Origin: Antedon mediterranea
Lineage: Eukaryota > Echinodermata > Crinoidea > Comatulida > Antedonidae
DNA: 64,000 bases
Reading direction: 5' to 3'
NCBI RefSeq assembly: GCF_964355755.1
Contig: NC_092674.1
Span: 12,343,001 to 12,407,000, forward strand
Position 1 is the first letter of the stretch. Each line of letters opens with the position of its first letter. Below, in pieces: positions 1-64,000 of this stretch. Both the position numbers and the translations under genes were made by a program. The notes under the pieces are model-generated. The model did no database searches and was not told the DNA's origin. It was given only the letters and a program-made list of their open reading frames with translations.

Positions 1-1204
1 TGATGTGCAATTGATGTAATAAATAAGTATACATCTAACTTTCCATGGTTGAATGCCTAATTCGAATCCCACTGAGGACCACTTTTTTAAAGAATAATTT
101 TTTTTTTGTGCTGGTTATGACCGCCTTCCCTTTAAACTAGAACTCTGTCAACATTCCGGGTCAAGATCATTAGTGTTGCAAACAAAACCAACAACAAACA
201 AATATACAGGGGCGGTAAAAAAGTTTTCTATACATTTAAAAAAAAATTAACTATAATGAAGTAAAACAATTAATGACATTCCTGAAATTTGATTACTGAG
301 CAATTGATCTGACTTAATGTTTACACTAATATTTAATTACAAAAAAAAGAAAATTAGAATTAGATGTTAACAGGCCTTTAACACTAAATTCTGATTAACT
401 ATCTCTCAGTATTTATTACATTGTTATTATCTCAATATTAGTTACAGTAGAAAAGCATTAAACAAATCCTCCGACGACAGTTGAATTGACAAACAAACAA
501 AACCAACAAGCAAACAAACAACAAACATACAGGGGCGAAAACATAACCTCCTAGACAGAGGGAATAAAAGTGTTCATTCTAATCAGTCTCAAATTGTCTA
601 AAACATTTGTTGATTAGATTAACTGAACAATTTGACCACAAAAATCATTTTGCTTTAAATCCAAATCCTTTTTGGACACTGTACATCCAGCTGAAATAAA
701 TTAGGATTTTGTTAATATGTATATATAATGAGCAACTGAGAGGATAAATTTAATATCAAATGATATTTCAACAACTACAATTTAAAGAAATATACAACAA
801 ATACCTAATGTACTTTTATCATTTATTATATGTATTTAATTATGTATAATACTTCAGTTTACAGTTTAGTAAAATATGAGAAAAATAGCAATAAAGGAAG
901 CATGGTTCTGTTTATTTGTGATTATAAACAATTCAATTTAGATTTACAATTTAACAACACAATGTGAATACTGTAATGAAAAAAAAAGAAATATTAATCA
1001 CTATACAATTTGTTTGGGAGTATCATTTTCATTTTAATATTCATACAAATATTCAAACAAATATACAGGTACATGGTGGATGGTCAATAGATTGCTTGTG
1101 CATCAGACAAGAACAAACTAGCCTGTAATTATTGTCAATGATAATACTAAACCTTTTTCATTATATAATGTAAAAAAAAGAATAGAACATCAATATTATT
1201 AACA
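1..1204. other. AT-rich non-coding flank or intron
   Basis: No convincing gene is seen here apart from the possible terminal exon at 655-690. Short A/C-rich runs built on CAAACAAA occur near 180-215 and 480-540, each followed by ACAGGGGCG, so they look like two copies of one small repeat. If the ankyrin exons below belong to one minus-strand gene, this stretch is its 3' end or downstream flank. Confidence 0.4.
655..690 (-). CDS. possible terminal exon of the ankyrin gene
   Basis: On the minus strand a good acceptor (TTTATTTCAG) sits directly upstream of position 690. Reading in phase 0, as the ankyrin exon at 3491-3607 would require, gives LDVQCPKRIWI and then TAA. A short last exon after an ankyrin repeat is plausible. 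However, eleven codons carry little signal, and a different frame of the same stretch reads longer (KDLDLKQNDF, faintly ankyrin-like). This is a candidate only; transcript data are needed. Confidence 0.25.
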   Translation of the reverse strand: MDVQCPKRIWI

Positions 1205-2485
1205 TAATTTCATTACTAGAAATCTGGTAACAGATTAAGAAATCTAAAACCAACTCTAACATACTTTCCAACTCAATTGATCAGGCTAATGGTGAAGATG
1301 AAATTTGTGAACAATGGGCTAATCATTATGAATCATTATTTAATTGTATCTCTGATGTTTCCAATGAAAAGTTTGTTAATGATACGTTATATACACATGC
1401 ATACGACTGTTTATGTACTAATTCTTTGCAAGTTAATGATTTTATTAATAAACTCCCCATGGGTAAATCCCCTGGATTTGATGGTTTGACAGGCGAACAC
1501 ATTATGTATGCGAGTAAGCAAATTTCTGTAGTCCTGCAGTATATGCTTTAATGCCATGATATCTCATGGTCATGTGACAAAAGAGATATCTAAAGTTGTG
1601 CTCATACCAATTGTGAAATCTAAAACAGGGGACATTATAAGTAAAGACAACTACCGTCCAATTGCGCTTGCATGCGTGATGTCTAAAGTGTTTGAGTCTA
1701 TTTTGATTTATATGTGTGGTGATACACTCGAATCAAATGACCGACAGTATGCGTTTAAAAATGGTCATTCAACTGAAACATGTATTTTTATTCTTAAACA
1801 GACAATCGAATTTTATAATAGAAATGGTAGTCCGATTTATGCCTGTTTTTTAGATGCCTCCAAAGCATTTGATCGTAATAATCATTGGACACTGTACAAG
1901 AAACTGATTAATAGGGGAACCCCCTTATGTGTAGTTAGAGTTCTTGTGTCTTGGTATACCAATCAAAGGTTTCATGTTCGGTGGGGAAAGTCATTGTCTA
2001 GAGACTTCCCAGTTACCAATGGTGTTAGACAAGGTGGAGTTATGTCTCCTTTACTTTTTAATATTTATATGGATGATTTAATTGTCAATCTCAGTATGTC
2101 TTGCAATGGATGCGAATTACAAGGTATAAAACTAAAAAACCTTAGTTACGCGGATGATATGGTACTTATTGCACCATCTGCCTCCGCATTACAACATCTA
2201 ATTCATATGTGTGAAAAATACTCATTAACGCATGATATATTGTATAACAAGAAAAAATCTGTATGTATGTTATTCTGTCCTACAGTCAGGAAATTGACAA
2301 AGCTTCCCACTTTAAACTTATTTGAGTCGGAACTTGACTTTGTTAGAGTTTTTAATTACTTGGGTCACACTTTGACACCCGATTTGAAAGATGATACGGA
2401 TATCAAACGACAGTACAGGTCATTCTGCATTAGAGCTAATACACTATGTGAACTTTCTCAACAGAACAGAAACGGCGCAAAATAA
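1205..2485 (+). pseudogene. CR1/L2-type LINE reverse transcriptase fragment
   Basis: This is the reverse transcriptase part of a non-LTR retrotransposon ORF2. The first part (about 1205-1550) reads in one frame through the linker typical of CR1-like ORF2 (EICEQWANHYESLF, then MGKSPGFDGLTGEH). It shifts frame near 1550, and 1556-2485 then reads 309 residues without a stop. Visible RT motifs are DNYRPIAL, FLDASKAFD, NGVRQGGVMSPLLFNIYMDD and the catalytic LSYADDMVL. The ORF stops abruptly at 2485 where unrelated sequence begins, so the thumb and C-terminal region is missing. An in-frame TAA near 1227, the frameshift and the truncation make it inactive. The endonuclease half is absent (5' truncation is usual for LINEs). 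Its 3' tail may be the stretch at 3340-3470, with later insertions in between. Confidence 0.85.
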
Positions 2486-2722
2486 AATAACCGATTAAAA
2501 ATAACCGATTAAAAACACTCAATCCATTGCGTGTTTTAATCGATTATTTCTTGTTTTAACCGATTATTGCGGAGCAGTTTTGAGCTGCAACACAAATAGC
2601 GATTATTGACCTCACTTTGACCTCTAGAGTATGACAAACTTATTCACGTACGTCACAAAGCATGCTGTTTATTTGCGCGATATCGACGACGATCAGCAAA
2701 ACCACGATCGCGATGTAGACCG

Positions 2723-2757
2723 AATAAAAATCAAATGTTAAACATTTGATTTTTATT
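2723..2757. repeat. perfect 16-bp palindrome, AT-rich hairpin
   Basis: Arms AATAAAAATCAAATGT (2723-2738) and its exact complement (2742-2757) are separated by TAA. The hairpin lies between the broken LINE and the Penelope-like fragment. It may mark the end of another insertion, but no target duplication was found. Confidence 0.6.
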
Positions 2758-2908
2758 ATTTTGTGGGGGAGAATTATACGGAGAGACTCCAGGATTCTGT
2801 GTTACAAGTACACCTGTTACATACCACCAGTCCAGGCTAACGATGTTTTACATGTCATCTTTTAGGCCTGTTGTATGTTGACTTGTTTCGGTAGAAGTAA
2901 TTTGATTT

Positions 2909-3166
2909 AGAGTCTTTAAGTGTCCATATATATTTACTGAGTTCCGTTGCATTTCTAAATCAAATTACTCAATTAAATGGAAAATTATAAAGAAATGCAA
3001 ACCTTACTCAAATATTAACAAAAGATGTAATTTATGTATATATGAAAAGTATGTTATTATATGTCAACCAGAGCTATGCTCACTGAACCGTAAGAACGAG
3101 TTAGTCTCTACTTGTAGACATAGGAAAAAATTCTTACTAAATTGCAGATCCAAACAGTTTATCTAA
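2909..3166 (+). pseudogene. Penelope-like element, C-terminal GIY-YIG endonuclease part
   Basis: An open frame of about 85 codons ends with TAA at 3164-3166. It matches the C-terminal end of Penelope-like element proteins: NYSIKWKII, KPYSNINKRCNLC with the CxxC pair, EKYVIICQPELCSLNRKNEL, then CRHRKKFLL before the stop. Family knowledge: this region follows the GIY-YIG endonuclease and includes the conserved NK-C-LC-EK-I and LN-E-C-H-K residues. Everything upstream (reverse transcriptase and the GIY-YIG core) is missing, so this is a 5'-truncated copy. The hammerhead ribozyme 76 bp downstream of the stop is what Penelope-like elements carry, which supports the call independently. Confidence 0.82.
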
Positions 3167-3241
3167 AACAATAGGCTATTGTATACGACTTCCTGATGAC
3201 TCACTTCTATTAAGCACTATGAGACAACTGTGTCACTTATG

Positions 3242-3312
3242 TTTTATATTTCACCTGAAGAGTGCGGCCAGCTACATGCTGGTCGTACGAAACAAATTTG
3301 TAGTGATTAAAA
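3242..3312 (+). ncRNA. type-I hammerhead ribozyme of the Penelope-like element
   Basis: All core pieces are present and correctly ordered. Stem I is TCAC (3251-3254) with GTGA (3303-3306), extended by TTTT/AAAA after an internal loop. The core CTGAAGA (CUGANGA) is at 3255-3261. Stem II pairs 3262-3272 with 3278-3288 (11 bp, two G-U) around loop TACAT. GAAA is at 3289-3292. Stem III is ACA/TGT with loop AATT. The predicted cleavage site is after GTA, at 3302. The minimal stem III fits the short-stem hammerheads reported from Penelope-like retroelements. Activity cannot be judged from sequence alone. Confidence 0.82.
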
Positions 3313-3339
3313 CAATGAAGTAACCAAGTTTTCTGCTGT

Positions 3340-3470
3340 TATTTTATTTATTTATTTACATATATATATATGTATTTGTTATATTTGCAATAATGTACAC
3401 TAATTTGTTACTGAACTATGAAGAATTATTTTTTTTCCGAAATAAAAGATGAATGAATGAATGAATTACA
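3340..3470 (+). mobile_element. probable LINE 3' tail with ATGA repeats
   Basis: An A/T-rich stretch contains the polyadenylation signal AATAAA (near 3442) and ends in a short (ATGA)n tail. Short tandem repeats at the 3' terminus are characteristic of CR1/L2 elements. It may be the displaced 3' end of the reverse transcriptase fragment at 1205-2485, with the Penelope copy inserted between. That link is inference. Confidence 0.4.
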
Positions 3471-3490
3471 GTACTTAACAACAAACTAAC

Positions 3491-3607
3491 CTTGTTTGTA
3501 TTGTAAATGTCCATACGTCCTTCCTGTATGAAGAACACAAAAATATTCCTGTGTTCTTCATATAGAATATTTGCTCGAGCACATACTTGCATAGCATTAT
3601 CTCCATT
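3491..3607 (-). CDS. ankyrin-repeat exon (downstream exon of the gene)
   Basis: This is a 117-bp minus-strand exon, phase 0 at both ends. It is bounded by acceptor TTTTACTAG and donor GTTAGT. Translation begins NGDNAMQVCARAN and ends EGRMDIYNTNK, 39 codons without a stop. The NG start, the A-x-x-A spacing and the G-x-x-D-I-x-N-x-N-K end fit one ankyrin repeat with an enlarged loop. The exon at 8781-8879 starts with the same NG and has the same phase, so the two are probably exons of one gene, separated by a 5.2-kb intron that hosts a hAT element. Ankyrin repeats bind proteins; the specific role is unknown. Confidence 0.6.
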
Positions 3608-3814
3608 CTAGTAAAAGGTGAAAAAAAAAATAAAGTGCACCAGCTGTACTGCATATATTTTAAATAAGTTTAACAAAAATAATTAATGGCACCACGAACA
3701 TATTAAAGTGTAGAGGATAACTAGTGATAGACAATGAATAAGATAGAACGATGTTTAGGCTCTAGGACCCTAATAATCTGGGATACACAACAGTCGGGAT
3801 ACACAACAGTCCAG

Positions 3815-4230
3815 GAACTAATGGGTTCAGTCAAGAATTATTTGGGAATGTATTCACGAGTGTTTGCAATGCACTCAACATAGAACAATTACATCAGAAT
3901 AGTACAAAACATATAAACAATTATAAAATAAATCAGTGTTTGCAATGCACTCGCGCATAGTAAAATTACATAAAAATACTGTAGGACGAAACATTTAAAC
4001 AATTATTAAAATGGCTGTCTGATGCATGCAACATAACTTCATAGTAGTTACATTATTATCAACATAATGGTGGTGGTACTGGAATCTAACCCTAGACATC
4101 AGCACAAACTTAGTGGTCAGCTATGAATACCAGGCTGAAGAAGTCATGGGTTCGACTCCAAGAATTTCTAAGGTGGAACTCGGTTGTTGAATGCAATGAG
4201 AATTTTAGTACATTACATCAGAGGAGGTCA
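3815..4230 (+). repeat. candidate tRNA-derived SINE copies
   Basis: At about 4095-4165 a possible box A (CTTAGTGGTCAGC) is followed by a good box B (GGGTTCGACTCC), the layout of a tRNA-type Pol III promoter. The body that follows (TTGAATGCAATGAG, then a TACATTACATCAG-like stretch) resembles 3845-3900 and 3930-3975, where TGTTTGCAATGCACTC occurs twice. This suggests two or three diverged copies. No target duplication was defined. Confidence 0.4.
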
Positions 4231-4425
4231 CAGTCACAGTCTCACTCTGATGCAAATCTATTTTGTAGTAGTTGCAATATCATCATATAAAAGTAAAGAT
4301 TAAAGACAACTACCCTCACTAGAACAACCACTGTTGTATGGTAGGACAATCACCCCATTATACTGTAGGAAAATTACCCTGTTAGGACAACTATTCCTAG
4401 GACAACCACCCACTATACTTAATAG

Positions 4426-6234
4426 TAGCGGTGGCGCCAGGATCTTTCCGACGCAGGGGCTAAATTCTCTGACGGAGGGCCTATGCGAGCGAAGCGAGCA
4501 TCGCTAGGCTGGAGGCCAGGGGGGCCGCCAAGGGCCCCCGGTGGGGGTCCAGGGGGCTTCCCCCGGAAGCAACGCGTTATAGCGTAATTTGAGGTCAGAT
4601 TTAGGGTAGCCAACCTTTCCATTTGTATTGTACATGAAAAACACATTGCACGAGATCCGATGCGATGACTGTGTAAATCCATTTTTTCAATTTTAAAAAT
4701 GAAGTTTTAAAGTTCAATATGCCTATCATAGAAAATATACTCGAACGTAAAACCTACCCACGGGCCAAGAGGTATATCATTATAATCGCAGAGGCGTAGG
4801 CAGGTTGCGCAAGACTAACACCCATGGGCTGATCTGTAAGAACATTTTGAAAAATAGAGCTGCTAGGTCTCCGGAAATTGCAATTATACATTGATATATG
4901 AAAAGAAATTACAAGTCTACCAGAGAACCAGCCCACCAAGGTTCAGATATAGCTAAGAACATTTAAACAAATAGAGTTTTTAGGTCCCCTGGAAATTAGA
5001 TTATAGTATTTCGAAAAAAAGAAACAAAAATATATAAGTCTCCAGGACCAGCCCTACCAGGGTTGAGCTGCTAAGAAAATTGTGAAAAAAAAACTGCTAG
5101 GTACCTAGAAATTGCACTTATTTATATAGGCCCATATTGATAAATGAAACGAATTATAAGTGCATGGTTGGGTGGAGCTAAGAAAATTGTGAAAAATAGA
5201 GCTGCTAGGTCCCTGCAAAACATTGAAATATGAAACGAAATTATAGTACAGGACCAGCGCACCATGGTTTGGGTGGAGCTAAGAACATTTTGAAAAATAT
5301 AGTTGCTAGGTCCCGGAAATTTAACTTATTATACGTCGAAGCATAAAACAGAATATTATACGCCACGTCTCCAGAACCAGCCCTACCATATATATGAAAA
5401 ATATTTAAAAAAGAGAGCTCTAGGTTCCCAGACAATGCACTAACTGTATATTGTACATCGAAATATGAAACGAAATTTATAATACTGTAGTATCCATGAC
5501 CAGCTCTATAATTGAGGACGGTTAAGCTAGGACAATTTTGAAAACTAGAGCTGCAGGTCTTCAAAAATACATTTATAAATAAATAAAAATTCAGACCTAG
5601 AGGTCTAAAAAAGTGAACAAAGTTTTACCTTTTATTTTGAAGGAAATGCGTCCGCAAGCGTAGACCATTTCTCTTTGGGGAAATCAGATTATTTCCCAGA
5701 TGTGAATCTGGAATTTTGATGTACGATGAGCAGTTCATGAAATACAGGACATTGGAAATTGTTTAATGAGCCTACAGTGAAACGTCTATTTTTGGTACCC
5801 CACGGTACAGAGGGTTAATCGTAAATTAAAAAATTGAACATACGAACAATAGATCGCGAACATAATTCTTTTGCTGTATAGCGTACGTCGATATACATCA
5901 CATGACGTAACGTTTCAGCAATGTTCGCCTGTCATGGAGTAAAGGATATCACGTGTAAACCACAATGGGCCGGGCCCAATGTAGTGAGTACCTATTGTTT
6001 ATTAGATCGCTGGCAATAATGCATGCATTGTGTAATAGCCCTCCGACGTACTCACAAAATTGGAACGTCGCGGTTTTTCAGGCGCTGAAGCTACGAAGTG
6101 AACACGAATAATTTTTACTGTATAATATTCTCCGACGAAAAGTACTCGCGTTCTCTACTAGGCTCCACGAGGGTGGGGGGGGGGGGGGGCTACAGCCCCC
6201 GTAGACACCCCCACCCCCGCTGGCGCCGCCACTG
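4426..6234. mobile_element. hAT-type non-autonomous DNA transposon
   Basis: The ends are TAGCGGTGGCGCCAG on the left and CTGGCGCCGCCACTG on the right, that is, inverted repeats of a CAGTGGCGGCGCCAG type. They are flanked by a perfect 8-bp direct repeat, CTTAATAG (4418-4425 and 6235-6242). An 8-bp duplication with CAG-type ends indicates the hAT superfamily. The 1.8-kb interior has no transposase. It holds a GC-rich subterminal block (4480-4560), a tandem array (4800-5580) and a long G run near 6176-6190. The GC block and part of the interior recur near 18825-18890 and 23820-24060. It sits in the presumed ankyrin intron. Confidence 0.82.
4800..5580. repeat. diverged tandem array, period about 100-130 bp
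   Basis: Roughly six and a half units each contain AAGAACATTTTGAAAAAT, then GAGCTGCTAGGTC, a purine-rich stretch with GAAACGAAATTA, and ACCAGCCCTACCA. Units begin near 4825, 4945, 5064, 5176, 5276, 5394 and 5524. They vary in length through small indels, so this is an old array inside the hAT element. Confidence 0.75.
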
Positions 6235-6242
6235 CTTAATAG

Positions 6243-7150
6243 CAACATAATTTAGGATCAGCTCTTAATTATACATAACATTTATAACTAGAAATATTAC
6301 AAGAAATCAATACAAATGATATGGTTGATAAAAAAAAGAGAAACATTTTTTTATTATTGGTTATTTGTTTATTTTCAAAGTCAGAGCCGACTAATATAAA
6401 ATTATGATAAATCCATTATTAATATTAATAAATTGTGAATACTGTACTGTGAATAATATTATATTTTGATTGTACATACAACCCTTTAGTAAAAACTGTC
6501 CAAATTGAAACATTGGTGATTTATAAATGATATGATCAAAATCTACTGAATATTTACCAATACTTCTACCATTTCATTGATTATATTGATTGATTATATT
6601 TACTGTGAACACAAAAAGAGCATATTCATTTAGCGAGATATCTGGAGAGAATAAACCTTTTCATTTAAAGGACATATTTCTTTTCTTTAGTGAAATTCCA
6701 ATATACTTTGCAAATTGCAGACGATAAAAATGTTATACTTGGATCAGTTATAATACTATGATTGATTCAGCGTAGAATTTTTCCATTTTAATGGCTGCTA
6801 ATATAAAAACTTCTTGTCACATTACATCTTTTTGTATCAAAAGATAAAACATTTGGATTTATCTCAATATCTCTATGGTTTTCATATGCTTTTTGCTTTA
6901 AGATTCAATAAATAAGTTGGTGAATTTACAGTGAAATCAATAATACCTACAATAATAACCTGGCACCAGCCAGGTACAGATATATATATAGGCCTAAAGA
7001 ACATTCAACATTCAGGACTAACTAAATTGTGGTAGTTGATTAACTTGGATTAATGTAAAACACAAGAATCCAGCTTATTCTGTCCTAGTGACGGATGTAG
7101 ATAGCGAAGGGGAGCGAATAGGTCGAATAGAGAAATGATCTGACCCCATG
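6243..7150. other. AT-rich intronic sequence, nothing recognised
   Basis: No open frame, repeat unit or RNA gene is supported here. It lies between the hAT element and a dispersed repeat, probably within the ankyrin intron. Confidence 0.4.
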
Positions 7151-7159
7151 TGTATCATC

Positions 7160-7400
7160 ACATACAGGGTAGATGTTTATTTTTGGGTTTTTTCTTTGGT
7201 GTATTAAAATCTTGTTCAAAAGAAAACTACTAGATGAATCTATTAAAATAAAGAAGATTAATTGTATGACTATTTATTCAAAAATGTTAATTGTGGTTTC
7301 ATGGAATGAAACTACAAATCAGTATTCGCTGTATAAATGCTGTATTCATGTTAGATAAGGTATTCAGATTAAGGTGTAGTATAATTATTCAGATGGGTTT
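7160..7400 (+). repeat. dispersed repeat, uninterrupted copy
   Basis: The stretch ending TTCAGATTAAGGTGTAGTAT then ATTATTCAGATGGG closely matches 9965-10233 plus the sequence resuming at 17893. This copy lacks the 7.7-kb insertion found in the other one, so it serves as an empty-site reference for the LTR at 10234-17892. The open frames here have no recognisable protein. Confidence 0.65.
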
Positions 7401-7814
7401 TGTAAATACTATAATAATACTGTTCACTAAAACTATATATGTCTATAAAAAAATGTACTTAATTCATTTCATAATATAATTATTCTATATAATGATGGAT
7501 GTCTATAGTGAATATGTAGAATAGAAAAATAATCCTCACAGTGTAGTTTATTACCAGCATTCTTATAATATAACATAAATAAATAATACATACATAATTA
7601 ACATCAGTAAAAATGTTTTAAAAATTACTAATAATATTTGGATAGTTATATAAATACATCCACCAACTTTTTGCTGTATTTGAAAAAAAAAACTTACAAA
7701 TATTATTGTCCCCTGAAAACAGGAAATATTGTGAATTATGAATAGATTTAGATCTTCATCTGTAACGACATATTTGTTTTTATGTTTCATAAATAATAAA
7801 CCACTAACCATTTG

Positions 7815-8575
7815 CGATTTAATACTTTATTGAAACTGTCACTTTCATATTCGATAGAAACAGTAAAGTACATGCAACGAAACACCACTATGACTTTTAT
7901 ATTCTTTGTCATTATTAATTAATACTATTAAGAAGCACCTGTCAGTATTAAAGTTTAACTATGTGTTTAAACAGTACCACCACACTCACAGTAAAAAAAT
8001 GTGCTTCAAATGGGACACAAATGGTTTATGTATTTAATGTCAACATGTTTTAATTTATCTCCGAAGGCACATAAATTTACCTACTTGTGTTATACCAAAT
8101 GTGGGGAGAGATTGGAATGTTCCATTCATCGCCAAGCAATCCTTTTGTATAAACGTATATTAAATCTATCAAAATAGTATTTTTTAAAGAAAAATATTAT
8201 GATGCTGTACTTGAGCTGTTCAACTGGTTTTCAGCTATTAAAAACAATTATCCTAGGATGAGATAGGAAAATGCGAAACATCCTCGTATTATTGTGTGCA
8301 AGTATTTTTCAAGATGGATATCCATTAGACAGTGTATACCACAATCGGAAAACACCCCAAATTTGGGGCAAATCGTTGAACCTAAATTCGCTTTAATTGT
8401 CAATAACTAGTATCTAACTCAATTTAATTAATAAAGAGGATTACATCAGGTGGTTAAAATCAGTAACGAAAGTACGAACCAACTTTATATACCATCGAAT
8501 AAAAATTCTAGAAATAACGCACGATTTACCGAATTTTGCCCTTACGTAAATGTTATAGATGCCATTTTAATGTCG
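7815..8575 (+). repeat. dispersed repeat R1 (paired with 52660-53780)
   Basis: About 500 bp from 8100 to 8575 are nearly identical to 53290-53760, sharing for example CAAGATGGATATCCATTAGA with one change and ATCAGGTGGTTAAAATCAGT. The 5' parts (7825-7950 and 52680-52790) also match. No coding potential or clear termini were seen, so the class is unknown; a non-autonomous transposon is likely. Confidence 0.65.
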
Positions 8576-8780
8576 CATTAATAGTTAATTTAACTGTATA
8601 TTTTTATATCAGAAATCATTAGTTGTTTTATTCATTTTATTTTCTATGGACTTGAATAACTTAATAAAAACTGCTAATATAAAGTCTAATTTTATAAATC
8701 TTTATTCTTCCTGATTTAGGAGGACAACAAAAGTACTATTCTATTGTCTTGAAATTATGAAATAATTAATTACAACTTAC

Positions 8781-8879
8781 TTTATTTTTGTGATTTAAAT
8801 CAGCATGTTTGTTGGCTAATGCTATGCAGCATGCAGTATGGCCAAATTGAGCAGCTAACAAGAGTGGTGTATTTCCATT
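8781..8879 (-). CDS. ankyrin-repeat exon, exactly one repeat
   Basis: This minus-strand exon of 99 bp encodes 33 residues, exactly one ankyrin repeat. It starts NGNTPLLLAAQFGHTA, continues CCIALANKHADLN and ends HKNK. The canonical signature is intact: the G-x-TPL turn, the LLLAAQFGH first helix and the A-D-L-N beta-turn. Splice sites are textbook: acceptor CTATTTTTAG and donor GTAAGT. Both boundaries fall between codons, so the exon could be duplicated or skipped without breaking the frame. It lies upstream, in transcript order, of the exon at 3491-3607. Ankyrin repeats act as protein-binding scaffolds; which family this is cannot be said from one repeat. Confidence 0.85.
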
Positions 8880-8899
8880 CTAAAAATAGAATATAATAT

Positions 8900-9960
8900 T
8901 TCATACAATATTACAAAATTCTTAGCAATGAGGAGGCATGGTTAATGTGTTTTATTTGTATTAAACACATTAATAATAACTTCCCATATATCTTTTTAAA
9001 TCATGATTTTAACTCTTCATAAAATAAAAGTTTACTCAGTGAAGTTATACATTCATTCAGTGATTTCATATTACATATTCTTTCAAAAACAAACATCCAT
9101 ATTGTTATTGTTTTTCCTGTGCAAACATGGTGTTAGCACAAGAACTGTTCAACACTTTATTATATATTGCTACAATACTATCTACACATGTTGGTACTGT
9201 ATTACTAAAAAATGTAAAAATATTGTTATAGTAGCATAAATAATCAAAATACAACTGAAATGACCATTCTAAAACTTCTGATGAAGTTTTATAAATGTCT
9301 CTAAATAAATAAAATGATAAAATAATGGCATTTCAACAAAGTATTAAATAGACTGTATGTACATCATAAGTTAACAGTTTTTAGTCTCACTGAGCTTTAT
9401 ATCTCTATGATTTGGTAGACTGTAATTGTATTTTAAGAACAGCACTTAAAATTAATAAAATATGATATAAATACAATTGAAAGTTTTTAATGTAAATTAT
9501 TTTAATTAAGATAATTTACATTGTCAGATCTCACTCTGAATACATTTAACCCGATTTCTCATCAAAAGAGTCAGTGTGGTAAAAGACCTCTTAAACAAAA
9601 AATATAACAATATTTAATATAAAAAACTCATTACAATCCAGCATTCGAGCAGAGAAATATTATTGATAAAGGTTTTCATAACATGCAGAAGTAATTAATG
9701 TTCTCCCTGGTCATTTTATTCCAGCTGTGACAATTGTATTATCATCGCTCTGCACAACCATGAAGAAACATCAGAATGATTGTCAATATTATAATTATTA
9801 ATAAAGGACAATATAAAAAGGATCTGATCCTATCATAATGCACTTTTATATGATTTAGCGAAATTAAGTAGAGCAATAAGGTAGTGTCTGAGCAGCATTG
9901 TGTTGGAAGGCATTGGAAGACACACAAAGGTGTACAAGGGTCTCTTTAGCTGTGACTGAC
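8900..9960. other. AT-rich sequence, no supported gene
   Basis: Several short open frames occur on both strands, but all have AT-biased, low-complexity translations with no motif. Presumably upstream intron of the ankyrin gene. Confidence 0.4.
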
Positions 9961-9964
9961 AGGC

Positions 9965-10233
9965 TGTACTATCATAGACGGGTAGATGTTATTGTGTTCG
10001 GTGTATTTTAATACACCAAACACACTATTTAAAAATAGTTTTAAAAAGAGATGATAGCATCCGGTTTATTCTATTTCAAAAAGTGGTATCATGGTTATAT
10101 GATAATGTTGCTATTGTAGTTTTTTATGCTATGAAACTATGTTATGGAATGAATCTACAAAGGCCTAGTATTATTCGCTGTTTAAACACTGTATTCATTT
10201 TGGATAATGTATACAGATTAAGGTGTATGGTAT
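9965..10233 (+). repeat. dispersed repeat interrupted by the solo LTR
   Basis: Matches 7160-7380 (shared words include TATTCGCTGT and CAGATTAAGGTGTA). It ends at GTAT (10230-10233), the left copy of the target duplication. Its continuation, ATTCAGATGGG, appears only after 17896. Confidence 0.65.
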
Positions 10234-10429
10234 TGTAACGAAAATCCCTTCTCGGGTTCGTTCCCTTTTTGTGGGGAGGGGTCTGCGGTACCACGGCAAA
10301 CTCGAATGAAACAAACAAATCAATTACAATTTTTGGAGTGACCTCCTTTATTCTTCTTTGATTCCAAATTATTGGTACAACTGATTATAATAATTAATTA
10401 GATTAGTTCTGCTATTACGCCGGACATGA

Positions 10430-12240
10430 AACAACAGCGTAACCACCAGTAATGACGTAACCTCAAATAGTAGCGTGACCACCAACAACGGCGTAACCCC
10501 TAACAGCAACGTTAACCACCAACAATGGTGTAACCTCCAACAGCACGTAACCACCACCAATGGTGTAACCTCCAACAGCACGTAACCACCAACAATGGTG
10601 TAACCTCCAACAATGGTGTAACCTCCAACAGCACGTAACCACCAACAATGCTGTAACCTCCAACAGCACGTAACCACCAACAATGGTGTAACCTCCAACA
10701 GCACGTAACCACCAACAATGGTGGGCGCTAGTTCCGTTTCGCACCTGTCGTTTATTTCGACTCAAAATTGGTTAAGTAACTTTATCGTGAGTACCACACC
10801 TTAGAATTAGGCCTCAAAAATACTTTTACGAAGGAGATCACACAAAAAGTAAAAAATGAATCCTTTAAATTGATGAATTTACAGACGTGTTTCTCGCACA
10901 TCGGTTCGTGAATTTCGCATACTCCATGTTCAATGTTGTTGTTTCTATGGAGCGCCAAAAGAGCAATCATATATATTTAATGCATTTATTGGTGAAAATT
11001 ACGTTCAATTTTATCATATTTTGTCAATGTCATTGTCAATGCAACAAAAATATTACTGTTGATACTGTACATGGTTTTTGCAGGAGCTTTTGAATGAATG
11101 AAAATCGACAAATTCATCATCATATTACATGTACTGTAGTGTAGGGGTATACCTTAATCTAAATAATATGCCTCTTAGTCTTACTCTTAGGCCTAGGGTT
11201 GGTTGCTATTTGAAAACAGCAAATTATTAGCAGTAAAATGTTACAGCATTTTTATTGACAAAATATATTAAAATTAAACGTGTATTTCAATAATAAATGC
11301 ATTAAAAGAAGACGCATTCCACTGAGGTTTTAACCATCTATTGTTGTTGCTCTTTTGGCGCTCCATAGAAACGAAAATATTGAACTTCGAGTATGCTAAA
11401 TTCGTGGCGAACGGTATGCGAGAAACATGTCTGTAAAATCATCAATTTAAGGATTTATTTGTTACTTTTTATGTGATTCTTCTTCATAAAAGTACTTATG
11501 AGGCCCAATTTTAAGGTGTGGTATTCACAATAAGTTGCTTAACAATTTGGAGTCAAAAGGAAGTCGAAAAAAAACAGGTGCGAAACGGAACTAGCGCCCA
11601 ATGGTGTAACCTCCAACAGCACATAACCACCAACGATGGTGTAACCTCCACAGCAACGTAACCACCAACAATGGTGTAACCTCCACAGCAACGTAACCAC
11701 CAACAGTGGTGTAACCTCCACAGCAACGTAACCACCAACAACAATGGCGTAACCTCCACAGCAACGTAACCACCAACAGTGGTGTAACCTCCAACAGCAC
11801 GTACACCAACACAATGGTGTAACCTCTAACAGCAGGTACACCAACACAATGGTGTAACCTCCAACAGCACGTACACCAACACAATGGTGTAACCTCTAAC
11901 AGCAACGTAGCCACCAACAATGGTGTAACCTCCACAGCAGGTAACCACGTACCGGCTAACAGGGTAACCACCAGTAGTCTTACCACTGGCTAATAGGTGT
12001 ACCCACCAGCAAAGCAGTTTCACAACCACACAGAGTGTACCACGGCCCACCACGGGCTAACTGTATCTCAAGCAGTAACACAACCAGTAGGTGCAACCTC
12101 CGGCTCAGCTATCTCAAATAGTGATACAACCAGTACAGTAGGCGCAACCTCCGGCTCACAATGTCTCAAATAGTGATACAACCAGTACAGTAGGCGCAAC
12201 CTCCGGCTCACTATGTCTCCAACAGCAGCACAAGCGGTAG
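10430..12240. repeat. 35-bp minisatellite (split by a fold-back element)
   Basis: Units contain TAACCACCAACAATGG followed by TGTAACCTCCAACAGCACG. The period is 35 bp, with two related halves of about 17-18 bp. Copies run from 10430 to 10722 and, after the insertion, from 11600 to about 12240, where they degrade. The array makes long spurious open frames on the minus strand (VTPLLVVTCCWRLHHC-type), which are not genes. Confidence 0.85.
10723..11599. mobile_element. fold-back/MITE element with about 245-bp inverted arms
   Basis: Left arm 10723-10967 and right arm about 11340-11599 are inverted copies starting GGGCGCTAGTTCCGTTTCGC. A unique AT-rich centre of about 370 bp separates them. The element sits inside the minisatellite and is flanked by AATGGT on both sides (10717-10722, 11600-11605), although the repeat background makes the duplication length uncertain. 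No transposase is encoded. Confidence 0.8.
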
Positions 12241-13699
12241 GCTGTACCCTCCGGCTAACTTACCTGCTGTGTCTTAACTCTCCTTTTATTATTCAGCTCT
12301 AATTTTCTCTTTCTTTTCTCTAATCTTCTCTACACTTTGTTTTCCAATTTCTCTAATGTCCCTACTTATTTTACACGTCTTCTCCCTGCTTCTCCGCTTT
12401 TCCAGCTCCAATCTCTCCTTCCTTTTTAACGCAGCTTGAGGTAACCCTCCATTGCCTTCCTTCTCCAATCCCTCTCTGCCCTTTCTCTCAAGTTAGACCG
12501 GGCGCCCGGAAGATTTATTCATGTGAAAAGATACAAAAGGTTTGATGATGTAGTTAGGTGCGTATTAAGGCGAGATGCAATATTCGATATTGCTGCCGGG
12601 TCACAGCCTGTACATGGGGCCTGTGGGGATCATAACATAGGGGGGTAAAAATGCATTTATTCATGTGAAGCGATACAAGGATAAACTTTTTTGGATATCA
12701 TTCGCAGTGGGCTACTAATGATTACATCACCAATGACAGCAACTTTATCCTGTACGGGGCGCCAAACAGCAACATTTTAGGGCCACGCCCAAATGGGTTT
12801 ATTCATGTGAAGCGATACAAGGTTGAATCTTTTTTTAATGGCAGCAGTACATATTGGGGATGACAAAAACACCAATGACAGCAACTTTATCCTGTACATA
12901 AGCTGAGACAGCAGCCCTAAAGGTCCGCAGATTCCCCCTATTCGGCTATATACTCGGTGCGTATGTCGTCTTATGGCGTTCAGCTGAGTTAGAAATACGT
13001 GATACGGACTCGTACTGACAATAAATAGCCTACACAGCAGAATGATAAAACAATAAATAAAGAGAGCAGTTGTTTGCTGTACCAAATCATCAAACATCAA
13101 ACTCTTAGGAACTCGCCCAAAATGGGTTTATCCATGAAGTATGAATCGTTTTTTCTTTCTTTCTCTCTTTTTTGCTCCATTCGTGATCAACAATGTCGAT
13201 AATACAAACACATTTACGATAACGAGTGACTTTTATTTTATAATTGAAATATATCTTTATTTTGGAATAATAAATAACACCAACAAAAACACTTAAAAAT
13301 AACCAACAGCAGATTTGTATTTTAGGGTAACATTTTGAACAATCAATATTATATCAAAATCATTATTTCGATCAAAATAATATAATTTAAGAATAGTTTT
13401 CAGATAAACTAAATAATTACACTCATATTGATTGACACCGGTACCTATTAGTGTACATTATTATTATAACTCCATTTAAATATTGTTTTAATTACACACT
13501 AGACACTAGTGATATTTCTATATGAAAAAAGGCAACGAAATCTAAATTTGCAACATTTTTTAACATAACATAACATAATAGTAAAGTAAATAATAGTGCG
13601 AATTCAACATAATCACTTAGAGAATTGGTAAGGTATAGATTAGACTATCGAAGGCACACTATTACTAAAAAATAAAAACCAACAAAAAACTGCCAACAT

Positions 13700-14290
13700 C
13701 TTAAACGTCGTTACTTGTCTATAATGCATAATGAATGGATCGACTACTGTATCGATTACTGCACATTGTTTTACTTTAACTGAACCAAAGTCAAACTTTT
13801 AATTGTTACTGTACTAACATTAGACAGTGATATCTGATAAAAGGCAACATTAATTAATATTAATAATACTGAACCAAATTAAATATCGTTACTTATCCAC
13901 ACTGGATCGACTACTGTATTGATTATTGCACATTATTTTACTAACTAACATAAGAAAGTGATATCTGATAAAACGCAACAAACTGAATCGAATTAAATAT
14001 CGTTACTTATCCATAATGGATCGACTACTGTATTGATTACTGCACATTATTTTACTATAACTGCCCAAGTCAAATTTAAAATTGTTACTGTACTGTACTA
14101 ACATTAGACAGTGATATCTGATAAAAGGCAACATACTCAAATTATCAAATTAAATATCGTTACTTATCCATAATGGATCGACTACTGTATCGATTATTGC
14201 ACATTATTTTACTGCCCAACTGCCCAAGTCAAATTTAAAATTGTTACATTAATAACATTGGACCAAATTAAATATCGTTACTTATCTCCA
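13700..14290. repeat. left-arm tandem units of element 1
   Basis: Diverged units of about 115-180 bp contain AAATATCGTTACTTATCCA, ATGGATCGACTACTGTAT and CAGTGATATCTGATAAAAGG. They are the inverted, shorter and less regular counterpart of the array at 15470-16530. Confidence 0.75.
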
Positions 14291-14483
14291 ACTGAACCCA
14301 GGTCGAATATTTTGCATACCGACACACTGTAAAAGCACACAATGAGCAAAGACATCGATTTTACTGGCTGTATGCATTAAATAACTAAATATTGTACATT
14401 CCTCATATTCCATTACTAGCTGAACAGAATACACGATATAATAAAACCAATAGGGGCTATTGGATTTCTATAATCACACTGTA

Positions 14484-15030
14484 ATGATACTGGATTTTAC
14501 CGCAAAGGCAAGTCATTGCGATCGCTTTGTGGACAGGATGGACAAACCCGCAGTCACTGCCTATGTATGCAAGATATATGGGTTTAAAAGCATGAACAGT
14601 ATTAATGAGGCCAGGTACCAATCGTTTCGCAAAATGACAACTGGAAAGAAGAAAGTCAAGAAGATCAACTGTTCGTCATTGCCACCATGTGAAATCACAA
14701 TCACCCAGCATCTGTTGAAGGAAAATTATGTATCTATTATGTGGAGACACGCTCATACTCCTCAGCCAACACAAAACCTACGCCCATTAAACTATGGATG
14801 GGTTGATAATGGTGATGGAAGGTATGTACCGAAATGGTTTGATGGAAATGCTCTACCAGATCCGTTGACTAGTGATCCACACTCGGAACAAAGTTCTTCA
14901 CGATACTGATGCAGGAATATTGGAACAAACTGATGATGAAGAACTTGAAATAATAGATTTTGAAGCTGAAATCGATGATGACCAACCTTGGAGTGATGAC
15001 AGTGAAAGTGACTGTGATGATGACGAATAG
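14484..15030 (+). CDS. core protein of palindromic element 1, one frameshift
   Basis: This is the only coding sequence of the element. The open frame runs from about 14454; the first ATG is at 14484 and it stops at 14909. A one-base shift near 14890 continues in another frame to TAG at 15028-15030, ending in a strongly acidic tail (EEL.., then DDDQPWSDDSESDCDDDE). The body has a basic stretch (GKKKVKK), then SLPPCEITITQHLLKENYV, an IMWRHAH segment, LNYGWVDNGDGRYVPKWFDG and LPDPL. This PP-x..H-x..Y-x..W-x..GW-x..W/Y-x-P-x-W order equals the C-terminal module of the PIN-like protein at 40490-40720. No catalytic motif is visible, so the ORF is either the C-terminal remnant of a larger transposase or an accessory protein. 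Function unknown. Confidence 0.6.
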
Positions 15031-15469
15031 ATAAACTAAAAAGATTATGCATTACGGCTGATTTAATAGTTTTTAATCGTTTACATAAAACATTTGACAG
15101 TTTTGAAGTAAATATTGTATAATATATCAAATGTAAATACTGAAATATTTGATCCATAGATAGTTGGCAAGCAGAATCCAGTATCATTACAGTGTGATAT
15201 AATCAAATTTATAAATGACGCTGTCACAAATCATGTAAAAAGAAATACAATACCCCCTATTGGTTTTATTATATCGTGTATTCTTTTTAGCTAGTAACAA
15301 TGGAATATGATGAATGTACAATATTCAGTTATTTAATGCATACAGCCAGTAACCACGATGTCTTTGCTCAATTGTGCTTTTACAGTGTGTCGGTAGTTAC
15401 ACTGCATGTAAAATATTCGACCTGGGTTCAGTTAGAGAAAAATAATGTGCAATAATCAATACAGTAGTC

Positions 15470-16530
15470 GATCCATTGTGGATAAGTAACGATATTTACT
15501 TTTGTCCAGTATTATTAATGTTGCCTTTTATCAGATATCACTGTATAATGTTAGTACAGTAACAATTTTAAATTTGACTTCGGCAGTTTTAGTAAAATAA
15601 TGTGCAATAATCGATACAGTAGTCGATCCATTATGGATAAGTAACGATATTTAATTTGGTCCTGAGTATGTTGCATTTTATCAGATATCACTGTATAATG
15701 TTAGTACAGTAACAATTTTTAAATTGACTTGGGCAGTTATAGTAAAATAATGTGCAATAATCGATACAGTAGTCGATCCATTATGGATAAGTAACGATAT
15801 TTAATTTGGTCCTGAGTATGTTGCATTTTATCAGATATCACTGTCTAATGTTAGTACAGGAACAATTTTAAATTTGACTTGGGCAGTTATAGTAAAATAA
15901 TGTGCAATAATCGATACAGTAGTCGATCCATTATGGATAAGTAACGATATTTAATTTGGTCCTGAGTATGTTGCATTTTATCAGATATCACTGTATAATG
16001 TTAGTACAGTAACAATTTTAAAATTGACTTGGGCAGTTATAGTAAAATTATGTGCAATAATCGATACAGTAGTTGATCCATTATGGATAAGTAACGATAT
16101 TTAATTTGGTCCTGAGTATGTTGCATTTTATCAGATATCACTGTCTAATGTTAGTACAGTAACAATTTTAAATTTGACTTGGGCAGTTATAGTAAAATAA
16201 TGTGCAGTAATCAATACAGTAGTCGATCCATTATGGATAAGTAACGATATTTAATTCGATTCAGTTTGTTGCGTTTTATCAGATATCACTTTCTTATGTC
16301 AGTTAGTAAATAATGTGCAATAACCAATACAGTAGTCGATCCATTGTGGATAAGTAACGATATTTAATTTGGTTCAGTATTATTAATATTAATTAATGTT
16401 GCCTTTTATCAGATATCACTGTCTAATATTAGTACAGTAACAATTAAAAATTTGACTTTGTTTTTCAGTTAAAGTAAAACAATGTGCAGAAATCGATACA
16501 GTAGTCGATCCATTATGGACAAGTAACGAT
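15470..16530. repeat. 150-bp tandem array in right arm of element 1
   Basis: GTCGATCCATTATGGATAAG recurs near 15472, 15622, 15772, 15922, 16072, 16222, 16337 and 16505. The first six are spaced almost exactly 150 bp apart and the units are nearly identical, so this arm was homogenised or expanded recently. The left arm has only four or five irregular units, so the palindrome is asymmetric here. Confidence 0.88.
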
Positions 16531-17896
16531 GTTTAAAATGTTGGTAGATTAAGTTATTTGTTGGTTTTTATCAGTCTAATTCACATGAAAACGGTTACTT
16601 TTTTTTTATTTAGATTGAATTAAAAATACAGTAATAGTGTGCAATCGATAGTCTAATCTATACCTTACCAATTCTCTAAGTGATTATGTTGAATTCGAAC
16701 TATTATTTACTTTACTATTATGTTATGTTATGTAAAAAATGTTGCAAATTTAGATTTCGTTGCCTTTTTTCATATAGACATATCACTAGTGTCTAGTGTG
16801 TAATTAAAACAATATTTAAATCGAGTTATAATAATAATGCACAATAATCGGTACCGGTGTCGATCATTATGAGTGTAATTATTAATTAGTTTATCTGTAA
16901 AATATTCTTAAATTATATTATTTTGTGTTGTGAAATAATGATTTTGATATAATATTGATTGTTCAAAATGATACCCTAAAATACAAATATGCTGTTGGTT
17001 ATTTTAAGTGTTTTTGTTGGTGTTATTTATTTATTCCAAAATAAAGATATATTTCAATTATAAAATAAAAGTCACTCGTTATCGTGAATGTGTTTGTATT
17101 ATCGACATTGTTGATCACGAATGGAGCCTCGGGTATTTGAGCTGCTCAAAAATGATTACACACTTCATGGATAAACCCATTTTGGGCGAGTTCCTAAGAG
17201 TTTTTTGATGATTTGGTACTGGAAACAACTGCTCTCTTTATTTATTGTTTTAGCATTCTACTGTGTATTTATTGTCAGTCCGAGTCCGTATCACGTATTT
17301 CTAACTCAGCTGAACGCCATTAGACGACATACGCGCCGAGAGTATATAGCCGAATAGGAGGAAACTGCGGACCTTTAGGGCTGCTGTCTGAGCTTATGTA
17401 CAGGATAAAGTTGCTGTCATTGGTGTTTTTGTCATCCCCAATATATACTGCTGCCATTAAAAAAAGATTCAACCTTGTATCGCTTCACATGAATAAACCC
17501 ATTTGGGCGTGGCCCTAAAATGTTGCTGTTTGGCGCCCCGTACAGGATAAAGTTGCTGTCATTGGTGATGTAATCATTAGTAGCCCACTGCGAATGATAT
17601 CCAAAAAAGATTATCCTTGTATCGCTTCACATAAATAAATGCATTTTTACCCCCCTATGTTATGATCCCCACAGGCCCTATGTACAGGCTGTGACCCGGC
17701 AGCAATGTCGAATATTGCATCTCGCCCTAATACGCACCTAACTACATCATCAAACCTTTTGTATCTTTTCACATGAATAAATCTTCCGGGCGCCCGGTCT
17801 AAGTCTCACGTCCGTTCTCTGCTTCTCTTCCTGCCTAAACTCTGCCTCAATCTGCCGCCCTCTATATTTCCTTCTACCCCAAAATCATTACAGTAT

Positions 17897-18789
17897 ATTC
17901 AGATGGGTATAATAGTAAATCCCTGTATTTATAAAAACTTTTAAGCAATAAATTTAAATAAATAATTCATTTTTTCAGTTTTATTCAGAAATATATGATT
18001 GATGTTCTGAATTAACTTTTGTGAGCAAAAACATGATAATATCATGACTTGTTTTTGTATGCAATGTTTTTTTGTGACAATGTTCTATTAACACACATAC
18101 CTAAAAAGGTCGTTGCAAACTACAGAAAGCCACTAATCTCCTATCTGTATTGACATCATGCTCTTATAGTACTCTTTCATGTGCTTTTATACTTTATGCA
18201 ACATTCTCTTATACACGATGTTGGATGCATCAAATGTAAATTATAATTCAGTGGTGTTTGCGTTTGAACAAGCAGTTACGACTGAAAACGTATCCAAAAT
18301 GTGTTCAGGTGGTAACACATTTTGACTGGTAAATTCTAATTCCATTGGTTTCATTTTGTCGTTACTGGGAGGGGATAAGGTTTAAAGTAAATTTTTTACC
18401 AAATCAAATGGATATCTCAATTAATATCTTTTTTATATCATTTGCTTCAAATACATAGTGTTGCTCTGTATATATGGCACAAAATAACAACACGACACAC
18501 CTTAACATTCTGTGCTCTAAATGCAGATGGTAAACACTATTACAGAATCTACAATGCTAAAAGTGAGAACACTTTCAATGACAGATTTATAAAACAAAAA
18601 AATACGTAGGCCTAAAGTCTATGCAAAAATAAAAAATTGTGTTTAGTTTAGATACTTAGATACTCTCTTAGTATTACAGGGTAACACCGCGGATCAAAAA
18701 TATGTTGTTTATTATAAAACATAGACCTTTCAAAACACTACTTAATTTATTTAATGAAATATATCATAATTATAATATACATTTGGATT
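17897..18789. other. non-coding, nothing firmly recognised
   Basis: The dispersed repeat resumes at 17897. A minus-strand stretch around 18105-18160 ends at a donor-like TTTTTAG/GTATGT and reads DVNTDRRLVAFCSLQRPF, but no convincing acceptor or family was found. No other feature is supported. Confidence 0.35.
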
Positions 18790-19397
18790 ACAGGCCCGTA
18801 TGCAGCATTTATAATGGGGGGGGGGGGTGCGAGCGAAGCGAGCAACAATGGCTGGGGGCCAGGGGGCCGCCAAGGGCCCCCAGTCAGGTAATTTGCGTTA
18901 TTTGACGTTCTAAAGACTGATTTAAGACTCTCTGTTGTGGCTTGGGCTAGTTGAACGATGGACACCAGAACTTAACGCTTTCATGATGAGGCCAACTCAG
19001 ACAGCGTCGCACGACGCTGTCTAAGTTGGCCTTCCCTTTAGGCGCCGTATTCGATAGTGTCTGTATTTCCAGACACGTCTTTACCGCCGGTTTAAGTTGT
19101 CTGTATTTCCAGCAAACACTTTACCGCGTACCGCGTACATGAAGCGCTAAGCTATTGCTTGTCGTCACATGATCGACTGCGCATGTTTTACATCGAGTTT
19201 GTAGTCAGTTCAGATTCCGTAATTTAATTACCGGTATTTTAGCATATTTTTGTTTGTATACCATTGATAATGTAAATTTTGTATATATATATATAATGAT
19301 ATTGTCTTTAGTTAAACAAGACAAGAAAAAATACCAATCGAGGAAATAGTGGACCTTTTGGGACTTGGCAGACGCACCCCCCTGGATACGGGCCTGT
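18790..19397. mobile_element. short TIR element (ACAGGCCCGTAT ends, GATT duplication)
   Basis: Ends ACAGGCCCGTATGCAG and CTGGATACGGGCCTGT are 16-bp inverted repeats with one mismatch, flanked by GATT (18786-18789, 19398-19401). Inside are a G run, the GC-rich block shared with the hAT element at 4480-4540 (GCGAGCGAAGCGAGC, then GGCCAGGGGGGCCGCC-like), and a near-perfect 20-bp palindrome (18990-19009 with 19012-19031, arms GGCCAACTCAGACAGCGTCG). No protein is encoded. The superfamily is unclear. Confidence 0.68.
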
Positions 19398-21068
19398 GAT
19401 TAGCTGTACGCGAGTGCAAATAAAACATCTAAATGAATATGTATTTGCAAAAAGCTAAAATTGATTCTGTCCCACTGTGTCATGGGCCAAGAGCTTTTCT
19501 TTTATTATTCAAATTTTTTTAAATCGTTAATCGTGACCCTTTATAACTTGTTGTAGACTTGCCCCAAGTCTGTATTTATTGTCTTTTTTTTATTTATTTG
19601 TTTTTATTTCGACCGCGATTTTTGTCTGAAAATACAGACTTGTGAAACACGTATAGAAATCGATCTGCAAACCGCAAACATCCGATAAGAATGACGTAGG
19701 TTATCATACCGTATTTGGCTATATGGGGCGGGCGGTATGTAAATATGGATTTCGAATCAACCAATGATCATTTTGTTTCAAAATGAAAAAGATCGAGTAC
19801 CGTACGTACAGTGTGCTGAATGTACGATCGAGACTGAACAACTGTTGAAATATAAAATCGTGTTGCCAAGTTGTTTTGTTTATTAATTGTTCTGGCCTAG
19901 GCCTCCTTCGTAGGCGGGTTCGTAGGGCTACTCAACTCGTACGTATGACCTTCCAAATAAAACACCAATAAGGTACATACCACCAAAGAATATATATCAC
20001 AAGAATGAGTATTCCGCGATTTTTGCATGAGGAATTTGTAACAGAGAGCTCCAGAGAGTGATGCCCGCCCTCATAAGGGCGGATGTATACATACTAAATA
20101 AGACTTGATTTAATAGTGTATTACACATGTCACATTAAATAGAATTATGATAATATATTTCGCAATTGTAAACTATTTTATAATACATATTTATTAACAA
20201 ACTAGTGTACATTCACTTTTACAGACAATTATTTACTAACATGCTAAGTTAGTTCACAAAAAAGGCCTAACACAGCAACACCAAAATCAACGAATCGTTA
20301 CTCAGCACGGCCTATTCTTTACCATTGCCGTGTACTACTCTACGCCCGGTAAATTAAGTATTGTTTTTATGATATAAATTAGTATAAAATACATGTTATT
20401 AATAGGACAAAATGTTAAATGTCATTAACATTTATTTGTTTTACCAGAAACAAGTTAAATATAGGAATATTATTAAACTATCCTTCGTGAAAACGCGTAA
20501 ACAGCAACACGCCCGGTCACGCTATCGTAGCGCCCGGTTGATAAAGCAAACTGTTTATACGGCAGTTTTTACTAAATAAATTGCATTAAACGAACAATTA
20601 AATATCCAAATAGTATTTAACATGATGTTGGCATGTAGTTGATAACATTTTTTATCATGAAAATACTACCGGTGGTCCAGCCTTTGATTAGTGAAACCGT
20701 CACAAAAAGTTGTATACATCCCAGATACATCCACACTTATGGCGGCGCCCTACCACATGGACAATATTACTGTTACAGGGAAAATCGCGGATTAATCATT
20801 CTTGTGATTAGACTTGCCCCAAGTCTGTATTGTTATTTTTTTATAATTTATTTGTTTTTATTTCGACCGCGATTTTTGTCTGAAAATACAGACTTGTGAA
20901 ACACGTATAGAAATCGATTTGCAGACCGCAAACATCTGATAAGAATGACGTAGGTTATCATACCGTATTTGGCTATATGGGGCGGGCAGTATGTAAATAT
21001 GGATTTCAAATCAACCAATGATCATGTTGTTTCAAAATGAAAAAGATCGAGTACGTATAGTGCTGAAT

Positions 21069-22021
21069 TAGTCTGGGCTCCAGACGGAGTTTTTTCTTAA
21101 TATTAGTAAAAATATAAATATTTTTGCACATATGGCGTTTCATACGTGTATTACTTGATTTTGGATACTCCGTCTGGGGAAACACGCAAAAGTCACGTGG
21201 TTTGACACCAAGAATTCTTGGTGCATAGATTATCCGGTTGACTAGTTTCAGCTGCATGCGATTGGCTACTCACTCGTACACAGTTTTAATATTCATGTTT
21301 CAGAATTTCAAAGACTCAACAACTAAGAAGGTACGCATGCGCTATGTTACGTTTAGACAATGTGTACTTGGGTACATTAATGAAAGTTTCTGAAGGCTAG
21401 AAATGATTTTATACCGTATGCCTAGTAGTAGTCTGGTAAAAATTTGATGGGATTTTTCCCAAGAAAACTCGTCTTGCTTCTCCGCAAATCAAACATTGAA
21501 TGGATCATTTAATATTACGCGGAGATAATTTGATTTAATTCCCACCCAGACCCTGTCCTGTTCTGTGTAGTGTAGCCCTGTCTGTTGTGTGTGAATCCTG
21601 TTGTGTGCCGGTGGTGGTATGTAGGCCTACCTTATTGGCGTTTTATTTGGCAGGTCATACGTGCGAGTTAAGTAGGACCTACGAAGGAGGCCTAGGCTAA
21701 GGACTAAACAATTAATAAACAAAACAAATTGGCAACACGATTTCATATTTCAACAGTCTCGATCGTACATTCAGCACTGTACGTACTCGATCTTTTTCAT
21801 TTTGAAACAAAATGATCATTGGTTGATTCGAAAATCCATATTTACATACCGCCCGCCCCATATAGCCAAATACGGTATGATAACCTACGTCATTCTTATC
21901 GGATGTTTGCGGTCTGCAAATCGATTTCTATACGTGTTTCACAAGTCTGTATTTTCAGACAAAAATCGCGGCCGAAATAAAACAAATAAATAAAAAACAA
22001 TACAGACTTGGGGCAAGTCTA
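21069..22021 (-). mobile_element. MULE-like MITE copy C (inside B, reverse orientation)
   Basis: It runs from TAGTCTGGGCTCCAGACGG to CAGACTTGGGGCAAGTCTA, 953 bp, opposite to copies A and B. The direct repeat AGTGCTGAAT (10 bp, 21059-21068 and 22022-22031) flanks it. Opposite orientation beside B makes long inverted duplications that could fold. Confidence 0.88.
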
Positions 22022-22105
22022 AGTGCTGAATGTACGATCGAGACTGTTCGAATATGAAATCGTGTTGCCAAGTTGTTTTGTTTATTAATTGTTTAGTCCT
22101 TAGCC

Positions 22106-22277
22106 TAGACTTGCCCCAAGTCTGTATTGTTTTTTTTTTAAATTTATTTGTTTTTATTTCGACCGCGATTTTTGTCTGAAAATACACTCAAGTAATACAC
22201 GTATGAAACGCCATATGTGCAAAAATATTTATATTTTTACTAATATTAAGAAAAAACTCCGTCTGGAGCCCAGACTA
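22106..22277 (+). mobile_element. MULE-like MITE copy D, 172-bp deletion derivative (inside B)
   Basis: It keeps about 90 bp of each end of the family and joins them directly. Despite the internal deletion it has its own perfect 9-bp duplication TCCTTAGCC (22097-22105, 22278-22286). The terminal regions were therefore sufficient for transposition. Confidence 0.88.
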
Positions 22278-23499
22278 TCCTTAGCCTAGTCCTCCTTCGT
22301 AGGTCCTACTCAACTCGCACGTATGATCTGCCAAATAAAACGCCAATAAGAGGTAGGCCTACATACCACCACCGGCACACAACAGGATTCACACACAACA
22401 GACAGGGCTACGACACCACTACACAGAACAGGACAGGGTTTGGGTGGGAATTAAATCTAATTATCTCCGCGTAATATTAAATGATCCATTCAATGTTTGA
22501 TTTGCGGAGAAGCAAGACGAGTTTTCATGTTCTTGGGAAAAATCCCATCAAATGTTTAACAGACTACTACTTAGGCATATAAAATCATTTCTAGCCTTCA
22601 GAAACTTTCATCAATGTCCCGATCAATGTACCCAAGTACATTGTCTAAACGTAACATAGCGCATGCGTACCATCTTAGTTGTTGAGTCTTTGAAATTCTG
22701 AAATATGAATATTAAAACGGTGTACGAGTGAGTAGCCAATCGCATGCAGCTGAAACTAGTCAACCGGATAATCTATGCACCAAGAATTCTTGGTGTCAAA
22801 CCACGTGACTTTTACGTGTTTCCCCAGACGGAGTATCCAAACTCAAGTAATACACGTATGAAACGCCATATATGCAAAAATGTTTATATTTTTACTAATA
22901 TTAAGAAAAAACTCCGTCTGGAGTCCAGACTATCTTGTGATATATATTCTTTGATACCACCACCGACCGGCACACAACAGGGCTACACCACCACACAGAA
23001 CAGGACAGGGTCTGGGTGGGAATTAAATCAAATTTTCTCCGCATAATAAATGATCCATTCAATGTTTGATTTGGCGGAGAACTAGCCTATCATATCACGA
23101 CGAGTTTTCATGTTCTTGGGAAAAATCTCATCAAATGTTTACCAGACTACTAGGCATATAAAATCATTTTAGCCTTCAGAAACTTTCATCAATGTACCCA
23201 AGTACACGTTGTCTAAACGTAACATAGCGCATGCGCATCGTCTTAGACGTTGAGTCTTTGAAATTAAGAAATATGAATATTAAAACGACGTACGAGTGAG
23301 TAGCCAATGGCATGCGGCTGAAACTAGTCAACTGGATAATTTATGCACCAAGAATTCTTGGTGTCAAACCACGTGACTTATGCGTGTTTCCCCAGAGTAT
23401 CCAAATTCAAGTAATACACGTATGAAACGCCATATGTGCAAAAATATTTATATTTTTACAAAACTCCGTCTGGAGCCCAGACTAAACTTGTTGTTGTAT

Positions 23500-24060
23500 A
23501 TGACCGTCTTAAAATTACTTGACATGTTTCGATAAATATATTCTCATCATCAGAACTGTAATCAAAGCCTAGAGTACTTGTATACGTACAAAGTTGCGTT
23601 TAAATGAGTCAATAATTACCATGATAATTTACGTAAATATCCTGTAGTAATACATTTTTCTATACAATTTAAAGAGAAGATGGAATTTAAAATCAGTACC
23701 AAAAGCCGACGATAAAGAGAGAATTACATGTTTTAAAAAACACCCACTTGTTATTAAAAAAAAAACATTGCACATCGGCGAGGTTCGATGGCATGAGTGA
23801 CTGGCGAAAACTTGCATGTTTTGTTGCACTGTAGCCCTATCAGTAGGCATACAATGAAACGTGTATCTTATGTACCCCATGGTACAAAGTGTCATACAAA
23901 TTGTACATTTAATAATTCGAACAACCTAGATCGTGAACATAATTCGTAGCGTAGACAGTACACGACGTACGCGTCGGTAAACTTCGCCAGGGAAGTAGGC
24001 CTAACTATACGCATTCTGATCCCATGGATGGAACATGATGTATTACGCGTAAACCGTGTA
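23500..24060. repeat. fragment related to the hAT interior; possible Penelope-like end
   Basis: Around 23840-24060 the sequence resembles 5775-5960 of the hAT element (GTACCCCATGGTACA against GTACCCCACGGTACA; GATCGTGAACATAATTC against GATCGCGAACATAATTC). No ends were found. At 23520-23565 the minus strand has CTGATGA and later CGAAAC as in Penelope-like terminal ribozymes, but its middle stem is poor. Confidence 0.45.
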
Positions 24061-25149
24061 TTTCACGATGCCACTGGATCGGTCACTTAATAATAATAAT
24101 TAATTTAATTTTCCAATTCATCATGTGTTTGTCATTACTATGAACTTTAATTGTACTGATTGGAATAATTAATCAGTATAATAATGCTTGCCTTCTGATT
24201 AATGTTTAGTTACATTGAAAACCTCATCCATAGGATGCGATGTAAATCAACAGTTGAATAGCAAGAGGAGACATGGGTCGGCTAATTCACTTGCAATTGT
24301 TTGTCTTCTTTTTAACAATATTTTGATGACGAAGTAACAGTTACTGTATAGTCAGAGAGATAATAGTTATATAAGAATTTTCAGATTTGTAATAATTACG
24401 TCAAGTATAGCCTCTTCTCTAGTAGCCATGTCACCTACTTGACTTAGCTATTGGGCATGTCAACGTGCCCTGATATTTGCTCGTTAAAATCGCCTATGAC
24501 ACCAACGCAAGCATACAACATTACTATATTCTACAAATTAATAAGCATGATCAGAAATAGACAATGTAGTCGCTTAGTATATATACCAATTTCATCATGT
24601 AACTGCTGTGTTCAGTGTTCTGTTATTTGCGTACATTATACAGCAACACTTTCCCCGTGATTATGTTTACGATAAGGTGTAAAATTAATGTTAAACATCA
24701 GAGATGTTATCTATCGGGTTGCCAGTTATAATGTAGTAAAAATAAATAATACTAGAATATAAAAAGTACATAATGAGAAAAAAGAAAACCTGGCTAACCC
24801 AGTTTCATTAACGGCTGAACTATACTAACTTTAGATAAATTGGAGCTCATCAGTCACACATTGTAGTAATTTCGGATTTGATAAAAGCATATTTGGCAAA
24901 TCAAAATTGATTACATTCCGATTATCAGGACCTACAATGGTAGGAAAACGTAAACTTACTGTGAGTTGTTTGCATTTAAATTATAATAGTATGAGGTTAA
25001 TAAGGCCTATTTCAGATAACAGATAGCGGATTTTGTTTCTCAGGCTCACTCTAAAATCACGATCTCTTTTCGCGAACTCTAATCTCACATAATTGGGCAA
25101 TGAAATCATTATTAACAACATGTAAGCTTATACAGTAGGCATATATGTA

Positions 25150-25150
<1 letters not shown>
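24061..25150. other. AT-rich non-coding; possible LINE 3' fragment near 24720-24830
   Basis: The stretch near 24720-24830 (TAAAAAGTACATAATG, then AAAACCTGGCTAACCCAG) resembles 37010-37060, interpreted there as the 3' end of a reversed LINE. No gene is seen in the rest. Confidence 0.35.

Positions 25151-25179
<29 letters not shown>
25151..25179. repeat. (ATT)n microsatellite
   Basis: About ten ATT units in a row. Confidence 0.9.
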
Positions 25180-25181
<2 letters not shown>

Positions 25182-25189
25182 TATTTAGG

Positions 25190-25784
25190 TGATAAGCATG
25201 ATAATGATTATGACTACCGTAAATTGATATCAGATTTTTTTAATTGGAGCAAATTGAATAATTTAAAGTTAAATGTTGGCAAAACTAAAGGAGATGGTCG
25301 TAGACTTTAGAGTAAAGAAAGATCCTATTATTCCAGTTCTGATTGATGGTAACGAAGTAGATAGAGTAGAAGAATATAAATACTTAGGTTTTGTCATGGA
25401 CTATAAACTTTCGTGGGAAACCAATACGAATAGAATAGTTAAAAGAGCCAATCAAAGAATGTTTATACTTCGCAAAGTGAAATCACTTAGTATTGATAGC
25501 TCCCTGTTAATCCAAAGTATTATGTCTTTCTGTTTGATATGCAATTATGAAAATATTAATAAAAAAGATAAAAGAAATTGAATCGCATTACAAGGAAAGC
25601 TGAATATATTGTTAAAGATCCGTTGGTGCAGTTAGATGAAATATACATAAATTTGATAGTTAAGGCAGCTCATAAAATAATTAAGGACTTTGATCATCCC
25701 CTTAGCAAATACTTTATTATCAAACGTAATGGTAGAATACATGTTCATGCATCTATATATAAATTATGGTTAATTCTGACATAG
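25190..25784 (+). pseudogene. LINE reverse transcriptase C-terminal fragment
   Basis: The stretch reads DFFNWSKLNNLKLNVGKTK, shifts frame by one extra G near 25290, then KEMVVDFRVKK, VEEYKYLGFVMDYKLSWETN and RANQRMFILRKVKSL. A second frame break near 25580 leads to KAEYIVKDPLVQLDEIY, then DFDHPLSKYF. This is the segment after the YADD box through the C-terminus of a CR1/L2-superclade ORF2 (NVGKTKEMVVDFR, YKYLG, W-x-x-N). The endonuclease half at about 60.9-62.1 kb has the style of the same LINE group, but the two pieces do not overlap and cannot be proven to be one family. Confidence 0.8.
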
Positions 25785-26040
25785 GCGAGCACAATGCAAA
25801 AACTTCTCTACAAATCTCCGCCTTGGATACCTACCTTATCTATCCGAGATGTACCGCGAAACGTAGATTTGATAACATTAGTGTGCACGCCGACGCTATT
25901 ATTCCATTTTTGTCTTTTGCAACGACAAAATTTAGCGTTACCTATCGAAATTTGTGGATATCACAGGGTTATTTTCACACACTCGCGCTGTTGTTCAGCT
26001 GGCTTCCGGGGGGTCCGTCACTTCCGGCAAAATGGCCGTT
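25785..26040. other. unassigned sequence between LINE fragment and tandem array
   Basis: Open frames here overlap in several phases and have no recognisable domain. The CAAAATGG and GCGCC words toward the end lead into the tandem array. Confidence 0.3.
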
Positions 26041-27030
26041 GGTGGCGCCATTCGATATTAAATCAAAGTTAACACTATATTTGATTAAATACAAAAATAT
26101 TTTAGTGGTTCAACGTATCGTGAACTACTGAAATTAGATTCTATTTATTAATCATTTAATCAAATTTAGGTGCGATTCAATGTTACTATAGGAGGCCTGT
26201 TCTATTTATTAATCATTTAATCAAATTTAGGTGCGATTCAATGTTACTATAGGAGGCCTGGTAGGCCTACCAGGGAAACACCTTTACTGTTTATATTATC
26301 GATTATTTCTGTTGCTTGCTCTATTTATAATAATTATAAATGGTGTGTACTACGACCAATATAGGCCATTCGATATTAAATACAAAAATAATAGGCCATT
26401 CGATATTAAATACTAAAATATGTTCAACGTATCGTGAACTACTGAAATTAGATTCTATTTATTAATCATTTATAATCAAATTTAGGTGCGATTCAATGTT
26501 ACTATAGGAGGGCCTGGTAGGCCTACCAGAGAAACACCTTTACTGTTTATATTATCGGTTATTTCTGTTGCTTGCTCTATTTATAATAATTATAAATGGT
26601 GTGTACTACGACCAATATAGGCCATTCGATATTAAATACAAAAATATGTTCAACGTATCGTGAACTACTGAAATTAGATTCTATTTATTAATCATTTATA
26701 ATCACATTTAGGTGCGATTCAATGTTACTATAGGAGGCCTGGTAGGCCTACCAGGGAAACACCTTTACTGTTTATATTATCGATTATTTCTGTTGCTTGC
26801 TTTATTTCAATATAGGCCATTCAATATTAAATACAAAAATATGTTCAACGTATCGTGAACTACTGAAATTAGATTCTATTTATTAATCATTTATAATCAA
26901 ATTTAGGTGCGATTCAATGTTACTATAGGAGGCCTGGTAGGCCTACCAGGGAAACACCTTTACTGTTTATATTATCGATTATTTCTATTGCTTGCTTTAT
27001 TTATAATAATTGTAAATGGTGAGTACTACG
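26040..27030. repeat. tandem array, about 195-315-bp units with CCTGGTAGGCCTACCAGG palindrome
   Basis: The marker TGAACTACTGAAATTAG recurs at about 26121, 26435, 26661 and 26856. Each unit contains the perfect palindrome CCTGGTAGGCCTACCAGG (with changes) and CCATTCGATATTAAATAC. The first unit also contains a local 73-bp duplication at 26140-26260. Unit-length differences come from internal deletions. Confidence 0.85.
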
Positions 27031-27102
27031 ACCGATATATAAGTAGGCTACGACAGTTGTTATTTGATAATTTGTGATATAAATGTTAAAGCACCGCTGA
27101 CT

Positions 27103-27768
27103 GTCACCCACTTTGATAAACTATGCCTTTGGTCTCTTGGTACGGTCACGTTAGAGACTGTTTCAGTGATTGATGACCCCTATTAACGGTTTCCTCCTGT
27201 GTCTATTCGTTCAGATAATATAAATAATAATATAATATATTATACATATAGGCCTACTGTTCTTTACAATTATATTATTTGCATTAATACCAATTGTTGT
27301 AAAGTTTTTACATCATTACATTATAATTAATGTATATTATTTTTAATTACATCTATTGAGTGACTTTTTTCCCCTTTACTTTCCTATACCACCGATTGCT
27401 GTCAAGTGTCCATACATCAACACTGACAGGGGACAGTCACCCACTTTGATAAACTATGCCTTTGGTCTCTTGGTACGGTCACGTTAGAGACTGTTTCAGT
27501 GATTGATGACCCCTATTAACGGTTTCCTCCTGTGTCTATTCGTTCAGATAATATATATAATAATATAATATATTATACATATAGGCCTACTGTTCTTTAC
27601 AATTATATTATTTGCATTAATACTAATTGATGTAAAGTTTTTACATCATTACATTATAATTAATGTATATTATTTTTAATTACATCTATTGAGTGACTTT
27701 TTTCCCCTTTACTTTCCTATACCACCGATTGCTGTCAAGTGTCCATACATCAACACTGACAGGGGACA
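27103..27768. repeat. 333-bp perfect-type tandem duplication
   Basis: The two copies (27103-27435 and 27436-27768) differ at only a few positions, such as ATATAAATAA/ATATATATAA and AATTGTTG/AATTGATG. The duplication must be recent. It lies just upstream of, or at the start of, the Helitron. No coding content. Confidence 0.9.
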
Positions 27769-27927
27769 TAATCAATCATAATTGGTATACATTTCGCATC
27801 TTACCAAACTTATTTTCAGTACAGGTTCAAATCATTCATTCATTCACTCATTCGCCGGAAGACCGAATATAATAATTAGCCTATATTGTTCTCTATTCGT
27901 ACATTTTTTAATTTTACTGATTACACT

Positions 27928-28007
27928 ATGCCCAAGATAAAGAAAACATCAACTACGTTTAACGTCTACTACCGAAGACAACGATGGACACGCAAAGCAC
28001 GAAACCG
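27928..28007 (+). CDS. possible first exon of a Helitron transcript
   Basis: An ATG at 27928 opens 26 codons, MPKIKKTSTTFNVYYRRQRW then TRKARN, very basic, ending in phase 2 at a strong donor (GTAAGT). Joined to the acceptor at 29236 it would run into a stop after about 18 codons, out of frame with the accessory ORF, so the true partner exon is unclear. It may be a 5' leader ORF. Confidence 0.35.
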
Positions 28008-29244
28008 GTAAGTTTGATAGCATTCATTTCTTTTGCCAAATTATCTTTAACCAGAAATTATTTTTAAAAAAACATTCAAAACTATTTAATGAAAATACAA
28101 TCTTACCGTTAAGTGCAATACATATCAACCCATACTGTTACCCACTTCTAAGATCAATTATAGGCCTACGTACAACGCACACTGATTATACTAATAAAGT
28201 CAAGTGAAGGTATCATATGGACTAGCGGTTGACACGTATCTATATTTAATGTAATTCTAAATAATATTTGGATACAATGAACATAATTATGGCTGTTTCA
28301 AAATATGTATTACTTTTTTTCTGATCTGAGCAGTGTACTATTGGTCTGATTGTACAAAATAATCTGGAAGGGGAAAAGTATAACGTATTACAACTATACA
28401 CAATAGACCTTTCAGTAAAATTAGTATTTTTTAGTGGTTGCAGTATTATAATTTAGCTCTTCACTGGTCATACACAGACGTAAACCGCGGTCCACATGAG
28501 ACATCGCCAAAAACCTGTTTAATTTTTCCAACACATAGTTCAATGTCTGTGTGCTGTCATTAATACAACGTTTTCACCGAATTTGTACAAACACTACACA
28601 GACGATTTACAACTTATATTCCGAGTTTAATAATTCATTCCTGGATTGTGACACTTTTGAGTACAAATCTATGTCACCCTGTCACACCCTGGAGAAGGTC
28701 AGACTTTTTGAAGTCACAGTCACACACTGACCGCATGTCGCTATTACCACGACGCTTTTGGATTCACAGTAACGAACTCACTACGACACGGCCAACTGCA
28801 TGCTAAACAACTAAATCTCCACACAAATTATAAATCGTTTTCCACATTCTGGGTAAGTTTATTTATTTTTATGTCACATTTTGCAGTAGGCTAACTTTAA
28901 CCATGTTTAGTTTAGTCATCTTCCTCACAGCAACATTCATTCAAGCTATTCACATGGAAGATATTGCTTTATTGGTATAGGCCTAATTGACAAATACATA
29001 TTTATATTACGCTGATGTAAAGTACGTGTATGTATCGATTAACGCAACGCCATAGCCTACCATATACGGTAGTTTAAGACTTAGGCCTATATAGTTTTTT
29101 CGACAATTCAATAGTATACCAATGTCTCTTCAAATCATAACTGTATGCATAATATTAATATAATTATAAGCATTACGCAGTGTGTATTTATTATTTTACT
29201 ATTTGTCATACAATTATACTTATTTATTCCTTTCAGTTACGAAT

Positions 29245-29712
29245 ATGGCACAGGAACTGTTAATGAAAATTACGTGTACGAAATCTTATAAAATCCTGCT
29301 GTTACAGAACACACCACCCTCCATGCGACAACACGCGGATCTTCTTGGAATGCAGATAGATAAAACATTGGAGGAATGTGTGTCAATGATATCGTCGCAG
29401 GCTACAGAAATTGAACAACTTCAGCGCCAGGTGCGGCAGCTAACAGCTACCAATAAGAAGCTTAACTTTCAGATGTCCCTGTCAACCTCACCAATAACCC
29501 CTTCACCAAGTAAACAAACGGACTCACCAAAGCCACCACAAATTAGACCTAGAGCAACACCTATTGAACTGGACTTTTTTAGTACAGACAGCGACGACGA
29601 ACCATTTTTGAAGTCTGTGGACTTGCTGGAAAGACAAGAAACACCCAAGAAAACTATGAAGCCTAAAAAACGGAGGCTGGTCAAGCACAAAAAAGGCCAT
29701 ACATCAACTTAG
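29245..29712 (+). CDS. Helitron accessory protein with coiled coil and basic tail
   Basis: 155 codons from the ATG at 29245, just after an acceptor (CCTTTCAG at 29229-29236); a donor GTAAGT near 28852 could supply a noncoding leader exon. The N-terminus starts MAQELLMKITC. Residues of about 40-80 form a probable coiled coil (ATEIEQLQRQVRQLTATNKK). A Ser/Thr/Pro-rich linker (SPITPSPSKQTDSPKPPQ) and an acidic patch (STDSDDEPF) follow, then a lysine-rich tail (KKTMKPKKRR...KHKKGH) that looks like a nuclear localisation or nucleic-acid-binding segment. AATAAA at 29777 ends the unit, so it is separate from RepHel. It is not an RPA-like ORF; no family was recognised. A role in Helitron transposition is inferred from position only. 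Confidence 0.6.
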   Translation: MAQELLMKITCTKSYKILLLQNTPPSMRQHADLLGMQIDKTLEECVSMISSQATEIEQLQRQVRQLTATNKKLNFQMSLSTSPITPSPSKQTDSPKPPQIRPRATPIELDFFSTDSDDEPFLKSVDLLERQETPKKTMKPKKRRLVKHKKGHTST

Positions 29713-30090
29713 TAGAAATGCATTATAGACACTTTCCTTGATTACCTTTCTTAATGTGATTGATTGTACGGTATCAATAAAGCATTACTTTCATAACTTC
29801 AACATGCCTTCACTCAGTTTTGTATTGCCTACCAACAGCATATCATTTTATAGAACATCGATCGTCTTCATTCCCAATAACAATAATAATAGAAACAATG
29901 GAGATAAAAAGTAACAATAATAACAATAATAATGACGATGACTACGATGATGCCGACGCTGACGACGACGATGACGATCTTATGACAATAACAAAACATT
30001 ACTAATACTGAGACAGTTACAGGAACGATACCACTTTAACATTAGGCTACAATTTCTTTTTCATTCCACATACAACATGAGGTAGTGAAA

Positions 30091-33000
30091 ATGAATGACA
30101 GTGAATTTGACTTATTCAATTTTTATTTACTTCCCAGTTCTACCGATGTAGAGCATACGCCAGCAACAGTTCTGCCAGTACTACCCACTCCCGAACTAAC
30201 CCCAGCGGCCGGCAGTACTCAATCTCTGCCTCAAGACGTACCAATGATTCATTATGGTCCAAAAAGACATGGTATTGTCCAGACTACTTATGATGTCAAC
30301 GAGAACACAGTGCCTCACCACATTCAACACTTTCAACCAAAAGGACTCTTCAACCAAAATAACCTATGCCAGTATTGCTTGGCATACCGATTTGAAAAAG
30401 AAACAATAGGATTCTGCTGCAAACAAGGAAAGGTTGACTTACCCTCTCTACCAGACCTTCCGGAATATATCAGAACACTATTTGACCAGCAATCATTCCT
30501 CAATAACATCAGAGCATACAACAATGCTATGGCCCTTGCATCAATAGGTGTTAATGAGGAGCGCCTACCTGGATATTCGCCGACATTCAAAGTCCACGGT
30601 AAAGTGTATCACTATATAGGTTCGTTACTTCCTGACTCACCAGCATCCCCAAAATTTGCTCAACTCTACTTCTATGACGCGACAGAAGACCAACAGGCTC
30701 ACCAAAGGTGTACCAATTCACCCACACATCTAACCCCAACTATGCTAAAGGGACTTCAAGAGACACTACGAACCAGCAATCCATACATAGCAAGTATGAA
30801 ATCTGTGATTGAATTGCCAAACCTGTCCTCCAAAAAATTAATACTGTCAACCAAAAACAAACCCAGTGCAGGGCATAACAGAAAATACAATTTACCACAA
30901 ACCAATGAAATAGCCGTATTACAGCTCAATGAATCATGCAATACTACTGACATTATTCTTCATCTCCGCGGAGGTGGGCTCACACGGATATATGACATAC
31001 ATCGTTCATACGATCCTCTCCATTATATCATCATGTTTCCCCGCGGTGCAGACGGTTACCATGACGACATGAAGCTGCAGAATGACAAACGGATGTCGCC
31101 TACCAACTATTACTGCTACCGGCTACAGACACGTAAAGATCAGTTCAACACCATTTCAAAATGCCGCCGACTTATGCAACAGTATGCTGTTGATGCTTTC
31201 TCAAAGGCAGAGCGTCAAAGACTTCGCTGGGCTCGCAACAATCAGAAGGTTCTCAGGGCTGAAAAATATAAATGCCTCATTGACGCAGTAAACAGGCAAG
31301 ATAATGTACGCAACTTAGGAAAAGTGATTGTGCTTCCACCTACAATTTACGGAAGTCCCAGATGGTATGCGCAACAATACCAAGACGCAATGGCATTAAT
31401 GCGGACGTACGGCAAGCCGGATTATTTCATTACGTTTACATGTAATCCAAAGTGGCAAGAAATTATCGACTCCATTCATCCTGGTGAAAAGCCACAAGAC
31501 CGACCGGACATTTGTAACCGTGCATTTAACAACCGGCTCCGGTTCTTCTTGGATGACCTGTTTAAACTAGACATTCTTGGAAACATTGTTGCCTACACAC
31601 TTATGACAGAATTCCAAAAGAGAGGATTACCACATGTCCACATTGTTGCCATACTAGCTAAGGAAGATAAGCCCCGAAATCCAGCGGACATCGACAAAAT
31701 TGTATGTGCTGAAATACCTGTCGCCTCGGACAATCCCCGCTTACATAACATTATTACTACCTGTATGATTCATGGACCGTGCGGCCACCACGATATATCA
31801 GCACCCTGCATGAAAACGGACAAAGGTCTTATAAAGTGTGACAAGCATTTTCCGAAACCACTCCGATCTCACACCATCATGAGTCCAGACACAGGTGCAA
31901 TTTATCGCAGAAGGTCTCCCGTTGAAGGAGGACAAACAGCTACTGTTAAACGCCGAACAACCACTCACACAGTCGACAACACCTTTGTCGTACCGTACAA
32001 TCCGATTCTTACCTTAAAATACAACGCACACATTAACATCGAAATAGTCACAACAATAAAGGCAGTGAAGTACATATACAAATACATCACCAAGGGAAAC
32101 GATAGAGTTATGGTTAAGTTACCGTCGGGAGAGGACGCACATGATGAAATAGAATCATTTGCAAATGCCCGTTATATTAGTGCGTCAGAAGCTATATGGC
32201 GGCTGTACGAGTTTCCACTCACCAGACGACATCCTGCCGTTAAGAAACTGCCTATCCATTTAGAACACGACCAAATGGGATATTTCAACCCTGACGACTC
32301 CAATGGATTGCAGAATGCTATCAACAAATCTGAAAAAACCATGCTAACCGCATTCTTTGACTTAAATTCTAAAACTGCGTCGGATCTCATATATCCAAAC
32401 ATCGTAAGCAGATATATATACACAAACCACGTATGGCAACCACGGAAACGACACACCTCAAGAAATGACCACTTGTGTGATACTATCGGCAGGTTACCAG
32501 TCATAAATTTAAATGCTCACCAGAAAGAACTATATTTCCTTCGCATATTACTGCTACACATTTTAAATCCTACCAGCTTCATTGATCTTCGCACTGTCAG
32601 TGGAATAACATATGACACTAACCATGCTGCCTGTGTTGCTTTAGGATTATATGAAGATGACAGTGAAATTGATAAAGCCATGGAAGAAGCTGCTTCTATC
32701 CAGTTTGGAAACACCATCCGACAGGTATTCGCTACAATATTGCTTTACATTGTCCCCTGTAATCCCAACCAATTCTTCAACAGACACGTACAGATTCTCA
32801 CAGAGGACTTTCAACGTCGCGACCACACTACTACACCCACCCAATCACAAATCAATGAGGCCTTAACCCTCATAAACCACGTCCTTCAAAGAGGTGGGAA
32901 ATCATTAGAACACTTCAATCTACCAACCCCAGACCCTGAAACAAATGCCGCATCCCAAGTCATACGTGAAGAAACAACATACGAAAACAGTCAGCTGAAA

Positions 33001-33444
33001 ATGATCTTAGACTCAAACCTACCACTACTAAACAAACCACAACGTGATGTATACAATTCTGTCGTGGACTCTACCGTCAACCGAAAAGGTACACTCTTCC
33101 ACTTAGATGCACCTGGTGGTACTGGCAAAACATTCACCATTAACCTCATCTTAGCCGAAATACGACGTCGGGGTCTCATTGCACTTGCTGTAGCTACAAG
33201 TGGTATCGCTGCAACACTCTTACCAAATGGTCGCACTATCCATTCTCGGTTTAAAGTCCCACTAAAAGTAAATGACAACTCAACCTGCAATATTTCGATA
33301 CAGTCACCTTTGGCATGCTTAATTAAAGATACATCACTTATCGTTATTGATGAAGTCACGATGGCCAATAAGCACGTATTTGAAACAGTTGATCGTACAG
33401 TACGTGACATACGGAGCAACGATAAACCATTCGGTGTGGGATAA
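30091..33444 (+). CDS. Helitron RepHel transposase, N-terminal and Rep part
   Basis: Rolling-circle transposase of a Helitron, 1117 codons from ATG 30091 before a frameshift. It contains the Helitron-like N-terminal domain with a zinc-binding CQYC...CC pattern near residues 110-125, then the Rep nuclease. The HUH motif is HVH in FQKRGLPHVHIVAI (about residue 515). The two tyrosines are in KYIYKYITKGND (about 661-671, likely Y662 and Y666). The SF1B (Pif1-like) helicase begins with Walker A GGTGKTF (about 1008) and Walker B IDEVTMAN (about 1087). All catalytic residues seen are intact. Two extra bases (GTGT for GT) near 33435 break the frame just after DKPFG. Known role: nicking and joining one DNA strand at Helitron ends and unwinding the donor. 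Confidence 0.92.
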   Translation: MNDSEFDLFNFYLLPSSTDVEHTPATVLPVLPTPELTPAAGSTQSLPQDVPMIHYGPKRHGIVQTTYDVNENTVPHHIQHFQPKGLFNQNNLCQYCLAYRFEKETIGFCCKQGKVDLPSLPDLPEYIRTLFDQQSFLNNIRAYNNAMALASIGVNEERLPGYSPTFKVHGKVYHYIGSLLPDSPASPKFAQLYFYDATEDQQAHQRCTNSPTHLTPTMLKGLQETLRTSNPYIASMKSVIELPNLSSKKLILSTKNKPSAGHNRKYNLPQTNEIAVLQLNESCNTTDIILHLRGGGLTRIYDIHRSYDPLHYIIMFPRGADGYHDDMKLQNDKRMSPTNYYCYRLQTRKDQFNTISKCRRLMQQYAVDAFSKAERQRLRWARNNQKVLRAEKYKCLIDAVNRQDNVRNLGKVIVLPPTIYGSPRWYAQQYQDAMALMRTYGKPDYFITFTCNPKWQEIIDSIHPGEKPQDRPDICNRAFNNRLRFFLDDLFKLDILGNIVAYTLMTEFQKRGLPHVHIVAILAKEDKPRNPADIDKIVCAEIPVASDNPRLHNIITTCMIHGPCGHHDISAPCMKTDKGLIKCDKHFPKPLRSHTIMSPDTGAIYRRRSPVEGGQTATVKRRTTTHTVDNTFVVPYNPILTLKYNAHINIEIVTTIKAVKYIYKYITKGNDRVMVKLPSGEDAHDEIESFANARYISASEAIWRLYEFPLTRRHPAVKKLPIHLEHDQMGYFNPDDSNGLQNAINKSEKTMLTAFFDLNSKTASDLIYPNIVSRYIYTNHVWQPRKRHTSRNDHLCDTIGRLPVINLNAHQKELYFLRILLLHILNPTSFIDLRTVSGITYDTNHAACVALGLYEDDSEIDKAMEEAASIQFGNTIRQVFATILLYIVPCNPNQFFNRHVQILTEDFQRRDHTTTPTQSQINEALTLINHVLQRGGKSLEHFNLPTPDPETNAASQVIREETTYENSQLKMILDSNLPLLNKPQRDVYNSVVDSTVNRKGTLFHLDAPGGTGKTFTINLILAEIRRRGLIALAVATSGIAATLLPNGRTIHSRFKVPLKVNDNSTCNISIQSPLACLIKDTSLIVIDEVTMANKHVFETVDRTVRDIRSNDKPFGVG

Positions 33445-34406
33445 CTCTCCTCCTAGCAGGCGATTGGCGACAGATCCTTCCAGTGATTCCCAAAGGCGGC
33501 AAAGCTGAAATACTACAAGCAACACTGAAGACATCATACCTTTGGAAGAGTATCCAATCGCTTAAATTGACAGACAACTTACGTGTTATCCATTCATATG
33601 GCAACGTAGATCAACTTCGCCAATTTTCACATCTTCTTCTTTCAATAGGAGAAGGTACAAAGGAGGAAATTGACAAAGATACAATCGCCCTACCAGACCA
33701 TTTTTTTTCAACTGCTACTTCGCTACAGCAATTTTGTCAAGAAATATTTCCCGGAATTACCAAAAACATTTCCCATACTACACTTTGCTCTAACGCAATC
33801 ATATGCCCAACAAACGAAAATGTAACAAAGGTCAATGACTGCTTTATAAATTTATTTCCCGGACCAGTTACAACATATCTCAGCTATGATTCGGTACAAG
33901 ACGAGGCAGAACACCAATATCCAACAGAATTCTTAAACGATCTGTTCCTGCCTAGCCTACCTCCTCACAAGCTAATACTTAAGCCCGGTATTCCAGTAAT
34001 GCTTTTACGAAACATAGACCCTAAGAATGGACACTGCAATGGAGCTAGATACATAGTCAAAACTCTACTAGACAGAGTCATCCATGCATCCATTGCTATG
34101 GGGCCACACAAAGGCAAAAACCTATTGATACCACGTTTTAAATTATCACCAGATGATCCGACACTACCCTTCGTTTTGACCAGAAAGCAGTTTCCTATTC
34201 GAGTATGCTTCAGTATCACATCTAACAAAAGTCAAGGTCAAACACTAAACAGAATTGGTATTTTTCTGGACCAACAGTTCTTTACCCATGGACAACTGTA
34301 TGTATCTTTAAGCAGAGTTGGCCACCCAGACAACATCAAAATATACAATCCGCACTCAGTTATCAGGAACCAAGTGTCCAATATTGTCTACAAAGAGGTA
34401 CTGTAA
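33434..34406 (+). CDS. Helitron RepHel, C-terminal helicase part (frameshifted)
   Basis: This continues RepHel in a new frame. From about 33434 it reads ITLLLAGDWRQILPVIPKGG, the Pif1 helicase motif III region that should directly follow DKPFG. Later come the CSNAIICPTNENV segment, LKPGIPVMLLRNID, and the helicase V/VI motifs ITSNKSQGQTL and HGQLYVSLSRV, and it ends at TAA 34404-34406. With the upstream part the protein is about 1440 residues, normal for RepHel. A single 2-base insertion is the only lesion visible, so this copy died recently, or the base calls are wrong there. Confidence 0.92.
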
Positions 34407-35153
34407 ATGAAACATAATATTGTGATTTGCATGTAAGCTTATTACTCAAACTACCTGACACATTGTGTCTTCACAATGGCTAGGAACAGTAGTATTCTAA
34501 ATGTCACTTTGTAATTTATATAAACAGATGCCAGGATTGTGCATTATTCATTAGAAACACTATTATAACCTCATTATTGTACTTTTTTTGTACCAATTGA
34601 ACCGATGTAACTTCCATGAGTCTAGGAAAGGGTCGTCTTAGTTGTTGTAACATTTCATATTACTTACTGTAGGTCTTTGTGGGTTCTTCTATCGTTGGTG
34701 ACATCTTTATTTGTAATCTTTTGCTAAATCTGTGTACAGTAGTACCATACACTCAGATATAGGCCTACCAGAGTTTAAATTCGTAATAAATGCAACCTTC
34801 CTTAAGGAGGCGATACACGCGTACATTTTACCAACAACTTCGTGTGTTCAGTTACCATCCATCTACATCCCTCTAATGTCATTTAACATTCTTACTACCT
34901 CATCAGAACGCTAATGGCATTTCAACAGTCCCACATAGAATACCCACGTTACCTTATAATTTTCCCTGTAACAATATACTCTAATTTGCTATATTACCCT
35001 GGAAGCGATATTTTTGGTGTACCTAATTTATGGACCACCATGAAACATCACAAAATAAAGATGCATTACTCAACAGTCATATGCATAGGTGTCACCCGGG
35101 CTTCCATTTCCAGAGGCGTTGTTCATGCTTTTGAGGACCATTCGGATACACCC
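34407..35153 (+). other. Helitron 3' untranslated region
   Basis: Non-coding sequence between the RepHel stop and the terminal hairpin. Two overlapping open frames (60 and 106 codons) have no recognisable motif and are considered chance. Confidence 0.5.
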
Positions 35154-35191
35154 ACTAGAGGGTCGCGAGCGAAGCGAGCGAACCCTCTAGT
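35154..35191 (+). repeat. Helitron 3' terminal hairpin and CTAG end
   Basis: A perfect 10-bp stem ACTAGAGGGT / ACCCTCTAGT encloses an 18-nt loop with GCGAGCGAAGCGAGC. The element ends CTAG (35187-35190) and the host continues with T. The same loop on a different stem occurs at 46068-46104. Confidence 0.72.
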
Positions 35192-35194
35192 ATA

Positions 35195-36960
35195 CTTAAT
35201 TCACGTCATAAACAATGAAACTTTTAAAACGTAAATATTTTCAATTTATAAATGTTTTTATATTTTTAATATTTTTAAACGTTTTAGCATTTTTAGCCTA
35301 TTTGAAATGTTAGCAATATATAAATTGTAAAGGTTTTAGGAACATTCTAACGATTTGAATCCTTTTAAAGCTGTTTTTAATTCTTTTAAAGCTGTTTTAA
35401 ACTATTTTAATCTCCTGAATCTTATTCAATTTTAATACCTTGTCATGTTTACACCGTATTTCATAACTTATATTTTTTGTGCAATTATGTGTGTGTATAT
35501 AATATATTATAATTGTATATCTATTTATTTTTGTACTAATAATTGTCAATTTTCAAAAAAAATTTCTGTTGTTATTTTATGATGATGATGGACAAATAAA
35601 GCATTTCAGTATTCAGTTTTCAGTATTCTTCTGTTTTCGCAAAAACAGCAAAGTCATCTGCGATGCCTGTGACTTCAGTGCATTTTCTAATATTTGATCC
35701 ATCTTTTTGTGTGTATGTCTAGTATGGTAAGGGAAGGATTGAAGGGCACAAGGATTTAACTATTTACTTCTGTTTACCTGGTATCATTTGCATAATATAT
35801 GCAAATTTCATTAATTTATAATTAATTTATATTGTTTATGTGCAGAATTACAACAAAATAAAACAGCACATAAAAAACATAAATTAAGTAACAAACTATA
35901 TAATTAACTTAGAAAAGAGAGAACAAAATGCTATTGTGAATTGAATTATTATATTTATTGTAGGCCTATTAAGTTGCCTACAGTAGGCCAAACTTTAACC
36001 AAAATGCAGCATGAAGGATGACAACATTTATATCGCAAAATATGAATTAAAATGGGTGACGGTTAACAAAGACTGACAATTGCAAGTCATTAATAGTTAG
36101 CTTTTTTTTTCCATTTTGTAAAAATCCCTGTACTATAAATACAGTGATTCATTCACCTTGAATTTATCCACAATAAATTGTGTTGTTGAGTGGAAAATAT
36201 TGTTGTCTTGGTCACAATACATTTAGATTGTCATGGGTCTAATTATTACATGATTTCTTGATATAAATACAACTTAACATCATTAATCAAAACTACCGTA
36301 GTTATAAATACAAACAAAAAGCAACATTATTATCATAAGTTAAGTATCATGTTATCACCATTAAACCCCTATTTGCTAAGATAACTAGACTGTAATCATA
36401 TAAAAAAGTAAGAATATGAAATAAAAAATACATTTTTCTTACTTGGTCCTTTTAAAACACAATTACACAATTTCCTTGTGGCAAACTGAAAAGTCTAATT
36501 TATTTTTAATCTTTTTATAAAATCAAAAATATAATTATTTATTTTTATTTATAGTAAATGTTATTTATAATGAGCAGATTGTTACTAGCATGTCTCTTCA
36601 TGGGTGAGAGGGGATATTTCGATTAATCTAGAACATGGGTTGGTATTGTGCAGTGTAAATACACACAACCTGTGTCATTCCTAAGGTTAATGAATCCGGA
36701 CACGACCAATTTATAATTACTGTCACCACTACCTGTTCAGAACTACAAATTTAGGTAACTATTTTAGTAAATGTTTTTTAGCCTTTGTTGCTTATATAAA
36801 TAAAATACCAGGTTAAAACAAAAATGTCACTTAACTTTGAACAGCATTTGTTAGGCTTAATAAATAACATTCAATTTCTAACAACCGTAACATCAGTAAT
36901 AGTAAAGATCAATTCTTAATTCAATCTTCTAATATTTTAACAGCAACGGTCATGTCATTC
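35195..36960. other. AT-rich non-coding; LINE-like 3' tail near 35560-35630
   Basis: Around 35590-35630 a polyadenylation signal AATAAA is followed by short repeats CAGTATTCAGTTTT, typical of a LINE 3' terminus. No protein or RNA gene was found elsewhere. Confidence 0.4.
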
Positions 36961-36967
36961 TTCTTTA

Positions 36968-37447
36968 AAACATTGATTGATTGATTGATTTTATTCGATA
37001 TTCATACATAAAAGTTAAAATATACAATGTATAAAAGAGAATACCTGGATAACCCATTAAGTCGACAAAAAAGTAAACTTTTTTCCAATGGTGTCCAATC
37101 CGTAATGACTGAAAAGTGAGTGGTTGGGCCTAGTACAATTATCATTAAGTATGACTCAGTAAAAATGAAAAAACAAGAAAATACATACAAGACAAGATAA
37201 CATTTAAAAAAAAATATTAAAAATAACTTAATTAAACAGAAATTCCAAGCTGTTCATTATTAAAATATTCTTTAAGTTTTATTTTGAAGGTTGCATTATT
37301 TTGTATTGATAAATGATGGTAATTTATCTTCTCTAAGGATACCCCTTTGTTCAAGATATAGTTAGATATAATTATAGCACAGCACTTGTTGTCACTTTGT
37401 TTCCTAGAAACATTGTTTAGATGGACTTGCTGTGTTACACTGTGCAC
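36968..37447 (-). pseudogene. reversed LINE 3' end with weak ORF remnant
   Basis: On the plus strand the copy starts with (GATT)n (36973-36990), that is, a minus-strand (AATC)n tail. About 70 minus-strand codons (37232-37447) end in ATFKIKLKEYF, resembling the last residues of CR1-like ORF2 proteins. The similarity is short, so the class is tentative. Confidence 0.45.
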
Positions 37448-37739
37448 GGACGTTTCAGTTTCTGTCTATACGTCAAGGATTCAGAATATTTTTCCTTTAG
37501 CAGTTTGTTGACCTCCAAAACGCCATTTGTACCAGTCACACTGATTGCGTCAATGAGAACTTTAACGTTGGTTGCATTGAAACGGCTAGAGCAACGTTTC
37601 ATTAAATTAAATAACTCCATGTAGTAGGCCTGTTAAGTGACCCAATCCTTCAAATTGTGATAACATTCTGAAACTTTGCACAGTTATTCATTAGGGTGTC
37701 AAAAATATGAAATGGAAGGGTTGCACAAAATTTGGTCAG

Positions 37740-38520
37740 GGGAAAGCCGCCATTTTGGATTTCAAAATGGCGAACCCAAATTGTTCACTTTTCAGGTATA
37801 TCTCTGCTAAATAGGCACCTAGAGTTCTGAATTTAGGTGCAAATTATATGGTAATGGGGTCACCAAAGATATTGGTATAACTAACATTTTAATTGCATGG
37901 CGGCCATTTTGGATTTCAAAATGGCGTACTTCAAATTTTCACTTTTTAGGTATATCTCTGCTAAAGAGGACCTAGAGTTCTGATTTTAGGTGCAAATTAT
38001 ATGGTAGTGGGGTCACCAAACATACTGGTATAACTAACATTTTGATTTCGTGGCGGCCATGTTGGATTTTAAAATGGCGGATTTCAAATTTTCATTTTTC
38101 AGGCATATCTCTGCTAAAAAGGCACCTAGAGTTCTGATTTTAGGTGCAAATTATATGTTAATGGGGTCACCAAACATATTGGTATAACTAACATTTTGAT
38201 TGCATGGTGGCCATTTTGGATTTCAAAATGGCGGACTTCAAATTTTCACTTTTCAGGTATCTCTGCTAAAAAGGTACACAGAGTTCTGATTTTAGGTGCC
38301 AATTATATGGTAATGGGTAACCAAACATATTGGTATTTAACTGACATTTTTATTGCATGGCGGCCATTTTGAATTTCAAAATGGCGAACTCAAAATGTTT
38401 CAGTACGGTACCTACAGTTATAATTTTAGGTACAAAGTATAATATAGTATTGAGGTCAACAAACATATTGGTATAACGTCTTTGATTGCATGGCGGCCAT
38501 TTTGAATGTAGCTCAACCCG
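37740..38520. repeat. about 153-bp tandem units with ATGGCGGCCATTTTG cores
   Basis: CATTTTGGATTTCAAAATGG-like cores recur near 37751, 37906, 38058, 38212, 38366 and 38497. Each unit also has ATCTCTGCTAAA and AGAGTTCTGATTTTAGGTGC. The core is a short inverted repeat containing CAAAATGGCGG. The inverted counterparts are near 40780, 41025 and 41170. Confidence 0.85.
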
Positions 38521-38639
38521 TACTGGCTTTACACTATTTGTTTATGTTCATAATTACATGCATTTAACACGGACACTTATTGTAGGTCACATTTTCCTTG
38601 GCAACCACACAGCTCTGCATTTACAGCATCCAAGATCAC

Positions 38640-39775
38640 AGTCGGTGTGTCCACACAATCGGTGTGTCCACAGCGAATTAAAACCTTCGTGACATCTGAA
38701 AGTTCCGGCAATGAACTCCAAGCTAGACTAAATTTGTTGCCGTCCTTCCTCTATCCCCAGTTCGCTGGGTCCTGTTCAATTCTGAATGCATCTAGACAGT
38801 CGTACCACTTCCTGGCTTCCGTTTCACATGTTCTCTTAATGCCGCAGATGTTGGGGGATATTTTCAATAGCCTTTCTCTTGTTGTAAAAAGATATCGTCT
38901 TGCATCATTAAATGTTCTGCAGTAGAAATAGTTACAACAAACTGTTCTAGATAATCTGTGTCTGTTTCACTAACATGCCCTACAGACAATGACATCCTCT
39001 TAAAAACTGGAGTCATACATGGCATCTTTTTCAAAGTCTCGTTAAATGTAGCTTTACCTTTTCCTTAAACAGATGAAGTTCTATCACAACCGCTAATGGT
39101 ATGAAAGAACAAGTAAGCGGCTGATGCTTGTGATCCAAGAAAAGAAGCAATCGTGTGTATTGGGATGTACTTCAAGTGCTTCCCCACTCCAAACTCGATC
39201 CGAAGCTCGTGGATGCCAGGTATTCTGTGGAAAGCTAACAACAACATCACTGTGTACAGTCTTGACAATGCGTGGAAAATTTCAGCGGCAAGTTTAACGT
39301 GAACAAACATACGTTCATCTGCCTCTTCTATGTTACATGGCATCAGCGATTGTATATTTACTGGTTTGTTACAGCTCTGTCTCCCAAAGACCCTACAAAC
39401 ATTCCGTGATTTGTGCCAATGTTCTCTACTACTTCAGTTACAATAAATAAAAACAACTCTGATTTGTTGTCATCAAATCTAAAAAATGTGGTCCAATTGT
39501 TGGGCAAGCTCCCGCTGGCTTTAACGACCCTCCTTACACCAGAGACGCGGTTTGAACGCGTACTAGACTTTAAACTGTCGTTAAAGTATCTATCGAAAAA
39601 CAAATCTAGTCGTGTCACTGATCGAAGTTGATGGTTGTATGCTACTTGATATATACTCAATGAATGTCTTCGAATCATTGGTCCTGAGCATATTGATTAT
39701 TGCTGGTCCATCTAACACATTGGCAGCAACTAATGGTGCTTTATTTTGTCGTACAACCATATATAGACCATCAAC
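38640..39775 (-). pseudogene. PIN/XPG-like transposon protein, left-arm copy
   Basis: Minus-strand fragments in order: LDGPAIINMLRTNDSKTFIE (in the central spacer), then RLDLFFDRYFNDSLKSSTR, RRVVKASGSLPNNW, DDNKSELFLF and MPCNIEEADERMFVHVK. After a damaged stretch where DSD is lost come FHRIPGIHELRIEFGVGKHL, SQASAAYLFFHTISGCD, and finally the PP...GW module near 38640-38830. The EAD and (in the right copy) DSD acidic motifs resemble the metal-binding residues of PIN/FEN1/XPG nucleases. At least three frame breaks make it non-functional. The spacer part has no partner in the right arm, so this arm carries the longer gene copy. Confidence 0.7.
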
Positions 39776-39959
39776 TTCGATCAGTGACGTGACCAGATTT
39801 GGTTTTCGATAAATACTCTAACGACGGTTTAAAGTCTAGTACGCGTTCAATCGCGGCTCTGGTGTAAGGAGGGCGTCAAAGCCAGTGGGAGCATGCCCAA
39901 CAATTGGACCACATATTCGAGATATGATGACAACAAATCAGAGTTGTTTCATTAATTGT

Positions 39960-40720
39960 AACTGAAGTAGTAGAGAACATTGACACAAATCACGGAATGT
40001 TTGTAGGGTCTCTGAGAGACAGAGCTGTAACAAACCAGTCTGTAAATATAAAACCGCTGATGCCATGTAACATAGAAGAGGCAGATGAACGTATGTTTGT
40101 TCATGTTAAACATGCCGCTAAAATTTGTCCGCGCATTCTTGTCAAGACTGTAGACAGTGATGTTGTTGTTATTTCATTGTCAACTTTCCACAGAATACCT
40201 GGCATCCACGAGCTTTGGATCGAGTTTGGAGTGGGGAAGCACTTGAAGTATATCTCAATACACAAGATTACTTCTCTTGGATCACAAGCATCAGCCGCTT
40301 ACTTGTTCTTTCATTCCTTTAGCAGTTGTGATACAACTTCATCTGTTCAAAGAAAGGAATTTGAGACGATGTCATTGTCTGTAGGGGATGTTAGTGACAC
40401 AGATTATCTAGAACAGTTTGTTGTAACTATGTAGAAAGAAGGTAAATGATGCAAGACGATATCTTTTTACTATACAGACTATTGAAAATATCCCCCCAAC
40501 ATCTGCGGCATTAAGAGAACATGTGAAACAGTCTTTTATACAAGCCAGAAAGTGGTACAACTGTCTAAATGCATTCAGGGTTGAACAGGAACCAGCAAAC
40601 TGGGGATGGAGGAAGGACGGCAACAAATTTAGTCCAGTTTGGAGTTTATTGCCGGAACTTTCAGATGTCACAAATCGCTGTGACACACCGACTATGATCT
40701 TGGACGCTGTAAATGCAGAA
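39960..40720 (+). pseudogene. PIN/XPG-like transposon protein, right-arm copy
   Basis: ORF 39997-40434 (first residues MFVGSLRDRAVTNQ) contains MPCNIEEADERMFVHVKHAA, then ILVKTVDSDVVVIS, IPGIHELWIEFGVGKHLKY, and SAAYLFFHSFSSCDTTSS. EAD plus DSD plus a later D match the acidic set of the PIN/FEN1/XPG fold. A stop at 40432-40434 and a shift are followed by ENIPPTSAALREHVKQSFIQ, ARKWYN, NWGWRKDGNKFSPVW and LPEL. That is the PP-H-W-GW-W module shared with the protein at 14484-15030. Its order matches a protein family common in repeats of marine invertebrates. Function is inferred from motifs only. Confidence 0.72.
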
Positions 40721-41339
40721 AGAGTGATTTATGATGTACAGAGCTGTGTGGTTACCAGGTTTGAGCTACATTCAAAATGGCCGCCATGCAATCAAAGACG
40801 TTATACCTATATGTTTGTTGACCTCAATACCATATTATACTTTGTACCTAAAATTATAACTGTAGGCACCGTACTGAAACATATTGGCCATGCAATCAAA
40901 ATGTTAGTTAAATAGCAATATATTTGGTGACCCATTACCATATAATTTGCACTTAAAATCAGAGCACTGTGTACCTTTTTAGCAGAGATATACCTGAAAT
41001 GTGAAAATTTGAAATCCGCCATTTTGAAATCCAACATGGCCGCCATGCAATCAAATGTTAATTATACCAATATGTTTGGTGACCCCACTACCATATATTT
41101 TGCAGGTAAAATCAGAACTCAAGGTGCCTCTTTAGCAGAGATATACCTGACAAGTGAAAATTTGAGGTGCGCCATTTTGAAATCCAAAATGGCGGCTTTC
41201 CCCTGACAAAATGTTGTGCAACCCTTCCATTTCATATTTTTGACACCCTAATGAATAACTGTGCAAAGTTTCAAAATGTTATCACAATTTGAAGGATTTG
41301 CCTAAAATATGCTCCTTAACATGCCTACTAATGGTAGTG

Positions 41340-42135
41340 TCAGCCTTCTGTAGATCACTGTAAGGTGTTACAAGGGGTTTACAGAACACCTTCAGCATAT
41401 CAAGTGAACCATGCTGTCATCATACCAGCTTGATACCTGTACCAACTTTTCCTGAAATTCATTCTTGAGTAATTATGTACAAAGACAATACATTAGACCA
41501 ACATTGTAATTAGTATAGTTTGTATGATACATAGTAATTTAGAAGGATAATACGAGTTGTTATAAATAGAGATGATGAATTGTTGTTTATTTCAGGGACG
41601 GATATGATCCAGCCGTAACATCATATTAGCTACAAAAACCAGACTGTTACAATTATAATTACTGTTATAATTAAATATAACTAAAAACCTAATCCTCTAA
41701 ATAATTTCTCTCAATATAAAGTAAAAAGTACTTGCTCATGTTTTTCATTCGATTTTGTCCACTTTTTATTTTATCTCTATGAATCAAATGATTAATACAC
41801 CACGAAAAACACCCAACATAATAGTATAGAAATATTTACGGGCTGAGGGGCATGGTTAAAAATATATCCCAAATTGATCTGGAGACTACAATTTATTCAG
41901 TATGTCTCCAGATCACTGAGAACTATATTTGTTACCGTACCCCGATGAAAGCCCAGTAAATATTTGTTTAATATACCACCACCCAATTTGGTTGGCTAGG
42001 TTAGGCCGAAGTGAATGCAAACATGGACTTGGTTGGAGCTGGCCTAGATATAGTTAGTGGCACAGTTTCGCTGCGAAGAAGCAACAAACAAAAGCTTGCA
42101 TTTGATAATTCATCACTTCCAGATTATGCAATAAA
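41340..42135. other. non-coding stretch
   Basis: Nothing beyond a small hairpin (ATCTGGAGAC / GTCTCCAGAT, about 41876-41912) is seen. It leads into the minisatellite. Confidence 0.35.
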
Positions 42136-42139
42136 AATA

Positions 42140-42800
42140 TTTCCAAATCATATTGTTGGCTTGATGATGGTTCACACTGTTGACTTGATTATGGTTCACA
42201 TTGTTGACTTGATGATGGTTCACATTGTTGACTTGATTATGGTTCACATTAACTTGATGATGGTTCACATTAATGTGATGATGGTTCACATTGTTGACTT
42301 GATGATGGTTCACATTGTTGACTTGATTATGGTTCACATTGTTGACTTGATGATGGTTCACATAAACTTGATGATTATTCACATTGTTGACTTGATGATG
42401 GTTCGCATTGTTGACTTGATTATGGTTCACATTGTTGACTTGATGATGGTTCACATTAACTTGATGATGGTTCACATTAATTTGATGATGGTTCACATTG
42501 TTGACTTGATGACTGTTCACATTAACTTGATGATTGTTCACATTAACTTGATGATGGTTCACATTAACTTGATGATGGTTTACTTTAACTTGATGATGGT
42601 TCATATTGTTGACTTGATGATGATTCACATTGTTGACTTGATGATGGATCAAATTGACTTGATGATGGTTCACATTAACTTGATGATGATTCACATTGTT
42701 GACTTGATGATGGTTCGCGTTGTTGATTTGATGATGGTTTCCGTTGTTGACTTGATGATGATTCACATTGTTGACTTGATGATGGTTGAAATTGTTGATT
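42140..42800. repeat. minisatellite of 21- and 24-bp units
   Basis: Units TTGATGATGGTTCACATTAAC (21 bp; first 20 TTGATGATGGTTCACATTAA) and a 24-bp version with ATTGTTGAC alternate about 28 times. All unit lengths are multiples of three, which keeps both strands open (DLMMVHIV on plus, NHHQVNNV on minus). The 268- and 217-codon frames are therefore artefacts of the repeat, although transcription cannot be excluded. Confidence 0.85.
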
Positions 42801-42954
42801 TAGCTCCTAATAAATAAAATAATGCATACATTATCAACTTTTATAGTATATCCACAAAGGATGGACATTTAATTAATTGTATTATTTAAACTAAATTAAC
42901 ATCATGTAAAATTTGTAAACATATACAAGATATGAATAGTTACATTACAATTAC

Positions 42955-43503
42955 CTTCGAGTTCTGTAACAACATTATACTCCAATAGTATTTTTCTTGC
43001 TTTTCCTCCAAGACGATCTGCAAATATTTGTATTTTTTCTTGATCATCTGCTAATTCTTCCTCTTTCTCCAGATGGAGAACTGCATCCCAAACATTGGAG
43101 AAGTTATATTTTGTCAAGTCATAGTAAGCAGTAACATTATGTAATGCATTTGGGTCAAGTTGTTTCAAGGTCTTAAAAAGTTGCTTTCTGTAAGGTGACA
43201 ACTTTTTACCAGTATTTTTATTCTCAACCTTGTTGTCTGTCATATACTTTGATACAAGATCTTTTGACAGTGTCATTTCAGATGTTTTTGTAATCTCTAA
43301 CAGTAAGTTAACATTAGTTGGCGAGATTAAACCCTTGTGTTCAAGGTCGTTGAGTAAGTCATGTCCATTGACATTTATATTTGTAATTTCACTGACATCC
43401 AATTGATCACATAGTAGGAACCTTAGCAAACGGTATCTTTCACCGACAAAGCATTTACCAAGATTAGCTTTTAAATTTCGGAAATTGTTGTAAGTTTTAG
43501 AAT
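42955..43503 (-). CDS. death-effector-domain exon
   Basis: This minus-strand exon of 549 bp has phase-1 introns on both sides (two bases, 182 codons, one base). It is bounded by acceptor TTTTATTTTCAG and donor GTAATT. Residues of about 25-85 (YRLLRFLLCDQLDVSEI, then NGHDLLNDLEHKGLISPTN, LLLEITKTSEM) fit a death effector domain: hydrophobic helix 1, the DL-LE-GLI segment and the N-x-x-x-L-x-E helix. A second alpha-helical region follows (PYRKQLFKTLKQLDPNALH, then NVWDAVLHLEKEEELADDQE), possibly another death-fold or unrelated helical domain. Known role of DEDs: homotypic adaptor interactions in apoptosis and innate immunity. Which adaptor or caspase this is cannot be told from one exon. Confidence 0.72.
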
Positions 43504-43857
43504 CTGAAAATAAAATTAATGGTCATTTTTTTGAAAATGATTATTATTTTCACTGATTCCAATCAAAATGAGTTTGATTTAAAATATACATTGTGTAAAA
43601 CTATGACATCACTGCCAATGATAAAAAGAAATCTATCAACTAAAACTCGAAATAAAGGTCCATTTACACTAGGACGATAACAATCGACGATAATTAGATA
43701 AATATGCATTTTTCATATATAAAAAAAGAAATCCAAAAAGTTTTAATACTAGAACTATAGGATAACCATATGCTGCCTTTGATGAAAATTATATTTTCAC
43801 ACGTCCAATCAAATGACGCCATTGTCAGTAAGAGCAATAATATCGTGACAATACAAT

Positions 43858-44008
43858 ACCAGAAGACACACCTGTACCAGAAGACACACCTGCAACAGAA
43901 GACACACCTGCACCAGAAGACACACCTGCACTAGAAGTCACACCTGCACCAGAAGACAAACCTGTACTAGAAGAAACACCTGTACCAGCATGGGATGAAA
44001 CAAATTAG
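43858..44008 (+). repeat. 18-bp coding-type tandem repeat (PEDTPx)
   Basis: CCAGAAGACACACCTGTA-type units repeat eight times in one plus-strand frame, reading PEDTPV, PEDTPA, TEDTPA and so on, then PAWDETN and a stop. The minus strand is also open (GVSSGA-type). It lies in the intron between the microexon and the DED exon, so it may be a simple minisatellite. No splice site for a plus-strand exon was found. Confidence 0.6.
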
Positions 44009-44206
44009 CTAAACATTACAGTAAATAAGTTTGCTATAAAGTATCATGGTTTAAAAGTCCTTTTCTCATAGGCGTGCTGGCAGAGTGTAGTTATAGATAG
44101 CTGCAACTTTGCCGGAACTTACCATATAATTGTTCACATTGGACGGAATATAACCAATATTGTATAATTAAATTTTAAAAATTGTAGTATGTTTATGTTT
44201 GTTCAC

Positions 44207-44450
44207 TACATATAACATGGCCTTGTCACGCTGAAACACTGGTTTTCTTGTTTGATCACCAAGGTTAAGCAATGTTGGACTTGGTTGGAGCTTGGATGGG
44301 AAACCATCTAGGAATAGCAATGTTGTATATATGAAGCTGGGGTTCCATCAGGAATTTGAAATCAACACAGGAGCTGACCCTTATGGTAGTCGCTATATCT
44401 AGTATCTGCCTCAGACGTATTGGCTCATGCCATTCCTCTGGTCAAGGTAA
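44207..44450 (+). ncRNA. 5S-rRNA-derived sequence (pseudogene or SINE3 head)
   Basis: 44207-44330 aligns along its length with 5S rRNA: CACGCTGAAACACTGGTT, TGATCACCAAGGTTAAGCAA, TTGGACTTGG and GCTTGGATGGGAAACC. These cover box A (GTTAAGCAATG) and box C (GGATGGGAAACC) of the internal promoter. Many substitutions exclude a functional 5S gene. The following 120 bp (to GGTCAAGGTAAAA) may be a SINE body, as in 5S-derived SINE3 families. One copy only, so the SINE reading is tentative. Confidence 0.7.
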
Positions 44451-44497
44451 AAACGTACTTAATCTACATAATTACCATAATTAAGATTATAACATAC

Positions 44498-44527
44498 CTA
44501 GATTTGGTCTTGATGTCGCAACATCGC
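44498..44527 (-). CDS. 30-nt microexon of the DED gene
   Basis: Minus-strand acceptor TTTGTTATAG and donor GTATGT enclose 30 nt. In the phase required by the DED exon (phase 1 on both sides) it reads DVATSRPNL, and joining completes an Asp codon before SKTYNNFRN. Its length is a multiple of three and the phases agree, but ten codons carry little weight. Confidence 0.45.
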   Translation of the reverse strand, partial: AMLRHQDQI

Positions 44528-44567
44528 CTATAACAAATACAATATGTAATCATTAAAGAAACCAGAT

Positions 44568-45500
<933 letters not shown>

Positions 45501-45505
45501 ATTTG

Positions 45506-45568
45506 CCTACGCCTGAAGGTGGCGCATTTCTTTTTCGCCAAAAGAAGTGCGCCACCTTCAGGCGTAGG
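45506..45568. repeat. 63-bp near-perfect hairpin
   Basis: The arms are 29 bp (45506-45534 and 45540-45568), starting CCTACGCCTGAAGGTGGCGC, with one mismatch and a 5-nt loop TCGCC. No target duplication was recognised. Candidate minimal fold-back element or structured RNA. Confidence 0.7.
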
Positions 45569-45839
45569 TAAGGTAAAACTTTTATTGTAAATATCTATAA
45601 AAATGCAAACGATGATTATTTATCAAAATGATTATCAAAATATTAATAATATCAAAATTAGTAGAGCACAAACGCGAGAACACATCAGATCATCACGATC
45701 CATCGAAACGTGGAATTAGACGGGAACCATATCTAGAGCCCGCCGTCGTTCGGCTGCTGGATTCTTACGCGTCCACGAATAAGCGTCCGCGTTTCCTATC
45801 CTTCTATGTATAACAGCGCGTACTGTTGATTCTTTACCT

Positions 45840-46066
45840 ATTTATATTCTTTGGTTGTACTGATTACGAGTATCATTTGTCCTGGCCGGCCTAGCCTGGT
45901 GATCTGATCCCCCCCCAAAAATACTTTTTTTCAATCAGTAATAATATTATTATTTTATTTTTCATTTATTATTTGATTTATTAGGCTCAATAGATGCCTA
46001 GCTAGGCTACTAGTAGGCCTAGATTATATAAATAATAATAGTAAATACTGTAATTTAATTAATAAA
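45840..46066. other. AT-rich non-coding stretch
   Basis: A C-rich run and repeated AGGCCTA words; nothing else recognised. Confidence 0.35.
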
Positions 46067-46067
46067 A

Positions 46068-46104
46068 CTAGATGGCACGCTCGCTTCGCTCGCGTACCAT
46101 CTAG
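46068..46104 (-). repeat. Helitron-like 3' terminal hairpin, minus strand
   Basis: Read on the minus strand it is CTAGATGG, a loop with GCGAGCGAAGCGAGC, CCATCTAG, then T. Stem arms of 8 bp, extended by two pairs after one mismatch, differ from those at 35154-35191, while the loop is the same. It probably marks the 3' end of a non-autonomous Helitron lying at higher coordinates; its 5' end is not identified. Confidence 0.55.
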
Positions 46105-47105
46105 GTCGTGCCCACAGATGGTTCTCGAATTCACAGTATTTCCAGCGAGAAAAAAATGGAGATTTCAAATATACGTACCGCAGGACTATAACACATTGTC
46201 GTTTACAGAAACGAATAAATATACACAATGATTTATGTAGTCAACCAAAATTAGCACCCTGGGAATTACTTCCGAGAGAGAAACAAAATGAGTCAAATTT
46301 TTTTATTTGGACTCATTTAAACAAACCCAATTTGTGTTTTGTATGTAACATTAAGGGTTGAGGGATGGGGGAAGAAGATAGGTACAAAGAGGAAACATTT
46401 TAAAATATATTCTTATCCACTCAGTAACGAAATATTGTTTTTAATGTTTTATAGGCCTATAAATAATATACCACTAAATACAGTAAAACATTTACGATTT
46501 AATACGGTACTTTGTTAAAACTCACAGCTGTTTCAAACATACGAATTAAGTCATGCGCCCTCAACGTTACAAGTCGTATCGCTGGAGTAACCATACATAA
46601 ACAATTACTTACAAATCCACGTGTGCAGAGTGGAGTCAAACGTCATTTAAAGACATGTTTTAAACAGCCAATGAGAATGAGATAAAAAAATAAAGGGTCG
46701 CTAAAAATATGAATATTCATTAAAGAGTCCCTGGATGAAACAAGCACGTTGTCGTTTTGTTTTTAAGAAGAAATGTAACGCTGAAAATTAATGGAAGGGT
46801 GGACCATAAATTACAAGCATAGACCAATTGACGCACGTGAGTGACATTTCCAAATTAGGTACATGTTTGTTTGTCCGTATCTTTAAAAAATGTAATTTTC
46901 ACTCTAATTCTTTGGTACTGCATGATAATTTAGTTATCTGTGAATGTTATAACATAGTAATGGTCGAGAGGTGATGGTTGAATTTTTGAGCTATGGCCGT
47001 TTCAAATTGTGTCATTTTTAGGCTTAGGCTTATGTCTACTCTAGTTGCAACACTGCCTTTCATGTGACAGCTGACCCAAATGAGTTTGGAAATGTTACAT
47101 TATTT
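46105..47105. other. non-coding, possible Helitron body
   Basis: No gene or RNA recognised. If the terminus at 46068-46104 is real, the related element extends into this region. Confidence 0.3.
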
Positions 47106-47109
47106 TAAT

Positions 47110-49740
47110 TATTTAGGCCTGGCTGGGTAGGGTAGGCATATACCAATATTATAGGCCCTATTTTTATTTTAATACTAGGCCCTTGCTAGACCTGTGTTCT
47201 CTAGCAGCCTACTACAGAGAAGCAGCTTTCCGGCTTAGTTAGCCTGGCCTTGAGTAGGCTAGCCTACTAGCCTAATACTAATAGGTATTAGTAGGCTACC
47301 TAATTAAAATTAGGCCCAGGATCTACGCCTAGGCCTATATATTTTTAATATTATTTAATCATTATAATTAATTTTAGTTTTATTAAATTTACAGTATTCA
47401 TTACAAAAACTGTAAATTTAATATTATGAGGATTATATATACCCTATGTAACATGTATGCAATAGGGAATATTATAGGCCTATATGTATGTAATAATTAC
47501 AATATAAATAATGACAAGCATCATATTAACATTCGGTTTTGCTCATCACTGCATATTCAAATTAGTATGCAATCATATTAAATTTAATAAGTTAAGTTAA
47601 TTTTATAAAATTGTTATAATAATTATTAATGTTATACTAATACTATTGTAGATACATATATAGAGCAGTAACCTGAAGTGGCTAAGCAGATTTGGACCAT
47701 ACCTACCATCTATATAGGTAAGATTATTTTGCTGTTCAAGAAGTAGCAAATATTAAATTGTGTACCATGCTATTAATTTGTAATATTAACAATCAATCAC
47801 TACCACTGGCTGGGTAGGCTAGGCCTATATCATAGGCCCTATTTTTATTTTAATATACTAGCTAGACCTGTGCTCTCTATCACTAGCAGCAGCCTACAGA
47901 GAAGCAGCTTTCCAGCTTATTTAGCCTAGCCTAGAGCAATTAGGCTAGGTATAAGTAGGCTACCTAATTAGGCTAGGCTCTACGCCTATATAGGCCTATT
48001 ATTATTTAATTATTATTAATTTTTGTTTAATATATTTACAGTATTTATTTAAATAATGTTTCTTATGAGAATACCTGGTTATATATACCCTATGCAATGA
48101 CATAAGGCATATATGCCTACCCTGTATGTAATAATTACAATTATTATAAATATTGAATTTTAACATTCGTTTTTGCTCATCACTGCATATTCAAATTAGT
48201 ATGTATGCAACCATATTAAATTTAATATGCTAATTTTAAGTAATTCTTATAATAATGTTTTACTATTTTTTAGGTACATAGCGGCAACCCGAAGTGGCAA
48301 AAACATTTTAAACAGATTTGGACCAATACCTAGCAGCCTACCATCTATATACAGTAGGTAAGTTTATTTTATTGCTCAAGAACTAGTAAATTTTAAATTG
48401 TGTTTACCATGCTATTAATTTTCAATATTAACAATCAATCACTACCACTGGCTGGGTAGGCTAGGCCTATATTATAGGCCCTATTTTTATTTTAATATAC
48501 TAGCTAGACCTGTGCTCTCTAACACTAGCAGCCTACAGAGAAGCAGCTTTCCAGCTTATTTATTTATTTATTTGCCTAGAGCAATAGGCTAGGTATAAGT
48601 AGACTACCTAATTAGGTCTAGGCTCTACGCCTATATATTATTATTTAATTATTATTATTTTTAGTTTTAATATATTTACAGTATTTTATTTAAATAATGT
48701 TTATTATGAGAATACCTGGTTATATATACCCTATGCAATGACATAAGGCATATATGCCTACCCTGTATGTAATAATTACAATTACAATATTATAAATAAT
48801 GAATTTAAACATTCGTTTTTGCTTATCACTGCATATTCAAATTAGTATGTATGCAACCATATTAAATTTAATAAGCTAATTTTAATTAATTCTTATAGTA
48901 ATGTTTTACTATTTTTTAGGTACATAGCGGCAACCCGAAGTGGAAAAATCATTTTAAACAGATTTTGACCAATACCTATACCTATACCTACCATCTATAT
49001 TATAGGTAAGTTTATTTTACTGTTCAAGAACTAGTAAATTTTAAATTGTGTTTACCATGCTATTAATTTTCAATATTAACAACCAATCACTACCACTGGC
49101 TGGGTAGGCTAGGCCTATATTATAGGCCCTATTTTTATTTTAATATACTAGCTAGACCTGTGCTCTCTTGCACTAGCAGCCTACAGAGAAGCAGCTTTCC
49201 AGCTTATTTAGCCTAGCCTAGAGCAATAGGCTAGGTATTAGTAGGCTACCTAATTAGGCCTAGAGGCTCTATGCCTATATATTATTATTTAATTATTATT
49301 AATTTTTATTTTTAATATATTTACAGTATTTATTACAAATAATGTTTATTATGAGGATACCTGGTTATATATACCCTATGCAATGACATAAGGCATATAT
49401 GCCTACCCTGTATGTAATAATTACAATTATTATAAATAATGAATTTTAACATTTGTTTTTGCTCATCACTGCATATTCAAATTAGTATGTATGCAACCAT
49501 AGTAAATTTAATAAGTTAATTTTAATTAATTCTTATTATAATGTTATACTATTACTATTACTATTTTTTAGGTACATATATAGCGGCAACCCAAAATGGC
49601 TAAAACATTTTAAACAGATTTGGACCAATACCTATACCTACCATCTATATAGGTAAGTTTATTTTACTGTTCAAGAACTAGTAAATTTTAAATTGTGTTT
49701 ACCATGCTATGAATTTGTAACTTTAACAATCAATCACTAA
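47110..49740. repeat. four tandem copies of an approximately 640-690-bp unit
   Basis: The marker CTGGCTGGGTAGGCTAGGCC recurs near 47120, 47805, 48446 and 49095 (spacings about 685, 641 and 649). Other shared blocks are AGAGAAGCAGCTTTCCAGCT, TGCTCATCACTGCATATTCA and the exon-like block listed next. Copies two to four are closer to each other than to the first. Confidence 0.88.
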
Positions 49741-50340
49741 CACATGTACAGTACAGCAGTAGTACTATCAATCAATAGTAATTAGTTAGTAACTGAAATA
49801 TAGACATACTATAGTATTACTTTTACATATTCATTATCATTAGGCATTGTTAAAAGGAAATCAATACAATGCAATATTCCTTTAACATTTAAAAATGTAC
49901 AATATTTTATGATCATTAATGTTAATGAATCATTCTTTGTTGGCTTTCTTGCATTTGTTGGGTTTTATTATTTCATTTTGTATCATTGGAGATGTGAAAA
50001 TCAGATGAGTCTAAGTTTGACTCTAATCCACACTGCTGTTTTGTGACGGTTGAGTTTGGCATGTATTAGCCTTGCTCAGAGACCCCCTTCCATTCTCTCA
50101 TGAATGCAATAGCATGGTGCTCAAGCATATGTAGCTTAGGCTGTATTACACCTGGTGCAATATGCCTGTATTCTGCTAAAAATACTTGTATGATATTTTT
50201 ATGGAATTAAAAAATACTTAATTTACACATTAATACATTTTATAATTTCAGAAATTTTGTGATGAAAAAGTCAATCTGTGGTGACTGTAGAATGGACCCA
50301 AGATCTGACTATCTTAGACATTTAAATAATAGAAAGTTCT
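47652..50340 (+). ncRNA. candidate spliced noncoding RNA with a tandemly repeated exon
   Basis: Each tandem unit has a segment bounded by a pyrimidine tract plus AG and by AG/GTAAG: 47652-47717, 48274-48357, 48920-49005 and 49572-49652. The segments contain GTACATA, GGCAACCCGAAGTGG, ACAGATTTGGACCAATACCT and CTACCATCTATAT. Stops occur in all frames, so they would be noncoding. A further acceptor TATAATTTCAG at 50251 could start a last exon. Splice-site conservation across four copies is suggestive; no transcript evidence is available. Confidence 0.35.
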
Positions 50341-51670
50341 GACAATTTTGTTGAATAGAAATATACAATGTATGATGTAATCTTAATTGAAAATTGGCGC
50401 TTTTTAAACTATGTATATAAATTAGGATGAGAAAACAGTTATTTGATTATGAGGTATGTTCATTTAATTAAATTTGTTAGTATAAACTTTAAAAAAGAGT
50501 GAAGATATAAAGAAGAAAAGCAGATTATGGAGCAGCTGTACCAGACAAAAAACTGTTCCCTTAAACGCCAGTGTGTTCTTTCACTTGTGAATGTAGTTTT
50601 GGCCCAGGTCATAGTTGTTGTTGAAGTGTAGCATGCCAAGCAATTTGGTCCATGCCCTGTTAATTTAAATGTTAGCGTGGTAGTATACAGTATCCATTGA
50701 AAATTCGCGAATGGCAGGTTGTATAAATGTATATAGGTTGTAATTTTACATTTGTTAGATTTAGTGCAAATTTGTGATGGTTTTCATATTTTTTAAGTTG
50801 TATTTGTTATCCTTTTCTTTAAATTTTGTTCAACAACAGAAGCAAGTAGAACGTAAAGCCTTTTCGTGAAACTGTGTTGCCAACAAAAAAGAAAAGAAAT
50901 TTTAATTTTACCAACCTTTAATGTTATATTATATTTATCATACAGTAGTTTGAGTATTTTTGTATAGGCTTTAATTTTAAGGGCCTAGCTAGGCCTGGTA
51001 GTTAGTAGTTTTACTAAATTTTTACATTTATGATGAATTATATTCAGTTGAAATAAATACAATGATAATAATTAAGCTTATTATTTATTCTATTGTAAAT
51101 TAAAATGATGTATAGTATGATTACACTACTTATACGTACCAACTAGGCCTAGCTACAACCTAGGCCTAGTTGCGTACAGCCTAGCGAGCGGTTATCAGCC
51201 GCGTTCATCGACCTCTCGCCAAATACGCTGTTTCGCATTTAACAAAACAGTCGAGTTTTTAAATGAAAATTTCTTGAGATTTTCACCGTCACCTCCTAAC
51301 AATTCAATGTCTCATGTAATCATATATAATCAAACTTTTACCTAGATTTTCCAAGTATTTATGAAAATTACGAATAAAAACAAAAAGTGTACAATTTGAC
51401 AAGCATTTTTTCAAACTTTCCATTGTTTACATTTGCTAGGCCGATCGATGTTAATTTTTAAAACTTCCGGGTGTAAATAATTTCGTAAACTTGTTGTTAT
51501 GCTTAATTACTTACTATTTCCAAAAAATCGGTAATTAAGAATCTTATTTTCTAACAAATAGTATAAAAATGGTTTTATAATATTTATGACGAAATTGATT
51601 AAATTAATTTAAAGTGTAGTTATAAAAGTTGCAAATGTCGCGAAAGTTGAACGAGATTCAACCACTCGCG
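49745..51670. other. non-coding, AT-rich
   Basis: Nothing but the possible last exon at 50252 is seen. CpG-containing sequence appears near 51170-51240 and 51650-51680. Confidence 0.35.
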
Positions 51671-51680
51671 CGGCGTCACG

Positions 51681-52589
51681 TAGACTTGCCCCAAGTCTGT
51701 ATTGTTTTTTTTTAAATTGATTTGTTTTTATTTCGACCGCGATTTTTGTCTGAAAATACAGACTTGTGAAACACGTATAGAAATCGATTTGCAGACCGCA
51801 AACATCCGATAAGAATGACGTAGGTTATCATACCGTATTTGGCTATATGGGGCGGGCGGTATGTAAATATGGATTTCGAATCAACCAATGATCATTTTGT
51901 TTCAAAATGAAAAAGATCGAGTAGGCCAACGTACAGTGCTGAATGTACGATCGAGACTGTTAAAATATGAAATCGTGTTGCCAAGTTGTTTTGTTTATTA
52001 ATTGTTTAGTCCTTAGCCTAGGCCTCCTTCGTAGGTCCTACTCAACTCGCACGTGTGACCTGCCAAATAAAACGCCAATAAGGCCTACATAATACCACCA
52101 CCGGCACACAACAGGATTCACACACAACAGGGCTACACCACTACACAGAACAGGACAGGTCTGGGTGGGAATTAAATCAAATTATCTCCGCGTAATATTA
52201 AATCAGGGAGATGTAAATTACATCTCCCTGATTAAATGATCCATATAAAATCCTTTCTAGCCTTCAGAAACTTTCATCAATGTACCCAAAGTACACATTG
52301 TCTAAACGTAACATAGCGCATGCGTACCATCTTAGTTGTTGAGTCTTTGAAATTCTGAAATATGAATATTAAAACAGTGTACGAGTGAGTAGCCAATCGC
52401 ATGCAGCTGAAACTAGTCAACCGGATAATCTATGCACCAAGAATTCTTGGTGTCAAACCACGTGACTTTTGCGTGTTTCCCCAGACGGAGTATCCAAACT
52501 CAAGTAATACACGTATGAAACGCCATATGTGCAAAAATATTTATATTTTTACTAATATTAAGAAAAAACTCCGTCTGGAGCCCAGACTA
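51681..52589 (+). mobile_element. MULE-like MITE copy F, single full-length copy
   Basis: Same termini as copies A to D, with a perfect 9-bp duplication GGCGTCACG (51672-51680, 52590-52598); 909 bp. Compared with copies A, B and C it lacks about 90 bp in the middle and carries a 27-bp palindromic insertion (52204-52230). A short frame (79 codons) inside matches frames in the other copies because the sequence is shared; it is not considered a gene. Confidence 0.9.
52197..52237. mobile_element. 27-bp palindromic micro-insertion with 7-bp duplication
   Basis: A perfect palindrome (arms CAGGGAGATGTAA and complement around a central A, 52204-52230) is flanked by ATTAAAT at 52197-52203 and 52231-52237. 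Copies A, B and C have a single uninterrupted AATAAAT/ATTAAAT at the same place, so this is an insertion in copy F. It looks like two transposon termini joined head to head with nothing between them. Confidence 0.8.
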
Positions 52590-52659
52590 GGCGTCACGCT
52601 CAGGCACATATCGCCGTCTGACAATATTGAGGGCGCTTGACTTTTTCTATTTATTTTAC

Positions 52660-53780
52660 ATTGGTTGAAACAGCTGTGAACTCTCACTGTCATAGTCGAT
52701 TGAAATAGTAAAGTACATGTAACGATACACCACTACGACGTTTATATATTTTTAAATTATTAATTAATACAAACGTTGAGAAGCAATATTTGTATATTAT
52801 ATGTTTATAATCTAACAGTAGGGCCTACCCACACTCACAGTAATAAAGTTTATTTTTATATATTTTTATATTACATCTAACAGTACCAACACTCACAGTA
52901 AGAAATTTGCGATTCAAATTGCGATCAAAAGTGGTTAATACCTTAACAGTATTGTACAGCATTGCAATACTATTTATGTTTATTCTCCAAGGGGGCCCAT
53001 AAATCTAAATCTAAATCTATACCTCATGGTTAAACCAAATAATTTGGAATGTTTATTTGTATATTATATGTTTATAATCTAACAGTAGGGCCTACCCACA
53101 CTCACAGTAATAAAGTTTATTTGTATATATTTTTATATTACATCTAACAGTACCAACACTCACAGTAAGAAATTTGCGATTCAAATTGCGATCAAAAGTG
53201 GTTAATACCTTAACAGTATTGTACAGCATTGCAATACTATTTATGTTTATTCTCCAAGGGGGCCCATAAATCTAAATCTATACCTGTATGGTTAAACCAA
53301 ATAATTTGGAATGTTCCATTCATCACAAATCAATACATTTGTAAAAACGTATATTAAATGTATCAAAATAGTATTTTTTAAAGAAAATCGGCCTGTCTTC
53401 AACATTATGATGCTGTACTCGAACTGTTCAACCGGTTTTCAGCTATTAAAAACAATTATCGTAGGAGGAGATAGGAAAATGCGAAGCCTCCTCGCATTTT
53501 TGTGGCGGGTATTTTTCAAGATGGACATCCATTAGACAGTGTATACCACGATCGGAAAACACCCCTATTTGGGGCAAATCGTTGAACCTAAATTCGATTT
53601 AATCGTCAATAACTAATTATCTAACTTAATTTAATTAGTAAACAGGGTTACATCAGGTGGTTAAAATCAGTACCGAAAGTACGAACCAACTTTATATACC
53701 ATCGAGTAAAAATTCTAGAAGTAAGGCGCGATTTACCGAATTTTGCCCTTACGTAAATTTATATATAGATACAGCTTCCA
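52660..53780 (+). repeat. dispersed repeat R2 with internal 267-bp tandem duplication
   Basis: Homologous to 7815-8575. A block from TGTATATTATATGTTTATAA (52791) to about 53035 is repeated at 53058-53285 with very few changes. R1 lacks the second copy. No coding function. Confidence 0.75.
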
Positions 53781-53879
53781 TTTGCCTTACTTTTATGTCA
53801 TCATATAATATTATAAATTATATATACAAACAGACATTAACATTTTTTTTAAATAATATTTATTATTTTTTCTGACACT

Positions 53880-55655
53880 TTCAGGAATCGTTGATGATGC
53901 AGAGTTCTTTGTCTTTGTGACTTCAAACTGAGAGTGAAGTGGATAAAAAGATGATACCGGTACCTACCGACATTGTCATACCCAAACTATAATTTAATTA
54001 TTTAAAACAAAATGTTGAATTACAAATATATGTTGTAGATGATTTAGATGAATTACAATACAAATATTTATGTTGAATGCAAACCTACTACACTATACTA
54101 TGTAAATTATGTTATTGTCATGTGGTAGACCTTAAAAATTGAATATTTATTGTATGTTAGGCCTATTTTATATTTTATTAATACTGTATTAGTTTAATAT
54201 TACTATTAATTTATATTATACAGTACTAGGCCTAGTTTGTACATGTTTTTACCCCCAAAAAAATGAATAAATAATTTGTTATTCAATCTAATTGCTTGTT
54301 TGTTCATCAATAACAAAACAATTGTAAGCAAGTATGTAACAGTTCTTGTTAGCCGCTTATTTCAGGTCATATTATTAATATTAGCTAAGCCCGACGCGCC
54401 CGATCACAACGTCACTAGGTGACTTTCCGCCCCTGGAACAATCGCTCGCTAATAGGGCTAGGCCTCGGACTCGTATAAAAGCTATTATAATAGTTATGAT
54501 AAATATTCCTCAACTAAAATGTATACTGTGATAAATAAACAAGTAATAATATACGTTGTATTGGAATGTATTTATTTATATGAATTCTTATACGCGGAAA
54601 ATTATAAACATCGCGTATATCGTTCGCTATAAATACATTCATAAACACGATGACGATGTGTTTACAATGGCGGTTTCGCTAGTTTTCGATGGAACAAATA
54701 GTGGTACCTTTAGTTTGAATAGTCGGAGCTGCATCCCAACCACCGAATTTTGTATCTTAATATCGTATTCTGTAGATTATTCATTTTTCTAACAGGGATT
54801 TTAAATTCAGGACTGTTCAATTTTTCTAAATATTTTATTTTAATGATTTTCTAGGGTACAATTTCGGAAAAAAGACATTGGTTGATTTTGCCGTTAAATT
54901 ACAGATTATCGTTTTGTTCAAATATATTTAATTTTACATGACAATATATTAAAACCATTTATGAATTTATTTCACTAACAACATTTTTCCGATAATCAAC
55001 TAAATTTACAAATATTGTGTTTTTCCAACACCCTAAAATTTAGCCATTTTGAACTAAATTAGAAAAGTAGGGCGCCCTCTCCGAGTCGAAATTTGACACG
55101 ATTTGTCGACTGGCTGTCCCACTGGTAACCAAAGTGTAATGTAGTGCTAGATAACAAACAAGCCAACACCTACATTGTTTCTACCCCATACTCTGACAAT
55201 GCTACAGTCAATGATTGGTGGCCATTTTCATGGATGGCTAATGTTTGATGACCGTTTTTTTTAATACTACATTTTTATTTATTACAATCATCATTCTCAA
55301 TTTAGACTTGTTTTTGCATTTCAAATACTTACAATTCACTTTCACTGGATCAATATCATTTGACTCTTGTGATAGTAATACTGTTGCCTTTAGGACTTTT
55401 GCTGATGATTGTGTTTTTCTTTTTAAAAGAAATGTCTTGTAAGGTTCTGTACGCCATAGGTCTTTAGCCTTGACAGTCTACAAAAAAGAAGACATACTTA
55501 GATACACAGTACAGCTCTAAGGCACTATAGTAACATTGATTGCTGTGATGAATAAATATTATACAATTGTTTATATATATTTTTTTCTAAATATTTTTTT
55601 TATACTGGTAATGCCTTCATTCAAGTTTTTCTCCCAATGAGAAATATATAAATGG
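53880..55655. other. non-coding or unassigned
   Basis: Short frames at 53657, 54556 and 55245 have no motifs. The words GAATAGTCGGAGCTGCATCC (54718) and GAATAGTCGGAGGTGCATCC (45178) are shared with 45 kb, so part is another diverged dispersed repeat. GC-richer sequence lies near 54385-54475. Confidence 0.35.
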
Positions 55656-56637
55656 CTATATAGGCTAGTCCATCTAGCATTTTGAGTGAAACAAATTGCA
55701 AACAGAGATTGTCTCGAAAGTATGTAAATTAGTAGTACAAGTTAAATAAAATATGCAAATAATGGAGAAAAAATACAGTTGTCTTATATCTCGAAAAATA
55801 CTAATGCTAGGGAGTTGATTTTTTTCACAGCTGTATTAAGAATGTACATATTTATATTTGCTCCAATAAAACATTTTAAAATTTAGTAAATTTCAAACTC
55901 ACACATGTATCACTCACCACCAAAGTACAGTATTCAAATTCTTAGTACAAGTTACATGAAATATACAAATTAGGGGGTGAAATTACAGGTTCCTATATAT
56001 CGAAAACCACTAAGGCTAGAGAGTTGATTTTTAAAAAAAAATGTTCAGAATGTACATATTTATATTTTCTCTAATGAAACATTTTACGAAAAAATGACTG
56101 GAAATACATAAATTGACCCTCGACCCCATTTATCAATGTTTGCATATATAATGCGACTAACATGTCTGTAGAGACTTTATTTTAGACTCAAATGACTCGG
56201 ATACCGGTTTCTTATAATCTGCATAGGACCGCTTTGTAATTTCCAAAATCACATATTTGTTACACACCTCGAAAGTATGCAAAGTAGTAGTACAAATTAC
56301 ATGAAATATGCAAATAAGAGAGTAATATTATAGTCTTCCCATATCTCGAAAACCATTAATGATAGAGAGTTGTTTTTTTCAAGGCCTTATTCAGAATGTA
56401 CATATTTATATTCGCTCTAATGAAACATTTTACAAAACAATTATCAAAAGTATGACATTTGACCCTCGACCCTATTTCTCAATATTTGCATATAATGTAA
56501 CTAAAATGTCTGTACAGACTTTGTTTTGGCCTCAAATGACTCATATACAGGTTTTCTATAGCTAGCATAGAACTGTTTACTAATTCTCAAAATCACACCT
56601 TTTCACTTCCCTTGAAAGTATGCAAATTAGTAGTACA

Positions 56638-59620
56638 ACAGGTGAAAGTTGCCATATCTCTATCGGTCATTATATTAGCTGGAGATATGAATGCAAAAAC
56701 GGGGGACAGCCATCATGAATACCCACAATGTGTAGGAAGATATGGTAAAGGAAAAACGAACAATAATGAAACACAGCTAGTCGAATGTGCACTAAGAAAT
56801 AATCTAGTACTAACAAATACCATGTTTAAACATAAGATGTCACATAGGACTACGTGGGAATGCCCGCAGAGACGCGATCAGCATAACGATCAGAAGAGTG
56901 GAGAGATCAGACGCAACCCCTACAGAAACCAGATCGATTACATTCTAGTTAAGAATTCACACATGAAGCTAGTCACTAACGCAAGAGCATACAGTGGTAC
57001 GAGAACATACACTGATCATAGATTAGTCAAGACAACCTTAACACTACAATGGTATAAATGAAATAGTTACGCTAAGAAAACCAAACAAATAGATGTGTCA
57101 AAACTTCAAGCACAACAAAACAGACAAACATATCAAAGAGAGATGTATACAATCGGTAAACATCCAGGACCTGGAACCACAAGAGGAATGGACCAAATTA
57201 ACGACAGTCTTTCAGAATGTAGCATTGGAAGTGGTTGGCCACCGGAAAGCAAAGTCTAAATCAAACAATAAATATATACAAGAGTTATCGAAGAAGCAGA
57301 AACAGTTGAGGTGCGACATAAATTCATCAAATGACAAATCAAAGAAAACAAAACGAAAGAAAGAAATCAAATCATAAAGAATATTCATACTGAACTTAAT
57401 AAAGAAAAAGAAGACACACTAAAAGAAAAGATAGCTGAAATTGAAAAATTCAAAGATGACTCAACAAGAATGTACCAAGCAGTAAAAAACCTAAAACTTA
57501 ACGAAAATAAAAGACTTGTGGTAGAAACAGAGTTCGGTATAACAACAAACGAAGAAGAGCAGGTAGAAATAATTAGCAATTTCTTTGAAAACGTCTATCA
57601 CAAATCACAAGAAAAACCTATAAACGAAAACATTAAACCTATTGAAATGAAGTCTCCCTTTACAAGTGATGAAGTTGCCAAAGCAGCGAAATGCTTAAAA
57701 AATAATAAAAGCCCAGGAAGTGACCAAGTATACTCTGAAATGGTAAAATATGCACCTATAGAAGTTTTTAACCATATAGCAGAAATATATAACCAAAAAG
57801 CTAAAACAGGAAACATACCTAAAGAAATCAACGAAGGCATATTGCATCCAATACCGAAACCAGGCAAGAAAAAAGCTCCACCAAAAAACATCCGACCCAT
57901 CATCCTTCTGTCGGTTCTTAGGAAAATGCTAGCAATATGCTTACTAAATAGGATAAACGGCAGATTAGATGAACATTTCACAGGCCGCGTATCGCAGAGG
58001 ACGAGGCACTACCGAACATGTACATACATGCAAAATGTTAGCAGAAAAGGCAATTGCGTCATCTAACTACGAAATAATATTACTACTACTTGACATGACC
58101 AGTGCATTTGACACTGTGCGGAGGAATACTCTATTCGACATACTGACACATATATTACAAGATGATGAACTACACATGTTGAAAGTTTTGATAAACAATG
58201 TAAAATTAAGCGTTCGAATTGGAAAACAGACAGGAAAATTGTTTACTACTACACTAGGAGTACCACAAGGTGACTGTGTGTCTCCGATACTGTTCACACT
58301 ATACCTAAGGCACTCGAATAAGCAAACACAACACCACTGCCCCTACAACAGCTTAATATCCAGATGCAGTATGCAGATTTATTTATTTATTTATTTGTTC
58401 TTTCTTTAAACTGAAATACACTTTCAATACAAATGTACTGATTTCCAAAGTGGTTCAGTAAACATATTTACAACAAAAATAAAATATAAAAGAAAAACAA
58501 AAAGAAAGAAAACAGATATAAAACTATTTACAATTGTGAAGGCAAAAAGGTTAATACATATATGATTTCTATAGTGAAGATTTAAAAGTTGCCAAAGACA
58601 TATTATGGAGTTCTGATTTTATGTTATTTGGTAGAGAATTCCATAATTTAGTTGATCTATAAACAAAAGTTCTTTTACCCTGAGAGTTATTCCATAACGG
58701 AATAGATAAATCATTATTACTTTGGGAGCGAGTGCATTTATTATGGTTATCTACAGTAAATTGAAATAATATTGTTAAGTATCTTGGAGCTATTTCTTTT
58801 AAACATTTAAATAGCATTATAAGAATATTTCCATTCCATTTTTCTGTAAGTCTACTCCATCCAAGAGTATTTAAGATATCATTAATAGGAGTATACATGT
58901 CTACTGATGACATTTCATTTATTAGCGACTCAAAAAGAACACATAACTTAAATAAAGAAAAAAGTAACAGAGAAATTAGCAGAATTCAATCTAAAGATAA
59001 ACGAAAGTAAAACAGAAGAATACCTAATAGGAAGAAACACCGATAGTAAATGGGAAGAATGCAAATACCTCGGTAGAAACTTGGACACAGAAAAAGACAT
59101 TAAAAGAAGAAAATCACTAGCAGCTATGGCATATAACAAGCTGAAGTCGTCGCTAGAACACAAAACGATGTCTATAGACGTGAAATCCCGTTTGTTTGAC
59201 GCTTACATAGCAAGTATTTTCTTATATAACAGTGAACTCTGGGTACTATACAAAAAATTACAAGAGAGTATAGATATTATATCACAGGAATATGTTGCGA
59301 AAGATGATAGATATTAAATTAACAGATAGAGTATGTAACACAAAAATATACGAGATAACAAAACAAGAAGAATGGAGTAAAAGAATTAAACGAAGGAGAC
59401 TAAAATGGTATGGACACATATCAAATCAACAAACAATGAAGGAAACTAACAGGAAAGTAAAACGAGCCGTAGGAAGACCAAGAAATAACTGGATGAATCA
59501 AATAAAGAAAGACTTACAAGGACTAGTAGACACTAACACAATAACAAACCATCCTGCCATAAACAGAAAAAATGGAAACAAATTGTGGAAAGCGTAATGT
59601 CGGAAGACGGAAAACGTTAA
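56638..59620 (+). pseudogene. RTE-like LINE (endonuclease plus reverse transcriptase), broken
   Basis: 5'-truncated ORF2. The endonuclease end is at 56638-57061: IILAGDMNAKTG, NNLVLTNTMFKHK, RTTWECPQRRD, NQIDYILVKN and YTDHRLV. The linker and reverse transcriptase follow: LKNNKSPGSDQVYSEMVKYA, GILHPIPKPGKKK, NIRPIILLSVLRKML, AAYRRGRGTTEHVHTCKML, LLLDMTSAFDTV, TLGVPQGDCVSPILFTLYL, and QMQYAD at 58360-58378. After the inserted LINE it resumes DDISFISDSKRTHN (58906 on), CKYLGRNLDTEKDIKRRKSL, and the C-terminal RRRLKWYGHISN and AVGRPRNNW. At least five lesions: a stop at 57059-57061, shifts near 57140, 57370, 57965 and 59295, and the insertion. The RTE assignment rests on the endonuclease style and the GRPR C-terminus. 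Confidence 0.82.
58379..58905 (-). pseudogene. CR1/L2-type LINE 3' end inserted in the YADD box
   Basis: A minus-strand LINE copy whose tail (AAAT)n is at 58379-58398 on the plus strand. Its ORF2 C-terminus reads (minus) TPINDILNTLGWSRLTEKW, then IMLFKCLKEIAPRYLTILF, TRSQSNNDLSIP, QGKRTFVYRSTKLWNSLPN and LATFKSSL. This is the conserved post-RT region of CR1/L2-like LINEs. It is about 530 bp, 5'-truncated. Only GAT is repeated at the two junctions (58376-58378, 58906-58908), so a target duplication is minimal or absent. Confidence 0.85.
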
Positions 59621-60539
59621 CAACATTGTAATTTGCATATTTCATATAACTTGTACTACTAATTGTCATACTTTAGAGGTGCTTGACATTTATAATTACT
59701 AAACGGTCCTATACTGGCTATATAAAACTTGTATCCAAGTCATTTGAGGCCAAAACAAGGTCTGTACATACATTTTAGTTGCATTATATGCAAATATTAA
59801 GAAATAGGGTCGATGGTCAAATGTCATACTTCTGATAATTAAATAATAACATGTTTCATTAGAGCGAATATAAATATGTACATTCTGAATAAGGCCTTGA
59901 CAAAATCAGCTCTCTATCATTGGTTTTCGAGATATGGGAAGACTGTAATTTCACTCCCTTATTTGCATATTTCATGTAATTTGTACTACTAATTAGCATA
60001 ATTTCGAAATGCGTGACAGAGGCGTGATTTAAGGAATTACAAAGCGGTCCTATGCTGACGATAGGAAACCTGTATCCGAGTCATTTGAGTGCAAAACAAA
60101 GTCTCTACAGACATTTTAGTCGCATTATGTATGCAAACATTGAGAAATGGGGTCGAGGGTCAAATTTTTTACTTCCAGTCATTTTTTTGTAAAATGTTTC
60201 ATTAGAGCAAATATAAATATATACATTTTTAATAAATCAGTGAAAAAATCAACTCTCTCGGACTAGTAGTTTTTTAGATATGATAACCCTGTAATTTCAA
60301 CCTAATTTGCATATTTAGGCTAATTTGCATACCATCGGGTTGAGTGACAGAGGTGTGATGTTCAAATCTTGATCTCCTCATCATATGTGACCATTTAAAA
60401 AAGAAAAATCTCTGTTTGCAATTTGTTTCACTTTGGGCTGTTTTTTTAGCTAGATTGACTAGCCTAATACTGCAAATAAAAGTGTGTATCCTCTAAGAGA
60501 CTAATGAAAAGACAGAATTTTTATTCTAAGGCTCTGTCT

Positions 60540-62070
60540 ACATTATCCAACTTTATGTGAAAAGGAAATGTGATGTGCCCATATATGGACACAATGATAT
60601 CACTTCTCTACCATATTTGGGTATATCACTATCATATTTGGATGAATTGGTGGCGCTCTACTGTAGCGACACGGCCTTTTCAATTGCTCTGTGTCGATGT
60701 ACAACCTTTTGGCTGTTTTGGCTAGTTTTAGTTATATATTTTGTGTTGAGGTTTGGTGAACAATGTATAAAGTTATTATTTTATGGAACTATGCTAGGTT
60801 TGGTGTTTTAACTGTTTTAATATGGAGTATTAAGGAGAGCGTAGGTGCTAACAGGGAGGGGCGGTCATTGCTAACGTACAGTCAGAGAATTTCTCTTAAG
60901 TAGACGTGGCTCAAATACGACACATTCCTTTGCAACAGGTGCGTGTTCAAACATTAACAAAACAAAGAAAAGAAATCGAGGCCAAAAAGGAGGCGTTAGA
61001 GTTCGATTAAAGAAATTAAAGAATAAAACTCCACTGCCAACAGTTGATTTTGGTAATGCACAGAGTATAAGAAACAAAGTATATGAACTGAGAGCGAACG
61101 TAAAGTTCTTAAACGTTTTTCGCGAGTCGAGCATGATTTGTTTGTTAGAAACATGGCTAACGGATAATGATCCAGATTCCTCAGTTGATCTTGACGATTA
61201 TACATTGATTAGAATGGATAGAAATGAAAATTCAGGTAAAAACAAACGAGGTGGTGTGTGTGCTTATGTAAGTGAACAAGGCCAACAGCCGTAAGTCGCG
61301 TGCTAAAACGCATAGTGATACCGGGCCGACAGACAGACCGACAGACCGACCGACATATTGAACTATAGAAAAAATATTGCAAGCCATCGCATATCACTGT
61401 AAGGAGTGAAGTATGTACATTGTAAGGACATTGAATTGCTTGCGATTGATATGCGGCCATATTACCTCCCAAGGGAGATACATCAAGTGAAGGTATTTTT
61501 GGTCTATATCTCACCATCAACAGACATTATTATAGTAGCAAGCACAGTATATGATCTCATTTCTGAAGCAGAAAATATTTCACCTGAAGCAGCTAAATTC
61601 ATCATGGGGGATTTCAACTCATGTTTATTAAAAGAATATCTACCTACATACCAGCAATATGTTGATTATCCAACTCGCAACAATACGTGTATCGACCTTT
61701 TTTTATGGAAATGTTGATGGTGCATACAAGTGTAAAGCTATGGCGGGTCTTGGCAAATCTGACCACAATATGATCAGCCTCATTCTAATATATAAAACCC
61801 GTCTTCGTGATAAACCCTCAAAGAAAATAAAGGTAAAACGTTGGACTGAGGATGCCAGTGGGCCGCTTAAAGGGTGTTTTGAATGCACAAACTGGGATGT
61901 ATTAACGGAAAATGCAGAAAATTTGAGCAAAGCGACCCTCGTTGTATCCGAATACGTAAGATTCTGTGAGGAAATGATAATACCTGTATCAAGAATTAAA
62001 GTTTTTTCTAATAAAAAACCTTGGGTGTCCAAAAAACTCCTTAAAATGGATATGAAAGGATTTTAAAATT
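60540..62070 (+). pseudogene. CR1/L2-superclade LINE, endonuclease half of ORF2
   Basis: About 60950-61290 reads PLPTVDFGNAQSIRNKVYEL, then ESSMICLLETWLTDNDPDSS, TLIRMDRNENSGKNKRGGVC and AYVSE. An inserted fragment interrupts it. The frame resumes near 61400: DIELLAIDMRPYYLPREI, then FIMGDFNSCLL and YPTRNNTCIDLF. An extra T in a poly-T run (about 61700) shifts to YGNVDGAYKC, LGKSDHNMISLILIYKTRLR, VKRWTEDASGPLKGCFECTN and KKPWVSKKLL. The EEP endonuclease motifs ETWL, GDFN and SDHN are intact. The copy ends at 62066, before the reverse transcriptase. 60540-60900 is probably its 5' untranslated region. The frame at 60557-60811 is not recognised. Confidence 0.82.
61275..61395. repeat. short foreign insertion in the LINE endonuclease
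   Basis: Between CAYVSE and HCKDIELLAID, where related LINEs continue without a gap, about 100 bp of unrelated sequence contains GTCGCGTGCTAAAACGCATA and the short tandem GACAGACCGACAGACC. The exact edges and origin are unknown. Confidence 0.5.
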
Positions 62071-62299
62071 TCACAACAATGACTTTGTTTGAATCCTTTT
62101 AATGTTAATAAACAGCACACAAAAAATTAGATTAAAATACCTAGTAGAACTTGAGAAATAAACAAATTAAATGTTTGTATAAAACGTCCGCAAAATGGCC
62201 GACCAACTGGCACGCCATCTTAATTTTTATGAACGTTCTATACGCACGTACGAGATTGTCAAGTTTAGAGTTTGAAACACCCGGGATTGTAGCCACGGC

Positions 62300-62932
62300 A
62301 GCAGTCGTTTTGTGATTGGTTAATGCATTTTAATACAGTCCAATCACCGCCTTGCCTCGTTAGCGGACTGTGTGGTGTATACAAAATAAACAAACCCATC
62401 CTACACGAGACTCACGTGTTGCAAGCTCCCTGTTGCTGCAGTCGTAGAAAATATCGATATTTCACAAATCAATATAAAGTTATGTCTGCAAAGATTGTAC
62501 GTGAAAAGAAGAAAGGGTGTATTTGTACATCTCACACTAAACCACTCACGCAGACTACAAAGTAGGCTAGGTCTAGTAGACTATAGTTTCTTTTAAATTC
62601 GCTAGTACTATACTAGGCTAGGCCTACACATGGAGTTATGCACTTGTCAATTGTATGACCCACTATACAACCCCCGGACGGACATTGACACACCTTGTTC
62701 ATTGATGTGACGTACCATCTAGGTTTTTTGACGCACCCCTGCGTCAGTAATTATTTGTAAATGACGCACCTCTCCCGGGGGTCGTATAGTGGGTCATACA
62801 ATTGACAAGTGCATTACTCCATGGCCTACATACAGTACAAGAGAGTAGTAGTCGCCAGTCCACCGACGAACCTCCAGGAAGTGGACAAGGTGCGGGCGTA
62901 GACGTATGTAAAAGGCGACGTAAATAAGAAAG
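62300..62932 (+). CDS. candidate 5' exon region of a small gene
   Basis: CCAAT-type motifs in both orientations (GATTGGTTAAT near 62314, CCAATCACC near 62340) precede an ATG near 62480 with a short frame MSAKIVREKKKGCICTSH. After the fold-back element another open stretch ends QSTDEPPGSGQGAGVDV then KRRRK and a stop, followed by a good donor AAAG/GTAAGC at 62933. The frames do not join obviously, so this may be a noncoding leader interrupted by the MITE. Weak. Confidence 0.25.
62629..62822. mobile_element. fold-back MITE, 49-bp arms, 7-8-bp duplication
   Basis: Arms 62629-62677 and 62775-62823 match 47 of 49 bp when inverted, starting CATGGAGTTATGCACTTGTC. They are flanked by GGCCTACA (62621-62628 and 62823-62830; the last G is shared with the arm). 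The centre contains TGACGCA/TGCGTCA words. The size of the duplication fits hAT or P-like families; no protein. Confidence 0.82.
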
Positions 62933-63450
62933 GTAAGCTTGTGTTGAACTTGTTTTTGGCTCTGACTTTTGTTATTGACTAATATAGTAATATAATAGTA
63001 CTAATAATTAAAGTAGAGCAGAGGTGAGTCAGAGAGGATTATTATAGTTTAGTTAGTAACTGTACTGTAATGAAATGAAAATGAAAATGTGTGAACTATT
63101 TTAAAACGGGATAGATGATAATGATGATCCTGTCAAGTGTATAACAAAATATAAGAAAATTAATGAAAAAAGGAGTAATACAGAATTCATATATGTAAAA
63201 ATGTTACTTATGAACTGTAACGACATTTACAAGTTAAATAATACGATTTTATGTAATATGAGATAACATGAATGTGAATAAAAGTGGTGTTTGCGCCACA
63301 AAAGAGAAAAAAAAAAGTAACTGTACTGTAATTAAATAATAACCTCTTTCTGTTTGTTACCAAGTCATAAATATAATACTATAGGGCCTAGGTAGGATTG
63401 AATAAAAATAATAGTACATTGCCATCCATTTATTGGTCTTATCTTTGCAG

Positions 63451-63735
63451 ATTTATGGAATCAACAGTACATGAGATGGCTTTGAAGAACTGTAATACAA
63501 TTGTAAACATCAACAAATTATATGGCAGAAATAGTGTGTGGAATGAATTTTATTGAACAAATGTATCGAAATGAGTTTGGAACAAGCAGGATTTTTCAAA
63601 CAGGACATAAATTACTTTTGAGACCTGAGTGATACATTTTAATTCTATCAACACCAGCCAGCTCCACCATATTCAAGAGATGGATTCTTTCATAAATGTC
63701 CATTGTACATAGTATTCGGCTAAATAAATAAAAAA
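63451..63735 (+). CDS. candidate last exon, 33-codon ORF
   Basis: After a strong acceptor (TTATCTTTGCAG) an ATG at 63455 opens MESTVHEMALKNCNTIVNIN, LYGRNSVWNEFY and a stop at 63556. A polyadenylation signal AATAAA occurs at about 63723. With the donor at 62933 this makes a plausible two-exon transcript. The peptide matches no family I know; it could equally be a noncoding RNA. Confidence 0.3.
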
Positions 63736-64000
63736 AGAAGTACAGTAGTGGTTTATTTGTTTATATACCCAGACCCATTTAGATGGTTAAAAACAAACAC
63801 TATATGATACACTGCTACTAGTGTACTGTCTGGTAGTACATTACCATAGTTACAGTATGACTGTAACCATAGCATTCACGTCTAAAGCATTCTTTTATGT
63901 ATATTTTACTATTCTTCATAAATATTTAGTTCTGTAATTGTAATTGTCTAAGCTCATTCTATACTTGGTCTCTTAGTATACTGTATATGTATCGTGTAAC

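Follow-up and report, generated by a model that had tools for sequence, protein, structure and literature searches.

Palindromic transposons with tandem-repeat arms in Antedon mediterranea, probable doubled 3′ ends of nuclease-bearing DNA transposons

Introduction

How a DNA transposon comes to consist largely of two inverted arms, and what would move it once its own gene has been lost, are the questions raised by a stretch of 64,000 nucleotides of the Antedon mediterranea genome (C5:12343001-12407000, referred to here as the window), in which a first-pass annotation described three elements with different arm sequences and a single plan, consisting of TAG ends, 3-bp target duplications, inverted arms filled with tandem repeats and a small core. 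Fold-back transposons with tandem-repeat arms are already known, such as Tetris of Drosophila, which in the cited part of PMC4079207 is presented as a non-autonomous element with 220-bp tandem units in its arms and 8-10-bp duplications, suggested to belong to Mutator with no gene found; Galileo is assigned there to the P superfamily. The same part of that source gives the view that fold-back forms arise by gene loss and TIR elongation (PMC4079207). Another architecture is that of Mu killer in maize Mutator, both TIRs of which derive from the mudrA-adjacent end and in which two partial gene copies meet in inverted orientation, as set out in the relevant section of PMC3440606. The elements of the window were analysed with genome counts taken over the 354-Mb assembly of 18 contigs.

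Architecture of the three elements

The window contains a fold-back element of 5,308 bp at 12494..17801 (E1), a palindromic element of 3,709 bp at 37622..41330 (E2) and a second fold-back element of 4,806 bp at 55661..60466 (E3). Their ends, TAGACCGGGCGCCCGG, TAGTAGGC and TAGGCTAGTC, respectively, can be read directly and are alike in starting with TAG and finishing with CTA, and they are flanked by the target duplications AGT (12491-12493 and 17802-17804), ATG (37619-37621 and 41331-41333) and ATA (55658-55660 and 60467-60469), all of which the first-pass annotation had given correctly to the base. A scan of the window for TAG...CTA ends flanked on both sides by the same 3 bp, scored over 16 end positions, returned 16/16 for E1 and 15/16 for both E2 and E3, while the rest of the window did not exceed 13 in the same layout; 20 Markov-1 random windows gave a mean of 0.05 matches per window at 14/16 or more.

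The inverted arms of E1 measure 1.77 and 1.81 kb and are 90% identical. E2 is a palindrome over nearly its full length, with 91% identity over the outer 415 columns and 79% over the inner 2.1 kb, and E3 has arms of about 1 kb that are 84% identical over 683 columns. Tandem units are present in all three, with lengths of 150 bp in the right arm of E1 (5.7 copies), 153 bp in both halves of E2 (4.3 copies on the left at 37749..38402 and 2.0 on the right at 40887..41193, from the tandem-repeat search) and 346 bp in the left arm of E3 (2.1 copies). These alignments and unit lengths bear out the arms and repeats first described. Long inverted arms, internal tandem repeats and a variable middle, the features of a fold-back element, are found in E1, E2 and E3 and in the E1-family copies, and the idea of one plan is strengthened by a further element built in the same way (L027:4614-7537). 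The small core stands for E1; it is hardly a core in E2, where a 131-bp spacer takes its place, and in E3 the core contains a reverse-transcriptase fragment. No motif shared among the tandem units of E1, E2 and E3 rose above shuffles. The unit lengths lie near 150-170 bp or double that value (E1, 150; E2, 153; the L027 element, approximately 151/302; E3, 346; the flank of the L048 gene introduced below, 314-334), a cluster close to the nucleosome repeat.

Between and beside the three elements, the window holds a Helitron on the plus strand at 30085-34406, with a 1,119-aa frame matching Helitron_like_N (5e-56) and PIF1 helicase (5e-44), followed by a 307-aa frame that looks like a continuation of the helicase; a 175-aa frame on the minus strand at 42902-43429 with a death effector domain match at E 1e-4, below the cut-off, a hint of animal DNA; and minisatellites at 10430-11948 (unit of about 35 bp) and 42148-42798 (unit of about 24 bp).

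Copy number, target duplications and age

The end pattern of E1 was matched at 113 places in the genome (0 in the control), that of E2 at 141 (control 4) and that of E3 at 453 (control 10), and all three elements have multiplied as families of dozens to hundreds of copies. Of 40 scored E1 places, 38 show homology between copies that starts no more than two bases from element base 1; for E2 the start lies at three bases or less in 33 places out of 40. A search for further copies and their true ends, proposed as a check in the first-pass annotation, places the start of homology in most of the scored E1 and E2 places at base 1, give or take a few bases.

Another proposed check concerned a 3-bp duplication in most copies. 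The E1-family sample comprised 21 loci (the window and L009-L028), both ends being located in 15 of them. An identical 3-bp flank is present in 13 of these 15 (AGT, TAT, TAC, TAA, AAA, GTC, CAA, TAT, TAT, CTG, TGT, AAT and TTT), against a chance expectation of about 0.2 copies; the two copies without it are L019 and L020. The duplication is therefore typical of E1, and for E2 and E3 it is known from one copy each. The end-motif search did not locate the right end in six of the 21 loci, among them L024, the right arm of which extends to about ten bases from its end.

The E1 family is young, since the outer arms of 15 copies differ by only 0-2% from their nearest relative. Indeed, the left arms of L014 and L016 are identical and their cores agree at 100% (rounded), a near-identity that points to recent movement of E1. 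No sign of arm homogenization within E1 copies was seen: in 15 of 15 copies an arm was closer to that of another copy than to its own partner, the closest arm being picked out of 56 comparisons. An E1-type end on the minus strand lies at C5:12342951-12342971, some 30 bp ahead of the first base of the window, and another E1-family copy is probably located just upstream. Four E2-type ends on the plus strand of C6 (11921267, 11926063, 11930856 and 11935651), spaced by about 4.8 kb, are a tandem array carrying an E2 end.

Organization of E2 and E1

The scheme of two arms around a core misses the build of E2, the arms of which hold the transposon gene itself. A decayed copy of the nuclease half occupies 38600..39748 on the minus strand (the outer limit, 38600, is approximate and was taken from the inverted repeats), residues 404-729 of the L063 protein being matched at 39748-38819, and a second copy occupies 39757..40752 on the plus strand, matching residues 442-809, with an open frame at 39949-40431 and decay thereafter. 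The two inverted matches begin 9 bp apart, at 39748 and 39757, around an axis that inverted repeats and L063 matches define as a 131-bp spacer between the inverted copies (39636..39766). Farther out, each half goes on to 153-bp repeats and an end of the same type. E2 is thus a palindrome of the 3′ half of a transposon, with the nuclease region present twice, back to back. Among the 100 places listed of the 141, nuclease matches run minus-then-plus in 23 of 25 inward E2 end pairs, the two exceptions being a 2.0-kb copy, in which only one match, on the plus strand, occurs, and a copy of 640 bp without any; one of the 25 pairs spans 8.1 kb. The open frame of the right copy, 167-168 aa long, is kept in 14 genome copies, that of the window included, at 95-100% identity.

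E1 has one gene copy only, in a single-copy loop of about 680 bp. Its left arm (12494..14497, minus strand) reads, according to the arm alignment and the junction, as an inverted copy of the right end that breaks off about 150 bp short of the stop codon. It is followed by a gene remnant on the plus strand (14490..15029), which corresponds to the C-terminal part of the nuclease half from about codon 468 of L048 onward and is frameshifted near its end, and by the right arm (15176..17801, plus strand), in which the 150-bp units lie at 15429-16290. The inner part of this arm is continuous with the 3′ side of the gene at L041, where an E1-type gene runs on into the core and inner arm of E1 (89% over 1 kb). 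The left junction, ...ACTGGATT|TTACCGC..., joins the arm to coding sequence at about codon 470, and the three bases ATT are common to arm and gene as a microhomology. The match to the L048 protein starts at residues 468-470 in nine of the 12 matching E1-family loci, at 459 in L024 and at 460 in L028; in the E1 copy of the window tblastn starts at residue 502, and the reading nevertheless begins at the same FYRKGKS motif. The left arm is probably an inverted copy of the right end, which would make E1 the doubled 3′ end of a larger transposon. As judged from the protein matches, E1 and E2 retain only the 3′ part of putative nuclease-bearing genes.

Three members of the E1 family (L009, L010 and L011) resemble E3 in that their cores contain a LINE-like reverse transcriptase (RVT_1 E 3e-29 in L009), and it seems that LINEs can insert into the cores of fold-back elements.

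From gene-match positions one more lineage is apparent, most of it at 31-34% identity with the E1 piece. It has 21 neighbouring gene-end pairs that are divergent, with no convergent and no tandem pair; 14 of the 21 are 1,787-1,804 bp apart. This count draws on 84 of 144 rows, with 22-42% identity, after subtraction of the E1-family rows and of one single 40% row.

Relationship to longer transposon genes

The core protein of E1 matches the long open frame L048 (65%), which has 865 aa and is located at C6:11350981. This frame sits within an interval of 8,148 bp (C6:11345644-11353791) that has an E1-type end on either side, each with a single mismatch. The gene in this interval matches, in turn, residues 565-1545 of L062 (39%, with one in-frame TAA), and L062 and L048 share 696 aligned columns at 35%. 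L062 is a complete frame of 1,550 aa with a second genome copy at 99%; the gene search placed the 99%-identical, uninterrupted 1,555-codon putative transposase-nuclease frames at C11:6753473-6756445 (minus strand) and C10:12121899-12124871 (plus strand). The coding pieces of E2 match L063, a frame of 816 aa that is itself related to L062. It follows from the relationships among L062, L048 and L063 that the C-terminal pieces present in E1 and E2 come from related proteins. The claim that two of the elements encode related proteins was accordingly right for E1 and E2, the relation being traced via the longer relatives and hardly by direct alignment, which covers 18 residues at E 0.003.

The 3′ flank of L048 has no match to the E1 arms, so this copy is a relative and not the parent. 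The flank contains degenerate repeats at offsets of 314 and 334 in blastn, and Tandem Repeats Finder reported none in it; arms with repeats on the 3′ side may be an old trait of this transposon group. Relatives of the E2 nuclease piece or of the L062 protein on viral contigs were looked for and none was confirmed.

These data bear on whether the long arms preceded the loss of the gene. Had the ancestor possessed kilobase arms at both ends already, E1-type copies would be simple internal deletions, a reading that suits the 1.8-kb arms of E1 and its core, which is a plain gene remnant, and that agrees with evolution through gene loss and TIR elongation as put forward in the cited part of PMC4079207. 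However, coding sequence is present in both arms of E2, which therefore cannot be the product of an internal deletion, and in the 8,148-bp element the distance from gene to end is about 2.3 kb on the 3′ side versus about 1.2 kb on the 5′ side, assuming a protein of L062 length and no introns. Ancestral long TIRs are for these reasons regarded as an unlikely source of the arms.

We favour instead, with a probability of roughly 0.75, the reading that E1 and E2 derive from DNA transposons encoding one long protein and are non-autonomous forms with doubled 3′ ends, which were moved in trans and amplified as families. The protein of the parent transposon would combine a putative DDE transposase part with an XPG/FEN/XRN-like nuclease part. 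An inverted copy of the gene-proximal 3′ end of that transposon, comprising the end sequence, the tandem arm and the 3′ UTR, would have taken the place of the 5′ half through fold-back or a template switch at a short homology, and in E2 the copied stretch would also have included part of the nuclease coding sequence. The product would be a near-palindrome, both ends of which are copies of one transposon end and which could therefore be mobilized by a transposase made elsewhere. Such an enzyme, supplied by another copy, would cut, move and insert the palindrome, leaving a 3-bp duplication, and the palindromes would afterwards amplify as families.

Superfamily assignment

The C-terminal half of L062 resembles FEN/XRN/XPG nucleases, XRN/FEN/XPG chains taking ranks 1-9 and 26 of the 50 rows listed (VIA-align 2). 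Foldseek gave no match at E<=0.001 for this nuclease half, with XRN mixed with unrelated folds. On residues 650-887 of L062, DUF6589 was matched at E 5e-4, below the curated cut-off, and the literature search for this domain found no paper; the predicted fold of the putative DDE part had a pLDDT of 31 and was too poor to use. Pfam returned noise only on the transposon-gene remnants of the window, and the PDB sequence search returned nothing relevant.

The nuclease of AcademX transposons is called XPG. The cited part of PMC10045372 attributes to AcademX target duplications of 3-4 bp and a link to a nuclease. The present elements, compared with AcademX as known through citing papers, are alike in the 3-bp duplications (in 13 of 15 copies for E1 and in the single copies for E2 and E3) and in the putative XPG/FEN/XRN-type nuclease half of a long transposon protein, and they differ in their palindromic 3′-half derivatives with tandem-repeat arms. 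Membership of AcademX is likely. The earlier proposal of an Academ-like, XPG-containing superfamily is favoured by the 3-bp duplications and by the long proteins with an XPG/FEN/XRN-like half to which E1 and E2 are linked, while E3 has no coding link and the putative DDE half gave only the DUF6589 match below the cut-off. Under the Repbase rule for non-autonomous elements, as worded in the cited part of PMC4455052, positions 1-11 should be alignable with at most one mismatch; the ends of E1, E2 and E3 exceed this among themselves and would therefore not be merged. No literature on fold-back or palindromic elements of this transposon group was found in a search that covered a minority of subscription journals.

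E3 and a fourth fold-back element

E3 consists of a left arm (55661..56638) with 346-bp units at 55929-56638, a core (56639..59620, plus strand) made up of a decayed LINE (RVT_1 E 4.3e-12; Exo_endo_phos E 0.006, below the cut-off) and a right arm (59621..60466) with a unit similar to the 3′ flank of the L063 gene, both pointing outward. No transposase remnant was found in E3. Among the 100 listed of the 453 places there are 37 inward end pairs, 19 of them spanning 3.2-3.4 kb, and comparison by eye with the gene-match rows revealed no gene match inside any of the 37.

E3 could be unrelated to the other two, either a TA-target element with ends of TA followed by GGCTAGTC or a member of another superfamily, filled by a LINE and flanked by ATA through chance. 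The TAG ends are readable as a TA target plus G, a single 3-bp flank match has a chance of 1 in 64, the end of E3 is unlike those of E1 and E2, its tandem unit is no closer to theirs than shuffles are, and the lack of gene matches in the listed end pairs fits as well. Against this, the alignment of the E3 unit with the L063 3′ flank, outward in both, scores 61, versus maxima of 37 in 200 shuffles and 35 in 300 pieces of the window and a score of 20 in reverse. A fourth fold-back element, found by chance at L027:4614-7537, has TAG ends, the target duplication ATA and 0.6-kb arms at 70%, and contains a 50-bp piece of the E3 tandem unit at 86%. An independent origin of E3 therefore appears improbable. 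E3 and the L027 element most likely form one system with E1 and E2, their cores being either non-coding or occupied by other DNA; we infer this membership for E3, which the unit likeness and the L027 element would tie only indirectly to the nuclease transposons.

Discussion

The two fold-back precedents resemble the Antedon elements in different respects. Long inverted arms filled with tandem units and a non-autonomous state are common to Tetris, Galileo and the Drosophila fold-backs, as far as these are portrayed in PMC4079207, whereas here the duplications are of 3 bp and remnants of a nuclease gene are present. Mu killer, in the relevant section of PMC3440606, is matched by E2, which has both ends gene-proximal and two inverted partial gene copies. 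Mu killer, however, is described there as one locus in maize Mutator, while here 23 end-bounded E2 copies occur among those listed, a second lineage adds 21 pairs, and the transposons belong to another group. The novelty lies in the group of transposons concerned, in the growth of the palindromes into families and in their recurrence across at least two lineages.

The architecture that E2 has in common with Mu killer, in the portion of PMC3440606 describing the latter, suggests by analogy that the palindromes might be silencers, the transcripts of which would fold into hairpins and act on the transposase gene of the parent, a role put forward for Mu killer. Yet identity between the inner arms of E2 is no more than about 79%, most of its pieces share 35-50% protein identity with the L063 gene, and the E2 family has spread, which means that it was not silenced at that time; a role in silencing is thus considered very unlikely. 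A broader idea, likewise improbable, is that of a class of mobile palindromes, in which different families of nuclease transposons would repeatedly shed the 5′ half, turn into double-3′-end forms with two copies of the nuclease region, spread by means of a borrowed transposase and send hairpin RNA or truncated nuclease fragments against the parent. Such a class would be the transposable equivalent of Mu killer, present in many copies, and would form a regular stage in the life of nuclease-bearing transposons.

The origin of fold-back arms is often obscure elsewhere. Since the arms of E2 hold parent coding sequence and the junction of E1 can be read, the step from transposon to palindrome is legible in this genome, and the like outcome in at least two of its lineages points to a recurring mechanism. 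The elements of A. mediterranea would extend fold-back biology to the little-studied nuclease-bearing transposons, in which silencing by palindromes becomes testable.
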